Assembly (NCBI GenBank): GCA_947034885.2
Contig: OZ019759.1
Location: forward strand, 1,180,501-1,244,500
Source of the DNA: Thuidium tamariscinum
Lineage: Eukaryota; Streptophyta; Bryopsida; Hypnales; Thuidiaceae
Reading direction: 5' to 3'
Length of the DNA: 64,000 bases
Shown: positions 1-64,000 of the stretch, one piece after another
Numbering within the stretch: position 1 is the first letter of the stretch
How the letters are laid out: every line of letters starts with the position of its first letter
Notes under the pieces: generated by a model
Seen by the model: only the letters and a program-made list of their open reading frames with translations
Database searches by the model: none
What the model was told of the DNA's origin: nothing
Translations under genes and position numbers: made by a program

Positions 1-24
1 GTGGGAAGAGAATTCGGATCTGAC

Positions 25-45
25 TTATCCTTGAGTCGAGGATAA
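25..45. repeat. 21-bp palindrome in exon
   Basis: One-mismatch copy of the element palindrome, within the last visible coding part of the ParB/methyltransferase gene. Read on minus it encodes Y-P-R-L-K-D-K, matching Y-P-R-V-E-D-N at the same place in the element 2 copy. Confidence 0.8.
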
Positions 46-1166
46 TCCTGGACAGAAGGAACTGAGGCTTCTTGACCAAAAGCCTCAGAATCGCACCTTG
101 GATGAAGAAGATCGTCATGTATCTGTTGTGATGCAGAAGCGCCTTGAGCCTGTAAAAGTTTTTCCTTCAGAATTCGGTTCTCGTTGATTAAGGCTTCTCT
201 TTCAATCCTTGCCTTCTCTAGCCTCTCAACCTCCTCAGCTTTCTTCTTCGCCTTCTTCTCGTCACGTGCCTTCCAAAAGTCTCTATTCTCTGCTTTCACT
301 ACCACAACATTAGTGGCGGTAGTGCTTGGAGAATGCCCAAAAGTTCTTCCATCAGGTGGGCCGGATTCCGTTGTGGGTTTTTTGAACTCCTTGACACTAG
401 AGATGGCAGCATCATCCGCTGTGGGCTTCTCGAACTCCTTGGCACCAGAGGTAGCAGCATCATCCAAATCTGGTCCATCAAAATTGAAGCCCGCAAGGTC
501 AAAATACAAATCCCCATCGCTAAGGTCAATAACGCCCCTGCTTCTCTCGTCCTCTTCTTCTTCTTCTTCATCTGCGGGACCTTTTCCTTTCTCCGCGCGT
601 TGGAGATCTACCTCGGACTGCTCTTCATCTGCGAGTTCTTTTCCTTTCTCCACGCGTTGGAGATCTGCCTCGGACTGGTCTTCTGCACCCGAGAGTGACG
701 CAGGATTGCGCGTACAAACAGCAAAGTCCGCAGCAGTGATGGCAAGATCACCACTGCAGACAACAGCTGCATTTGACCCAAATTCGTCGATGGGAATGCC
801 CGCTTGCCCATGAGATTGGATCGGTGGAACCTCTTTGGTATCTGCATTTTCGTCTTCTTCTGATGAAGGAGACGAATTGGAATTCAACTCTGGAGAAGGC
901 AACATTCGTGGACGGATGTAACTTGCTTGGTAAGGCGAGTTGTCGTGAAGAAAGTCGTTCACGTCCGCCTTCTCGCCTCACTTGACCACCTGCAGAAGTT
1001 GGTCCCTCTTGTGTCGATCCGCAACGCTGTAGCAGAACATCCCACACATCTACAAAATCAAAAGAACCTAATTAGTTCACTGCATTTTCATGGGAAGCAT
1101 AGTGACTCTTCGATGCCGTGCCATGACATTATATTACGATTTTAGGGAAAGAGACAAGAGAAGAAG

Positions 1167-1187
1167 TTATCTTCGACTCGAGGATAA
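1167..1187. repeat. 21-bp palindrome in intron 2
   Basis: Full copy of the motif: half-site TTATCYTCGA, one central base, inverted half-site. It lies in the intron 1213-1050 of the ParB/methyltransferase gene. The element 2 copy has the motif in the same intron at 25587-25607. Confidence 0.9.
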
Positions 1188-2608
1188 GTGAATGGTAGAT
1201 CTAAACCCCTTACCTTAGCAGCAAGAAGAAACTTTGAATCACCGTATACACTGAGGACATTCTCCCCCTTCGCGGCAAGGTTCTGAAGCAGGTCAATATA
1301 GAACTCCATCCTCAACTCGCTCTGATGGGTTCTATACTTTGCCTCGGTGTTGAACCAAATCCCCGTGTAGAAAATAGAATTTGATGTATCGTACACTTTC
1401 TTGACAGTTTTGTACTCTGCAGGAGCCCCTTCTTCTCCTTTGCAAATAAGGAAGAGTAGTTGCACGGGAGGTGTGACTGCCCAAGCGCTCGCGTTGTTCA
1501 TTCTTTCGGCCTTACATTGAATGTAGGTCGAAACTTTGAAGTCATACTGCTTCAGGTGTCTTTGTGCATATCCTTTGGCTTCTTCGGCTTCAAACGCATT
1601 TCCGGGGATCCACAACCACACTTCCGGACCTGTTAGCGTTGGCCTCATGTGAACCGAGAGAAACTTCAGTAGTGGCAACAATGGTGCCGTTTCCCCGTTT
1701 CCTGCGGTTGGCCTTGGAAGCTGGCGGAAGTCTATGATTCCAAATGGCAGACCTCTTTTGAGGTATGGCCATGTGTGGCTCGTAACGAATGCTTGGGGAT
1801 AGCACTCGTGCCCACGAATATAAACTTCTCCATCACTTGGGTCGACATTGTTCTTCATGCTTAAGAACCTCTTAAGCAAAGGATAAGCCGTAGGATATGG
1901 CTTCTCTTGATAGTCGATGGCTCTCTTCTTCTTTCCTTCGTTCGTTAGCCGCTTCACAAAGAAGTTGTTGGGCAGACTGTTCAGTAGAAAGTCCCACGAA
2001 GCTGAAGTGAACAAATGTTTTGACTTCCAAGCCCTCCACACTTCGTCCACTACATCTCCTTCAGCATCCTTAAATTTCAAGGACGCGTCGATGGCCATGA
2101 ATTCTTCGATGATGACCTTCTTCCGCTTCCGGCGCTCCACCCAGTCAGCATGGGAAACATTGTCTTCACAGAGAAACTTTGTTTTCCCAATTGAAACTTT
2201 TGGATATGCCCTGGAATGGCCGGCTGTTTGTCCAAGCAAATGGACCACGTACTCCTGCAGGTCCTTATCCGTAAAATGGCCCATGTGCTTGAAAAATTCT
2301 CTTTTCAGCTCGAAATTTTTCAAGCTAAATTTCTTGTCTTTACGATATGCATCCCCAGTGCATGGGTCTATCAGTAACCCCTCCATGTGACGGGTAAGAA
2401 AGTCCTCCCACATCTTATAGATACTGTCGCTTAACGTCACCACCCGGAGTTCGTTCTTCAAATCAGATTCTTTCTTCACGTTGCTTCCATCTTTCTCCGG
2501 GTTAATGCTCTGATAACGGTACAAGACAACATCCACAAATTTCTGCAAAAGAGAAACATTGCTCTGTCAGGTTATATCCTTGCAGAACAGAATGGCACTG
2601 CTTAAGAT

Positions 2609-2720
2609 TTATCTTCGGGTCGAGGATAAATTTGCGGAATGAAAATGAACTGAAGACCCTCAGGGATTGCATACTATCTAAGAAGACCCTATGTCAAGTT
2701 TATCTTCGAGTCGAAGATAA
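2609..2720. repeat. Two 21-bp palindromes in intron 1
   Basis: Copies at 2609-2629 and 2700-2720 lie in the intron 2740-2543. Element 2 also has two copies in the equivalent intron (27027-27047 and 27106-27126). Confidence 0.9.
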
Positions 2721-4205
2721 AAGGAAGATGAATTCCTTACCCAATAAGCATCAATGTTGAAGCTGGATCTATTCTTCCTTCTGTTTGGCTCAAACTCCAC
2801 AGCGGTGGGTCGTTTCGCGCTAAGCCAAATTCCTCGACAAGCAAAGATTTGGTTCCCCCATGTTGGTTGGCTATGTCGGAGATGATTGGTCTTGTTGTAC
2901 CAACTGGATATCTCCGTCAATTTCTCTGCGCTCAGCGTCCAAACAATCGTAGCCTCCCATGTTTGGAGTTCTTTTTTCCGTTCCTCACATACACCACCGA
3001 GCTGCAATTGCTTAGAAGCAGTGATGTTGTGTTGACCATTGATGATAAAGAAGTTTCCTTTCTTTTTCTCATCCCAGCTTTGAGGGCGTTTAGGCAACAG
3101 CCTTTTCTGAGCGTCGACTGGAGTCAAACACACCTTCTGATGCTGCCTAGCATCGCCAAGATTGATTAGCTGCTCTTTCATGTCATTCACAATCTTGGTT
3201 TCCAGCTTCCGGATCACAAACTTCGGTCTTGCCAAAAAACACTGGTCGATAGAAACCATGAAGGTCTGCGGGTCGAAAATAAAACAATCTTTACATTTCT
3301 CCCAGAAGTTCTTCTGATATGAGCCCGCAATTTCGAATTTCTTCACAGGTACATCATTTGCGTGGTGACCTGTCTGTACAGTTGTTAATGCAGACCCGGA
3401 GCTCCCTGCTGCCGTAGCCCTACTAGGGGCGGAAATCTTTTGTCGCTTACCACTGCCTTCACCAATTCCGGGGGCAGTTAGTTTTCGTTTCTGGGCTTGG
3501 ACTCGGGTTGATCCTCTGCCACTTCCCCTGCTCCCGGATGTACCTCTCCCAGCCGAAACAGGTTCTGATGTTGGCTGAGCTTCGTTACTTCTCTGCTCTG
3601 CTCCATGCCCAGATTGAACTCGTCTTTGGACACTGATCATCGCATGCTTCTCCAGTCTTCGAAAAAGCATGTTCATCCTCCTTGCTTGGGAGGATGCATC
3701 ATTCTTCACCCATGGATGAAATTTGGTATTCAGCTCTGCTGCCAGGGCTTGATTGCTTCCTTCGAGAGAGAGAGGATGAGCTCGTCCAGATTAAACACAG
3801 CGGTTTCGTCACCCACGTAGACGACGATGGAGTGAGTGTGCTTGGATTCCTCACCATTGTCATTCATAGCCTGAAGCGTAATGACAACAAACTCATCTTG
3901 GTGGTGCTCAATCAATACCACTTTCTCGTTAAGGTTCCATGGAACATACATGTTGGAGCCCTTCACCTTATAACGCAGATATACATAATCCTTGAATCTA
4001 TTTGTACTGAACGTCCACGAAAGCACGACGGGCTTGAATTGCCATAGTGTCCCGTAAAGCTCTTCCATATCCGTAATAAAGGATCCTTCTCCGATCCACA
4101 TATTGAAGGGCTCCAGAAATGGTCTTGTTGCTGAGTAGTCGTAGTTATCATCCCGATCCATCTTGATTGATCTGCTCTGGCAAGCGATTTATCTCTGTTT
4201 AGTTT

Positions 4206-4331
4206 TTATCTGCGACTCGAGGATAAACATGGAGTTCTCGTTTTTTCTATGACAGGGCTGTGAATACTAATATTAGTTTTACTGTCATAACTATTTGTGG
4301 ATTGGTTTTATTATCTTCGATTCGAAGATAG
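4206..4331. repeat. Two 21-bp palindromes just upstream of the ParB/methyltransferase ATG
   Basis: Copies at 4206-4226 and 4311-4331 lie 45 and 150 bp upstream of the ATG at 4161 on the minus strand, in the probable promoter or 5' leader. Confidence 0.85.
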
Positions 4332-4578
4332 TTTTTATGTGTTCAGTTCAGAGGAGTATGTGAGTAAATCAGAGTGAATCGGGATACTGTATTGAAGGAA
4401 GCATGGTTCTTTTTTTCAGTTCTTTTTTATTGAGGTGTGATTTTGTTCTTCTTTCGTGTAAGAGAGAGAACCTCTTTATTCGTTATTTTTATGACGGAGC
4501 GGATTTTTACAAATATATGGAGTATATCTATGCAATCTTTAGTGGTTCACTGTCTACTTGATCTTTTGAGGCCATGTG

Positions 4579-4641
4579 TTATCTTCGCGTCGAGGATAAT
4601 TATCTTCGAAGCGAGGATAGTTATCTTCGATGCGAGGATAA
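4579..4641. repeat. Three abutting 21-bp palindromes
   Basis: Copies at 4579-4599, 4600-4620 and 4621-4641 stand head to tail with no base between them. Each keeps TTATCTTCG at the left and GAGGATA at the right but differs in the central three to four bases. Confidence 0.9.
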
Positions 4642-4680
4642 ATACCTCGCACGGATGATACTTCTTCTTATAATGTGAGT

Positions 4681-4744
4681 ATGTATTTGAGATTCGAGGA
4701 TACGGGCATTGGGTTTCGAGCAATTATCTTCGCAGCGAAGATAA
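4681..4744. repeat. Degenerate and full 21-bp palindromes
   Basis: A weak copy at about 4681-4701 is followed by a good copy at 4724-4744. They complete the cluster of seven upstream of the ParB/methyltransferase gene of element 1. Confidence 0.75.
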
Positions 4745-5159
4745 CTTCCTTCGATTTGTAGCAAACAAGTCATGTACCAGAAGACCAAAACCCTAATTTT
4801 ACTAGCTTTGAATCAAACCTACAGTGAAGGGAAATCACATGTGGTACCTATCACTCCCTGCGTTTGCTTGTTTTCTTGCTAGGCGTTGTTTCCCAGCTGC
4901 TTATTCTGTAATAAGCACTCCAAACACAGTTGTGAGAACTTGAACATGTTATTTGTGTCTACTTTGTTCAAAGAACAAGACTGTAGAATGGAAAGAATGC
5001 ATACAACTTCTCTAAACCCTAAATCAAGTTGTTCACTTCGATAAAACGTCCAAGAGTGAAGAATGGAAAGATTGCACTAAACTACTCTGCATCTGAAAGG
5101 AGAGGGAAACTGAAGAATTCAAGAGCATCTTCTTGTTCAACAATTTGTGCATTCTAGAA

Positions 5160-5620
5160 ATGCAAAACTGAAAACAAAAAACAAAAACAAGACAGCATGA
5201 GGGTTTCAATGTACCTTAATCCAGACACACCGTCAACAAGAAGGACGTTGCCGCAATAGTCGCGCTACCACCTCCACACGCGCTTGACCGCACACAAACG
5301 TGCGCCAATCCTCACTTCTGATGAAGGAGATTCAACTGCGCCGCTCCTCCAAGAACACCACGACGCCACAACGAGGAGATCACAAAAGCAAGATGAAGAG
5401 GAGAACACAACAGCAAGATACGAAGACGCAACAAATGGAGTACGAGCCGAAGACACAACAAATGCCGAGGACGACGAGGAAACACAAGACACGGGAGACC
5501 CGCCCCCCAAACCCTAAACCCCGACAATAAGGTCGCCCCATGACCGTGGTGTTCACGAGACTTATGTGGCGCAGCTGGATTTACCTCGGGGTAAACACTG
5601 ACATTTTTTATTTTTTCCAA
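5160..5620 (-). promoter_or_regulatory. Probable promoter or 5' leader of the ParB/methyltransferase gene, element 1
   Basis: A GC-richer island in otherwise AT-rich spacer, about 1.1 kb upstream of the ATG. Short open frames exist on both strands (for example 5284-5517 on plus), but they are low in complexity and have no paralogue in element 2, so I do not call them genes. A possible splice donor AAG-GTACAT occurs on the minus strand near 5213, which would make this a non-coding first exon. Element 2 has a similar island at 29240-29940. Confidence 0.35.
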
Positions 5621-8600
5621 ATTCTGAATTCATATTTGGATTCAGAGACCCCAAATTAGATAATGTAGGTCTTGACACAACCCAAAAACCCAAGAAAACA
5701 TAAACCCCAAAACCATTATCAACCCCTGGTAAAACAATTAATTTGTAAAATGAACGATTGTGGAAAAGAATGAAATCTAGAATTCATTTATATAAATTCT
5801 ATAATTAGACATTTTAAAAGGTCACAAGTTAGTTGGGATTTAGAATGTTTAGCCCCGTAACCTCATTTTTTTGGGCAACAAATTCTTTAATATGACTCGC
5901 CCTAAAAGATAGGAAGACTTCACAGTCATCACTTTTCTGGTTTTAGGGTTCTCATGGTCAAATTTTCTATTCTTTCACTGCATCAATGATGCTGTTAGAG
6001 GTTTTTTTCCCATACATTCTCTAACATGTCGAATTTGAATTTGAACAATTATAATTCCAAAAAATTGATAAAACTAACCAACAAGTTGGCATTTTGTTTA
6101 ATTGAAAGCAAATTTGAAGAAGCTCAAAGCAAGACTTCAACATTTAAGGAGCAACAACTAAATAAACTTTATATGTGATTTTTCTTTCCATCATTTTTCA
6201 AATATGAATAGTTACTTATATGTGACATTTTTTTAACTTCCATCTTAGTATAAGCCATTTCTAGTTTTAGGATTTTACTTGTGATATTAAAGTACCTATA
6301 CAATGGAATAATCAGACCTGAATAGGCTATTGTTTTAGTTCAAAGAGTTTTCTGTCTATTATTACTGTGAATGAAATGTTTTAATATATTTTTAAATTAG
6401 GCTAAGTATGTTTTTTGGATGCAAGTTGAGTTCAAATTGAGTTTTATACATAGGTTTTTGCCTTGAGTTTTCTTTTGTTGTTACTAAGAATGATTTACTT
6501 TCAATTCTTATTCATTTTCCTTTACCTACATTACTTTTAGCTTTTTTGGATAATTCAATCCCGAATTCTTGTGTTACTATAGTAAGTTGTTTTCCCTTCT
6601 CACAATGTTTTTTGATTGGTTTAGTCACTTTATTCAAAGTGAAATTTTTGTTTATTCTTCGCAAGCTCCTTAAACCTAACTTTGAAAAAACATGTCTATC
6701 AATTAAATTTGATATTGACAAGTTGAATTTCTTTAATTTTTAGGAAATCCGTACCCAATATTTAGTACTAACTCACTTTTGGAGTTTAAAGAATTCAAAG
6801 CATAATATGTAGGAAAAAATGAACTTTGAATTTCAGAGGATTTCTATGTTTCAGAATTGAGTTCAAAGTCTAGGAAAAAAATTTCAAAAAGAAAATGCTT
6901 GATTTTGAAACCCTAAAATAATGAAGTGAAGGTATATCCCAGATTGAACCTAAATTGAAATCATTAATAGCTCTAAGATGGAATTCAAACACAATAATCC
7001 CAATGGTAGGGTTTAGCTAGCAAGAAAATTTAAAACCTAAACAAAAAACTGAATTTAAGCTTAATTTCTCAAAACTACACCTTTTGGGAGATTTCAAATG
7101 TCTTCTGAAAAAGAACTTTTTTTACCTTGAAATTTTTTACACATTCTAAAAACATGGATATTGTTTCATGAAAAAAATTTCATGGCAAAAGAAAAAAAAC
7201 TCAATCCTTAGGAAGGTGTCAAAGTTGAAAGTAGTGAAATGTTTCTCACCACTACCCATGTTGGTAGATTTTGAATAACTTCTTTTTTGCGAATTTTTTG
7301 GCCTTGAAATTTAGCATACATATAATTAACTTAAAGATGATGCTGTGGTAACAATTTTGTGGTAAAATAACAATTTTTGAGCTCTCGGGAGGCTTTCAAA
7401 GTTGGCAGTGCTGAAATTTTCCTCACTGCGGATTCGAAAACGACATTTTGATTGGTACCCCACTGTACATCAATCACTAAAAATACATTCAAATTTTCAA
7501 ATTGTTTACGTGACAAGAAAAATTTCTTACGAAATGTGGAAAAGATATTGATACAATTAAGAAAATATTGCCTACAATGTTGTGTTTCTAAAAGCATCGA
7601 GAGAAATATCATCTAAGACAAGAACCATTACTTGAGCTACTACTTCAAGAAGATAAATTTGAAGAAACTTGGAATAGACCTCTTAGGGCATCATAAAATC
7701 ATCTACAATGAAGAAAGAGGTGAAATTTAATTTAATTCAAAGCTTAATAAATTTCATACTCTTCTTGTTTTATATAAGGCATTTTGAATCTAAACTCTAG
7801 GTTGTAAGGCCTCTTCTTGTACCTCAAATATTTTTGATGAAATATTTAGAGAATCTAAAAAGAAAAATTCCTATACATGTATGATAGAGCAAAATAAAAA
7901 CTCTAATGAAAAATAAAAGACTTTAAGTGGCAACTTTGGGAATAAAGAGTCAAACTTTCCAATCGCAAGGAAGAACTTTAATTCTTGAATTAAAAGATAT
8001 ATAAACCAACAAATCTAAAATGCAATATATACTTCATAAAAATAGTGATATTTTAAGGAACAAGTTCCTAAAAGAATGTAGTCATTTTCAATAAGTCATC
8101 TATTTTCATCTATAATCCATTTAATTTGACTATCCAACATCACATTCACCATTATTTTAGTCAACAATAACAATAAAATGTCATAAAGGCTTAAGGATGT
8201 TCACTTACTTGCACAAAAATAGACAAATAGGATCCTTGATTACATCGAGTTCTATGAACATTGTTCCATCTTCTTTTGGCATTGCAAAAGTAAAAGGACA
8301 AGATATGAATTTTGAATCAAATCTATTAGATTGTTGCCACTATGATTTGACTCATAAACCTACAACATCAAGAATAAATTGAAAGGTCTCACAAATAGAA
8401 AAAAACCTAAAATATTAAAGTAAAATTCAACAAAACAAAACAAAACAATGAGCCCTATTGATCATATGATTATCTTGTTGGAAAGACAATGTATTGATTT
8501 AAGCAAAAATAAGTGAATGTGCATTTGATGCTCTCTTATGTATACAAAATTTTAAGTACCAATTCTTTTAATAATCATAATGATAAATTTACTAAAATGA

Positions 8601-8900
8601 ATCAAGCCAATGATGAGGATATGAAATTTAAACTAAATTTGATGCCAATAGCAATTGACATCTACAATTTTGGTTCAAGGACAGAAAATGCTTAATTTCT
8701 TGTTTAGGCTCACAAAAAATTTAAAGCACTTTGCATTTTACTCTTACACCATGCAAAGAAGACAAAATATGTAAACAATATTCATAATTCATCTATAAAT
8801 TTGTGTTCAATCAAAGGGCAAGATAAGGAAGAAGAAGAAATCATTCCTAAACTTACACCAAATTCTTGTCTAATTAAAAGTATAAAAAAGCAAACCCTCC
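5621..8900. other. AT-rich spacer of element 1
   Basis: About 3.3 kb of A/T-rich sequence with only short shadow open frames. I see no gene, tandem array or 21-bp palindrome in it. Confidence 0.6.
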
Positions 8901-9284
8901 ATTGTCCATATAATAAAAAAATTCCTATGTGGAAGCCAGAATCCTAGAGGTAGGTGTCGTCAAATCTGCCAAAATGGCTCACATGTCCAACGACATTGGT
9001 GAGCTGTGGAATAATTTGACTTTAACAAAAGTGGCTTCAATGAATGGTTTATACATGACGTGGAAATTCACTTGGAATGTTTTGAATTCCAAATGTAGCA
9101 GACCATTGTACATAATTTTTCAGCCCACAAGAAATGGCGACTGCCATAAATATGAAAAAGTAAGATTCCCCGATGTGTATGACGGAATGTCCAGCAATTT
9201 GTTGGCTGCCTTAGAAAGTTCTAAAAAGGTATTCGGTAATTGCGGTTTAGGTCCATTTCGAGAGCGTGTGGAATGTCAAAGTCC

Positions 9285-9420
9285 GCGATCGCAGGAGGTA
9301 CTTCTCCCCTGATTCCGAGAAAAAGTGAAAATTTTGAATCCCGTTACACTTCCCGCTGATTTGATCCCGCCATTTCATTTCTATTGTCTCTCCCCCCGGG
9401 AGCAAGTCTCTCTCTTTTTT
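9285..9420 (+). promoter_or_regulatory. Conserved upstream block of the DUF7869 gene, element 1
   Basis: A block beginning near ACTTCTCCCCTGATTCCGA and followed by TTCCCGCT is shared with 33500-33600 of element 2. In both copies it lies 1.4 to 1.7 kb upstream of the DUF7869 start codon. It probably contains the promoter. A 5'-UTR intron is implied because a splice acceptor (AG at 10670-10671) sits one base before the ATG. Confidence 0.45.
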
Positions 9421-9872
9421 CCTTTGCTCAGTACCTGTTCAGGACATTGTTCGACTGCCGTGGCGCCGCCTTCTCATTTTTTGGAGCAGATTGTTTCATT
9501 TTGAGTTGAAGTGTTTGCTTATACACAGCTCAGTTTCATTTGCATGCTCGTAAGTTTAGTGAGTTCTTGTATTCTTTGCTGCAGTTCATGTTTTGCGAAA
9601 GTGCTGTCACTGATTTCTAGTACTCATGCTTTGATTGCGTCGTAGTATAGGTTGATGGTTTTGTTGTCGCTGATTTCCAGCACTCATGCTGTGGTTGCAT
9701 CGTAGTATGGGTTGATGGTTTTCTTTAATGTTACGAATTTCTATGAGTCCGGTATTAGTGTTCCAATTTCTCTTAGTTCGTCGATGATGCTGTGTGTTGT
9801 GTTTGCGGAAGACAGGGCATCGCGCTTTTTACGCCGTGAAATGCGGAAGTATGTTATAACAGGGCTAGTCCA

Positions 9873-10146
9873 TTATCCTCGTATCGAAGATAAATGTCGG
9901 AGTTTCGTGGTCTCCATAATAATGTGTATAGAATCCTCAATCTGAGAGTACTATGAAATTTATCTTCGAATCGAAGATAAATATAAACGACTGTACCCTC
10001 GATTCTAAGATAAATATAAACGACCGCATAGAATGCTCAATCTAAGAGTACTCTGATCTTTATCTTCAAATAGAAGATAAATATAAATGATCGTATCCTA
10101 GATTATAAGACAAATATGAACTACCGTATCCTCGAATCGAGGATAA
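9873..10146. repeat. Cluster of 21-bp palindromes upstream of the DUF7869 gene
   Basis: Good copies at 9873-9893, 9960-9980 and 10126-10146. Decayed copies at about 9993-10013, 10060-10080 and 10092-10112. The decayed ones lie in a short local duplication (ATAAATATAAACGAC and similar). Confidence 0.85.
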
Positions 10147-10401
10147 GTTGACCCTTTAATGATGTGAAGGTCAAATTACATTACAATCTTCACAGTATAA
10201 ATTACAACGGAATGTCTGAAGAAAATAATTTCTCTTACACTTATTGTTTGATTTGTTTCTGATCGAAGAGCTACCCTTCTTTGATTCTAATGGTAAATCC
10301 TTCGTAATCAGGAATAAAAAAACTGAAAATATTCACTTAAAGTACTTGATATAAACCTTCAACAAATATCATCAAAATTTTATGAGAATGAAGCACATCA
10401 T

Positions 10402-10633
10402 TTATCTTCGTGTCGAAGATATGTATTGCATTGTAAACTCATATAAGAGAAAAGAAATAAAAGAGTTATACCACTATTATGGATTCTCAAGGTCTTCTCA
10501 GTTTAAGAATTCATGAGGAAGATGCACTTCTTAGTTTCGTCATGTAGTTCACATTACTTTAAGTACTGCGTTAAAGATATTTTGTAACTTGCCTGAAATT
10601 ACTATAATCATTTTATCTTCGAGTCGAGGATAT
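10402..10633. repeat. Two 21-bp palindromes before the DUF7869 start
   Basis: Copies at 10402-10422 and 10613-10633. The second is 40 bp upstream of the ATG, inside the inferred 5'-UTR intron. Element 2 has its last copy at 35096-35116, 37 bp upstream of its ATG. Confidence 0.85.
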
Positions 10634-10672
10634 TTTGTTGTCTTAGACTAATGTAGTATCATTCTGTGCAGA

Positions 10673-13519
10673 ATGGAGACACCAGTTACAAATGAGTTTG
10701 AAGTTCTGTTACCAACCTTACCGGTTGGAGTAGCCGCTTGTGAGGGTGTTCCTCGCTCTTCCTGGATGACTAAAGGGGTAATCCTTACAAACAAAGCAGG
10801 GGCAGAAGTAGCAAGAGCAATTTGTCACAACGTTGATGCAAACCTTGTCATCGACATGGATGGAAAGCCTCTTGGTGATGACCGTGTTGCAGTTCAAATT
10901 GCACAGTCTTTGAGTGAAGCCGATGTTCCATCATCTTGGATGTAGTCAATGCGTTCGTGGCATATTTCAAGGGTCTTCCTCAGAGGTGCTAGCTTGTTTG
11001 ATCATGATCAGACGCATATATTCAAGACTGCAGCAAGTGCATTTGCACGCCGTGTTCGAACAGGAGTTCGTTCTTATGAGACTTCTCGGGAAAAGAAAGT
11101 GCCCGAAAATCCTCCTAAGAAAGAATCCCTTCTTATAAAACGCGCAGTTACTAAGGTTTCTACGATGATTTGTTGCAGGCAGAATTGTTTGCAACCATTT
11201 CCTCGTGGAGAGATTGAAGCCATTCGTTCACAACTCTATGTTCATGGTGGTGTTTACCATCGTCAATCATGCTTACTTGGTGTGTACAAGCAAATTCACC
11301 ATGACTCTAATGGAAGGGAGATGATCACTTTGGCATCTCGTGAGGTTTGTCCTACTGCTTGGTGTATCATTCATGGAGTGCACAAGTCTACCTTCTATAG
11401 GTATACAGAACAAGCTAGAAATGGGAAACAACCTGAGCACCACGGTAATGTTGGTTTGAAGAAGCCTCGCACACATACAATACAAGCAACTGCCACTCTT
11501 CGATTGCTTCTTGACAGTTGCACAGACCAAATGCCACACAAATCAAGGACCCTTCAGTCTGGATAAAAATTTCCTTCTATGGTCCTTCCTTCAGCATTTC
11601 GGTGGAACGAAACGTTGCCGGAGATTAATAACGTGAATTCAACATTCCAGTTGCAACGAATTTCAACAAGTGGACTAAGCAACATCCGTCGTGTTTCTTT
11701 TCCACAATATGCTCCAAAGGCTCGTGGCGACAGCTTTTCTCGTTGTGGACAATGTGATAGATTGAAGCAGTTGAAGAACGCTTGTACTCCACGTTCGCAC
11801 GCTCAAGAAGTGTGGACTAAAAAATTGAAAGTTCACCTTGCTGGGCAGCAAGCACATCGAGAATTGTATTATGCAAATCGCATGATGTCTGAGAAGAGCC
11901 CCAATAGAATGCTGACCATTATTCATGACAAAATGGATCACTCTAAGACCGCTTCCCCACATTATTCTCACAAGAATAAAGGAACTGATTCTTTTATGAA
12001 GATGCCTCTTTTTGTTACAGGCATGATTGCTCATGGGCATGGAGACGTTCGATATGCTCATTATGGATTGGATATCTTCCCCACTGACTCTAACCACACA
12101 GTTGGATCCATTGCAAAATTGTTGCGTGATTTGGAGTCTGAACCTAAGGTTTCATCTCGAAAGTTGTTCATGAAGGATGATCCTATTCATCCATTATCCA
12201 TAGCAATTTTAGAAGGCTCTGAGATGTGTGAAGATTCTCTTGCTCCACCTACTCAGGAAGTCATTCAACCTGAAAGTCTTCCTCCAGTATTGACCCTCCA
12301 ATTGGACAATGCTTCCGGCGACAATAAAAATCGTTGGGTTTTTGCATTTTGCTCTCTCCTCGTCCATAGAGCTGTATTTCGCGAAATATATATCAATTTC
12401 CTCATTGTTGGGCACACTCATGAGGACATTGATGCTCTCTTTGGTAGGTGGAGCACCAAATTGAAGACAAATGACTACCCTACAATTCCAAGGTTGATGA
12501 AGTCGTTTATGGATTGCAAAATGCAACCCGTGATTCTACATTTTATTGAAGAGGTTCCCAATTTCAAAGGATTTGTAGAAGGATTCTTGCATACGGGTGA
12601 TGATTCACTACAAGGTCACTCTCAAGCTCAACAATTCAAATTTTATAAAGACTCCACTGGATGGCCTTTGATGCAGTACAAAATTCTTTGTACAGATGGC
12701 GAGTGGTTGCCGAAGGAAGGTGGAGGGATTCGTTTGTGGAAAGAGACGGTAGATGGACGCCCCAAAGTTCCAAGGGGCAATCCAAAACCTTTGGCTCCAC
12801 AACTCATGCGTTGTTTTGACGAGGTCCGTAAGGGTTTAGATGGCTACATTGATTTGTGGAGTGCGATGGGTAATCAAGATTTATCTGGAGAATTTCGAAG
12901 GAAGATTGAGCTAGTGAAGAGATATTGGGAAGGTGTGTCAAGCGCGTTGCTTGAACCACTTGTGGGACGTGCGACCTTGCGAGATGGATTTTGGCCAAAT
13001 TCAATCACCTCGAATGAGGAAGTAGATCAATACCTCAATGATGGCACAATGCGTGAGGAATATGCAGAAGATGCACCCTTTGTGGGTCGTAGACGAGATC
13101 GTCCCCTTCCTTCATTCCGTGTTGGCCGTGATGTGTATGTAGGTTATTTTGTCGTTGTACGTCCAGCTAATGGTGATCTTCGTCCATTTTGGCTTGCTCG
13201 AGCATTGACAAATCCTAATCCAGATCCCGCGCATATCAATTTCATTCAACTCCAATATTGGACACCTACATCTTTTCAACATATTGATGAGAACACCTAT
13301 ATTGGTTGGGATACAAAACAAGGGAATTCTTGGTGCAAAGACAAGGCTATATCCTCAAGTTGGACACACACAGATTGCATCATGACGGCATGGAAGCCGC
13401 GTGTGAGAGCAGGGACTGTAGATCCCAAGGTCAAAATTCCCAAGACCCAAATTGATATCATCAAGGCATCTGTAGATGCATACATGGCCAATGAAGGCAA
13501 CAATGCGTCATCGGCATGA
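10673..13519 (+). pseudogene. DUF7869-type candidate transposase, element 1 copy
   Basis: One uninterrupted frame of 949 codons broken only by TAG at 10943-10945 and TAA at 11564-11566. The element 2 copy has TGG and GAA at these two sites. The N-terminal half has a Cys-rich segment (C-C-R-Q-N-C) and many His residues. The core has L-Q-L-D-N followed by D-N-K-N-R-W-V-F-A-F, and then H-T-H-E-D-I-D-A-L-F, the signature I associate with DUF7869 proteins. The C-terminal 200 aa (G-Y-F-V-V-V-R-P, P-F-W-L-A-R-A-L) looks like a small barrel domain. Length is identical to the copy at 35153, with no indel. Role as transposase is inference from the acidic motifs and from its constant position beside the right TIR. 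The ATG follows a splice acceptor by one base. Confidence 0.8.
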
Positions 13520-14114
13520 AGATGTTTAGTATATAGATATAGGAATCGAATAGCTATTATTAAAAATTTATAGATTAGTCTTAAAATAATCCTAGTAAAA
13601 AAACAGAAAAAAAAATTACTAGTATTAGTTTTGTATGTTCATATGTTATTCTCTATATTGTCTTTTGAAAAATAAAATTACCAAAAAAAAAAAAAAAAGA
13701 ACAAAAATAGATTAGCTAGACTAAATACCTACAAGTTGTCAGCAATGTTTTTTATTTAGTTTATTGTATTGATTTGCATTTTGAAATGAAATGATGGATT
13801 TTGCTCAACAGAAACATGTGTACCATTATGGTCTTTGTTGAATTGAGTTTTTTATGGATTCTTTGTTATATTGTCATTATTTATATTTCTTTATTTTCAA
13901 AGACTGCACGTTATTGTATATCAGAATTGTATATTAATTCTAAACTTCCTATGTGTATTCAATATACAATGTATGAACCTATAGAATTCATTTATTCCTT
14001 TGATTTTTTTTCAATAAATTTAGTTCCTTTTTGTCTCAATTTATTGAATTGTCTGAAATTAATGACTCCTTTTTATTTCTAAATTTAGAAACACTACTAA
14101 AATGAGACTCCTCA

Positions 14115-14141
14115 TTTTCCCAATTTAATGAATATGGCCTT
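14115..14141. repeat. Right TIR of element 1
   Basis: Differs at one of 27 positions from the right TIR of element 2. It ends GAATATGGCCTT. The sequence beyond it has no similarity to the right flank of element 2, which fixes the element boundary. Confidence 0.9.
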
Positions 14142-14154
14142 ATATAAAGAATCT

Positions 14155-15755
14155 AGAATTGATGAGTGGTTGGTGTGTTCGATCGATATGATCTAACACG
14201 TAAAAATAATAAAAAAATTGGTGAATGGTTGGTGTGTTAGATTGATATAATCTAATACTGAAAAAAAAAGTATAATTCAAGAATAGTTGGTGTGTAAGAC
14301 CAATAGGATCTAACACGAAAGAAAATGTATAATTGGTGAATGGTTTGTGTGTGTTAGATTGAAATGACCTCACACACACAATAAACTTGGAATTCGTGAC
14401 TGGTTGACCATGTGTTAGTTTGATATGATCTAACAGATAATGAAAATGAAGAATTAATGAGTGGTTGGTGCGTTCGATCGATATGATCTAACACATAAAA
14501 ATAATAAGAAATTGGTGACTAGTTGGTGTGTTAGATTGATATAATCTAATACTTCAAATGAAAGTATAATTGGAGAATAGTGGGTGTGTTAGATCAATAT
14601 GATCTTACACGGAAGAAAATGTAAAATTGGTGAATGGATTGTGTGTGTTAGATCGATATGATCTAATACACACAAAAAAATTTGGAATTCGTGAATGGTT
14701 GACCGTGTGTTAGTTTGATATGATCTAATACATAAAAAAAATGTAGAATTGATGAGTGGTTGGTGTGTTCGATTGATATGATCTAACACATAAAAATAAT
14801 AAAAAATTGGTGAATGGTTGGTGTGTTAGATTAATATAATCTAATACTTCAAAGAAAAGTATAATTGGAGAATAGTTGGTGTGTTAGATCAATATGATCT
14901 TACACGGAAGAAAATGTAAAATTGGTGAATGGATTGTGTGTGTTAGATCGATATGATCTAAAACACACAATAAATTTGGAATTCATGAATGGTTGACTGT
15001 GTGTTAGTTTGATATGATCTAACAGATAGAGGAATGTAGAATTGATGAGTGGTTGGTGTGTTCGATCGATATGATCTAACACGTAAAAATAATAAAAAAT
15101 TGGTGAATGGTTGGTGTGTTAGATTAATATAATCTAATACTTCAAAGAAAAGTATAATTGGAGAATAGTTGGTGTGTTAGATCAATATGATCTTACACGG
15201 AAGAAAATGTAAAATTGGTGAATGGATTGTGTGTGTTAGATCGATATGATCTAACACACACAAAAAATTTGGAATTCGTGAATGGTTGATTGTGTGTTAG
15301 TTTGATATGATCTAACAGATAGAGGAATGTAGAATTGATGAGTGGTTGGTGTGTTCGATCGATATGATCTAACACGTAAAAATAATAAGACATTAGTGAC
15401 TAGTTGGTGTGTTAGATTGATATACTCGAACACTGAAAAATAAAGTATAATTGGAGAATAGTTGGTGTGTAAGATCAATAGGATCTAACACAAAAGAAAA
15501 TGTATAATTGGTGAATGGTTTGTGTGTGTTAGATTGAAATGACCTCACACACACAATAAACTTGGAATTCGTGACTGGTTGACTGTGTATTAGTTTGATA
15601 TGATCTAATACATAAGAAAAATGTAGAATTGATGAGTGGTTGGTGTGTTCGATAGATATGTTCTAACACATAAAAATAATAAGAAATTGGTGACTAGTTG
15701 GTGTGTTAGATTAATATAATCTAATATTTAAAAAAAGTATAATTGGTGAATGGTT
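14155..15755. repeat. Satellite with 294-bp higher-order period
   Basis: About 5.4 copies of a 293-295 bp unit, phased by GATGAGTGGTTGGTG at 14161, 14456, 14751, 15044, 15337 and 15631. Each unit has five diverged sub-repeats of about 59 bp, and each sub-repeat contains an imperfect palindrome of the form GTTAGATCGATATGATCTAA. The array starts 14 bp outside the right TIR of element 1. The open frames on its minus strand are only the repeat read as protein. Confidence 0.95.
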
Positions 15756-16189
15756 GAATGAGAAATGACAAACTAATTAAAGTCATATTCTAGTCATTAA
15801 TATTTTGGTCTTTTAAATTTGGCAATTCATAAAAATTATACACATGCAAAAGAATCTTGAGAAGTATTATCACTAATTTTTTCTTCTTCTTATGCCTTCT
15901 TTTGATACTAGATGGATATTTAAAATAGTTCTTCGTCCATTATTTATTCAAAAATCAACTAATACAGGAATTTCCATAAGGGTTGCCTTCAAAACTTTTA
16001 TGCAATTCCATATTACGGTTGGTTTAGAGTTACAATGAAAGTGTCCATGCCGGGCGGGAACGGTTGACATGGCATCTTCAACTTTAATTCAAATTTGGTG
16101 ATTCAAATAGCCACAACCTTATTTATAGTATTGAAACTAGGAATGCGGGCAGCAACATGGTCTGTCCACTACACCCCCACTACGCCTTA

Positions 16190-16340
16190 CTAAGTCCACT
16201 CCTAATCTGGTATGATCCAGATCATCACATTAACAAACCTGACTAGTTGACTGCTGTCCACTACCCGCCCACTAAGTCCCCTCCTAATCTGGTATAATCC
16301 AGATAAGCCACATTAAAACACCTGACCAGTTGACTTGCTA
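16190..16340. repeat. Two-copy direct repeat
   Basis: A unit of about 75-85 bp occurs twice, sharing CCTAATCTGGTATGATCCAG, a CACATTAA stretch and CCTGACTAGTTGACT with few differences. It lies in the 5' subterminal region of the hAT element. Confidence 0.85.
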
Positions 16341-16516
16341 CTTACTGGTTGATCTCAATCGGTCAACCCAAAACCGCACGATCAAGATCGGGAGATGGCA
16401 CGCTTGTTGTGTTCATTTGATTAATACATTTTAGTAATTTGGAATACTGTTTTTGAACTATGTACGTTCTGGTTTTGCCAAAAGTGTATGGGGTCTAGTG
16501 TACTTCAACCCACAAT

Positions 16517-19500
16517 GTGAATGGTAGTGACACGCCTATAGTCGACAATAATCTTTCAAATGGAAGAAACACACCTTGTGCTCCCGTTGCAGCGCAAGAA
16601 GGTTCATGTACACCGCGGGGAGAAGTTGTTGTAGCTTCTCAAGTGAATCGAAATTCAGAAAGGTCCGATGAACGTGAAACTCCGAGGACATCAAGTAGTA
16701 GGCCTCAGATACAAAGCAGGCTAGCGGATGGCTTTGATGAAGCAAGCAGACGGAACTTGAATGCGGTGTGGGCCAATTTCTTTTATACAGCAAACATACC
16801 ATTTTCTGTAGCACGGAATCTAGCATTTAAAGAAGCGGTGAAGAAAACGGCTGAGTTCAAGAAACCGTACTTGCCACCATCATATCACGAATTACACCAT
16901 AAATTACTTGATCAAGCAAAGGCAGACATCGAGGAAAAGCTGCACAAGAGGACGGATGACAACATTCGAAAATTTGGAGCAACATTGTCTATTGATGGAT
17001 GGAGCTCGGTTAAAAATCGACCATTGATAAATGGCATGCTTGTGTCTTGTGCAGGTGAACAATACATTAAATCAGTAGATGCAAGTGGAATTGAGAAAAA
17101 TGCAGCATATGTGGCGTCTGTGTTGGAGGACTTCCTTAAAGAAGTAGGTCCCCACAATGTGGTGCAAGTGACTATGGATAATACAGCTACAAATCCAGCA
17201 GCTTGGAAATTGCTAGCTCCCAAATATTCACACATCTTTCTACAAGGTTGTGTGGTACACATCGTGAACTTGTTGAAAGATTGGGGGAAGGAAGAATGGA
17301 TAAAGCAGCAAGTGACTAAAAGTCAAAGGATAGTGAGGTTCTTCAAGAAGAGGCAAATGCCACTTGCGATATTTCGGAAATATGAGACAAAGTACAGCTT
17401 GTTGAATCCAGCGGAAACAAGGTTTGCCTCTAACTTCATCATGATTGAGTGGTTGTTGAAGGTCAAGGGTCCATTACAACAAAATGTGATGGACCCACAA
17501 TGGGAAGAGTACGTGAAGAAATTAGGGAACAAGGACAAAAGAAAAGCTCACCTATTGTCTCGAGACGTGAAGAAGATAATAGTAGATGAACATTTTTGGA
17601 GGTGTTGCAAGAATTTCGAGGATTTGGTGGCTCCCATTTATACAGGGCTACGTGATCTGGATGTGAAGACACCATGCATAGGCAAGGTATATTATATTGT
17701 GAAGAAATTTGAGAAGCATATCTTCTCTTTGCAGAAAGAGCCCTTCAATTTGGCCCCGCATCTGGCCTTTCCATTGGAAAAGGCCTTTGAAGACCGGTAC
17801 AAAATGCTACATACAGATCTACATTATGCAAGCGCTCTTTTGAACCCATATCTTCTTCACGATACGGAATTGGCTGACAATCCAGATGCAACTGAAGCAT
17901 GCAAGTGTGTCTTTAGGCAAATTTGTGACCCAAAGCAATATACGGATGTTGTGAAGGAATTTATGGCGTTTTGACTTCGAGAACCTCCATTCCACGAGAT
18001 GTTGGAGCCCAGTGAACAAAAGTTATCGCCGCACGCTTGGTAGGATTTTGAAGGCGCATGCGGAAAGCTGATAGCACCAATTGCAAAGAGGATATTGGCT
18101 CAACCGGTTTCCTCATCTTCATGTGAACGTAATTGGAGTAGCTATTCTTTCGTTCACAACAAATCTCGGAATCAATTGACGACCAAAAGAACTAATGATT
18201 TGGTGTATGTATATACCAATTCCAAAGTCCTCGATGCATCAAAAGAAAAGGATGAAAAGAAGTGGTACAACAACAACGTGAATTTGGAAGAAGCAGAGGA
18301 TTTAGAGGACTCAGAGGGGCTGATTTTGGAAGATGAAGATGGTGAAGATGGTGATTCTCTTTTTGATGATCCAGATCCTATGGACGATGACAGTGATGAC
18401 GATGATAATGAAAGGTTTGAGATGCCCAACCAAATCAATGAAGATTTGGGAATCAATGATCGAAAGACTAGAGACCCCTTTGCCTTTCATTCGAATGATG
18501 ACTATTGTGTGAATGATGAAGATATACCTTCAATAGTCAAATATGTGGATGGAATTGGATATATGACTAGCCAAAACCTTTTAGCAAACAAGGATGATAG
18601 TCATATACAAATAGGAGAGAAGAATGGGACAACCGTTATCAATGATGGAATCTTGCAAATAGATGAAGTCATTCCAATTTCTAAATCTCCATCTACAACA
18701 ATGGCAAAAGCGAGGGAGAATATTGAAGCCAATGACAACGGAGGATGTGGGATGAAGGTCCAAATACAAATGGACAACACAAGGGTTGATTCAATAGGGA
18801 TATTGGCGACGAAGGGAAATGGGGAACCAAATATCCCAAATCCTAAATCACATGAAGTCAAGGAGAATGTACATTCTACTTTGATGGAATCCGAAAGTCC
18901 AACGTTTCTCCGCAATGGCAAAAGGAAGAAGGAGTTCATGCGAGACCCCTTACTACCACCACGTAGTGCTCCTCCACGTGCACTTTTTAAGGCCACAAGT
19001 ACAACTGTAGGTGGTTTAGGAACTTCGCATCTTAAAGAACAACATTTGAGCGGTTTGAAAGAAATGCGGTTTGACATCAGTCAAAGGAAAGCCCTCTCAT
19101 CACATAGCAATGATGATAACGATGAGACATTGGCTTCACTACTCCCTTGGCAACGTGGCACTACAAAATTGTTGCATCCTACGTCGCAATCTTCAAATGC
19201 AAAGAAGATAACTTTGAATAGGGAGCCAGAAGACAGACCACCAATGGTGAAAGAATCCACTAAAGTCCATTGGACAAGAGTAATGGAGCCTTTTGTAATG
19301 TCCCCATCCAAAAAACAAAATGTGGGTAGAACCCCCCTTGATGCAAGTCTCCATATTTCAAAGAAGAAATTAAAGTCGGTTACTTGCGTTGAAGAAGGCA
19401 TTGGGAAGGCCCTATTAAGAGCAAGAAGGGATAAGAAGAAGGGCAAACCAACAAGATCATGTAAAGAAGTACCAAAAGAAGGACATGCAATTGTAGAATC

Positions 19501-19609
19501 TTCATCAGATGATGTGGAGGACACATCCGACGATGAAGATTCTGAATGGAAGAAAGCAGGTGAAAGTAGTGGGGTTGAGGTGAAAGGAGATAGTGATTAC
19601 AATCCTTAG
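16517..19609 (+). pseudogene. hAT-family transposase with two in-frame stops
   Basis: A single frame from 16517 to 19609 with stops at 17972-17974 (TGA) and 18041-18043 (TAG). The first part has the DUF659 core: L-S-I-D-G-W-S-S near codon 155, then M-D-N-T-A and C-V-V-H-I-V-N. After the stops the frame resumes with the hAT dimerisation signature S-S-S-C-E-R-N-W-S near codon 530. A long acidic and Ser-rich tail follows and ends S-S-G-V-E-V-K-G-D. No BED zinc finger is visible, and the frame opens at GTG rather than a good ATG, so a 5' exon may be missing. Because both stops are in phase and there is no shift, the gene is only lightly damaged. A relative with the same tail lies at 63651-64000. 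Confidence 0.9.
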
Positions 19610-20159
19610 AAGCAAAAATGATGTAAGCTTAGGTGTTTAGACGTTCATGCCTCATGATGTGCATATTATATGGAATATTGACAATTTGGCATGTATTGAA
19701 TTGCTTATGTAATGGCAATTGATGGTTGCACCCTTTCATTATAATACAAGTTTATATTTTCAAATTGACATGATCCTTTTTAGAAATTCATTGTCCTTCT
19801 TTAGGAACACAATCAAATAATCTATTTATTCTTTGAAGTATTTGTCATTTTGTCTACTTTGTCTATTCAAGGTGCACTCAACCACTCACCCTTCCTTCCT
19901 TGGCCACTTTAGAAAATGCTGAATTTTTTTGTCTTGCAGAGATCAATCAATTTGCAAATTTTTAATTCATTTTCACAACCAAAGAACTCAAAATAACCAA
20001 TTTAAATTCATTAGGTCAGTTTCTTGAGCACAAAATAGGATACTTCTATTTTTACTTGCATCTTTAAAATAACTTCCTCTGTTGAAGACTGGAAACAATG
20101 GAGTAGTGGACTAGTGGAGATTGGAGAGTTGGAGAATGGCCTTCTATGGCCTTCTCTAG

Positions 20160-20280
20160 TTCTCTCCCCCGCCCGTCCGCCCGTCCGCCATCCCCTGGAC
20201 GGCGCCCGCCATTGCCGACGCATGCGTCCGCTGTGTTCGGTGGTCCGGATTTTGGACGTGATTTTTCTCCGGACGTAACA
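20160..20280. repeat. GC-rich CCGTCCGCC repeats near the hAT 3' end
   Basis: Short repeats of CCGTCCGCC followed by TCCGGATTTTGGACGTGA. The inverse strand resembles 61886-62230, next to the second hAT copy, which is in the opposite orientation. This makes it a likely subterminal region of this hAT family. Short ATCCGGAA direct repeats continue to about 20470 outside it. Confidence 0.6.
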
Positions 20281-20639
20281 ATTTGTCAACCCTACTGAGG
20301 GTAAAATAGGGGCATTTAAAACCAATAATTGAGTGACTGAACCGGAATTTGAATTGAGACAGATCTAGGAAAAGGTGTAATCCGGATCCGGAAAGGAAAT
20401 CCGGAAAGAGTTGAGAGACAGATCTGGAAAGAAGTGACGGATCCGGAACGGTATCCGGAAACCAAGTGGTATTCCGGATTGAGAGTAGTAACTTGGGTGT
20501 TTTTGAGCTAGGAAACCGAAAAACCGAAAAACGCAACTAATAGTAATGTCTGGAATCTCCTGGGACGATATTCCGTGTCATGTTATCATGTTTGGGTATG
20601 ATAAAGGTGCTTTCTGCTAGACTACGCGTATGACAAGGT

Positions 20640-20958
20640 CATCTACAACCATCCTTTAGGATTGATTGTGATGTCTTTGAAGGTTACTTTGTCATAGTTC
20701 ATTCTATAGATGGTAATTTACAACCAATTTGGATTGCACGAGCGTTGTCTAATCCAAATTGTAACCCTGAAAAGCCAAACTGCATCCTCATCCAATACTT
20801 TTGCCCAACTTCAAGGAACCAAGATGTTCAAGACTTTTATATTCGGTGGAATAGTGAAAGATGTTTGCGTTGGAAGGTTGTTGTTGCTGATCTACCAATT
20901 TGGGAAGAAACAAATGCTTTAATGATGGCGTGGAAGTCTCAAATCAAGAAAGTTACTT
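20640..20958 (+). pseudogene. DUF7869 relic, C-terminal domain, part 1
   Basis: The frame reads P-S-F-R-I-D-C-D-V-F-E-G-Y-F-V-I-V, then P-I-W-I-A-R-A-L-S-N-P-N and M-M-A-W-K-S-Q-I-K-K-V-T. It aligns with the last 150 aa of the DUF7869 proteins at 10673 and 35153, at clearly lower identity. It is interrupted at 20959/20960 by the left TIR of element 2, and the frame resumes at 38633. The upstream part is lost or too decayed to follow. Confidence 0.85.
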
Positions 20959-20959
20959 G
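20956..20959. repeat. Target duplication CTTG, left copy
   Basis: CTTG directly before the left TIR. The same four bases follow the right TIR at 38629-38632. Removing the element and one CTTG restores the frame of the host DUF7869 relic, which supports this assignment well beyond a 4-bp match. Confidence 0.85.
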
Positions 20960-20986
20960 AAGGCCATATTCATTAAATTGAGAAAA
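20960..20986. repeat. Left TIR of element 2
   Basis: Twenty-seven bases that are the exact reverse complement of 38602-38628. Similarity stops sharply after the run GAGAAAA. Confidence 0.97.
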
Positions 20987-21468
20987 AATAGTCATATTGA
21001 GACTGTAAGGCCATTAGATTTCAAAGATAAGTTGTTTAAGCCGAAGATAAATGTATGCTAGCCACGCATGTACAAAGCAATTTTGAACTACGAATTGACT
21101 GAAGGCAGCAAAGATCACAAAAATAAAGAGATGAGAATTGTGGAAGTGAACTGTATGTGAGAGGCCGAAAAGTATGTAACATTTATATGAGGTTTCTTTA
21201 CATTAAAGACATTTACTTCCTTGAGAACCCATATATGTACATATGGAACTATTCATCTCACATGTCTATATACTTCACTTCCTAGGAAATGAAATCCGGG
21301 TGAATCTAATGATCAATTCGATGTATTTGTGTAGGAATGTAGAAGCTATGGCTCTTGTAGACCTGTACTTTTGCAAAAATGAAATTGTTTTGTGTATATG
21401 AATTTTTGTTCTATTAATAGTAATGAATTTCTTGAAAGGAATTAGAATCAACAACAAAACAAAATTCG

Positions 21469-22398
21469 CTAACCATTCTTCTTGGATGAAGAACTGCTAC
21501 TTACTGCCTCTAGTGCTTTGAGCTTAGCCAACCCTCTCAGGATATCCTCACGACGAGAGGGCCTGGGCTGATCAGTCACATTCAGATTGGGATTCCACAT
21601 CCCAATCTTCTGTAGTTTGTTGGCCTCCTTCCTATTCTTGCGTTCACTTCGTAGAATGTCGGAGCCTGAAAGAGACCTAGAACTTCGAAGAGGTGGCTTC
21701 AGTAGCGATCTGTTGAGCGTATTTGTGTAGGGGTCTGCAGTTGAGGTAGACCGTATGCCTTTTGATTGCCAATGTTCTCCAAAAACTTCTGCGCGAGAGG
21801 GAGGTACTGAAGAAGGTAAAGATCCACCTCTCGCTGACTCTGATAGAAACGGTTTGGCAAGGCCTTCAAGCTGGCGGCTTCTCCCCGTATTGCATGTCGT
21901 AAATGTGCCTTTCTTCTTCAGTCCACCTCGAGTAGAATCTTCTCCAAGGTCACTGTTGAAGCCAACAGCATCCACAACTGTAGGCGCCACTTCAATTCAA
22001 TCCTTAGGTGGAGGATCCTCAGAATCCCCTTCGGCGTCCGCGTACAACTTCCTTTGTACACTGATCTCCACACAGGGAGTTGGCGACTGCGATCGTAGTC
22101 GGTTGGGTGTGCAGGTCATCCGCTTTGAAAGAGATGGTGAGCAGGCGGGAGTCCTCAACTGACCCATACTTAGTGGACTGTTTACCACACCATCTTCCAA
22201 GTTCCCCTTTGAGAAGTCAATGGCCGTTGAAGCCGCATCTGTGGTATAGCCCAAAACAATAGGCTTCGAATAAGCGGAAGGCAAGCAGCTCCCTCCATCA
22301 GATTCTGATCTTCTGGAGAGCGTTGCGTCCGATCCAGACAATAGACTTCTTGTCAGCGGCTCCGTCCGCCGAAAAAGGTGCATGAAGGACCCTTCAAC
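21469..22398 (-). pseudogene. Ser-rich C-terminal exon of the element 2 minus-strand locus
   Basis: A 310-codon frame that begins at an acceptor (TTCAG before GTT-GAA-GGG) and ends at TAA/TAG near 21469. It is broken by one in-frame TGA at 21999-21997. The product is rich in Ser, Arg and Pro with no recognisable domain and ends S-S-S-S-S-K-K-N-G. The phase fits splicing from the FCP1-like exon if the donor was CAG at 22634-22632, where the present sequence has GGGCGT instead of GT. Alternatively it is a separate gene whose 5' exons I cannot see. Confidence 0.55.
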
Positions 22399-22433
22399 CT
22401 GAAGGAAAGAATAAGGCAAAGAAGTGTATCACA

Positions 22434-22454
22434 TTATCCTCGGCCCAAGGATAA
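22434..22454. repeat. 21-bp palindrome between FCP1-like and Ser-rich exons
   Basis: Copy with a GGCCC-type centre. Its placement in a probable intron matches the intron positions of other copies. Confidence 0.75.
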
Positions 22455-22589
22455 CCAAACAAACGAACCTCACATTGCAGCATATCATAATAGAAGGCCA
22501 GCACTTGGAATCACAAATCAAAACTTTCATATATTACAAATGAATAACATTTACAATTCTGTTCGCATTCTCCTAATGTACAGCAATAT

Positions 22590-23621
22590 CTACGACGAGG
22601 TAGCACAGGAGGGTGCTTGTTTATTACGCCCCTGCAGCTCGATCACTAAATTCATCCCCGGCAATACAAAGCTAGACCCGAAATTCCTCGCCGACTCCCT
22701 AAATCCGTCCAGAAGTACATCAGTCCTGTAGGATGTAGGTGTGACAAGGGCTTGACCAATTCGGTTCGCATCTACGTACTCACGTAGGCGTTCGGGTTGG
22801 CATTCATTGTATAGCCGTTTGAGCCATGGGGCGAGGGTCCCCATTAGCACATCGTCCCCGCGCTCATGACGATTCCACTTGTCTAGAAAAATGTCGTTCC
22901 CATTTTCATTGAGGATGGCTTTTTGCGGGGAATCATCTATGAGAATAGTATTGTCTACGTTAAAAAACTCAGGGTCTTCCGGCCATGTGAAGATGTGTTC
23001 GCTCAGCACTTTCAAGAACAAGGGCTTAAAAGGGTTCCCGTCCTACACAAGGAATTTTCCGGGAGACACTTCAACCTTTTTGCATTGTTCTTGACCTAGA
23101 ACGTCAAAAGGTTGCCTATTATGTTTGCACAAAAAAGTCACGATTGGCTCCACTGTCATCTTGAGCATAGAGCTCCAGAAGACAACACGATTCGAGATGT
23201 TGTTGATCTCTCTCAAAAATTCCCACAAATTGGGACGAACGTAAACCGCCTTCTTTCCAATGAGGGTGGGATCACGATCAGAAAACATGAAGTCCTCGGG
23301 TCGGTACGACTTCTTTCCTTTATATAAGGACCTAACGTCGCAATGACAGAGCACTCCGTTCAGGTCGAAAACGAAATTCAACCAACTCTTCCACGGTTTA
23401 GGAAATATTAGGGGTACACTCCGCGGCACATTCTCTCTGCGACTCCCCGACACTACCTGATCAAATCAAAAGCACAAGAGAGATGGCGTTACCTGTTGAA
23501 ATGCAGAACCAGGCGACCCATACATCCGCGAACCCCACTGACCTCTACTAAGCGATTGTAGAGTCCCTCCAATAAAAGACTGTTTTTGTGCCAAGGGACG
23601 GTTCACTTTAAGTCTTTTGTG
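22590..23621 (-). pseudogene. FCP1/NIF-type HAD phosphatase-like exons
   Basis: Exons 23621-23493 (43 codons) and 23456 to 22590, joined by a 36-nt intron with GT and AG ends. HAD motif I reads F-D-L-N-G-V-L-C near 23346-23369; the usual second aspartate (DxDGT) is Asn. A later I-L-I-D-D-S-P-Q-K near 22917-22956 is the typical FCP1/SCP motif with two Asp. One in-frame TAG lies at 23045-23043. The upstream exon of the methyltransferase-like gene ends at 23985 in phase 0 and this one starts in phase 0, so the domain may be the C-terminal part of one very long fusion protein. If active it would dephosphorylate Ser/Thr, perhaps on the RNA polymerase II tail as FCP1 does. The Asn at the acid/base position argues for weak or lost activity. 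Confidence 0.75.
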
Positions 23622-24198
23622 CTGGACAACAAATATAACAAATCAGTTCATAATGAAAGACTTGAATTTAATCTGTGATTTTTTATTTCAAAATAATTCA
23701 TGATACATACGGTAGCATTCCTATATATCTCAGTACTGTACAATTGCGAACTACTATCGGTGCTACATTCTCATCTATACTACAAGGGACGAATTTGTAT
23801 GGAAGTCTTGTTGACGCCATTCATTCATTGACTCTCCAATCCCTCCTGTCAATAGGACGATTTGGTATAAGAGTCTCTAAAAATGAAACCGACAATTGAA
23901 TGCAATCCAAAGAAAAGCAGTGACTGCATAATATGAACTGACTCATGACAGTTTATAGGGGTCAGACTTCAGCGGTGACTGTACCTGTCCAAACGCCAGC
24001 ACGTCTGCTTTGTCCTCGAAATCCTGCCCATAATCCACGAGCTCGTTGTCGTCGTCGTCGGGGGGATTCTGAGATTCAATCAATAACGATTGATTCTGTG
24101 CAGGGCTCTGAGAGCGGATGCCCTCCGCTATCCGTGCCTGCTCAGTAGGTTCAGGAACTGCCTCCGACTTCAGTTCCTCAAGAACGCATTCCTTGCTG

Positions 24199-24399
24199 GT
24201 ATCCTCGACTCGAGGATAATTCACAGCAACAAATGATCCACCCGGTTCACCCTCGGGGACATGATTGACTACCCTCATGTCAGTGTCAAGTCCATCTATT
24301 GGAAGGGAGAGGTCATCGGTCTCGTCTGAAAAATTAGGATGACGCTCATTCACCGGAGGAAGAGAAGTTGAGCCATGATTATCCTCGACTCGAGGATAA
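24199..24399. repeat. Two 21-bp palindromes inside an exon
   Basis: Copies at 24199-24219 and 24379-24399 are translated on minus as N-Y-P-R-V-E-D and D-Y-P-R-V-E-D-N. The second has a counterpart at 25-45 in element 1. Confidence 0.9.
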
Positions 24400-25586
24400 T
24401 CTTGCACTAGGGGGGGTGACGCCTACCGACTAGAGGCTTCAGAGTGATCTCCCACAACGACGTCAAGGCGATTCTCTTGCAACACCGAAGGAGCTTGAGA
24501 CATGGAAGCTGAGAGCTTCGCTTTCAAAATGCGGTTTTCCTCCAACAGCGCCTCTTTTTCTAGGCGCTCCTTCTCTCTCCTCTAGGCCTCTTCTTCCCTT
24601 TTCTTTGCCTTCTTCTCGTCCCGTTGTCTCCAGAAGTCCCTAGACTCGGTCTTCACTACCACGACAGGTGCCACTGTAGACTTCGGAGATGACACAACAG
24701 ATTGAGGCTGGCCAGGATTCGAGTCTTCTGTATTCTCCCCCGCCACTGTAGGATTAGAGGTGCAGGCATCGTCTATGACAAGGGCGTCATAGTTCAAATC
24801 CGCTAAGTCAGTATACGAATCTCCGTCACTGAGGTCTATGACCTCATGGTCTGGATTTTCTATTCTATCCGTGTTGGGATGTTCATCTCCAACATTCTCA
24901 ACTGCAATCAGGATTACCTCTACTCCGTAATCTTTTGGATCCTGCCCTCGCTCCATCACTCCCTCAACGCACTGCTCAGTAGCCCCCCTTGCTTGAACCT
25001 GTACTTCGGGCACGTCTTCCATTCCGGGCTCTTCTTCCATCTACTCCTCCCGTGGACTCTCTTCGGACTCCTCGTGCTCTGGAAAGGTGGAGGCATGCTC
25101 TCGGAGCACGATTTCGAAGTCGTCGACAGTCACCACTAGGTCATTGCTTCGGACAATGTCTGTGTTGGTTTCGAATTCGTCAATCCCGAGATCCGATTGT
25201 GCCTCCCTCATTGAATTCTCTGCTTCCTCCATCGCTACCATTGTGTCATCTTCCTGCGATGGAGAAGAGTTGGAGCCCAGCTCCGGAGTGCCTAGTAGAG
25301 GTGGCTGGATATAATTTGCTTGATATGGTGAGTTGTCATGGAGAAAGTCGTTTATGTCTGATTTGTCCCCGTGCTTCACCATATCAAGTAGTTTATTTCT
25401 TGCGTGCCTGTCTACTATGCTGTAACAATAGACACCGTGCAACTGCAATATCATCAACACCAATATCAGACATGTGAGAAAGTGAAATTTCATTTAACTA
25501 TCCAGTTAAGGCGAACAACGACGGTTTTGTAATGAGGCATAGTTGTAGACAAGACTAGAATGGTGCCCAGTTAATTATCGATGTGA

Positions 25587-25607
25587 TTATCTTCGACTCG
25601 AAGATAA
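25587..25607. repeat. 21-bp palindrome in intron 2 of the element 2 gene
   Basis: Perfect palindromic copy in the intron 25632-25443, equivalent to 1167-1187 in element 1. Confidence 0.9.
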
Positions 25608-27026
25608 ATGTATAACAATTGCTAGAGATTACCTTGGTAGCTAGCAGAAACTTTGACCCTGAGTACACGTTGAGCACGTTCTCTCCCTTGACAACAAACG
25701 TTTGAAGCATGTCCACGTAAAACTCCATCCGGAGCTCGCTCTGATGCACTCTGAGCTTTGCCTCAGTGTTGAACCGGATGCCTATGTAGAATGTGCACTC
25801 CGAAGTACTGTACACCTTTTTTATGGATTTGCTCTCTTCCGGCACACCATGCTTTCCGTTATGAAGGAGGAACAGAAGTGTTACAGGTGTAACAACAACT
25901 CGACTAGAGCTGTTGATTTGCTTGACCTTACACGGAATGTAGGTCGACGTCTTCACAACATACTGCTTCAGATGCCTCTCGGCATAAGCAGTTGCTTCCT
26001 TTGCTTTAAAGGAATCCCCGGTAATCCAAAGCCACACCTCCGGACCGATAAGGGATGGTCTCATGTGATGGGCGAGGAAATTCAACAACGGAAGTAGAGG
26101 GGTTGCGCTTCCGGATCCTACAGCTGGTCTTGGGAGTTGCCGAAAATCTATGATCCCAAATCCTAGACCTCTCTTGAGGTACGACCAAACTTGCGTCATC
26201 ACGAATGCTTGAGGATAGCATTCATGTCTGCGGATGTACACCTCCCCTTCTGCTTTCTCGACCTTGCGCTTCATTACAAGAAATTGTTTCAGCAACGGGT
26301 AAATCGTTGGAAACGCGATGTCCTTGTAGTCGACTGGGCGCTTCTTCTTGCCTTCGTTGGTCAGCCGCTTCACGAAGAAGGAGATAGGCAATGCGTTAAG
26401 GAGGAAATCCCTAGTTGCCAATGTGAAGAAGTTCTTCTGCTTCCATACCCTCCACTCTGCACCCTTGACATCGCCCTCTATGTCTTTGAACTTCAAGGTG
26501 AGGTCTATTGCCATAAATTCTTCAATGAGGACTTTCTTCCGCTTGCGGCGCTCAACCCAATCAACGTGGTTGACATTGTCTTCACAGACAAATTTTGTTT
26601 TCTTCACTGAGACTTTTGGGTAGTCTCTTGTGTGCCCCACCATTCTTCCCAGCAAATGGAGCACGTATTCGTGAAGATCTTTGTCCGTGAAGTGCCCCAT
26701 ATGTTTGAAGAACTCCCTCTTCAGTTCGTGGGACTGAAGTGTAAATTTATCCGTGCTCCGGTAAAGCTTGCGCGTGCATGGGTCAATCAGCGACCCCTCC
26801 ATGTGTTGCGTGATAAACTCCTCCCACAATTTGTAGTCACTCTCATTCAAAGTGATGATACGGAGCTCGTTCTTCAGGTCCGATTCTTTCTTCACGTTAC
26901 TGCCATCCTTCTCTGGATTGATGCTCTGATATCGGTAGAGAACAGCGTTGACGAACCTCTGCAGCGTCAATGGAAATTAAATTTTTATTTAAAGACAATC
27001 TGAGAAGAGGATGAATCGCAAGAGCA

Positions 27027-27126
27027 TTATCTTCGACCCGAGGATAACTACCAAGGAAGAAACGAATGCAACCAAACTAAACTCTAATTTTATCAAGCTC
27101 ATACATTATCTTCGACCCGAGGATAA
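27027..27126. repeat. Two 21-bp palindromes in intron 1 of the element 2 gene
   Basis: Copies at 27027-27047 and 27106-27126 are identical to each other, with centre GACCCGA. Confidence 0.9.
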
Positions 27127-28625
27127 TCAAAGTATGTACTACTTACCCAGTAAGCATCCTTGTCACATTTCGATCCGTTGTTCCTCTTCTTTGGCTCGGA
27201 CTCAAGGGCTATTGGTCGCTTTGCAGCGACCCAGATCTGTCTACAAGAGAAAATCTGGTTGCCCCAGGTTGGCTAACTATGTCGGAGATGATTCGTTTTG
27301 TTATACCAATTTGATATCTCTGTCAACTTCTCAGGGCTCAACGACCACACTATCGTCGCGTTCCAGGTCTGCAGCTCCAGCTTCCGCTTCTCACAGCCGC
27401 CGCCGCCGCTTTGTAGTTGCTTCGCGATAGTGATACTGTGTTGCCCATTGATAATATAGAACTTCCTGTTCTTTATTTCTTCCCATGTCTGCGAGGCCGC
27501 GGGTAGCAAACGCTTCTTCGCATCCATTGGGGTCAGACATATTGTTTGGCGTTGTCTGATGTCCCCGAGGTTCACGAGCTGCTGCTTCACGTCTGCTACA
27601 ATCGTTGACTCAAGTTTCCTTATAACGTACTTGGGTTTTGCTAGGAAGCATTGGGATATGGACACTTCAAACGTCTGGGGGTCGAATATGAAGCAATCTT
27701 TACATCTGTCCTAGAAATCCTGTTGATAAGAAGCAGCAATCTCGAACTTCTTTAGCGGTTGTGCATCGCCTATCTTCCCAGTCTGCACAGTTGTTAGTGC
27801 GGAGCCAGAACTACCAGCTGCCGTAGGCCGGCTAGCCGCGCTTCCTCTTGGCCACTTTCCAGTACCCTCACTACTTGCGGGAGCCGTCGGTTTTCTCTTA
27901 GGCGCCTGTGCTCTTCCCGAGCCCCGTCCACTGCCTCTACTTCCGGATGCCCCTTAGCTAGTCGAGACTAGCTGAGTTGATGGCTGCGGCCCTGTTTTTT
28001 TCTGGCCTCCTGCACGCACCGAAGGATTGGGTTTCTCTACATTCTGCATTGCGTGCTTCTCCAACTTTCGAAAAATCAGGTTCATTCTTCGGGCCATTGA
28101 GCCTGCATCATTGCGTACCCACGGATTGAACTAGGTGCTTATCTCATCTGCCAAGGCTTCTTTGCAGGCTTCCTGGAGTGACCTGATTAACTCCTCAAGG
28201 TCAAAAACTACTCTCTCGTCTCCTTCAAATAAGACGAGTGAGTGGGTATGTCTTGTTTCTTCGCCTTTGTCGTCCAGAGCCTGTAGAGTAACTACCATGT
28301 ATTGCTTCTGATGGTGTTCAATCAGGGCAACCTTCTCTTTCATATTCCATGTTACGTACATCCCTGTACCCTTTACTTTGTAGCGGAGAAAGACATAGTC
28401 TTTAAATCGATTGACTCCGAAGGTCCACGAGTCTATGACAGACTTGATCTGCCAGAGTGTACCATAGAGAGCCTCCAATTCTGTGATAAAGGGCTCTGGT
28501 CCTGGTCATAAGGTCAAGGACTCTATGAAGGGCTTGTTCGCAGAATAATCATAAGTGTCGTCTGCAGCCATCTTCTTCAGATCTGCATGCGTAGATGATT
28601 ACGTTAGTAAGCATGTCAAGGTTAC

Positions 28626-29030
28626 TTATCCTCGACCCAAGGATAATTGAACTCTCTTATGTGTATCCATGTATGTTACGAGGTGTCCAGAATGTCTAAA
28701 GTTTCTCTACTTCTGTAGTGTTTAGACTGTTATCCTCGGGTCGAAGATAAATGTGTAACCTATGATCTTGTGTAGGAGGTTCACTTTAAGTAATGGCTTC
28801 ATTTTTCATTTTTAGACCACTGTATAATTGTAAACGCGCTCTCGTCTGGGAGTAGTCTAAATGTTTTAATATGTTAGTTTTTTACTGTACGTAGAGTTTC
28901 TGTTTATTTTTTTCTAATCCAGTTATTTAAGACTTTCAAATGCTGTTTATCTTCGACCCGAGGATAGGTATACTTAACCAAAGGTTATTTATCTTCGGGT
29001 CGAAGATAACTACTCTCGGGTCGAAGACGA
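28626..29030. repeat. Cluster of 21-bp palindromes upstream of the element 2 ParB/methyltransferase gene
   Basis: Copies at 28626-28646, 28730-28750, 28947-28967 and 28989-29009. A decayed fifth directly abuts the last one (29010-29030). The distance from the ATG at 28571 parallels the cluster at 4206-4744 in element 1. Confidence 0.88.
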
Positions 29031-29239
29031 GCTCCGCTTGGACTACATGACACTGATAATATGCGAAAACCCTAATTTCACTGTCAATGGTCTTTGAATT
29101 CTAATTTATTGTCATTGAGAAGCTCAATAACAAGTTTGAGAAGCTACACTGGAAGTACCGGCATTTGTTTCAACAACACAGCATTCAGAGTCAATGAAAT
29201 CTCACTCTGAATTGTTGTTACAACAGAATTTAACCCTAA

Positions 29240-29940
29240 ACCCTATTCCTGTAAGAGGAAAGGGAACCGATTAGGAGCATCCTGCAAGCACATACGCATT
29301 GCAATTCGGGAGACAAGCGCAAAGAACTTGCCAGCAATAGAGGAAATAATTGCAAATTTCAGATTCTGAGAAGGTGTACTTGGGCGATTGAAAATGGATG
29401 AGACCTGATGTGTAAGTTGATGGGTTTCTAAAACCCTGACCTGAAATCTCTCACGACCACTACTGCCTGCAGATGGAAATCTCTCACGACTACTACTGCC
29501 TGTAGATCGTAAACCTTGGCCCCTGAACACATAGAGGAGGACGAGATCTCCCAAAAACAAAAAACGACGACAAGCGCAGGCAAGAAACGATTTCACAAAC
29601 TCGCATTCGCACTCCCACTCCAATCTCGTACTCTCTCCCACGAACTTCCACAACCTCGTACTCTCTCCATAGAATTCGAAGATCAAAAGCGCCCACTCCC
29701 TAAATCCCAACTCACTAAGAGTGCACAACAATGAAACCACACAGCAAAACAAAGCCCTATTTACAAACACATGAAAATCAAAACAACAGCGTCGAAGACC
29801 ATCTCGAAGAGCGCGCCAAACGGAATGGCACTCCGTCTCACGAGGAAGGAGATGACCTCCCGACCCCGCACCCAAACCTAACTGCTAGGTTCGGTCACCT
29901 CCAAACCGGAGCTAGGTAACCGAACCTAGTGGGCAGTAGG
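29240..29940 (-). promoter_or_regulatory. Probable promoter or 5' leader of the element 2 ParB/methyltransferase gene
   Basis: A GC-richer island with long overlapping frames on both strands, none resembling a known protein. The minus-strand frame 29875-29243 ends near CAG-GTCAGG, a possible donor. Its position matches the island at 5160-5620 in element 1. It is best read as promoter and untranslated first exon. Confidence 0.35.
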
Positions 29941-31520
29941 CAGGGTCGAAGTACAATTGAACCTGTACCTTGATGCATATAATTTGAATTTATTTTGTTT
30001 TCAAAGAAAAATATTCCATGAATCTAACACAAGTTGTTTCATATTTTTTGAAGCACTACTAAATTGATTATGAATTTCCAAACGCGGTCTAGCATAGGGC
30101 CCTATTTGTGGAGGCCTCACAAACTCATACATGCATAGTTTGTAAATAAATCTGCCTTTGTTCAAGATTTAGCATTGCAATATGGAAAAAGTAATCAAGG
30201 TGGTTTTTAAATGTGTTCCTTCAATCCTAAATACTTGAATTAATCATTATTTAATTCTGATTTTGTAACACTTATAAGAAGGGGGTTCAACAACCAAGTC
30301 TTATATTATTCACTTAGTTTAGAATGAAGGCACTGTGGCTCTGAAACCATCCTTTGAAGAAGGAAAAAACAAAGTAATTATCATTAATCTTATCATGCTC
30401 CAATGTAATTGGAAATTCATTTATCCACAATGAAGTTCCATTTCACAGATTCTTACTAGATTTATTTACACGTTCTAAAGATATTAAAGTTTTTTTTATC
30501 CCATCTACTTTTATTAATTTTTCCACAATCATTATTTTTGGATAAGGATGTTCACAATAAACACAAAATTATTTTATATTCAAAGTTTTTGTGCATTAGT
30601 TCATAGCAATATATGGTTCAGGGTCGGCAAGTAGTAGCAATTTGGCTAATTGATTTCAGAATGTATGAATGAAATAGTAAAGTATATGAAGTGGTTTAGG
30701 GTAGAAAGAGACAGAGATTGACAGAGATTGACAGACTGGGTAGGAGAAAACATCCTTGGCAACAAAACCATCCACTTTAAGAGTACTTAAAAAAAAATTA
30801 CCGTTCTACATGCATTTCTTACGGACTGTAGACAACCAAGCATACAATGTCTAGGAATCATTTTTAGCCATACGTATAGGAAATTTTATTAGTAATTATA
30901 TTGAATTTTAAACAGTGAGCTAGCATATTGGAATATCGGTGTATGAGAATGTCATACATTTATCTTTAAGCATTTGAAATAATGGGAGAATTAAGGAATT
31001 TTGGAAATTTAGCTTTTATGGTCTTTAAAATAATCTTACTTAGAAAAGTTTTCAATGAGTAAGAAAAATGGCAATTTTCCATGGTTATCGTCATAAAGAA
31101 GTAACCTTGGGCTTATAGGAATTAAGCCTTTCAAGAATTTAGGGGCCTTTGTTGGATTTTGATGTTTTTAAAAAGCAAACGTGATGAATTTTTTTATCTT
31201 AATATTAGTTTTTTTTATAAATACATACAATTATTGCTTTGAATAGAACATACATTTCATGGACTACAAAAGAATAGTTACAAGAGGATGTCTAGGTTAA
31301 TATTGTCTATCAATAGAGATAAGGAAGGGAAAGAAGAAGATTGTAGAATTGAAATCTCTTGCACTAGAATCTAAAATCAAATTATAAGAGAAATCCCCAA
31401 CTTGAGGAAGGACTAGGATACAGAAAATGTTTTTATCATTTTTTTGAGTAAATGAACTTTGCATTTGCAAAGTCATAGTTGAAAAAACTTTGTTTCTAAT
31501 TTTGAAAAGACTCCTTGAAA
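29941..31520. other. AT-rich spacer of element 2
   Basis: No gene or clear repeat family seen, apart from short A/T runs and a small GACAGAGATT direct repeat near 30710-30735. Confidence 0.5.
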
Positions 31521-31529
31521 GAGAACAGT

Positions 31530-32180
31530 ATGGAAAAAAATAGGGAGTATAATTCGAAAATGCCAATGAAACATTGAAAAAAAATAGGAAAAAAAAATGG
31601 GGGGTATAATTAGAAAAGGCCAATGATACATTGAGAAAAGAAATAGGGGAAAAAAATAGGGAATATAATTAGAAAATGCCAATGAAACCTTAAAAAAAAA
31701 TAGGAAAAAAAATGGGGGGTATAATTAGAAAAGGCCAATGATACTTTGAGAAAAAAAATAGGGGAAAAAATAGGGAGTACAATTAGAAAATGCCAATGAA
31801 ACCTTCAAAAAAAAGTAGGAAAAAAAAATGGGAGGTATAATTAGAAAAGGCCAATGATACTTTTCAAAAGAAATAGGGGGAAAAAATAGGGAATATAATT
31901 AGAAAATGCCAATGAAACCTTGAAAAAAAAATGGGGGGTATAATTAGAAAAGGCCAATGATACTTTGAGAAAAGAAATAGGGGAAGAAAAGGGGAGTATA
32001 GTTAGAAAATGCCAATGACACTTTCAAGAAAAAAATAGAAAAATAAATGGGGAGTATAATTAGTAACTGGTAGAGATACCTGAAAAAAAACAATAGACAA
32101 AAAAAATGGGGGGCATAATTAGAAAATGCCAATGACACCTGAAACAAAACAATAAAAAAAACATGGAGGTTTAATAGAAA
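31530..32180. repeat. Tandem array, about 60-bp unit in alternating pairs
   Basis: About eleven units, each with GGGGAGTATAATTAGAAAA followed by a GCCAATGA segment and an A-rich run. Two variants alternate (AAAATGCC and AAAAGGCC), giving a dimer of about 115-120 bp. It is present only in element 2. The minus-strand open frames here are this repeat read as S-L-A-F-S-N-Y-T-P. Confidence 0.95.
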
Positions 32181-33480
32181 TTCATAAACAAAATCTAAAA
32201 ACCAGCAGTCACCATTTTTAAAATCTAGAATAGATGTCAACATAGTGGAGAAAGGAAAGATTAGCTAAAATCCAAATTACATTAGTTAAAAGATGAATTA
32301 CATTACATTAGAAGCCGAATGCCATTGGAGGGTGTCAACCAAGAGAACGAAATTTGAACTTGTAGGTTTACTTCTAAATAACCTTTGTAAATCCAAGGCA
32401 CCTCTTGAAAGCTAGGAAATTCTCTGAAGTTTCTACAAAATTCCGTAGTTTTTGATTTGTAGAAGAGTGTACATCGAAATCATAATTGAAGCCAATAATT
32501 GAAGTCAATAACTAATAAAAATTCTTGCATCACATTCATATGAAATAAAAGATAGAGATTAAAAAAGAATTTAAAAATATACAATAAAGATAAGATAATG
32601 GATGATTGTTAAAATTCAGATAGAACCTATCTCTAATTGAAAATTGAAGAACGATTTAAACCACATTTGTTAAATATGTAGTATAGTAAACATACACTAA
32701 AAGTGAACTAGTAGTAGACATTTACGAATAAAAAAGATTTTCTATCACACTTGGTTTTGTAGTGTTTGCGACAATGAAGTGAAATTTATTTACTTCTGAA
32801 GTTCCTAGGGTTTAGGGAATTAAAATATATTTTTTTCTTTATTTTGACTATGGCACTACCGAATTGTAGTAAGTCTTAAATGATGCAAGTGGATTGGCCC
32901 CATCGCTTGGCTTTACCATGTTTTACCAGAGGTGTAATGAAAACAAAAAATACCCTAGTTTGGGCCGAAATCACCCCTACTTCCTTCACCCCCAAGCTAA
33001 TATGCAATGTCTGATCACAAAAATGAATTCAAAATTTGGCAAAAAAAATGTGTGTAGAAAATAAAAAATTTCAGCATTTTACTTGATTGGCCGAGCGATA
33101 TCTCATATCCTTCACAGAAAGTTTCTATTAATATTCACGAGCCCTATAAACTAGAGACTTGATCTCATAATTGGGCCTCAAAATTACACGCTGCCACATG
33201 CATGAACCATTGCCCGATTATAGTTTAGAAAATCGAATCACAGGTATAGATAAAATGCAGAACGTGACAATTCAAGAGAATGACTTATTCCAAATCCAAA
33301 AGTGCACTCATCATGAAATCCACGAAGCGCAAAAAATGGCGGCTGGAGAGAAGGCCGTAAAGTAAAATTCCCCTACCTAATTATAAGTCCACAACGTCAG
33401 TGACTTGAATGATTCCACCCCAAAGAATAAAAAGTCGTCGCGTATTTAGAGATAATACCATTTACAGGTTTGAAAGAATG
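32181..33480. other. AT-rich spacer of element 2, right half
   Basis: No gene supported. A short frame at 33171-33365 has no counterpart at the same place in element 1. Confidence 0.5.
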
Positions 33481-33489
33481 TCAGAAGCC

Positions 33490-33620
33490 CACAAACCCAG
33501 GAGATACTTCTCCCCTAATTCCGAAATAGCTTGACTTTTTGAAATGTTGTTACCTTTCCCGCTCGTTTGTTCCCGCTTTCTTGTTTGGGTCGTCTCTCCC
33601 CTGACCAGCACATTCGCTTC
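33490..33620 (+). promoter_or_regulatory. Conserved upstream block of the DUF7869 gene, element 2
   Basis: Shares ACTTCTCCCCTAATTCCGA and the following TTCCCGCT stretches with 9285-9420. It is the best candidate for the promoter of the forward gene. Confidence 0.45.
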
Positions 33621-34101
33621 ATTTTTTCAAACACTTGCCGCCTCGCGTTGCTCCGACGCCTCCGCCTAGTTTTGCATTGCGATTTCTTTCGGTTTTGGCG
33701 AACGTTTTAACATCTCCACAGCTTCGTTGCATTCGCATTCTTGTACGTTGAAGTAGCTCTTGTTTGCATTGTTGCATTCCACGATTTTGATTTGATGCCC
33801 TCATTGTTTTTCTAGTGCGTATGTTCTGTTGTAATTTACGATCTTCACTCAATGCACTCACTGATTTGCATTGCGTATACTTCTGGTTTGTCGTAGCGCA
33901 AGAGAATCAATGGTTTTAATCAATGATAACAATTTCAATGAGTTTGCAATCGGCGTGAGTCGTTGACAAAAGGGAGTAGTCTTCCTGCTTGATGAGAGTG
34001 TCGGACATAGTACCAGCGATAATTACGCCGTAAATCTCGGGCGTTGTACTTGAGCAGTGTCATTAAGTAGTTCCTTCCTGAAGTAGGAGTAAGCCCAGAA
34101 T

Positions 34102-34905
34102 TTATCTTCGACTCAAGGATAAAGAAGCTGCAGACTATCTCCGATTTCAAATTAACAAAAATACTTATAAACATTACCACCAAGACTAAGATTATTACAC
34201 CGAAAGAAGTGATTAATGAAGTAGTGGTTTGCATTTAATATGCCTCCAACAAAAATATATCTTCAATTCGAAGATAATTTTAACATTTCTACTTGACCTA
34301 GTAAGTATGTGAATATAACTACCAATGTGAAGGCTAACATCTTGTTGAATTTCATGAAAATCGTTAACTTGGAGTGTTGCAGCTTCTCTACCTTTGACTC
34401 GAAGATAGTTGGAGATTATCAATTGAGTTCAAGATAGTCAAAACTTAAATAAACCTAATATATCAATCAACAAAGCCTTACATTTTTGTACTATGCAAGA
34501 CAATTTCAACTTTTGATGAAGTTAGAAATTCGTTTGGTAGATAGTATCTTTGGTCTTATATGACTAGACTGATATTGTCCTAGTCGATCATAAGTATTTC
34601 ATCTTCGAGTCGAAGATAAAATGGAGAGCTTTTCTGACCCATTGATCAGCCATCAAGAACAATCAAATAGAGGCCACATAAGAAGAATTTTGAGTGCCCG
34701 AACAAAGGATTTCATTACAGGATATGCAAATGTTCGTCCCTTAGAAAATATCCTTCTCTTGTTCAATGGTATTTAAAAAACTACTACTAGGAAATATTTG
34801 TCTTAGAAATAGTTAGTGTCCTCATCATCTTTGTTCGATTTTAATCATTAATGCCTGGATTGCATAATGAGTTCATCTTCATTGTCATCCTCGAGTCGAA
34901 GATAG
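34102..34905. repeat. Cluster of 21-bp palindromes upstream of the element 2 DUF7869 gene
   Basis: Copies at 34102-34122, 34257-34277, 34388-34408 (weak), 34599-34619 and 34885-34905. They lie in the inferred 5'-UTR intron or leader. Confidence 0.85.
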
Positions 34906-35095
34906 TAGTGGATCTTCAGTTTGATCAATGTGTGATTCATGGAATTACGGAAGTCACTGTAATTACTGAAGTCGAATGTACTTCTGTGATAATGTCTTTA
35001 AATAATTTCCTGTGTCGCAGGTAGTTCTTCTTTGTAGGCAACATCTCTCAGAATGAAGTGTCCATCTGTTGGTATCCTTGTATAACACAAATATG

Positions 35096-35116
35096 TTATC
35101 CTCGAGTCGAGGATGT
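35096..35116. repeat. 21-bp palindrome next to the DUF7869 start
   Basis: Copy 37 bp before the ATG at 35153, matching 10613-10633 in element 1 (40 bp before the ATG). Confidence 0.88.
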
Positions 35117-35152
35117 ATTCGGTTCTGAATGAAGTGATCTTTTTTTGGCAGA

Positions 35153-37999
35153 ATGGACTTACCTGGTTTGAATGAGTTCTCTCTTCCGTTGCCAACCTTA
35201 CCAGCCGGTGTTGCACCGTGTGAGGGTATTCCCCGCAGTCTATGGACTACCAAAGCTGTAACCCTAACAAACGACTTAGGAGTGGAGGTTGCAAAAGCAA
35301 TTTGTCACAGTGTCGATGCACATCTTGTCATTGATATGGACGGAAAATGCCTTGGTGACGACCGCGTCGCAGTTCAAATTGCAGAATCTCTGAGTGAGGT
35401 TGATGTTCCCTCTGCTTGGATGTGGTCGATGCGCTCTTGGCCGATTTCAAGGGTTCTTCTCAGAGGTGTTAGTCTATATGATCATGATCAGACGCATATC
35501 TTTAAGACTGCCACAAGTGTGTCCGCACGGCGTGTTTGAACAGGCGTGCGTACCTATGAAAGTTCTCGTGAGAAAAAAGATCCGAATCATCCTCCCAAGA
35601 AATAAACAACTCTTATGACGCGGGCAATCACTGAAGTCTCTACTATGGTTTGTTGTCGTAAGAAATGTCTGCAACCATTCCCTCGTGGGTAGATTCAAGC
35701 CATACGCTCACAACTATATGTCCATGGTGGTGTTTACCACCGTCAGTCATGTTTGCTGGGTGTGCACAAACAAATCCATCATGACTCGAACGGAAGGGAG
35801 ATGATCACCTTAGCATCTCATGAAGTTTGTCCTTCTGCTTGGTGTGCCATTCATGGAGTCCATAAGTCTACTTACTATAGGTACAGAGAGCAGGCAAGGA
35901 ATGATAAGCAACCCGAACACCATGATAATGTTGGCTTGAAGAAGCCAAGGACGCATACAGTACAAGCAACCGCCACGCTACGAATGCTTCTTGAAAGTAA
36001 TGCAGACCAAATGCCTCACAAATCAAGGACCCTTCAGTCAGGAGAAAAAGTTCCTTCCATGGTTCTCCCTTCTGCATTCAAATAGAGAGAGACGTTGCTT
36101 GAGATCAATAGTGTTAATTCCTCATTCCAGCTACTACTTGTTTCAACAAGTGGATTGAGCAACATTCGTCGTATTTCATTTCCAGAGTACGCTCCCAAAG
36201 CTCGGGGTGACAGTTTCGCTCGTTGTGGACAATGTGGTAGATTGAAGCAGCTCAGGAACACTTGTACACCACGTTCGCATGCTCAAGAAGTGTGGACTAA
36301 GAAACTGAAGGTTCACCTTGCAGGACAACAAGCCCACAGGAAGTTGTACTATGCAAATCGCATCTTGTCTAAGAAGTGCCCTGAGAAGATGTTGACTATC
36401 ATCCATGACAAAATGGATCACTCCAAGACAGCTTCTCTACATTACTCTCACAAGAACAAGGGGACCGATTCTTTTATGAAGTTACCGGTTGTTGTTACTA
36501 GCATGATAGCTCATGGACATGGAGATGTTCGATATGCTCATTATGGATTGGATATCTTCCCCACAGATTCGAATCATACGGTTGGACCCATTGCGAAGTT
36601 GCTACATGATTTGGAGTCCGAACCAAAGGTTTCATCTCGAAAAGTGTTTGAGAAGGATGATCCTATTCATCCTTTATCGGTTGCAATTTTGGAGGGGTCA
36701 CAAATTTGTGAAGACTCCCTTGCTCCTTGTCTAGAGGAGGTCATTCCGGCTCAAAGTCTTCCTCCAACATTGACTCTGCAACTTGACAATGCGTATGGTG
36801 ACAACAAAAATCGTTGGGTTTTTGCATTTTGCTCTCTCCTTGTGTACAGAGCTATATTTCGTGAAGTATACATCAATTTCCTCATTGTTGGACACACTCA
36901 TGAAGACATTGATGCCCTTTTTGGTCGATGGAGCAACAAATTAAAGACAAATGACTACCTCACTATTCCCAAGCTAATGAAGTCGTTCATGGATTGCGAA
37001 ACGCATCCTATAATTCCGCATTTCATTGAAGAGGTTCCTGATTTTAAAGGATATGTAGAGGGATACTTACATACGGGTGATGATTCTCTACAAGGTCATT
37101 CTCAAGCTCAACAATTCAAATTTTATAAGGACTCAAATGGATGGCCTATGATGCAGTACAAAATTCTTTGTACTGATGGTGATTGGTTGCCAAAGGAAGG
37201 TAGAGGGATTCGTTTGTGGAAGGAGACAACAGATGGGCACCCTAAAGTTCCAAGAGAAAGTCCTAAACCTTTGGCTCCTCAACTTATGCGTTGCTTTGAT
37301 GAGGTTCGTAAGGGTTTATTTGGCTACATTGATTTATAGGGTGCAATGGCTAATCAAGACTTGTTTGGAGAGTTTCGGAGGAAGATTGAGCCGGTAAAGA
37401 AATATTGGGAAGGTGTGGCAAACGCATTGCTTGAGCCACTTGTGAGACGTGAGACTTTAAGAGATGGATTTTGGCCACATTCTATTACCTCCAATGATGA
37501 GGTAGACCAATACTTGGATGATGGGACAATGCGTGAAGAATTTGCAGAGGATGCACCATTTGTTGGGCGCAAGCGTGATCGTCCACCTCCTTCATTCCGT
37601 GTTGGTCGTGATGTATATGCAGGTTACTTTGTTGTGGTGCGACCCGCTGATGGCGATCTCCATCCATTTTGGCTTGCTCGAGCACTTACAAATCCAAACC
37701 CGGACCCTGCGTATATCAATTCAATTCAGCTACAATATTGGACGCCTACATCTTTTCAACACATTGATGAAGCGACCTATGTAGGATGGGATACAAAACA
37801 AGGGAATGTGTGGTGCGAGGACAAGGCCATCTCTTCAAGTTGGACACACATAGACTGTATCATGACTGCTTGGAAGCCACGTGTGAGAACTGGAACTGTA
37901 GATCCCAAGGTCAAAATTCCGAAGATACAAATTGCTATCATCAAAGCATCGGTAGATGCGTATAATTCAAATGAAGGCAATAATGCATCTTTGACATAA
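35153..37999 (+). pseudogene. DUF7869-type candidate transposase, element 2 copy
   Basis: Same frame and exactly the same length (2847 nt) as the element 1 copy. It is broken by TGA 35537, TAA 35603, TAG 35690, TAG 36083 and TAG 37337. At each site the element 1 copy has a sense codon (CGA, GAA, GAG, TGG, TGG). It keeps L-Q-L-D-N, D-N-K-N-R-W-V-F-A-F and H-T-H-E-D-I-D-A-L-F-G-R. Most codon differences from the other copy look synonymous or conservative. The ATG follows an acceptor AG (35150-35151) by one base. It lies 0.6 kb from the right TIR. Confidence 0.82.
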
Positions 38000-38601
38000 A
38001 GATGTTTAGTTTGTAGGATCCTAAACTAAATAGTTATAGTTTGATGTTTATAGGTTAGTTGCTCTATTATTCTAAAATTGATCAAAAATGAAAAAAAATG
38101 AAAAAATAAAATAAAATTAGTTTGTTAGTATAATTTCTAGTTTATGTATTACTTTTGTATTCTTTTTAAGGGAAAAAAAGAGGGGGGGAAATGCCAAAAA
38201 AATAGATTACATTCAAAAAAATATTTTGCTTTTTGTATTGGTTTCTTTAGTTTTTTGTATTCATCTATATTTAGACATGAATGTCATGGATGGAGCTCAA
38301 TGTAATAAATCCATATTCTTCTTGTCTATATTGTATTGTGCATTTTGCTTTTTGTTGATTGCATTTTTGTTGTCCAAACTTCTTTATTTAAAAAAAAATG
38401 TATTTCTGTATTCTATGTTAAATGGTTCTAAAGTTAATGTAATTACTTTGTATTGGACTTGCTTTATTATTGAAATTATTCTACTTTTGCATTTCTCCTT
38501 ATCATTTCTGGTTCTTTGTAGTCTCAATTTATTGAATTGTCTTAATTTAATAAACCTTTTCTTTACTAAATTTAGAATCATAATTAAAAAGAGACTCCTG
38601 A
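38000..38601. other. 3' region of element 2 between DUF7869 gene and right TIR
   Basis: AT-rich with poly-A and poly-G runs. It is alignable with 13520-14114 of element 1. No gene seen. Confidence 0.6.
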
Positions 38602-38628
38602 TTTTCTCAATTTAATGAATATGGCCTT
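38602..38628. repeat. Right TIR of element 2
   Basis: Exact reverse complement of 20960-20986. Confidence 0.97.
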
Positions 38629-38687
38629 CTTGCCAATGCTTGTTGAAGATCCTGGCATCGCAAATTGAAATCATCAAGTAAAGCCTT
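38629..38687 (+). pseudogene. DUF7869 relic, part 2, with right CTTG duplication
   Basis: After CTTG at 38629-38632 the frame of the relic at 20640-20958 resumes and reads C-Q-C-L-L-K-I-L-A-S-Q-I-E-I-I-K and a TAA stop. This aligns with K-I-P-K-T-Q-I-D-I-I-K near the C-terminus of the element 1 DUF7869 protein. It gives direct evidence for the insertion point of element 2. Confidence 0.85.
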
Positions 38688-40370
38688 CTTCCATATGTTT
38701 GATGTATTTCAATGATAGTCACTTATATGTTCTAGTTTTTGAACCTCTAATGTTGGGATATTTAGTGTTTTTATATATTATTTGTAATACATTGTATTAC
38801 AAATGATATTTCTATATTGGAATTAAATAGATGGTGTTTGATTAATGTGAGTTTATAGTTTGTTTTGAGATATAGTGTTTGGATTGTAGTTTTGTTTTAA
38901 TAGAATGAATGTACTTCTATATATTCAAAAAAGAATCTACTATTACATTTTACTATATTGCTTACTGTACAATTATAGTTGTTGTGCTTTTTTATTCTTT
39001 GCAAAAAATGCATTTAGAAATAAAAATTTAGCTGTGTGAATTCTAGAGTGCAACCTTAGTCTAGTTCAGTATCTGGATAGCACCCACGGCTTAATAAGAT
39101 GGAGGTCAAAAGGATTTGAACCCGGACCTCCACTTACACAACTATTAGTCTCTTACAGTGCCACTCACAATACACCTTAACAAAATAGGGTGGATAATTG
39201 ATGAAGATATTTACATATTAGTAGGTGCCGAACAACATATACTAGATACAAACTCAAGTTGTAGTCTATAGCTTTTACAGAAGGTACCAAATAGAGACTG
39301 TAAGTACTCTTTTTTTCTATTTCAAACTATCATTTTAATGGAAATTACAATTTCTAATTTATAAAATGAGATTCAATTAACTTAATTTTAATACAATTAT
39401 ACATGGATTTCTTGTCGTACAAATGGATAATATTATTTTGGCAAATTCGTAATCTCCCAAATTCATGAATATGATGTTCTGATTAAATGCATGAAATTGA
39501 AGCTCTTTTTCTGGGGCCAGAGTCAAAAGTCGGTCACCATGTTATGTGATTCCTCTGTGCCATCTGCAGTTTACGTTTTAAAAGGATGATCATCTCTAAC
39601 CAAGATCTGATCCAAAGATGCAGAATTTTTCAAGGAGGCTAAAGCTATTTCTTATCATTGTTTATCTAATAGTCTAAGAACAAACTTGTTAGTGGAGAGG
39701 GAGTTTAAGGTTTTGATTTCAGTGAGTGGGTAGAGAGTCTAGGGTTTCGATCTCTGCAAATTCGTCATAGTAGGGTTTTGTCACACTCTAAGTGTTCGCC
39801 TTTGGTGACTATCATCCTTGATTTCCACCTCAGTCTGTCTTGACCAACTTCTATCCCCATTGCTTGAGCCTTGGCTGTCCATTATTCTATTATCTTTGTA
39901 AGTTCAAGTATTTTCTTGGTCAACATTTTTTTCACAAAATGTGCACTTCAAACCTCATTGTAGTTTTGGCAAAGCGAATCTCATTTTTAAATATAGAAAT
40001 GAAGTTGCCTTCAGAATTAGCTTGCCTTACGCTAAAGACTTTACATAACTTTCAAAATTCGACATTTTCTTAATCAAATATTATAATCTTTCAATCCATA
40101 AGTAGTATTTTTTAATTTGATTAATGACACATCTAGTTTGAATTCATAAGGTTACATTTTTTGATAAAATGTTGATTAACACTTGGAAGAATGTTTAATG
40201 AAAATCCCCAACTCAAGTGCAATAACCAAAGAGTATTTGAGTATATATTTCCAAAATATGTTTGTATTTGAGCTATTTTTAAAAGGATCTTGATGGCAAT
40301 TAAATAAAACATCAATTAGATGTTAAACACAAATTGTCAAGTACATTTTGGAACATTGTCAAATACAACG
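38688..40370. other. Non-coding stretch
   Basis: AT-rich. Apart from the SINE head near 39105-39172 I see no supported gene. Short open frames at 39840 and 40133 have no protein-like features. Confidence 0.5.
39105..39172 (-). mobile_element. tRNA-headed SINE, minus strand
   Basis: On the minus strand, GTGGCACTGTAAGAG (box A like, about 39165-39153) is followed about 40 nt later by GGGTTCAAATCC (box B, 39123-39112). This is the spacing of a pol III internal promoter. No complete tRNA cloverleaf is evident, so it is a tRNA-derived SINE head rather than a tRNA gene. Confidence 0.6.
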
Positions 40371-40372
40371 AC

Positions 40373-40605
40373 GCTAGCGTGCGAGCGTGGAGCGGCGAGC
40401 CTGTGAGCCGTGAGCGTGGAGCCTGTGAGCGGGAAGCCTCCAAACCAGATATTTTCAAATTTTTTGGGTAAAATTACTTTTTTTCATTTTTTTTTTCAAA
40501 ATTCTAATTTTTTTTCCATTTGTTCTTCAATTTAAGACCTATGACCGTGTGACCTATTATCGCGTCACCAATGACCGTGACCTATGACCGTGTCACCTAT
40601 GACAA
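40373..40605. repeat. Left inverted block of candidate element 3
   Basis: GCTAGCGTGCGAGCGTGGAGC and related GAGC repeats (40373-40432), then GACCTATGACCGTG repeats (40537-40603). The same two motifs occur in inverse order and strand at 55003-55096. Confidence 0.6.
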
Positions 40606-41246
40606 TCATTTCTGTGAAATTTTTTTTTTTTTTGTTTAAAGTTTAATTTGATGAAGACAGAGGCCTTCAAAGTTTATCATACGTATTTTAGGATTTAGTT
40701 TCTCGACACTCTAAAAATTATCAAACACTTATATTGAAGCTATATCCTAGTGATACTTTATGCCAAAATATAAAGCTAATTTTGTGTCCTTCTTAGTCTC
40801 ATGATTGCCTCTACGTCATCATTTTTCAAATTTAAATACCATACCTGTACTGTCTATTGTATACGTGCTTTATCTACATATGCTTCAGTTGGTATTTTCA
40901 ACAAAATGTCAAAGAACCGAGGGGAATATAATTCTCCACATGATGACGGAGAAAGGCTATTCCCCCACACGGTCCTTTGCCATGTATGACCATCGAAGAA
41001 GACAACTCTTATAGTAGCGCGTTGTAGAATGGCAATTGTTATGGGACATATGAATATGAACCCTGGAATTTGAGTCTTGTCACTCTTCCTCATTTTCAGG
41101 GTTCATGAATACTCTTCGCTCACATACAAGCATAGTTGCATCAACACTTTCTAATACTTTTGTAATATGAGGAAATGAACTTCAAACAGCAATTATAATA
41201 TATATTTATAAATGAAATTGAAAAACATAAACATATCTAGCCATAC

Positions 41247-44200
41247 CTATTCTGGAATTGCAATAATTCCTGCTCGAACTAGAAGTACCTTCAATTCATT
41301 GAAGCTACAACTTGGTGCATGAATGAATTTGTCTTCGTGGACATCCATCTTGCAAAAGTACCTGTACAAATAGTACAAGTGCTTGCAGTTCACGTACTGT
41401 TGTCGACCACCAATAGCTGAAACAGCCATATTCACAAAGTCTGGACATGTACACGTTGGAAACATTCCTATTATAACTCGATATGCATTCCTGTTAGAAT
41501 CTGACCCTGTCTCGAGTACTACAATTGCACCAAGTCCTAGAAAAGGGAGTAAAGTCACCTCTAGAATTTGGCCTCTGACATTGCCCGCACTTTCCCACTT
41601 ATTCCGTTGTTCGATGGTTGGTGCATTTGCAACCCTTCGAATGGTACGGTTATTCCTCACTGTTGGATATGCGTCAGGGTTCTTCGGTGAAGGGTGGTCA
41701 TACAAAGCAGTGGTGAAAATCTTTGACATGGTGAACAATCGACGTGGTGACAATACTGGCCGTGCTTGTAGGTGAAATCCAGCATGCTGCAACAACAATG
41801 TCTCTTCACGATTGAGGTTTGTTCCAGTGAGAATAGGCCAAACCTCTGGTATCTCGGGCCAATCAATAACCCACTTCCGTTTAGAACCCTTCACACAACG
41901 TTCAATGTCATCCCAGCAAAACCAAAAGTCAACTACCACTTCTCGTTTACTACTATATTCTTCTTTTCTTCCGCGGTAGGTTGGCGCTGGAGTTCCCTTC
42001 TTTCCCCTTGAAATTTTAGCTGTGCACTTGATGTTTAAGGTCTTCTGTTGAGCTTGACATCTTGCATTTGATTTGTGGCTGATTCTTGCAATATGCCATT
42101 TGGATGTGTCGCAATCACTCTCAAATGCAATTGGAACATATGTTGAAGTATTTGCCTCAGATTCTTTAGTCTTGTCTTGCAAAGAAGGTGAAGAAGTTGT
42201 CGTAGACCTTGTTCTAACACGAGGTTGAGAGAACTTCATTTTGTCCGGTCTATGTGAATCACCTGCATCACCAATGGGGACATCTAACTTCCTCTTCATG
42301 CTCCCAAATATTTCTTCTCCTTCTAAGTGCGGTATTCTTGTTCCCACACCTTCTGATCCCGGCAAAGCATTCAACGCATCTGCAATTTTTTTGGAATCTC
42401 CACTCCTCCTAGCAGCTCTGAGCTTCAACTCTCCTTTTGAGGGACCTGAGCCCGATGCATGGCCTTTCAAGTATGCTCTGTAATTTGTCATTTGCATCCA
42501 AGCACGGATACTGTCATCACATGTTGCATCAAATAAGTTGTTCCCTCGATTTCCCGACATTTGCAGCCACTTGTTATGTACCGTTTCAGATAGGTTACAT
42601 GATGGTAAGTCCAACATCTTCTCCAAACTCAATTTCTAGGAAAGCCAGAGAACTCAAAAGAAGTTAGTCTTATATACTTCAAATAAATCAAGCTTCTTTG
42701 CATGTATCTACTTGTACGTATTCAATATACATTCTAACATTGTATACGACTAGCAATGACTTCATCAATAGGGTTAATATATGGAAAACTACATAATGAA
42801 GAATATATCATTAATCCAGATTGTTAGTCCAAGAGATTAAATGCCTTTCAATTTTTTCATTTCATCCACAAATTCTTAATGTAAATCTTAAATTTGGGGG
42901 GTCCACCTAAAACCATTAATATGTCCGTCGGATCCGAGTGATGTAATTACTATATTACTTGGACCCCCTCGTTTTCAGACATGGGAAGGAAAAATTGAAA
43001 AAATCAGAAAAAAACCAAAAAAAAAATTGGATGTATTCACTACCACTTCATTCTTATCATACATTAAACTAAACTTTCTATTAGAGAATTTTTCATTTCA
43101 TCTATAAGAATTACATAACTTGACATCAAAAATTCAACGCACCATGTCCATGAAGCCTCCCCACTGCCGATATCGAAAATGCCAAAAAGCCAGCCAATGA
43201 TCTAAGTCACGAAGTGCATCTTCAGTTGCAACTCCCGATGATAGCCACCATGAACGTATTGCCAAGTAACGTGTCTCTACTTGGTCCATATTCTTCGAAT
43301 CTTTGTATTGCTTGCATAACGAAATATGTTGTTGTTGGAATGCCTCTTTGATGTACTTCTATGTATGTCTATGGAGAGAGGTACTCCAATGCAGCAAACA
43401 TGTTCTTTCACGATTCTCCATTGCAACATTGGCAGAACCGCTACCATACACAATGCGAACTGCATTCCAATTGGCCATGGCACTATCTGCCATAAATCCC
43501 TTGAAATTCGGATTAGGCACCCCATGTTGAAGCATTACCGCGTTTAAACTTCGCCAAAATTGTACTTGAACCTCGGTGTCTTCAGATTGCATATCACAAA
43601 TAGCTACAGTCATCACCTTCTTGTACTCCGTATCATACACGTGGCAAGCCATTGTGGTCCACTCCTTCACGCGCTTCACGTGGTCAAACATCAACCAAAC
43701 ATTCTGCAGATCACTTCCTCCTTGCATGCGCTTCACAAGGTCTACTCCACTCCCAGGCCCCTCTGTAAGCATTTTAAAAATGTAGACCTTTTCTTTACCT
43801 TGTCCTGGAAAGACGTTGTCGTGTATGAATTCGAACTTCGACTCTTTCTTCATGGTCATAATGTTGTCAATTACTCCTCCACGATTGTTTGAACGGAAAG
43901 AAGAGATAACGTTGCGGATACTTGGACTACTCAGGTACTGGAAGCGATCCATAACCTCTTCCATTTCCTCCTCCTTCAACATCTCCTTCTTGCCCACTCC
44001 ATTGTGAAACAAGTAGTTTGTTAAGAAGTCTTTACTAGCTGAAAGAGCAAGAGCAGAGTTTGTAGCCAAGGGTGTCTTTGCCACTTGCTCCGCTATAAGT
44101 CCGCAAATCTTTTCAGTAGAATCTCTGTACATGCCCTTAGCACCAGGGTGCCTGTGCTCTCCAAAGTGAATTGCTGCTCTACTCACTTCTGGCTTATTAC

Positions 44201-45302
44201 TGCATACGTAATATATCCTAGCTGGGCATGCGCTAAGACACATAGGTGAAGTTTTGCAAACTTTGCATACTAGATTTGAGTCTACAAGTGTACACTCTCC
44301 CGGAGTAAAAGGGAATACAGTATATCCAGTCCACTCTGTCTCATTTTTCTTTGAAGTTCTCTTCAGATAATCACAATTTGCATTCTCACAAGAAAGATGT
44401 CCAGCACAGAATGACTTACGGAATTTCAGGTTGTCGGAGTTGTGAATGTTTGTAGTCATCACTTTACACCACGGATGTCCGTTGTATCGCTTATCCATCC
44501 CCTCCAAATTGCGGGCCCCTGATGAAGAAGAAGATGAGCGGCATGGTGGCAATTCGAAGATGACATCTCCATCAAAGACGGCAGGAAGAAATGGAACTTG
44601 CATGTGCTTGAAACTGCCCAGATCCATTGTTGACAACTCATTCCGAGAGCGGCGCATGGTACCTAGTCTCTTCAAACAATCCACTATGCTCTCTATGCTC
44701 GCTACATGTGGATTGAAATGGGGGACTGTCGATGCCGATTTTGAAGGACTACTTGAAGGGATTGCGGATAGTGACTCAATTGTTTCCATCTTGCATGGTG
44801 CAAGCAAAACAGAACTAGCAGGATTCTCAAAACCAGAATGAGGAGTTTCCCCATCAGAATCTGAAGACAACTCAATGATTGGATCTAATCTCTCTACTTT
44901 CACCGCACGAAGTGCTTTATGCTTCTCAAGAATTGGCGAAGCTTCCGGAGGTGGACTAAGTGCAATGCCCGATTTGGTACATGGCATATTCACTGTAGAA
45001 TTATCTGACTGACGACTAAGGATTTCCAAGGACGCACTGAACATAGACAGTGGAAGCCCATACGCTCTATAGTTTCCTGGACCGAGGTACCAACAACGTA
45101 TTCCGTCCTCTACGGACACAACAACAGGGATGGACTCCTGGACTTCACCCGAATCTAGCATTTTTTCCTCTTCAACATATATGGAGGTCTCTATAAATTT
45201 GAATCGAACATGGAGAAGGTGGGAGGCCACTCTAGCGGGTTTACCATCTACTACTGGAAAAACCAAAGGAACTTCACGGCCATCTACTCTAATGTAAGCC
45301 AT
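41247..45302 (-). pseudogene. WRKY-GCM1-like/MULE/SWIM transposase, one in-frame stop
   Basis: Exon 1 is 45302-43143. Its ATG lies one base after a TTTCAG acceptor, so a 5'-UTR intron is likely. Exon 2 is 42635-41247. The donor GT at 43142 and acceptor AG at 42636 keep phase 0. Residues from about 285 contain a Cys/His-rich segment (C-A-G-H-L-S-C, C-K-V-C, H-R-H) like the WRKY-GCM1 zinc fingers of MULE proteins. The transposase core has L-M-F-D-H-V-K, C-D-M-Q-S-E-D and G-F-M-A-D-S-A-M-A-N-W. The C-terminus has a SWIM finger, C-T-C-P-D-F then V-N-C-K-H-L. One TAG at 43361-43359 replaces what looks like a Lys codon; the frame runs on for 72 codons to the donor. Otherwise complete. Confidence 0.85.
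42896..42969. repeat. Hairpin H5, decayed
   Basis: GGGGGGTCCA at the left, GTCCGTCGGATCCGAG at the centre and TGGACCCCCTC at the right. The arms match only partly. It lies in the MULE intron and is the oldest-looking member of the hairpin family at 47876, 48294, 48625 and 51963. Confidence 0.6.
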
Positions 45303-45305
45303 CCT

Positions 45306-47520
45306 GAAATCCAAAAGAGGGTTGTGAGAAAGAGAAGACTATGAATCCTTTTTACCACATGAGGTTGAAATGAACACAAGCATGACTACATTTGAACTTT
45401 GTCATGTCTAGAGATATAAAATCTTATCTATTTCTATTTCATCCAATTTTAGCCGCCATTGTGCTTTACATTCTTCATTTATTAGCAACCTTCTTATAAG
45501 GCCTAGAACATTGAAATAATTACTTCTGTAATATAATTAATTTAAAAGTACTTCTGACATATAAGTTTGAAAAAGCAAACACCTCTATTCCACAGAATCC
45601 TTCAATATTGTATAATCTTAAGAAATTAAAACAGAGCCACCAATGTAAGGACTACAAGTCCTTCTCTAATGAAATTTAATTCTCTGTGTGGAGGCGGCTG
45701 TCATAGCCCATTATTACTGTAGAATCTGACATGTTAGCGGTCATTTCAGTAGACGGCAAACTCACTTTTTTGAATTGCAGAAATTAAGGCTTCAGGGTGA
45801 AGAAACTGACAATGACAAAACTGTCAAGTCCAGATCCTCCAATAAGTTTTTGCCGGCGCCGCTCATAGTACATCATTCAACCCATGTAACACTGTACTCC
45901 CACGCGTGTCATTACTCCAGATGAGGAAAAAGCGGCTAACCCTAACCTTCTACTTACACCATAAGAAGGAGGAACCTTGGCTCCAAACACATTCTTATCA
46001 ATTGCTTGTGGAAGTGCGGGAGAGTGCGGGAGTTGTGATGTTCTAGCTTCTGACTTCATGCTTGTAGAGAATAGTAGAGATTTCTTGGGTAGTTCGAATC
46101 ATAGAAGAAGAAAGAGGAAGCGAACTGCATTCTATTTCTCATCCTCTCGGGCTTTAAGACGATCTAGAATGACAAGAGGGAGAAGAGGGCCATCTAAGTT
46201 AGCACACGCAGCAGAAGATCTTCGGAAATCCCTTCGCTTCGAAGGAGAGAGCATTGGTGGGGAGGAGGAGGACCAGATCCACGACGGTGAAGCAGTCCAG
46301 GAGACATACGAAGCCAATACCAATATTGAGGCAGGTGGAACAGCACAGAGTTACAGAACTATAAGATCCGCTAGAAAATTTCTTTGCTTTAGTGTTGCCT
46401 CTTCAATTTTGTTATCTCCGCAACTTCTGGGAGAGTGTCACGGTATTTTATATCTTCCAGAATTTTGATGTACGCATCTCAATTAGATTATTGAAGGCGG
46501 AATAGGAATTTGAAGGGTGTAATGTATACACTTTCACTACTTATGAGAGAGATATCTTATGTCGAGAGCTAAGAATTCAGTGTACAAAGCTTAGCCTTTT
46601 CGTTGAGGATCTGTAAGATTCAATATTTCAAGATGCTCTTAATAGACTACCATATACGATTTTCTTTTCATTTTGAGCTTGGCTATAGTATTGACGTATT
46701 CAAAAGTATCCAAACCTTAATCCAAGACAAAGAGGATAAACAACCGACAATGGAACAACTAGATTAAAGAATAACCAAAATTTAATCATTCACCACTAAA
46801 TATATAGTTGTTAGAGGCACAAAAAAAATCATTAACATCAATAGGAAAACTTTTTTTGACCAAAAAATGAAGAATGATTATGCATTAATTAAATTCTACT
46901 TAAAAGTTGATTTTGATATTCCATCATCTGCATTGACAATGCCATAAAAAAATTTAATTTGAAAACTGGATTACCTCATGACGAATAAGAAACTGCCACG
47001 CGTCTGTTCTGACGTGGCACAAGGAGGACGAAAACTGGACTCATATAGGTCCTGCCCTGTTACTGCGTGCCACGTCAACAATGACAGGCCACGTCACGGA
47101 ACCTCCGTATTATCACCTCATAATATCACATTATCATGCGGCTGCTTTAGTCTGTCAAAAAGTGCCTCGGGAGGTACGTTGAGAATCTGCAAATTTAGAA
47201 AACTAAAATCTCGGGAGGCTTGCGGCGCGCAGAGAGACCAGGAGCAGAGAATACAGATCGACATGGGATCCTTGCCTTTGCGGATCACCCGCGGCGCGTA
47301 TCCACCTTGCATTCGGAGAGAATGTTTCAGATTTCTTATCCTGACAGGGAATGTTGCCATTCTGGTGCCTACCTGGCATGCAAGGCTTTCGCTTACAAGG
47401 CTCCTGACCTCAAGCAACTGATCCACTTCGGAGCTGGATTTTGAGCGTCGGAGGACCTGTGCTCTCATTTTCACTTCCATGCGCATGTTTGAGATTCTTC
47501 TGCTTCTGCTCAGGACACAA
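45306..47520. other. Intergenic region between divergent MULE and ParB/methyltransferase genes
   Basis: The expected promoters of both genes. Open frames at 45977-46468 and 46978-47421 overlap frames on the other strand and show no domain. The GC-richer part 46980-47450, with two copies of CCACGTCA, is probably the promoter of the plus-strand gene. Confidence 0.4.
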
Positions 47521-47522
47521 GG

Positions 47523-47611
47523 ATGACGCGAACTACTCGAAGCCGGGCGCGGGAGGGCTCATCGACGCCACCAGCTCCAGCTGCAAGAAGGAAACTGCGG
47601 AAGAGCTCCAA
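47523..47611 (+). CDS. Possible first coding exon before the third ParB/methyltransferase gene
   Basis: ATG at 47523 opens a short basic peptide beginning M-T-R-T-T-R-S-R-A-R-E and ending at a donor-like AAG-GTTAAA. I could not find a phase-compatible acceptor joining it to the frame at 49220 without meeting a stop at 49217, so its link to the downstream exons is unproven. Confidence 0.3.
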
Positions 47612-47875
47612 GGTTAAACTCAACTCATTTTGTTTCTCACCTGCTCAAGTGCTCGATCATGCCGAAGGAATCCTCTGATTTCCTGGTCTTCCTACGATAG
47701 GATACAAGGTCGGCATCTTTAGTTTTTTGTTCGGAGTTCTTCAGTTTTTGGTTGCAAAGTCCCAGACTTCCTCAACAGGTTGGACTAGAGAATCCAGTAG
47801 TTGCGTCGATGTACACAGGATCACTCCGAACTAGGTTCAGGGATTGTTGTCGTTGTTCTGTCATCAAGAATTTTA

Positions 47876-48003
47876 AAAAAATCCCCGCAGGGTTGCTTAC
47901 TTCGGGGGTCCAGACTTCGGCAGTCCAAGGTAGCTCGGATCCGAGCTACCTCGGATTGCCAAAGTCTGGACCCCCGAAGAATGCAACCCTACGGGGATTT
48001 TTT
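47876..48003. repeat. Hairpin H1, 64-bp arms
   Basis: Near-perfect inverted repeat with no loop, centred on GCTCGGATCCGAGC at 47939/47940. About six mismatches in 64 pairs. The outer ends are AAAAAATCCCCG and CGGGGATTTTTT. It includes CGGGGGTCCAGAC in both arms. Confidence 0.95.
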
Positions 48004-48293
48004 GTTTCTTTTTTCAAAATTTAATTCATGAAACCAAGTCATGCTAGGATTTCGATGATGATCTCAGGCAGGCAGGAGTTTTGTCGATGCACAATCTCAT
48101 TTTGATAACTAGCTCATATTTACAAAAGTTTTGGACGTGAAATGCGAGTTGCAGAGCTTTTTGTCACGATCATTTGTAAGTTTGAAATTGGGATTTTGGA
48201 AGTTCGGTTATGATCTATAGATCTGAAAATCCAGATACGTTAAGAGTATTGAACTCTGGTTTTCATGTACTGCATGCGGGAGAAGGATCTCCA

Positions 48294-48409
48294 GCCGTCA
48301 GATGATGGTGATCCTGGGGTCCCCATGATCGTGGCGTGGTGACCGTCGGATCCGCCGGTCATCAGGCCACGATCATAGGGACCTCAGGATCTCCATCATC
48401 TGACGGCTA
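48294..48409. repeat. Hairpin H2, 58-bp arms
   Basis: Starts AGCCGTCAGATGATGG and ends with its inverse, centred on CCGTCGGATCCGCCGG. About six mismatches. The inner part is shared with H3. Confidence 0.95.
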
Positions 48410-48624
48410 TAATTTTTTTTTAAATTTTTTTAAATTTTTTAAATTTTGTTTTTCTTCATTTTACGATGATTTAAATGGATAACTCAAATACTTTTATTTA
48501 TTTTTCATTAATTTTAAATCGAAATTAATATTTTGATATATATATATATGCTGTATTTTTTAGATATTTTTTAAGAAAAAAAAATGAAAATAATTTTTTT
48601 TATTTAGTTAAGCCTTTACAAGCG

Positions 48625-48730
48625 TCTGATATTGGAGACCGTGAGGTCCCCAAGATCGTGGCCTGGTGACCGTCGGATCCGACGGTCACCGGGCCCCGAT
48701 ATTGGGGACCTCACGGTCTCAAGTACCAGA
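48625..48730. repeat. Hairpin H3, 53-bp arms
   Basis: Centred on GACCGTCGGATCCGACGGTC. About six mismatches per arm pair. It shares GGTCCCCAAGATCGTGGC-like arms with H2, 330 bp away. Confidence 0.95.
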
Positions 48731-49219
48731 TTCCAAAATTTAATAAATTTTTTTTTTTTTTTTTGAAGAAATGAAATTTTGGTTAATTTTACAAAGATTT
48801 CAACGAATCAGTAGAATTCAAAGATTCTTCATTTACTAAAAATTTTCGATTTTATAGATTTCGGAATTGTAGTATGTTAATGAATTTTGAATGTTATTGA
48901 TTAGAAATGCCTTCGCTTGAAGTCTTTCATTTATTTTTATTGTTATTGTTCCAAAGTATATGGCTAACTAGACTAAATTTCATGGTGCACATAAAGAATG
49001 TAGAATGAATCAAAGTCCAAGATGATGGGAGTCTTGTCTTTGGAATGATGGGAGTCTTGTCTTTAGTGCTATAAAACCCTGAGATCATCTATCTCTTAGT
49101 AATGGGCTTCTATACTTTCTAGTGTGTCCATGAATGACTTCCAATTTGTTCTATCTTTATATATTTTCTAAGTAAATTAATTTTTTTGGGACTGTGATTT
49201 TGAAAACAGGAAGGAGTGA

Positions 49220-49696
49220 CGTGAAGAAGGGGCCTCTTCACCTTTAGCACCAGTTGACAATGCCTTGGTGACTCATGGAGCAGGTCCATCCCAGTTCCCT
49301 GCACGAGTGAATCGAAATGTTGATGTTTCAAGTGACTCCGAAGAGGACACACAAGCTCCACGTGAAGACTTGGTAAGTTTTGATGACATCATGGATGCAG
49401 CATCGCAAGCAGCAGATGCCTTTGAGAGTTCAGTGACGAGTCGAGTGAGTGACATCAGGGCTCGCAGTAAAAGACATTTTGCAAGGCAATTAGAGATTCT
49501 GTATAAGAGAGGAAGATTCACGTCTCTAGAGAGCTCTGACACTGAGTATAGCTCAGAGTCACGAACCTCTATCACAGTAGATGGTCCACCACTACAAGAG
49601 TTTTGTATGTGTGCTTGTAGTGGTCCTACAGGTCCACAAGAGCCAGTGTTCATTCACTTGAGCTCAGACTCAGAAGGGGATATAGAGATAGACTAA
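49220..49696 (+). CDS. Acidic/Ser-rich coding frame upstream of the third ParB/methyltransferase gene
   Basis: A 158-codon open frame with protein-like composition: S-S-D-S-E-E-D-T-Q near the start, a helical middle, and an end reading S-S-D-S-E-G-D-I-E-I-D. The frame has no good ATG before M-D-A-A-S, and a TGA lies just upstream at 49217. It may be an internal exon of the next gene, an upstream small gene, or a decayed N-terminal exon. The next exon starts 187 bp downstream after a clear TTTGCAG acceptor. Confidence 0.4.
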   Translation, partial: REEGASSPLAPVDNALVTHGAGPSQFPARVNRNVDVSSDSEEDTQAPREDLVSFDDIMDAASQAADAFESSVTSRVSDIRARSKRHFARQLEILYKRGRFTSLESSDTEYSSESRTSITVDGPPLQEFCMCACSGPTGPQEPVFIHLSSDSEGDIEID

Positions 49697-49883
49697 GTGG
49701 ATTTAGCTTTATTTTAAACCATACATATTTTGTATACAACCCTATTGAAATTTTATAAATTACTAAATTTTTTTTTATGTGTACTTTCAAAGAATATAGG
49801 TTTCCATTGGATCTTGAATTGACTTAGGTTTTGACTCCTCATATTTAGATTTGTAGACATTGATTTCTTTTTTGATTTTGCAG

Positions 49884-52800
49884 ATGGATGTGTCACCAGT
49901 CAACCTTTCTCAAGAAGACACTATTCTTGAGACTCCAAACACGGAAGAGACAATTCAACAAGAGATTTCAAGTGTACCCACGGATTCTAAGGAGGGACAA
50001 GATGTGTTGGAGCAAGATGTGTTGTATGACTTCATAGCAGAAGAAGACAAGGACTTGTTGGAGGATGATTTGCGACAGTTCCAAAAAGGGGATTCAGTGA
50101 ACACAATAGCAAGCCTAAGAATGAAGCTGGATCACTTATTCCGGCTTCAAATACCTTTGTGTCGAATGGTGTCTATGCCGATGGTGAGACCTACCCTTTC
50201 TTTTGATTTGGAATTGCTCGAGCACGAGTTTGTAGTTGGTTACCATGAGGGTGTAGCAGTTTTTTATGTGACTACAACAAACGAAGCTGGGGAGAGCTCC
50301 GAGTTCACAAAAGAAGAGATGGACAAGTGGGATCCTTTTTGGAAAGAAAAAAACAGTACATTCATTGCCCATTTGGAGTCGAAGCCGGAGTTGAGGTTCT
50401 TAAGGAACCTGAAGTTCTATGTTTGTGACGGTAACCACCGTCTCATCTCATGGATGAACTACATTTCCAGGAGGCACTCCAATGACAGGAAATGGCATTA
50501 TTGTGTGGATTCAATTGTCTTGAAGACAAAGGGCAGAATCGAGCTTACCATGCATGTCATGCATGACATTAACAAGTATGGAATATCCTAAACCCTCAAT
50601 TTCTATGCTTTGAATTCATCATTTAGTAGAACTCTCAAAATATGGATTCATGATGAACACGACATTGAGAAACTTGTTTTGTATGACAGATCAATGGAAG
50701 GCTCTCATGTGAAGACGAATATGATTCACAACATATATCAGGTTCAGAAGTATGGGTTGTTACCTATTGAACGGTTCAATGAGATGTTGAGGCCGTCAGA
50801 GTTGAAGCGGTGTGGACTACCAAAAACCAAGAAGACGTGGTATTCTATGCCACAAGAGGTCTTCACTTCCTTTATTTTCCGGGTGAGATATTCCTTTCCC
50901 ATGTTTCTTAATTTTCATTTGACTAATGTTTTCTATTATTTTTTGTATACTGATTTCAAGTCATTTGGGAACTTGGTTTTCTCAGCAAGAAATATCTCAA
51001 GCCGCTGACGCAGCTACTCGCAAATATAATGAGGTCACTCTAGAGGGCAAGAACATTGCGGAAGGTCTTGCACAAGCAATGAGAGATGGGGCAAAAGAGA
51101 AGACTGGAAAGTTGAACTCGAAGATGTCCAAATTGTTAGCGGTGGCAAATCCAGCTAATACGCCTGGATTTTTGGAAGAAGTAAGTAATTTCTCCATTTC
51201 ATAATAAAATGAGAAATGTCACTTCAAAATCCCATACAAATCTAATTTTTTTTTCTCTGGTGTAGGTGGAGAAGCATTGGATCTCAAATGAGATTCCTGA
51301 GATGACCTTGGAGAAGTTGCAGATGGTTGCAACATGCAATACGACTCCGGCTCATAAAATCAAGTTCTTGAAGTGGTGGAATTCTTCCATCCTTTCACGG
51401 GAGTCAAGGCGTTTCCCACCCAAACCAGTATCTGAATTACTACTTGGTCCATTTCTAAACCGATGTGTTTGGTATGCTGGGGTAAGCACTTCTTATCATC
51501 ACATGGTGCATTCTTGAAATTCTATTTGAGAAAGGCATTCTTATAAATGTTTGAGTATTGAAATTGAACCAGTATTGTTTGCTTAGAATGGTTTATAATT
51601 TGTTTATCAATTACAACAGATTGAGGATGCTGCACTCGAATACTTTGAGGCGGTCGTAAGCCAAGACAACATTCCTATCAACATGAAGCTTCCCTCAAAG
51701 CCCGAGATGTTAGTAGACTATTTGGAAGGATGGAGGAGGAAGATTTGGGATCAAGGTTTCTTGGCACAGTTGAGAGGAGCTAACTACTTCAAGAAAAGTG
51801 GCAACTTCCACACTTTTGAGGGGGCCAATCATGCTGTGCGTAGGGTTCTCTTTCGGTGAGTTCTTCCTTATAATTAACTGTCTACATTCCTACTTATTGC
51901 ACAACTCACTGAATTTCAACTTTTTTGTGCTACTTAGTTTGTTTTTTCCGTGATGTTCAATATTTTGGGGGTCCTAGAGGTACCTCTTGGACATCCGTCG
52001 GATCCGCCGGATGTCCAAGAGGTACCTCTGGGACCCCCCAATTTCCATCACTGGAATTGAAATAATGACTTTTTAAATGAGATTTTTTTTTGGGTTCAAA
52101 TGTGGTTTCTTTTTGTTTTGCTTGTGGATTGTATCTATATTATTGTTTGTCTTCCAAGCTTCTATTACTTACCACATTATTGCTCATGGCAGGTACTTCA
52201 AGTATGAGCTAGAAGCAAAAGGTGCCATTGAGAAAGCAGACCTTCCTCCATTTCTATCTGGATTTCTTGACCGCAACTCATCGGATTGCATGTTCATGGC
52301 GAATCAAATTCGCACATTCACCACGGCTCATCTAAGTGGTGGGGGGTGGTACCTTGATTGCCCTATTTCTTATACACATCCTTCTGAGGTAGAGTTGCGG
52401 AATTCTTTGGAGGGAATAGGCACCGTGACCATGGAGGTTGATGAGTTTGTTGGCCTCACTGAGAAGCAGAGGCAAAAGGCCATTGCAAGGAAGGAGACTA
52501 ATGATAGAAGAAAAGCTGCTCGCATTCAATTGGCTCTGGAGAACAAGGAGAAGAAAGAAGCCGAGCGTCTTGCAAAGTTAGAAGAGAAGGAGAAGGAGAG
52601 GGAGAAGAAGGACGAGGAGAAGGAACGGGCAAAAGGGAAGAAAGTAGTAGATGGCAGTGGCGCTCCAACCTCATCAACATTGGATGAAGGTTCTCAGATG
52701 CAAGGTGCATCTCAGGGAGGATTGAAGAGGAAGGCGGTACTTCCTGACTTCACGGAAGAAGTCATCACTCAAGGGACCCAAGTCATTGCCCTTGGTGATG

Positions 52801-54408
52801 ATGATGATGTCACCTCCGAGGAATTACTATTGGGTGTCTCCATTGGAGAAGTGGTAGACAATGAAGGTGTACGGGGATCAAATTGTTACACCGAGGTCAT
52901 GGAGTTTCTACGGAAGGTAATCTTTGTCATTGTCACTGTATTGTACAGTTCAATTGGATCACTAAAAGAGTATTATTTTGTACTTCTATTCATCAAATTC
53001 TCATATATTGAAGAAATGTACTTGCAGATGGTGGTAGGAAAAGCAAGAGTTTATGGTGGGGTTGTCAATCGGCATCCAGGAGTTGATCTTATGATATTTG
53101 ACTGCCAAGAGAACTTGCCTGTACCAGACATTGGGGGCTCCAAGCACATTCCTTATTGGAACGCAGATAAGGAGTATTTTACCATCTTTCAAGCTTTTGC
53201 ATTTGCAGACAAGCATTTGCAGGACGACGGCTGCATTGTTGTGTTCCATTCTTGGGGCCAAGACTCCTTGGAAACCATTGCAGGACTTCTTCAAGAGTAT
53301 CCAAACATCAGGAAGATGAAAGAGTGGATGGGCATGAATCGCATGCACCTTACATCAACAGTTCAACCAGATCAAACGGTATTACTTTCTTAATGTTTGA
53401 AAATATTCATTAGAAGATGAATTAGTTACTTTTTTTGTTACTTATTCTCATGTCAATTTTGCTTGTGCTTGCAGACTTTGAAGTTTGGCATTACACTGTT
53501 TGTCAAGCATCTAGGAGATCGAGGGAAATCAAATTTCCAGTTCAGGCGTTCTCAAACCATGCTGAAAGCCAAGGTAGACCTCCGTCGCGATGACCTGCTC
53601 ATGAATTACACAACGGAGGACACCATGTTGATGAATGACATGGATCGAATGGCTTGGCGCGGAGCTCGAGAGAAGGACGCCCGCTTTATTCAGTTCATCA
53701 TCGAAGGCACCACTGATGAAGGAGACATAGTACTTAATTGTACTGCATCTACAGGTGAGTTTTGATTTCTTGAATGTCTTGAAACCATCTCTACTTTATG
53801 TAGTCAATGATTACAAAAATGATTCACCTTCTGGTTTGTGGCAGGTGCATCTATTACTGCATGCCGTGCAACGGGGCATCATATTGTTGCGTTGGAAGAA
53901 GACAAGAGGATTTTTCAGCACATCCTCTTGCTAATGAAGAAGGTAGATGCTCCAGTGATCGTGGCTCCAAGTTCAGAGGCAGCACCTGTGGTTTTATCAC
54001 AAGATCAAGATGCTGTTGTGATTGTGCCTCGGAAGTTCGTTCGGCGCCCTAAACCCTGTAAGTAAGTTTTTTTATATATCCATTTTCTATTTTCATTGTA
54101 GTTGGAATGTTTCATTTATCTAACAATGCATTTGGTGCATATGTAGCAATGACGGAGTAATCATGGAGGACAAAGTGAAGAAGAGACAAAGACTCATCTC
54201 AAGCCCGGAGAAGCCGTTCGATCTTCCAATCTATGCAGAGCAATTAGCATCAGCGTTTGCTGAGTTTGGTACTTCTAAATCCAAAAAACGCAAACCTTCT
54301 TACGCTCTAAATGTCTTACAATTCATAGATGGATCAGCATCTGAGGGTAGAGAGACTTCAGAGTCTTCTAGTGACATGGATTCTGCGACAGAGTCTACTG
54401 CAAATTAG
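49884..54408 (+). CDS. Third ParB-like/DNA-methyltransferase-like gene, intact
   Basis: Ten exons with GT-AG borders: 49884-50575, 50627-50882, 50986-51180, 51266-51481, 51620-51855, 52193-52916, 53028-53378, 53475-53754, 53845-54061, 54147-54408. They sum to 3429 nt, 1142 aa, with no stop. Residues 182-186 are D-G-N-H-R, the ParB/Srx-type motif. Residues about 540-700 include a Lys/Glu coiled coil (E-K-E-K-E-R-E-K-K). Residues 793-800 read D-L-M-I-F-D-C-Q, in the place of amino-methyltransferase motif IV but lacking DPPY. Residues 978-986 read N-C-T-A-S-T-G-A-S, then I-V-A-L-E-E-D, matching SAM-binding motif I and its acidic partner. Motif IV before motif I is the beta-class order. The tail is acidic and Ser-rich. 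Catalysis is doubtful; SAM and DNA binding are plausible. No earlier intron prevents the ATG at 49884, but it lies directly at an acceptor, so upstream coding exons may exist. Confidence 0.8.
51963..52040. repeat. Hairpin H4 in intron 5 of the third ParB/methyltransferase gene
   Basis: Arms of about 38 bp with only two or three mismatches, centred on CCGTCGGATCCGCCGG, outer ends TGGGGGTCC and GGACCCCCC. It is the most perfect and probably youngest member of the family. Confidence 0.95.
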
Positions 54409-54629
54409 ACTCATGGAATTGACATATTTCATGAGTCAAACTAGTATGTTTTGATTTTTATTATGATTGGATTTGTGTGCTTTATGGCTATATATTGTTT
54501 GCTCTCATAGCTATATAGTGTTTGCTTCTATTGCTATATACAGTTTTTTTTATGGCTATAAATTGTTTTTTATTTTTCTCTTGAATCTTGTTATTTGGAA
54601 TTTTCTATTCAATTGAATATCAAGGAAAT

Positions 54630-54745
54630 AGATCGTCACCTACAAATGGGTCTCAATGAAAAAAATGGGAAGTTAACATATACTCCCCTCCAAATGGATC
54701 TCAATGAAAAAAATGGGAAGCTGAACATATAGTCCCTTCCAAATG
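54630..54745. repeat. Short tandem repeat, about 58-bp unit
   Basis: Two and a half copies of TCTCAATGAAAAAAATGGGAAG followed by an ACATAT segment and CCTTCCAAATGG. Confidence 0.85.
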
Positions 54746-55002
54746 GTTATGTATGAATAAAAATGGCAAGTAAAATATACACTTTATCTTCCTTGAAATA
54801 CAATATATTTTCACTAAATATAAATTGAAGAACCCTAAACCAACTCGAACCAAAGACATAATAAATTTGGTGTTGAACAAAGAACTTTAAATCCAACACA
54901 AATTCATTATTACAAGCTCTTTTGACAGACTTAAGGTTTCTGCGGGAGGAAATATCCAAAATTCCAAATAACCCTCCAAAAGCAGTATACACTATTCAAA
55001 AC

Positions 55003-55096
55003 CACGGTCATAGGTAAATCCACGGTTACAGATCCTCATCCACTTTTTTGGAAAAAAAAAGTTCCCGCTCACAAGCTCACAGGCTCACACGCTAGC
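55003..55096. repeat. Right inverted block of candidate element 3
   Basis: CACGGTCATAGGT at 55003-55015 and CCCGCTCACAAGCTCACAGG to GCTAGC at 55064-55096, the inverse of 40373-40605. Confidence 0.6.
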
Positions 55097-57394
55097 AACC
55101 CTGCTCTGCTTAGGCTTGGCTTCATCACCACATTCCCTAATTTTCTTGACAATTTGTCATCCTTCTTTAGCTGACAATTTCCTCCTTCCACTCCAATAGC
55201 AGATAGAGACTTTTCCATAGACTCAATTGCTAAGGCCCTCCTTTGTTCATCTTGCATGTTCTATACAAAAATGAAATGGAGATGATGTAACTTCTCTATC
55301 ATGTGAACTTATGCATGTAAAATGCACATATGTGTTTTGGACAAGGAAATTGGCAAGACCGTTTTCCACGAAGGATGAGTGGCAGCATTACATGGTTTAG
55401 CTTCAATTCGTGTGGCACATAGTCCATCTTGCCACTTGCGTTTCTCTCAATTTACATGCTCATAATGGGCAATTGAAGCAACACACTTCTTTGGTTGTTC
55501 TCTTATATACTTACAATACATGCAATTCATCTTATTAGAAGGGCCATATTGAAGCGTGTGCATGCATTTGATAGTTTTCATATTTGCACTCATGTACCAT
55601 TCCATGTTGAATCCTCCAACATCATCGACAAATAGTTTTTGTCCATTGCTTTGTGTTGTTATTACTTCAAGAAACACTACTAGAAAGGGGGGCCCGTTTT
55701 TGTATAAATTGAGTTGATTATTGTTGATTTCAACAATTATTTATGTTAAAACGGAAAATTTCTCCATTTTGTTTAGACAATCAATATAGATTGCCTAAAC
55801 AACACAAATTTTTGTTGATTTTAAATGTACAATGATCAATCAATTGAAAATTTTGAATTTAATCAACGTAGATTGCCTAAGATGATTGATTTCTATTTAT
55901 TTGAAATGTACAATCATCAAATAATAAAGACTCCAAACAAAATTTAAATAATTTTTTTAGGAAATTTTGGAATCTTTCAAAAATCTTTTTGGAATCTATT
56001 AGAATCTTTAAAATTCCTCAAAAATCTTTTAGAATACTTTAGAAATCATTCAAAATCTATGAGTATCTTTTAAAAATATTCAAAAATTTATTAAAATTTT
56101 ATAACTAAAATCTTTCAAAAAATATACTAAAATTTGTTAAGTCCATTGGAATCTTTTCAAAATTTATTAGTATCTAATACAATCTTTAAAAGAAATTTAA
56201 TCTTCCAAAATCTTTTGAAATCATTTCTAATCTTCTAGAAAGTATGAATTCCCATTTTGAATTTGATTAAAATTTTGATCAAATATAATTTGAATTTAAA
56301 TTTGATTTGAATTCTAATATAATTCAATAATTATGATTTAAATTAAAATTTTGATCAAAATTTTAATCAAATTCAACCCTATTTCAAATTTTGATTCAAA
56401 TAATTTAATGAAGATTCAAACTTTAATTCAATTTAGTTTTATTAATTCAAATTTGATAAAAGTTTTAATTCTAATCTAGTTTTTATTCAATTTTCAATAC
56501 AATATAATTTGAATAGAGTTTCAATTAATTTCTAACTTAATATTTTGAAATATTTTTGTTCTAATTCTAATTTGATTTTAATTCAAAGTTTTGAATTTAA
56601 GAAATCAAAATTTCGAGCCATTTACAATTTGATTTAAAACTTTCAATTAGTTGAATATGAGTTCTTCAAGCCCTAAATTAGGAGTTACAATTTTCTACCA
56701 AAACATTCAATATTTCAATTTTTAGTGCAGTCATCCAAGAAACCAATTGTTTTTTAGTCAAATTATAAAATTGTGCACTTTACTTGTCCTAGATCATATT
56801 CTCAAAAATTCTAGATTGTTCTATCAAATAAATTTAATGCTGAAATAAAATTTTGATTTTAAGAAAAAATTGCACTAACATATGAATCCAATAGATTATT
56901 TTATCACTAAAATACTTAAATGCATAAACTAAGAATCTTTATGATTTTTCAACTCAAGTACAATTAGAGAGAATCAAAGCTTGACAAATATATAAAAAAC
57001 AATGTTTGAATTAAAAAAAATTATTTTATTTTGACTATTAGTGAGATTGTTTGTATTGCCTACTAAATTTAGTTTTAAACTTATTGTGGTATAGATTTTG
57101 CTCCCAAGCACTAATTGAAATAAAAATTTTAATTGTAAAAACATAATAAGATTTTTGTTATATGTCAAAGTTCCACTATAAATTGAAGTCATACAAACTT
57201 GCTTGAAATCCATTTTGTCTTTCAAAGGGACACTAGTAAATTTAGATCAAAATACGAATTCTAAACTTTGAACTATTCAAAATATAAATTTTCAACTATT
57301 AAAAATTTTGATTATTAATAATAAAAATTAATTTTTTGATCTATCCAAACTTTTTAATTCAAAATATTCAGAAATAAAACTATTTAATTCAAAA

Positions 57395-57770
57395 TTTTAG
57401 CCAAACCACTTCTAGAAAATTGGTAGTCAGAATTTCCAAATATGTTATAAAAAATTGAAAATTCTACCACTAAAACTAGACTTTAATATCTATTGAGTCC
57501 AACAAGTTCTATAGGAATCAAATTTACAACAAAGGAGAAATTGGCTTGCAAAATTGGCTAACTGCAAAAATACAGTGGAAAATCAATAAATTAATAAAAC
57601 TAACTTCAGCCAAACAACCTCTAGAAAAATGGTTGTCAGATTCTCCAAACATGTTATAAAAAATTGAAAATGTTACCACTAAAACTAGACTTCAATATCT
57701 ATTCCACTCGACAAATTTCATAGAAATCGGACTTATGATGTGGTGAAAATGGCTTGCAAAGTTGGCTAAC
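57395..57770. repeat. Direct repeat, about 190 bp, inside the CACTA-like element
   Basis: Two diverged copies beginning GCCAAACCACTTCTAGAAAA and GCCAAACAACCTCTAGAAAA, both containing CCACTAAAACTAGACTT. Confidence 0.85.
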
Positions 57771-57837
57771 TTTGCAAAAATACAAAAGAGATGAATAAAT
57801 AAAATTGAACCTCCAATTTACAACATGAGTCTTATTC

Positions 57838-57960
57838 AATGGTATAGTGGAGTGGAGTAGTGGGAAGATGATCTCCTTTTAGCAAGGAGGTGCAGGGTTT
57901 GAACCTTACCAAGGTTGCCATGTAGAGGGTTGATTCTTTGCAGCCAAGAAAATTCTTTGC
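57838..57960 (+). mobile_element. tRNA-headed SINE inside the CACTA-like element
   Basis: TGGTATAGTGGAGTGG (box A like) at about 57841 and GGTTTGAACCTT (box B like) at 57896, about 50 nt apart. The rest does not fold as a full tRNA. Confidence 0.55.
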
Positions 57961-59217
57961 TACCTAGAAATTTTCAAGTAGCAAAGGAAATTTTTTTGGT
58001 GGGAATTAATTTTGGAGGGGGGGGGTAGTTGATTTTTTTCTTGGTACTTTGTCCAAATCAATATAGTTCTATGCTAAAAAAGTGTCCAAATGAAGCCATC
58101 CTAACCAACCCTTTCTATCAACATAGCTATGCAAAATCTATGCTAAATGGACAATGTTTTTCTAGTAGTGAAATTTGGTTTTCTTGAAAAAACAGTCAAA
58201 TACATTGTATGACCCTTTACCAACCAGGAAGCATGTGATTGGCCATATCTCCTGCTTTGATTGAATAAAAAAATATTTGTCATCATTCCTTTGAATTTTA
58301 GGATCCAAAGCCAAATTCATCAATGTCAAGCGGACATGCTCATATTTCTTGCCTTGTTGTACTTTCACTTCATCCAACTTAAGCATAAACAAAAGCGTTC
58401 CCCCGTTGCACTCCACAACCACATATACATAAATTAACACCATAACCATCTACTCAGTTAGAAATAGCTACCAAAATTTGGATGCACTTTCAACTTGATA
58501 GAACTTACAGTATGAAAACAATGAGACTTCTAAATACAAATTTGATAATTGTAAGTAGAAATGATAGGGCCATTACCTTCAATAGTGATGTTGTAAAATA
58601 GAACCAATGATTATTAAACAACTTAAAGATCTACAAACAAATTGTTCTTGCTATGAAGGATCACCTCTTTTTCTGGCTTTATCTCCTTCTTACCTAGACG
58701 AATTGCTAGAATTACACGCCTACCCTCAATATGGTAGTATTGACCAATGAATTGAGGTAACTTAGCATTCATATCTTGTTGCAAGCTAGCCAATTGTGAG
58801 CACTTCTAACTCCACCCTTGAGCTAAAAGTTTGTCACACGAGTTCTATGTCTAATTTGATACCTCCTCTTATTTGGGTGTTTTAAGAGTGCCTTCCAAGC
58901 AATGAACTCTTTTAATTATGTCTTTTTAGTACTACTTTTACTACCAGGGTTCGTTGTTAGTTCAAACCTTTATGGTAAATTGTCCTAATTCTATTTCAAA
59001 GACTAATCTATCCTATCCTATCTTGTCAAATGCAATTTTGTCTAATCCTAAATCCAAGCATTTAGTAAAAAGAAACTTAGTAGTAAAATAACGAGAATAA
59101 AAATAAATGGGATCAGTTTACCTCTTCTGCATAAATCTCCATGGTTTCGTTGTCAAACATCATCATGTGAAGGTATTCTCCCATAACCTCGCCATTGAAA
59201 TAATCATGGCTCTCCAT

Positions 59218-61850
59218 CTAATTCATAATAATTCTCACGTCGTTGGTAAAGTAAATCTATCCTGGTAAAAACTAATGGTGATATAGCTCTAAACTAATTG
59301 CGTATTTCTTTTTATACCTAATTTTCCGGTAATTGGAAAATACTGCAAATTAACTTAGACTACCTATTTGATTAATCCCCTAGCAAATAATCTATTCTAA
59401 AAGAGTAATGGGAATTTAATTTAATTGTTAATTTTTTGTTATTGTTAGTTTTTCTTTCTTTTGTTTTAATTTAATATTCTAAATTCGAGATGAAATTAAT
59501 TATTTTGAATCGAAAATTGTCATCAAATCTTTTAAAATCTTTTAAAATCTAATTAATTTTAAATTTCCCTTAATGCTTAAAGAAATTGGTTGTCAATTTG
59601 TCCTATTCCCTTTTGGCTTATTAGATGAAATTAATTATTTTGAATAAAAAATTATCTTCAAATCTTTTCAAATCTAATCAATTTTAAATTTCCCTTAATT
59701 CTTAAAGAAATTGGTTGTCAATTTGTTGTTTTTCTTTTGGCTTATTAGGCCTAACAAAAGAAAACCAACAAAATCCAAACCTTCTAAGAATCTAATTAAT
59801 AACTAACTACCAAATAATGTAGAACATTCCTAAAGAACGAGAATAATCCTAATAGTAATATTCTAAAGAAATTGGTTTTTTATTCTCAAGGGTCAACCTC
59901 CAAAGAATAAGAATCAAGTTCAATAGTGTTATTCTGTGGAAATGAATTTTTTAATGTGAATTGCTTCTTATGTTGGGATTTCGTCACCTTAGTCTTCCTA
60001 ATTCCCTCATTTCTCTCATTCTTGTTTTGTGGAGTTTTTGCAACGATTTTGAGATAAATATGGCTATGGCATTAGAAGATTGAGTGTGTTGTAGTGGAAA
60101 ATTCTTGAGACCTCAAAAATCAAAAAGAAAGTTTTGGAGTTGTGGCTACTACTGCTAACTCGATCAAATTTTGTGGTTTCAATGTGATTTTGGACTCACC
60201 GATTTCCAACCCAGTCCCTAGCTCCCGACTCCCCAGTCTCGGACTCCCTTGCGGCCTGCTGGCTCGGCTTCTGGCTTCGGCCTCTGGCTGGTTCCAAATT
60301 TTGGTTTATGATTTTGATTTTGACTAAATAGAAGATAAACTAGTTCGAGGATAAAAAAAACACTAATGTCCTAACAATTCTATGTTTTAAGGAAATATCA
60401 ACTTCCTATCAACTTCCTATCCTATGAGCATATGGGGTTTGGTTAGGATGGTTAAGCCACACAAGGAACTGAAAATGTTTGGTTTGGGAGGCCTTAAGGT
60501 CTTGCTTATTTCGTGGTTTTCCCAAACGGTTTGGAATCTGAAATACTTAAAGAACTTTTAGCCACTACTTCCTTCACTCACACTTTAGTTTTGGAGTGAT
60601 GACTTATCTTGTTTTCCACACTTTATCAACGGGTAAGGGTTCAAAGCTTCGCCATATGAAATTTTGTCATATCATATTTTGAGGATTTTATTCGCAAAAG
60701 GAGGTACACATGATAGTGTTTGAACCGAATTTTGGTACTCGATGCTTGAAATTTCCACGGGACAATAGTTAACCAAGATTTGAGGTCTAGCCTCTTGCAC
60801 GTAAGAGAATGAGAATCAATTGAAGGGGCCCTAGGCCTTCAAAGTTCAATAAACACAAACAAAACTTGGCCAAAATCTTTTGGTCCAAGTGGTGCTCCGA
60901 CCACGTCGGTAGCACGGAAGAAGAACAAAGTGTCAGTGCATGAAAGAAAAGGGTACTGGCAACCTCGAGGGGGGCCTTTATATACCCGTGGCTGGGCCCT
61001 CCTCGGTAAATTGCCAGTGAAAATACTTTGTTACTTCTACCCCTAAACTATCCTAATGTAATTTCAAAATAATACTTGTTTAATGGTGCAAATTTCTAAA
61101 AACATCCCCATTTAGCTAATGAAATCTTGGCCAAATCAAATTCAAGATTTTAACCCAAGATGTTTTGAAATTAACTTTAATTTACGTAGATATTTTGCAA
61201 ATAAACCAAAAGTCATTTTAAAAATTGTCTTTCTTTAACCCAAAAATGGATTTTTACACAAAAAAGAGATCTTGACCAAATCCAATCTTTGATTTTCTAA
61301 GAGATATTTCCAAAATCACTTTTAATTAACAGCAATTAACAATGAAAAAGTCAAACTAAGAGCTGACCCTCTCTATCTTGTAGGGAACAACTCGAAACAA
61401 AAAACCATCTGCGCCATTGTCTTCAAAAGACCCCCATTAGCTAAAGGGACCACGTACCCTTCACTCTTAGGCCGTTTGCGCGCCCAAATCAGAATTATGG
61501 TAACTCTAATTAAAAGTCAAAAATCTAACTTATATGATTTGTGCATTATGATGAATCTGCAAGCCAGGTTCGTTAGGAATGTCTGTGAGAGCAAGGAATG
61601 TCTCTTTATTTGTGTCAATCGGACATCATTCGCTCCTGATACGCCGGTCAATCCGTTGTCAAATTATAAATTCTATTGAAATCCGATGTCGATGCCGGTT
61701 GTGATAGTTGGGAATGTCGGAATGTCTTCAAACTTGACTCAGCACTTACTAAGCACACAAAAACCTATCCTATTTTTTAGTGAGATTTTACTGCATCATA
61801 CGTAATTTCTAAGAATTTACGAACATTTCTATGTGCGGTTGACTTTCCAT
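59218..61850. other. Non-coding stretch
   Basis: No supported gene. A 137-bp direct duplication is at 59487-59755, and a GC-rich patch is at 60205-60300. Confidence 0.5.
59487..59755. repeat. Tandem duplication, about 137-bp unit
   Basis: Two adjacent copies of GATGAAATTAATTATTTTGAA through AAATTGGTTGTCAATTTGT and CTTTTGGCTTATTA. Confidence 0.85.
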
Positions 61851-61885
61851 CAGGGTTGTGCGGACTCTATGTCTTTTGTAAAATT

Positions 61886-62230
61886 ACGCCCAAAATCCAG
61901 ACGTCCGGACGCAGCGGGCGCAACGGACGTTGGGTAAAACGGCGGACGGCCAAATTACCGTGGTGGACAGCGTTTTTCCCGGCGGACAGGTTGTCGGACG
62001 GCGAGTTTACTGGCGGACGGGGAAGAGGGACGGTCGGGGTTTGCGCGGACGGTGTATATTGTGGCAGACGGCGGGAATTTTGGCGGACGGCGAGAGGACG
62101 GGGCATGCGTAGGCGGATGGGAGGACCGACAGGCGGACGCGACGGCGGACGAGAGGACCGACTGGCGGATTGGATGACGGACGAGATGGCGGACGGGGCG
62201 ACGGAATGGGCGGACGGTGAACGGCTTTAG
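61886..62230. repeat. GGCGGACGG repeat array
   Basis: At least fifteen irregular copies of GGCGGAC(GG) in a strongly GC-rich block. The start (ACGCCCAAAATCCAGACG) aligns with the inverse of 20230-20260 beside the first hAT copy. The open frames here are low-complexity readings of the repeat. Confidence 0.85.
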
Positions 62231-62309
62231 ACGGACCCCTTTTATTTTTCAGCCCTCAACCTCGGGTCTTAGGGGGGTTCATAGTGTCCTTTAACATTCA
62301 CATATTTAT

Positions 62310-62480
62310 TGGGATTCAGGTTCGTGTACCTACAACGTCCTAAGCGAATATTTAAACATTTCAATGTTTCTTTAGGTTCCCATTCATGAACCTACAACCC
62401 CTTAACCACACATTTAAACATTTCAATATTGAAATTGAATTAGGATTTGTGAACCTACAACCCCTTAGGGCTTAGGCAAA
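62310..62480. repeat. Tandem repeat, about 75-bp unit
   Basis: Three copies with GAACCTACAACCCCTTA and ACATTTAAACATTTCAAT. A further single copy lies near 63430-63500. Confidence 0.85.
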
Positions 62481-63640
62481 TATTTTAACATTTTAACCCC
62501 TAAAGGACCAACATGCATTTTTGGGCCGTATAGAAATTTGGGGCAGGTACATGTGATTAGAAATTTGAATATTTTGGGCTGAAATTTTAATAGAAGGTGG
62601 GGGCGAGGAATATTTTCATGTGTATCAAATTTCATGACATTTGGAGATATGACTCAAAAGTTATGGCCTAATATGTTGCTTTTTTTGGTAAGTGGGTAGT
62701 TCGGGACTTCGGGTAGATCAGAAAAAATCACTTTCTTAAAAAATGAAAATTTTAAACTGGTTTTCTACATTTATATATAAGTGGAAAGCTTTGAATCATT
62801 CCATTTCAATCAAAGAGTCAAAAGTTATGAGGTTTTTTTATTTGCGGGCAGTAATGGATTCTCCACTATCAAAGAAACTTTGAAGTTGTTTATTTCACTC
62901 AATTTTCAATATTTTTGTAAAAAAAACAAACCCTAGGATGTAGATTGATTATTACAACATTATAACCATTGGGATTGTCATTTTCTAATTCTATAATTAA
63001 ATTCTTAACAATTTAGTATTATGAATCATTCTCTACTTCTTTTTACTTACTATTTTTTTCCTATATGTTGTACAATTCCAAATGACATGAAATTTTTTGA
63101 GCATATCTCCATCTTGTTTAGGAAACTGAATTCAAAGAGGCACCACCATTTTCAACATTTTATTCTTGAGAAGTGAGCTTGTGAAGTGTAGCTGCCCGAT
63201 TCTTTACAGGATTGAAAAAATGGTTTAGGTGAATTTGAATGCTTATATCTTTTGATCCACATGGTGGAATTTTTTGAAATTTTTACCACATGTTTTGTAG
63301 ACATTATACTACAAGATCCTATGGTTACATGTGTCAAAAAATGTTTTTATCAAGAAAATTGGTAGTTGTACTAGAAATGGCAGTTTTTGAGCGTTTTTGG
63401 TGAATATATAGTCATGGAACTTTAGGGGTTAATGTTTTCTTCGATTCCCATTCGTGAAACTACAATCCCTTAGGCGCACATTTAAACATTCATATTGCAT
63501 TTGATGTCCAATACTCCAATTTTGCAAAGATGTTGTACCATTCATGAAAGACAAAAACAAACCTAGTTTATTAAAGTCTTCCTCAACAACAGATGATAAT
63601 CACCTACTCTTGGTATATATGAGCATCTAAAGCCCTAAGC
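62481..63640. other. Non-coding 3' region of hAT element 2
   Basis: AT-rich; no gene seen apart from short shadow frames. Confidence 0.5.
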
Positions 63641-63650
63641 TTACATCCCC

Positions 63651-64000
63651 TCAATTAGAAGGACAATAATCATCATCTCCTTTCACCTCTGCCCCACTAC
63701 TCTCGCATCCTCGTCTGTATCCTATGTCTTCATCGCTCGATGTGTTCTCCATACCATCTGATGAAGATCCTGCACCTTCTACTTGCTTACTTCTCTTTGC
63801 TTTCCTTCGCTTGATTGGCTTCTTGTATTCCTCTTTTACTGTCAATATGGCTTTGCTAATCTCTTTCCTAGAACTTAGACACGCGACCGGTTTCATTTTC
63901 CTCTTCGCAACAGGTAGGCATGCATGAAGGGGGTTCTACCTGCATTCAATTTCTTCACTGGTGAAACCGCGAAAGGCTGCATAGGTCTTTTTTTATTACC
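63651..64000 (-). CDS. hAT transposase C-terminal tail, partial at right edge
   Basis: The frame is open from the window edge to a stop at 63651. It reads G-R-T-P-L-H-A-C-L, then a Lys/Arg-rich stretch, S-S-S-D-G-M-E-N-T-S-S-D-E-D, and ends S-S-G-A-E-V-K-G-D-D-D-Y. This matches the tail of the hAT protein at 16517-19609 (G-R-T-P-L-D-A-S-L to S-S-G-V-E-V-K-G-D). No stop is seen in the visible part. Only the tail lies in the window, so integrity cannot be judged. Confidence 0.85.

Follow-up and report, generated by a model that had tools for sequence, protein, structure and literature searches.

The parS sites of ParB are palindromic and occur in several copies, GERRxR is the nucleotide motif of ParB, and the repeated binding motifs of CACTA/TnpA are subterminal, at both ends of the element. 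The VANDAL families of Arabidopsis have different motifs per family and encode an accessory protein, VANC, with an anti-silencing function (PMC5735166), while DndB, a regulator of the bacterial dnd operon with a DGQHR motif, binds TACG-N10-CGTA palindromes in its own promoter and controls expression of its own gene (PMC4507180). The VANC21 motif YAGTATTAY is 9 bases long and arrayed in one orientation, and the word 'palindrom' is absent from the text on VANC (PMC5735166). In the open-licence literature, we found no paper on DUF7869 and nothing on the transposable-element superfamilies of Ceratodon sex chromosomes; judged by title, nothing relevant appeared on ParB-carrying moss DNA transposons, and among titles and the starts of abstracts, none concerned the palindromes described below.

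The window, that is the whole 64-kb stretch of moss DNA analysed here, contains two elements belonging to a group of 17-19 kb DNA transposons, each with a DUF7869 gene and a divergent gene 1. Element 1 (E1) starts 3370 bp left of the window, and element 2 (E2) is complete. Their main features are as follows (strand in brackets where assigned).

1..14141: E1, right 14.1 kb; whole element 17511 bp, left TIR at G000:C11:1177131 = L018:6631
1214..2542 (-): E1 gene 1 exon 2
2741..4161 (-): E1 gene 1 exon 1, PH-like and predicted ParB-fold part; two frames, one frameshift; fold from relative P0121
10673..13516 (+): E1 DUF7869 gene; one TAG and one TAA in frame
14115..14141 (-): E1 right TIR
20960..38628: E2, complete; TIRs AAGGCCATATTCATTAAATTGAGAAAA; duplication CTTG (20956-20959 / 38629-38632)
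20960..20986 (+): E2 left TIR
21017..21051: E2 conserved subterminal block, two half-sites, 62 and 82 bp from the gene-1-side end
22806..23399 (-): E2 gene 1 3' part, FCP1/NIF-like domain; tblastn with P0127, E 3.8e-19
25621..26967 (-): E2 gene 1 exon 2
27135..28580 (-): E2 gene 1 exon 1, broken frame
35153..37990 (+): E2 DUF7869 gene; five in-frame stops
38602..38628 (-): E2 right TIR

Both ends were read in seven elements, six of which (E2, EB, EC, ED, EF and N) are flanked by 4-bp target duplications; no matching duplication was found at the two ends of element 1. The elements display the terminal inverted repeats and fixed-length target duplications that are traits of DDE/RNase-H DNA transposons.

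Scanning the window with TTATCYTCGANTCGARGATAA at up to three mismatches retrieved 32 palindromes, from 25-45 through 35096-35116, with 17 in element 1, 15 in element 2 and none in 14142-20959 or 38629-64000; 100 dinucleotide shuffles gave no match. The initial annotation, which had reported about 30 palindromes confined to the two elements, is thus borne out on both points. Outside the elements, two chance-level matches (39662 and 48508) appear only once six mismatches are allowed. Isolated half-sites also occur there, one of them perfect (60345) and a few carrying a single mismatch. The sites are listed below without strand.

25..45: E1, gene-1 3' part, 1 mismatch
1167..1187: E1, intron 2, 0 mismatches
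2609..2629: E1, intron 1, 1 mismatch
2700..2720: E1, intron 1, 0 mismatches
4206..4226: E1, upstream of gene 1, 1 mismatch
4311..4331: E1, upstream of gene 1, 1 mismatch
4579..4641: E1, trio of abutting palindromes at exact 21-bp spacing (4579, 4600, 4621), 1, 2 and 1 mismatches
4724..4744: E1, upstream of gene 1, 2 mismatches
9873..9893: E1, upstream of DUF7869 gene, 1 mismatch
9960..9980: E1, upstream of DUF7869 gene, 0 mismatches
9993..10013: E1, upstream of DUF7869 gene, 3 mismatches
10060..10080: E1, upstream of DUF7869 gene, 2 mismatches
10126..10146: E1, upstream of DUF7869 gene, 1 mismatch
10402..10422: E1, upstream of DUF7869 gene, 2 mismatches
10613..10633: E1, ~40 bp before DUF7869 start, 1 mismatch
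22434..22454: E2, gene-1 3' part, 3 mismatches
24199..24219: E2, gene-1 3' part, 1 mismatch
24379..24399: E2, gene-1 3' part, 0 mismatches
25587..25607: E2, intron 2, 0 mismatches
27027..27047: E2, intron 1, 1 mismatch
27106..27126: E2, intron 1, 1 mismatch
28626..28646: E2, upstream of gene 1, 2 mismatches
28730..28750: E2, upstream of gene 1, 1 mismatch
28947..28967: E2, upstream of gene 1, 42 bp before next, 2 mismatches
28989..29009: E2, upstream of gene 1, 1 mismatch
34102..34122: E2, upstream of DUF7869 gene, 1 mismatch
34257..34277: E2, upstream of DUF7869 gene, 2 mismatches
34599..34619: E2, upstream of DUF7869 gene, 1 mismatch
34885..34905: E2, upstream of DUF7869 gene, 2 mismatches
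35096..35116: E2, ~40 bp before DUF7869 start, 2 mismatches

Many sites do lie upstream of the two divergent genes, where the initial annotation had placed their concentration, but the ParB-like gene itself also has internal palindromes: intron 1 carries two, intron 2 one or more, and the 3' part three, of which two fall outside the window in the case of element 1. Upstream, intronic and tandemly expanded sites, including arrays at exactly 21 bp, are all present in the elements read.

A genome-wide count, which had been suggested along with the original description, gave 2057 palindromes at up to two mismatches in the 363-Mb host genome, while the reversed pattern gave 28. With TTATCNTCGANTCGANGATAA, a slightly more permissive pattern, 247 sites were matched at up to three mismatches in 290.2 kb (the window plus loci L001-L033, mostly picked because they contain sites), whereas 60 palindromes whose halves had been scrambled averaged 0.13 matches and never exceeded 3. 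Some site clusters have no recognisable element gene nearby (L019, with 10 kb searched; L028, L030 and L031, with 1.5-2.5 kb). In 11 of 11 elements intron 1 holds two palindromes, the first ~15-20 bp past the donor; across five clades these are 85% identical, the remaining intron 1 only 39%. The palindromes are symmetric sites, restricted to the elements and conserved.

Half-sites were also found near the element ends. At all eight gene-1-side ends read, several from close relatives, the first half-site has one mismatch and the second at most two, while the six DUF7869-side ends have half-site matches with two mismatches or none at all. Half-sites with at most one mismatch thus occur only on the gene-1 side (outermost 260 bp of these 8 + 6 ends), not at both ends as CACTA/TnpA motifs do.

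The gene 1 product is large, with a PH-like domain, a domain predicted to adopt the ParB/sulfiredoxin fold, an exon-2 region and an FCP1-like domain (PF03031, E 3.8e-4, just short of the curated cut-off; P0127, E 4.4e-12). The predicted fold corresponds to that of the ParB N-terminal (CTPase) domain. Pfam and NCBIfam returned no ParB match for gene 1, and Pfam scans of the gene-1 proteins found NIF and otherwise only matches far under the cut-off. Among 136 gene-1 relatives searched, GERRxR is not kept; NGQHS is present in 98 and NGQHR in one, and 30 have no match. Sequence comparison with solved structures revealed no convincing relative for gene 1 or for exon 2, the latter with one match at E 0.81. 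DUF7869 is probably an RNase-H transposase, and its N-terminal part may bind DNA. Neither TTATCTTCGANTCGAAGATAA nor relatives of P0001 turned up in exact scans of viral contigs.

We also found that a distantly related family of this element type has its own palindrome code, which is new here. No E-type site occurs in any of the 10 upstream regions fetched or in one complete element; instead, the family bears 21-bp palindromes whose outer letters differ and are altered in both halves (TTCAGC, TTTAGG and TTCAAG, versus TTATC/GATAA in the E families), with the architecture unchanged. Codes across families include TTATCCTCGA, TTTAGGTCGA, TTCAGCTCGA and TTCAAG. The compensatory change between half-sites that the initial annotation had proposed checking is seen in the distant family. 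In the 63% family the two halves do not always agree at position 6, as in TTATCGTCGAGTCGAGGATAA from L036. The first position of the half-site is loose, as is position 6 in some families, and element N and L048 tolerate variation within the inner TCGA. The covariation at position 6 (R versus Y) is based on 12 peptide matches and the fetched loci, and its 3-and-9 table has a chance of 1 in 220, worked by hand with relatedness ignored.

On balance, the palindromes are probably family-specific sites for a dimeric DNA-binding protein encoded by the element, most likely the gene-1 product, that regulates or marks the element. Selection on both halves would maintain the palindromes, and a symmetric element-made protein would dock on them upstream of both genes and in the gene-1 introns. 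By occupying many sites in the control regions of its own gene and of the transposase gene, the gene-1 product could mark the element as self, and its binding may regulate element transcription. It might do so as an autoregulator or, like VANC, by shielding the region from host silencing. Divergence between families would involve joint change of the protein and the outer half-site letters, so that every family acquires a private code. The CpG observed/expected ratio is 0.24-0.81 in the elements and 0.60-0.71 in neighbouring sequence; this similarity gives no hint of lasting protection against methylation. A more specific version, self-recognition by a eukaryotic counterpart of ParB-parS, is rather unlikely: here a ParB-fold protein that binds nucleotide would load onto the element's private palindromes, spread along the element and set its chromatin state, and joint divergence of code and protein would keep coexisting families orthogonal.

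The ParB-fold protein is most likely the binder and the transposase its main rival; profile and sequence searches recognised no DNA-binding domain in gene 1. The DUF7869 transposase might instead bind the palindromes through its N-terminal region and repress or tune the two promoters, the TIRs being bound independently, a possibility that we entertain only tentatively. Both genes are present in every element where both were read, so their co-occurrence cannot discriminate between these binders. Element N had been considered to lack gene 1, but sequence fetched further left contains the gene (34% identical to Ceratodon gene 1), and the argument for DUF7869 drawn from N was dropped. The earlier interpretation of the palindromes as sites for an element-encoded binder, with the ParB-like protein as candidate, is thus partly supported overall.

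Readings that do not involve an element protein fare worse. TTATC is a reversed GATA box, and the outer letters of the E families together with the promoter and 5' intron positions would suit a host GATA- or MYB-like factor exploited by the element; however, the palindromes are rare outside the elements, and codes that differ between families of the same architecture are left unexplained by a fixed host factor, which makes this very unlikely. We consider it equally improbable that the palindromes act as targets for silencing or methylation instead of serving the element: the consensus core contains two CG sites, with CG to TG/CA changes in some palindromes, but the palindromes are retained in introns across large divergence and element CpG content is nothing special. 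Splicing or RNA-structure elements of introns and UTRs would fit the fixed intron-1 pair, but many more palindromes lie upstream of start codons, a dyad of 21 bp with one central base makes a poor hairpin, and the exact 21-bp arrays fit DNA phasing, leaving this reading extremely unlikely.

Related proteins and palindromic codes occur here as a natural series within a single genome, which makes both the evolution of DNA-binding specificity and the ways that transposons manage or escape host control directly testable. Plant transposons also become a setting in which a predicted ParB-fold protein occurs, and the proposed private codes suggest a route by which coexisting families could remain distinct.

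Each known system resembles these elements in some respects; papers on two of them are PMC2613891 (CACTA/Spm TnpA) and PMC7053999 and PMC8367383 (ParB-parS and Noc). Like CACTA/Spm with TnpA, they may combine an element protein with repeated short sites inside the element, but the moss palindromes lie mainly at promoters and introns, whereas CACTA sites are subterminal. ParB-parS and Noc share the predicted ParB-fold domain and palindromic sites in several copies, but gene 1 does not keep the GERRxR-type motif and sits in a eukaryotic transposon. DndB is similar in its [ND]GQH motif and in the palindromes upstream of its own gene, gene 1 having NGQHS and being a candidate binder; however, DndB has two sites in a bacterial operon, while gene 1 elements have dozens and a much larger protein (PMC4507180). 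The moss elements differ from VANC and VANDAL in their 21-bp dyads, DUF7869 transposase and predicted ParB-fold accessory protein, but the palindromes are likewise a short family-specific motif, dense in the non-coding DNA of the element and rare elsewhere, present in introns and upstream regions and expanded in tandem (PMC5735166).

The palindrome TTATCYTCGANTCGARGATAA, a 21-bp dyad of two 10-base half-sites around one central base, occurs 32 times in the window at up to three mismatches and never in shuffles of the window at that threshold. Seventeen copies lie in the transposon E1 and 15 in E2, with none in 14142-20959 or past 38628; outside the two elements, two chance-level matches appear only once six mismatches are allowed. 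This agrees with the initial annotation, which had counted about 30 palindromes, all within elements 1 and 2. The window spans 1180501-1244500 of contig C11 (G000) in the host genome, and its features are as follows.

1-14141: right-hand part of E1, which begins 3370 bp to the left of the window
14142-15744: 58-bp repeat in about 20 copies, each unit with dyads of its own (for example GTTAGATCGATATGATCTAAC), a second repeated dyad family, between the E1 right end and a hAT-like gene
16499-19609: hAT-type transposase fragments (DUF659, Dimer_Tnp_hAT), between E1 and E2
20634-20957: C-terminal fragment of a DUF7869 protein (63% identity) of the type of P0043 from Physcomitrium, adjoining the E2 left end
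20960-38628: E2
31466-32168: tandem array of 57-58-bp units in intergenic E2 sequence devoid of palindrome sites
60345: solitary perfect half-site TTATCCTCGA, outside the elements

The genome-wide count proposed earlier (363 Mb, 19 contigs) gave 2057 TTATC-type sites at up to two mismatches, whereas the reversed pattern gave 28; exact matches to the R-type code, TTATCRTCGA, number 88, with none for its control. Of 20 stretches fetched, 18 were picked for containing listed sites, and 17 of these matched gene 1 (ParB-like) or the divergent DUF7869 gene (gene 2). The remaining one, L019 (10 kb), matched neither; its one exact palindrome stands alone, with a TIR-like sequence of five mismatches 36 bp away (L019:4632 and 4668), possibly a deletion derivative. 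Other listed sites were covered by nine short stretches (L025-L033), each of which contained additional sites, and six of which matched element proteins; L028, L030 and L031 (1.5-2.5 kb each) carry palindrome clusters with no element protein match, those of L028 and L030 mixing C- and R-type palindromes. Conversely, starting from protein matches, TTATCN sites were found upstream in all eight loci taken from the rows of 63-74% identity among 48 listed, two of them within 10 kb of sites already seen and one (L037) with a single site at two mismatches.

The six E-type elements measure 17.2-18.8 kb and N, a complete element of a distant family, 26.4 kb. E2 has 27-bp inverted repeats, AAGGCCATATTCATTAAATTGAGAAAA. 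A 4-bp duplication flanks six of the seven elements read at both ends, E1 having none.

Four-bp duplications at element ends
E2: CTTG
EB: TGAG (perfect)
EC: TATA (perfect)
ED: CAAT (perfect)
EF: ATAT (perfect)
N: GATG (perfect)

Sites do lie upstream of both divergent genes in E1 and E2, as first described, the nearest ending about 40 bp before the start of gene 2; they are also present in intron 1 of gene 1 (two sites), in intron 2 (one or more) and in exonic or intronic sequence of the 3' part of gene 1. Two sites occupy intron 1 in all 11 elements read, and across five clades this intron is 85.0% identical within the sites versus 39.2% in its remainder, exon identity between the same clades being 66.5%. 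Abutting arrays upstream of gene 1 comprise three units in E1, five in EA and six in ED, and spacing is exactly 21 bp, two helical turns, in 19 of 106 neighbour pairs (spacings up to 130 bp).

The distant family uses other letters. P0043 shares about 46% identity with the DUF7869 proteins of E1 and E2; ten upstream regions of P0043-like copies, fetched from 50 listed rows and all open-framed, contain no TTATC site, and all ten contain other 21-bp palindromes. These number 39 (at most one mismatched pair, fewer than 18 A/T; shuffle mean 0.55, maximum 2), one of which, in L047, is not of code type.

Codes upstream of P0043-like copies
L043, L044, L047: TTCAGCTCGA or ATCAGCTCGA, with TTTAGC variants
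L045, L046, L049-L052: TTTAGGTCGA
L048: variant centre

The N code, TTCAAGTMGA, has 68 sites genome-wide at up to one mismatch (reversed control 0). N itself carries its own code 20 times (up to three mismatches to the looser pattern TTCAAGTNGNNNCNACTTGAA) and no TTATC site, while the six E-type elements hold 15-31 TTATC sites each and no N-code site. The layout of N is nevertheless that of E, despite a gene 1 that shares only about 34% identity with that of Ceratodon. Most families share an inner TCGA-N-TCGA, looser in N and L048; the outer letters differ, identically in both halves, and position 6 is mixed in the 63% family. Since the P0043-type fragment stands directly at its left end, E2 lies in or beside an older relative. 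At L018:5828-6620, beside the E1 left end, is the N-terminal piece of a further P0043-type DUF7869; decayed TTCAGCTCGA palindromes lie upstream of it.

Proteins related to gene 1 in other (meta)genomes share 37-58% identity with the gene-1 relative P0121 over the stretch matched, and their predictions often run past an intron donor. Using a peptide pattern defined after inspection of the tails (YPRVED, YPRLED, YRRLDD etc.), we found 12 translated palindromes in 11 of 121 gene-1 proteins, and none in 120 DUF7869 proteins or in reversed sequences; further tails show other reading frames of the palindrome, and many show none. Fifteen Ceratodon proteins have none, as expected of spliced models. 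The suggested check for compensatory half-site substitutions showed paired changes: where the sixth base gives R its mirror gives D (3/3), and where it gives P or L the mirror gives E (9/9), a compensatory pairing to be read with caution since the sequences are related to each other. Named species among the gene-1 and DUF7869 relatives are mosses (Ceratodon purpureus, Physcomitrium patens), which points to a moss as host; P0237, a gene-1 relative filed under an archaeal bin, is taken for contamination. Among the Ceratodon relatives P0127-P0141, many have VG or UG in their locus tags, read here as denoting the sex chromosomes V and U, and one source gives three of them the name FCP1 homology domain-containing.

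The dyad is kept while its letters change by family, with one set across promoters and introns; judged from sequence, the best explanation would be a symmetric binder, encoded by the element and evolving with its site. The DUF7869 protein is the main rival for that role, less likely than the gene 1 product: its N-terminal part may also bind DNA, pairs resembling half-sites occur near one element end, and both genes co-occur wherever both could be read, but the TIRs of E and N are alike at 19 of 27 positions and their codes are not, a mild argument against the end-binding region of the transposase. A conserved block around TTCAAAGATAAGTTGTTNAAGSCRAAGATAAA, at a distance of 60-95 bp from the tip of the TIR, is present at the gene-1-side ends of eight elements; it contains two half-sites 20 bp apart, the first always with CA where the palindrome has CG.

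The gene 1 product is the leading candidate, slightly more likely than not to be the binder, given its predicted ParB fold, a motif similar to that of DndB and the VANC-like layout. Autoregulation and anti-silencing of the element would both fit the site positions; the CpG content of the elements gives no sign of protection. No description of the palindromes was found in the titles and abstract openings covered, all from open-licence papers and for some searches a subset of those listed. DndB, which has a motif similar to that in gene 1, recognises palindromic sites within the promoter of its own gene (PMC4507180), and the layout of sites in the VANC system matches that of the moss elements (PMC5735166).
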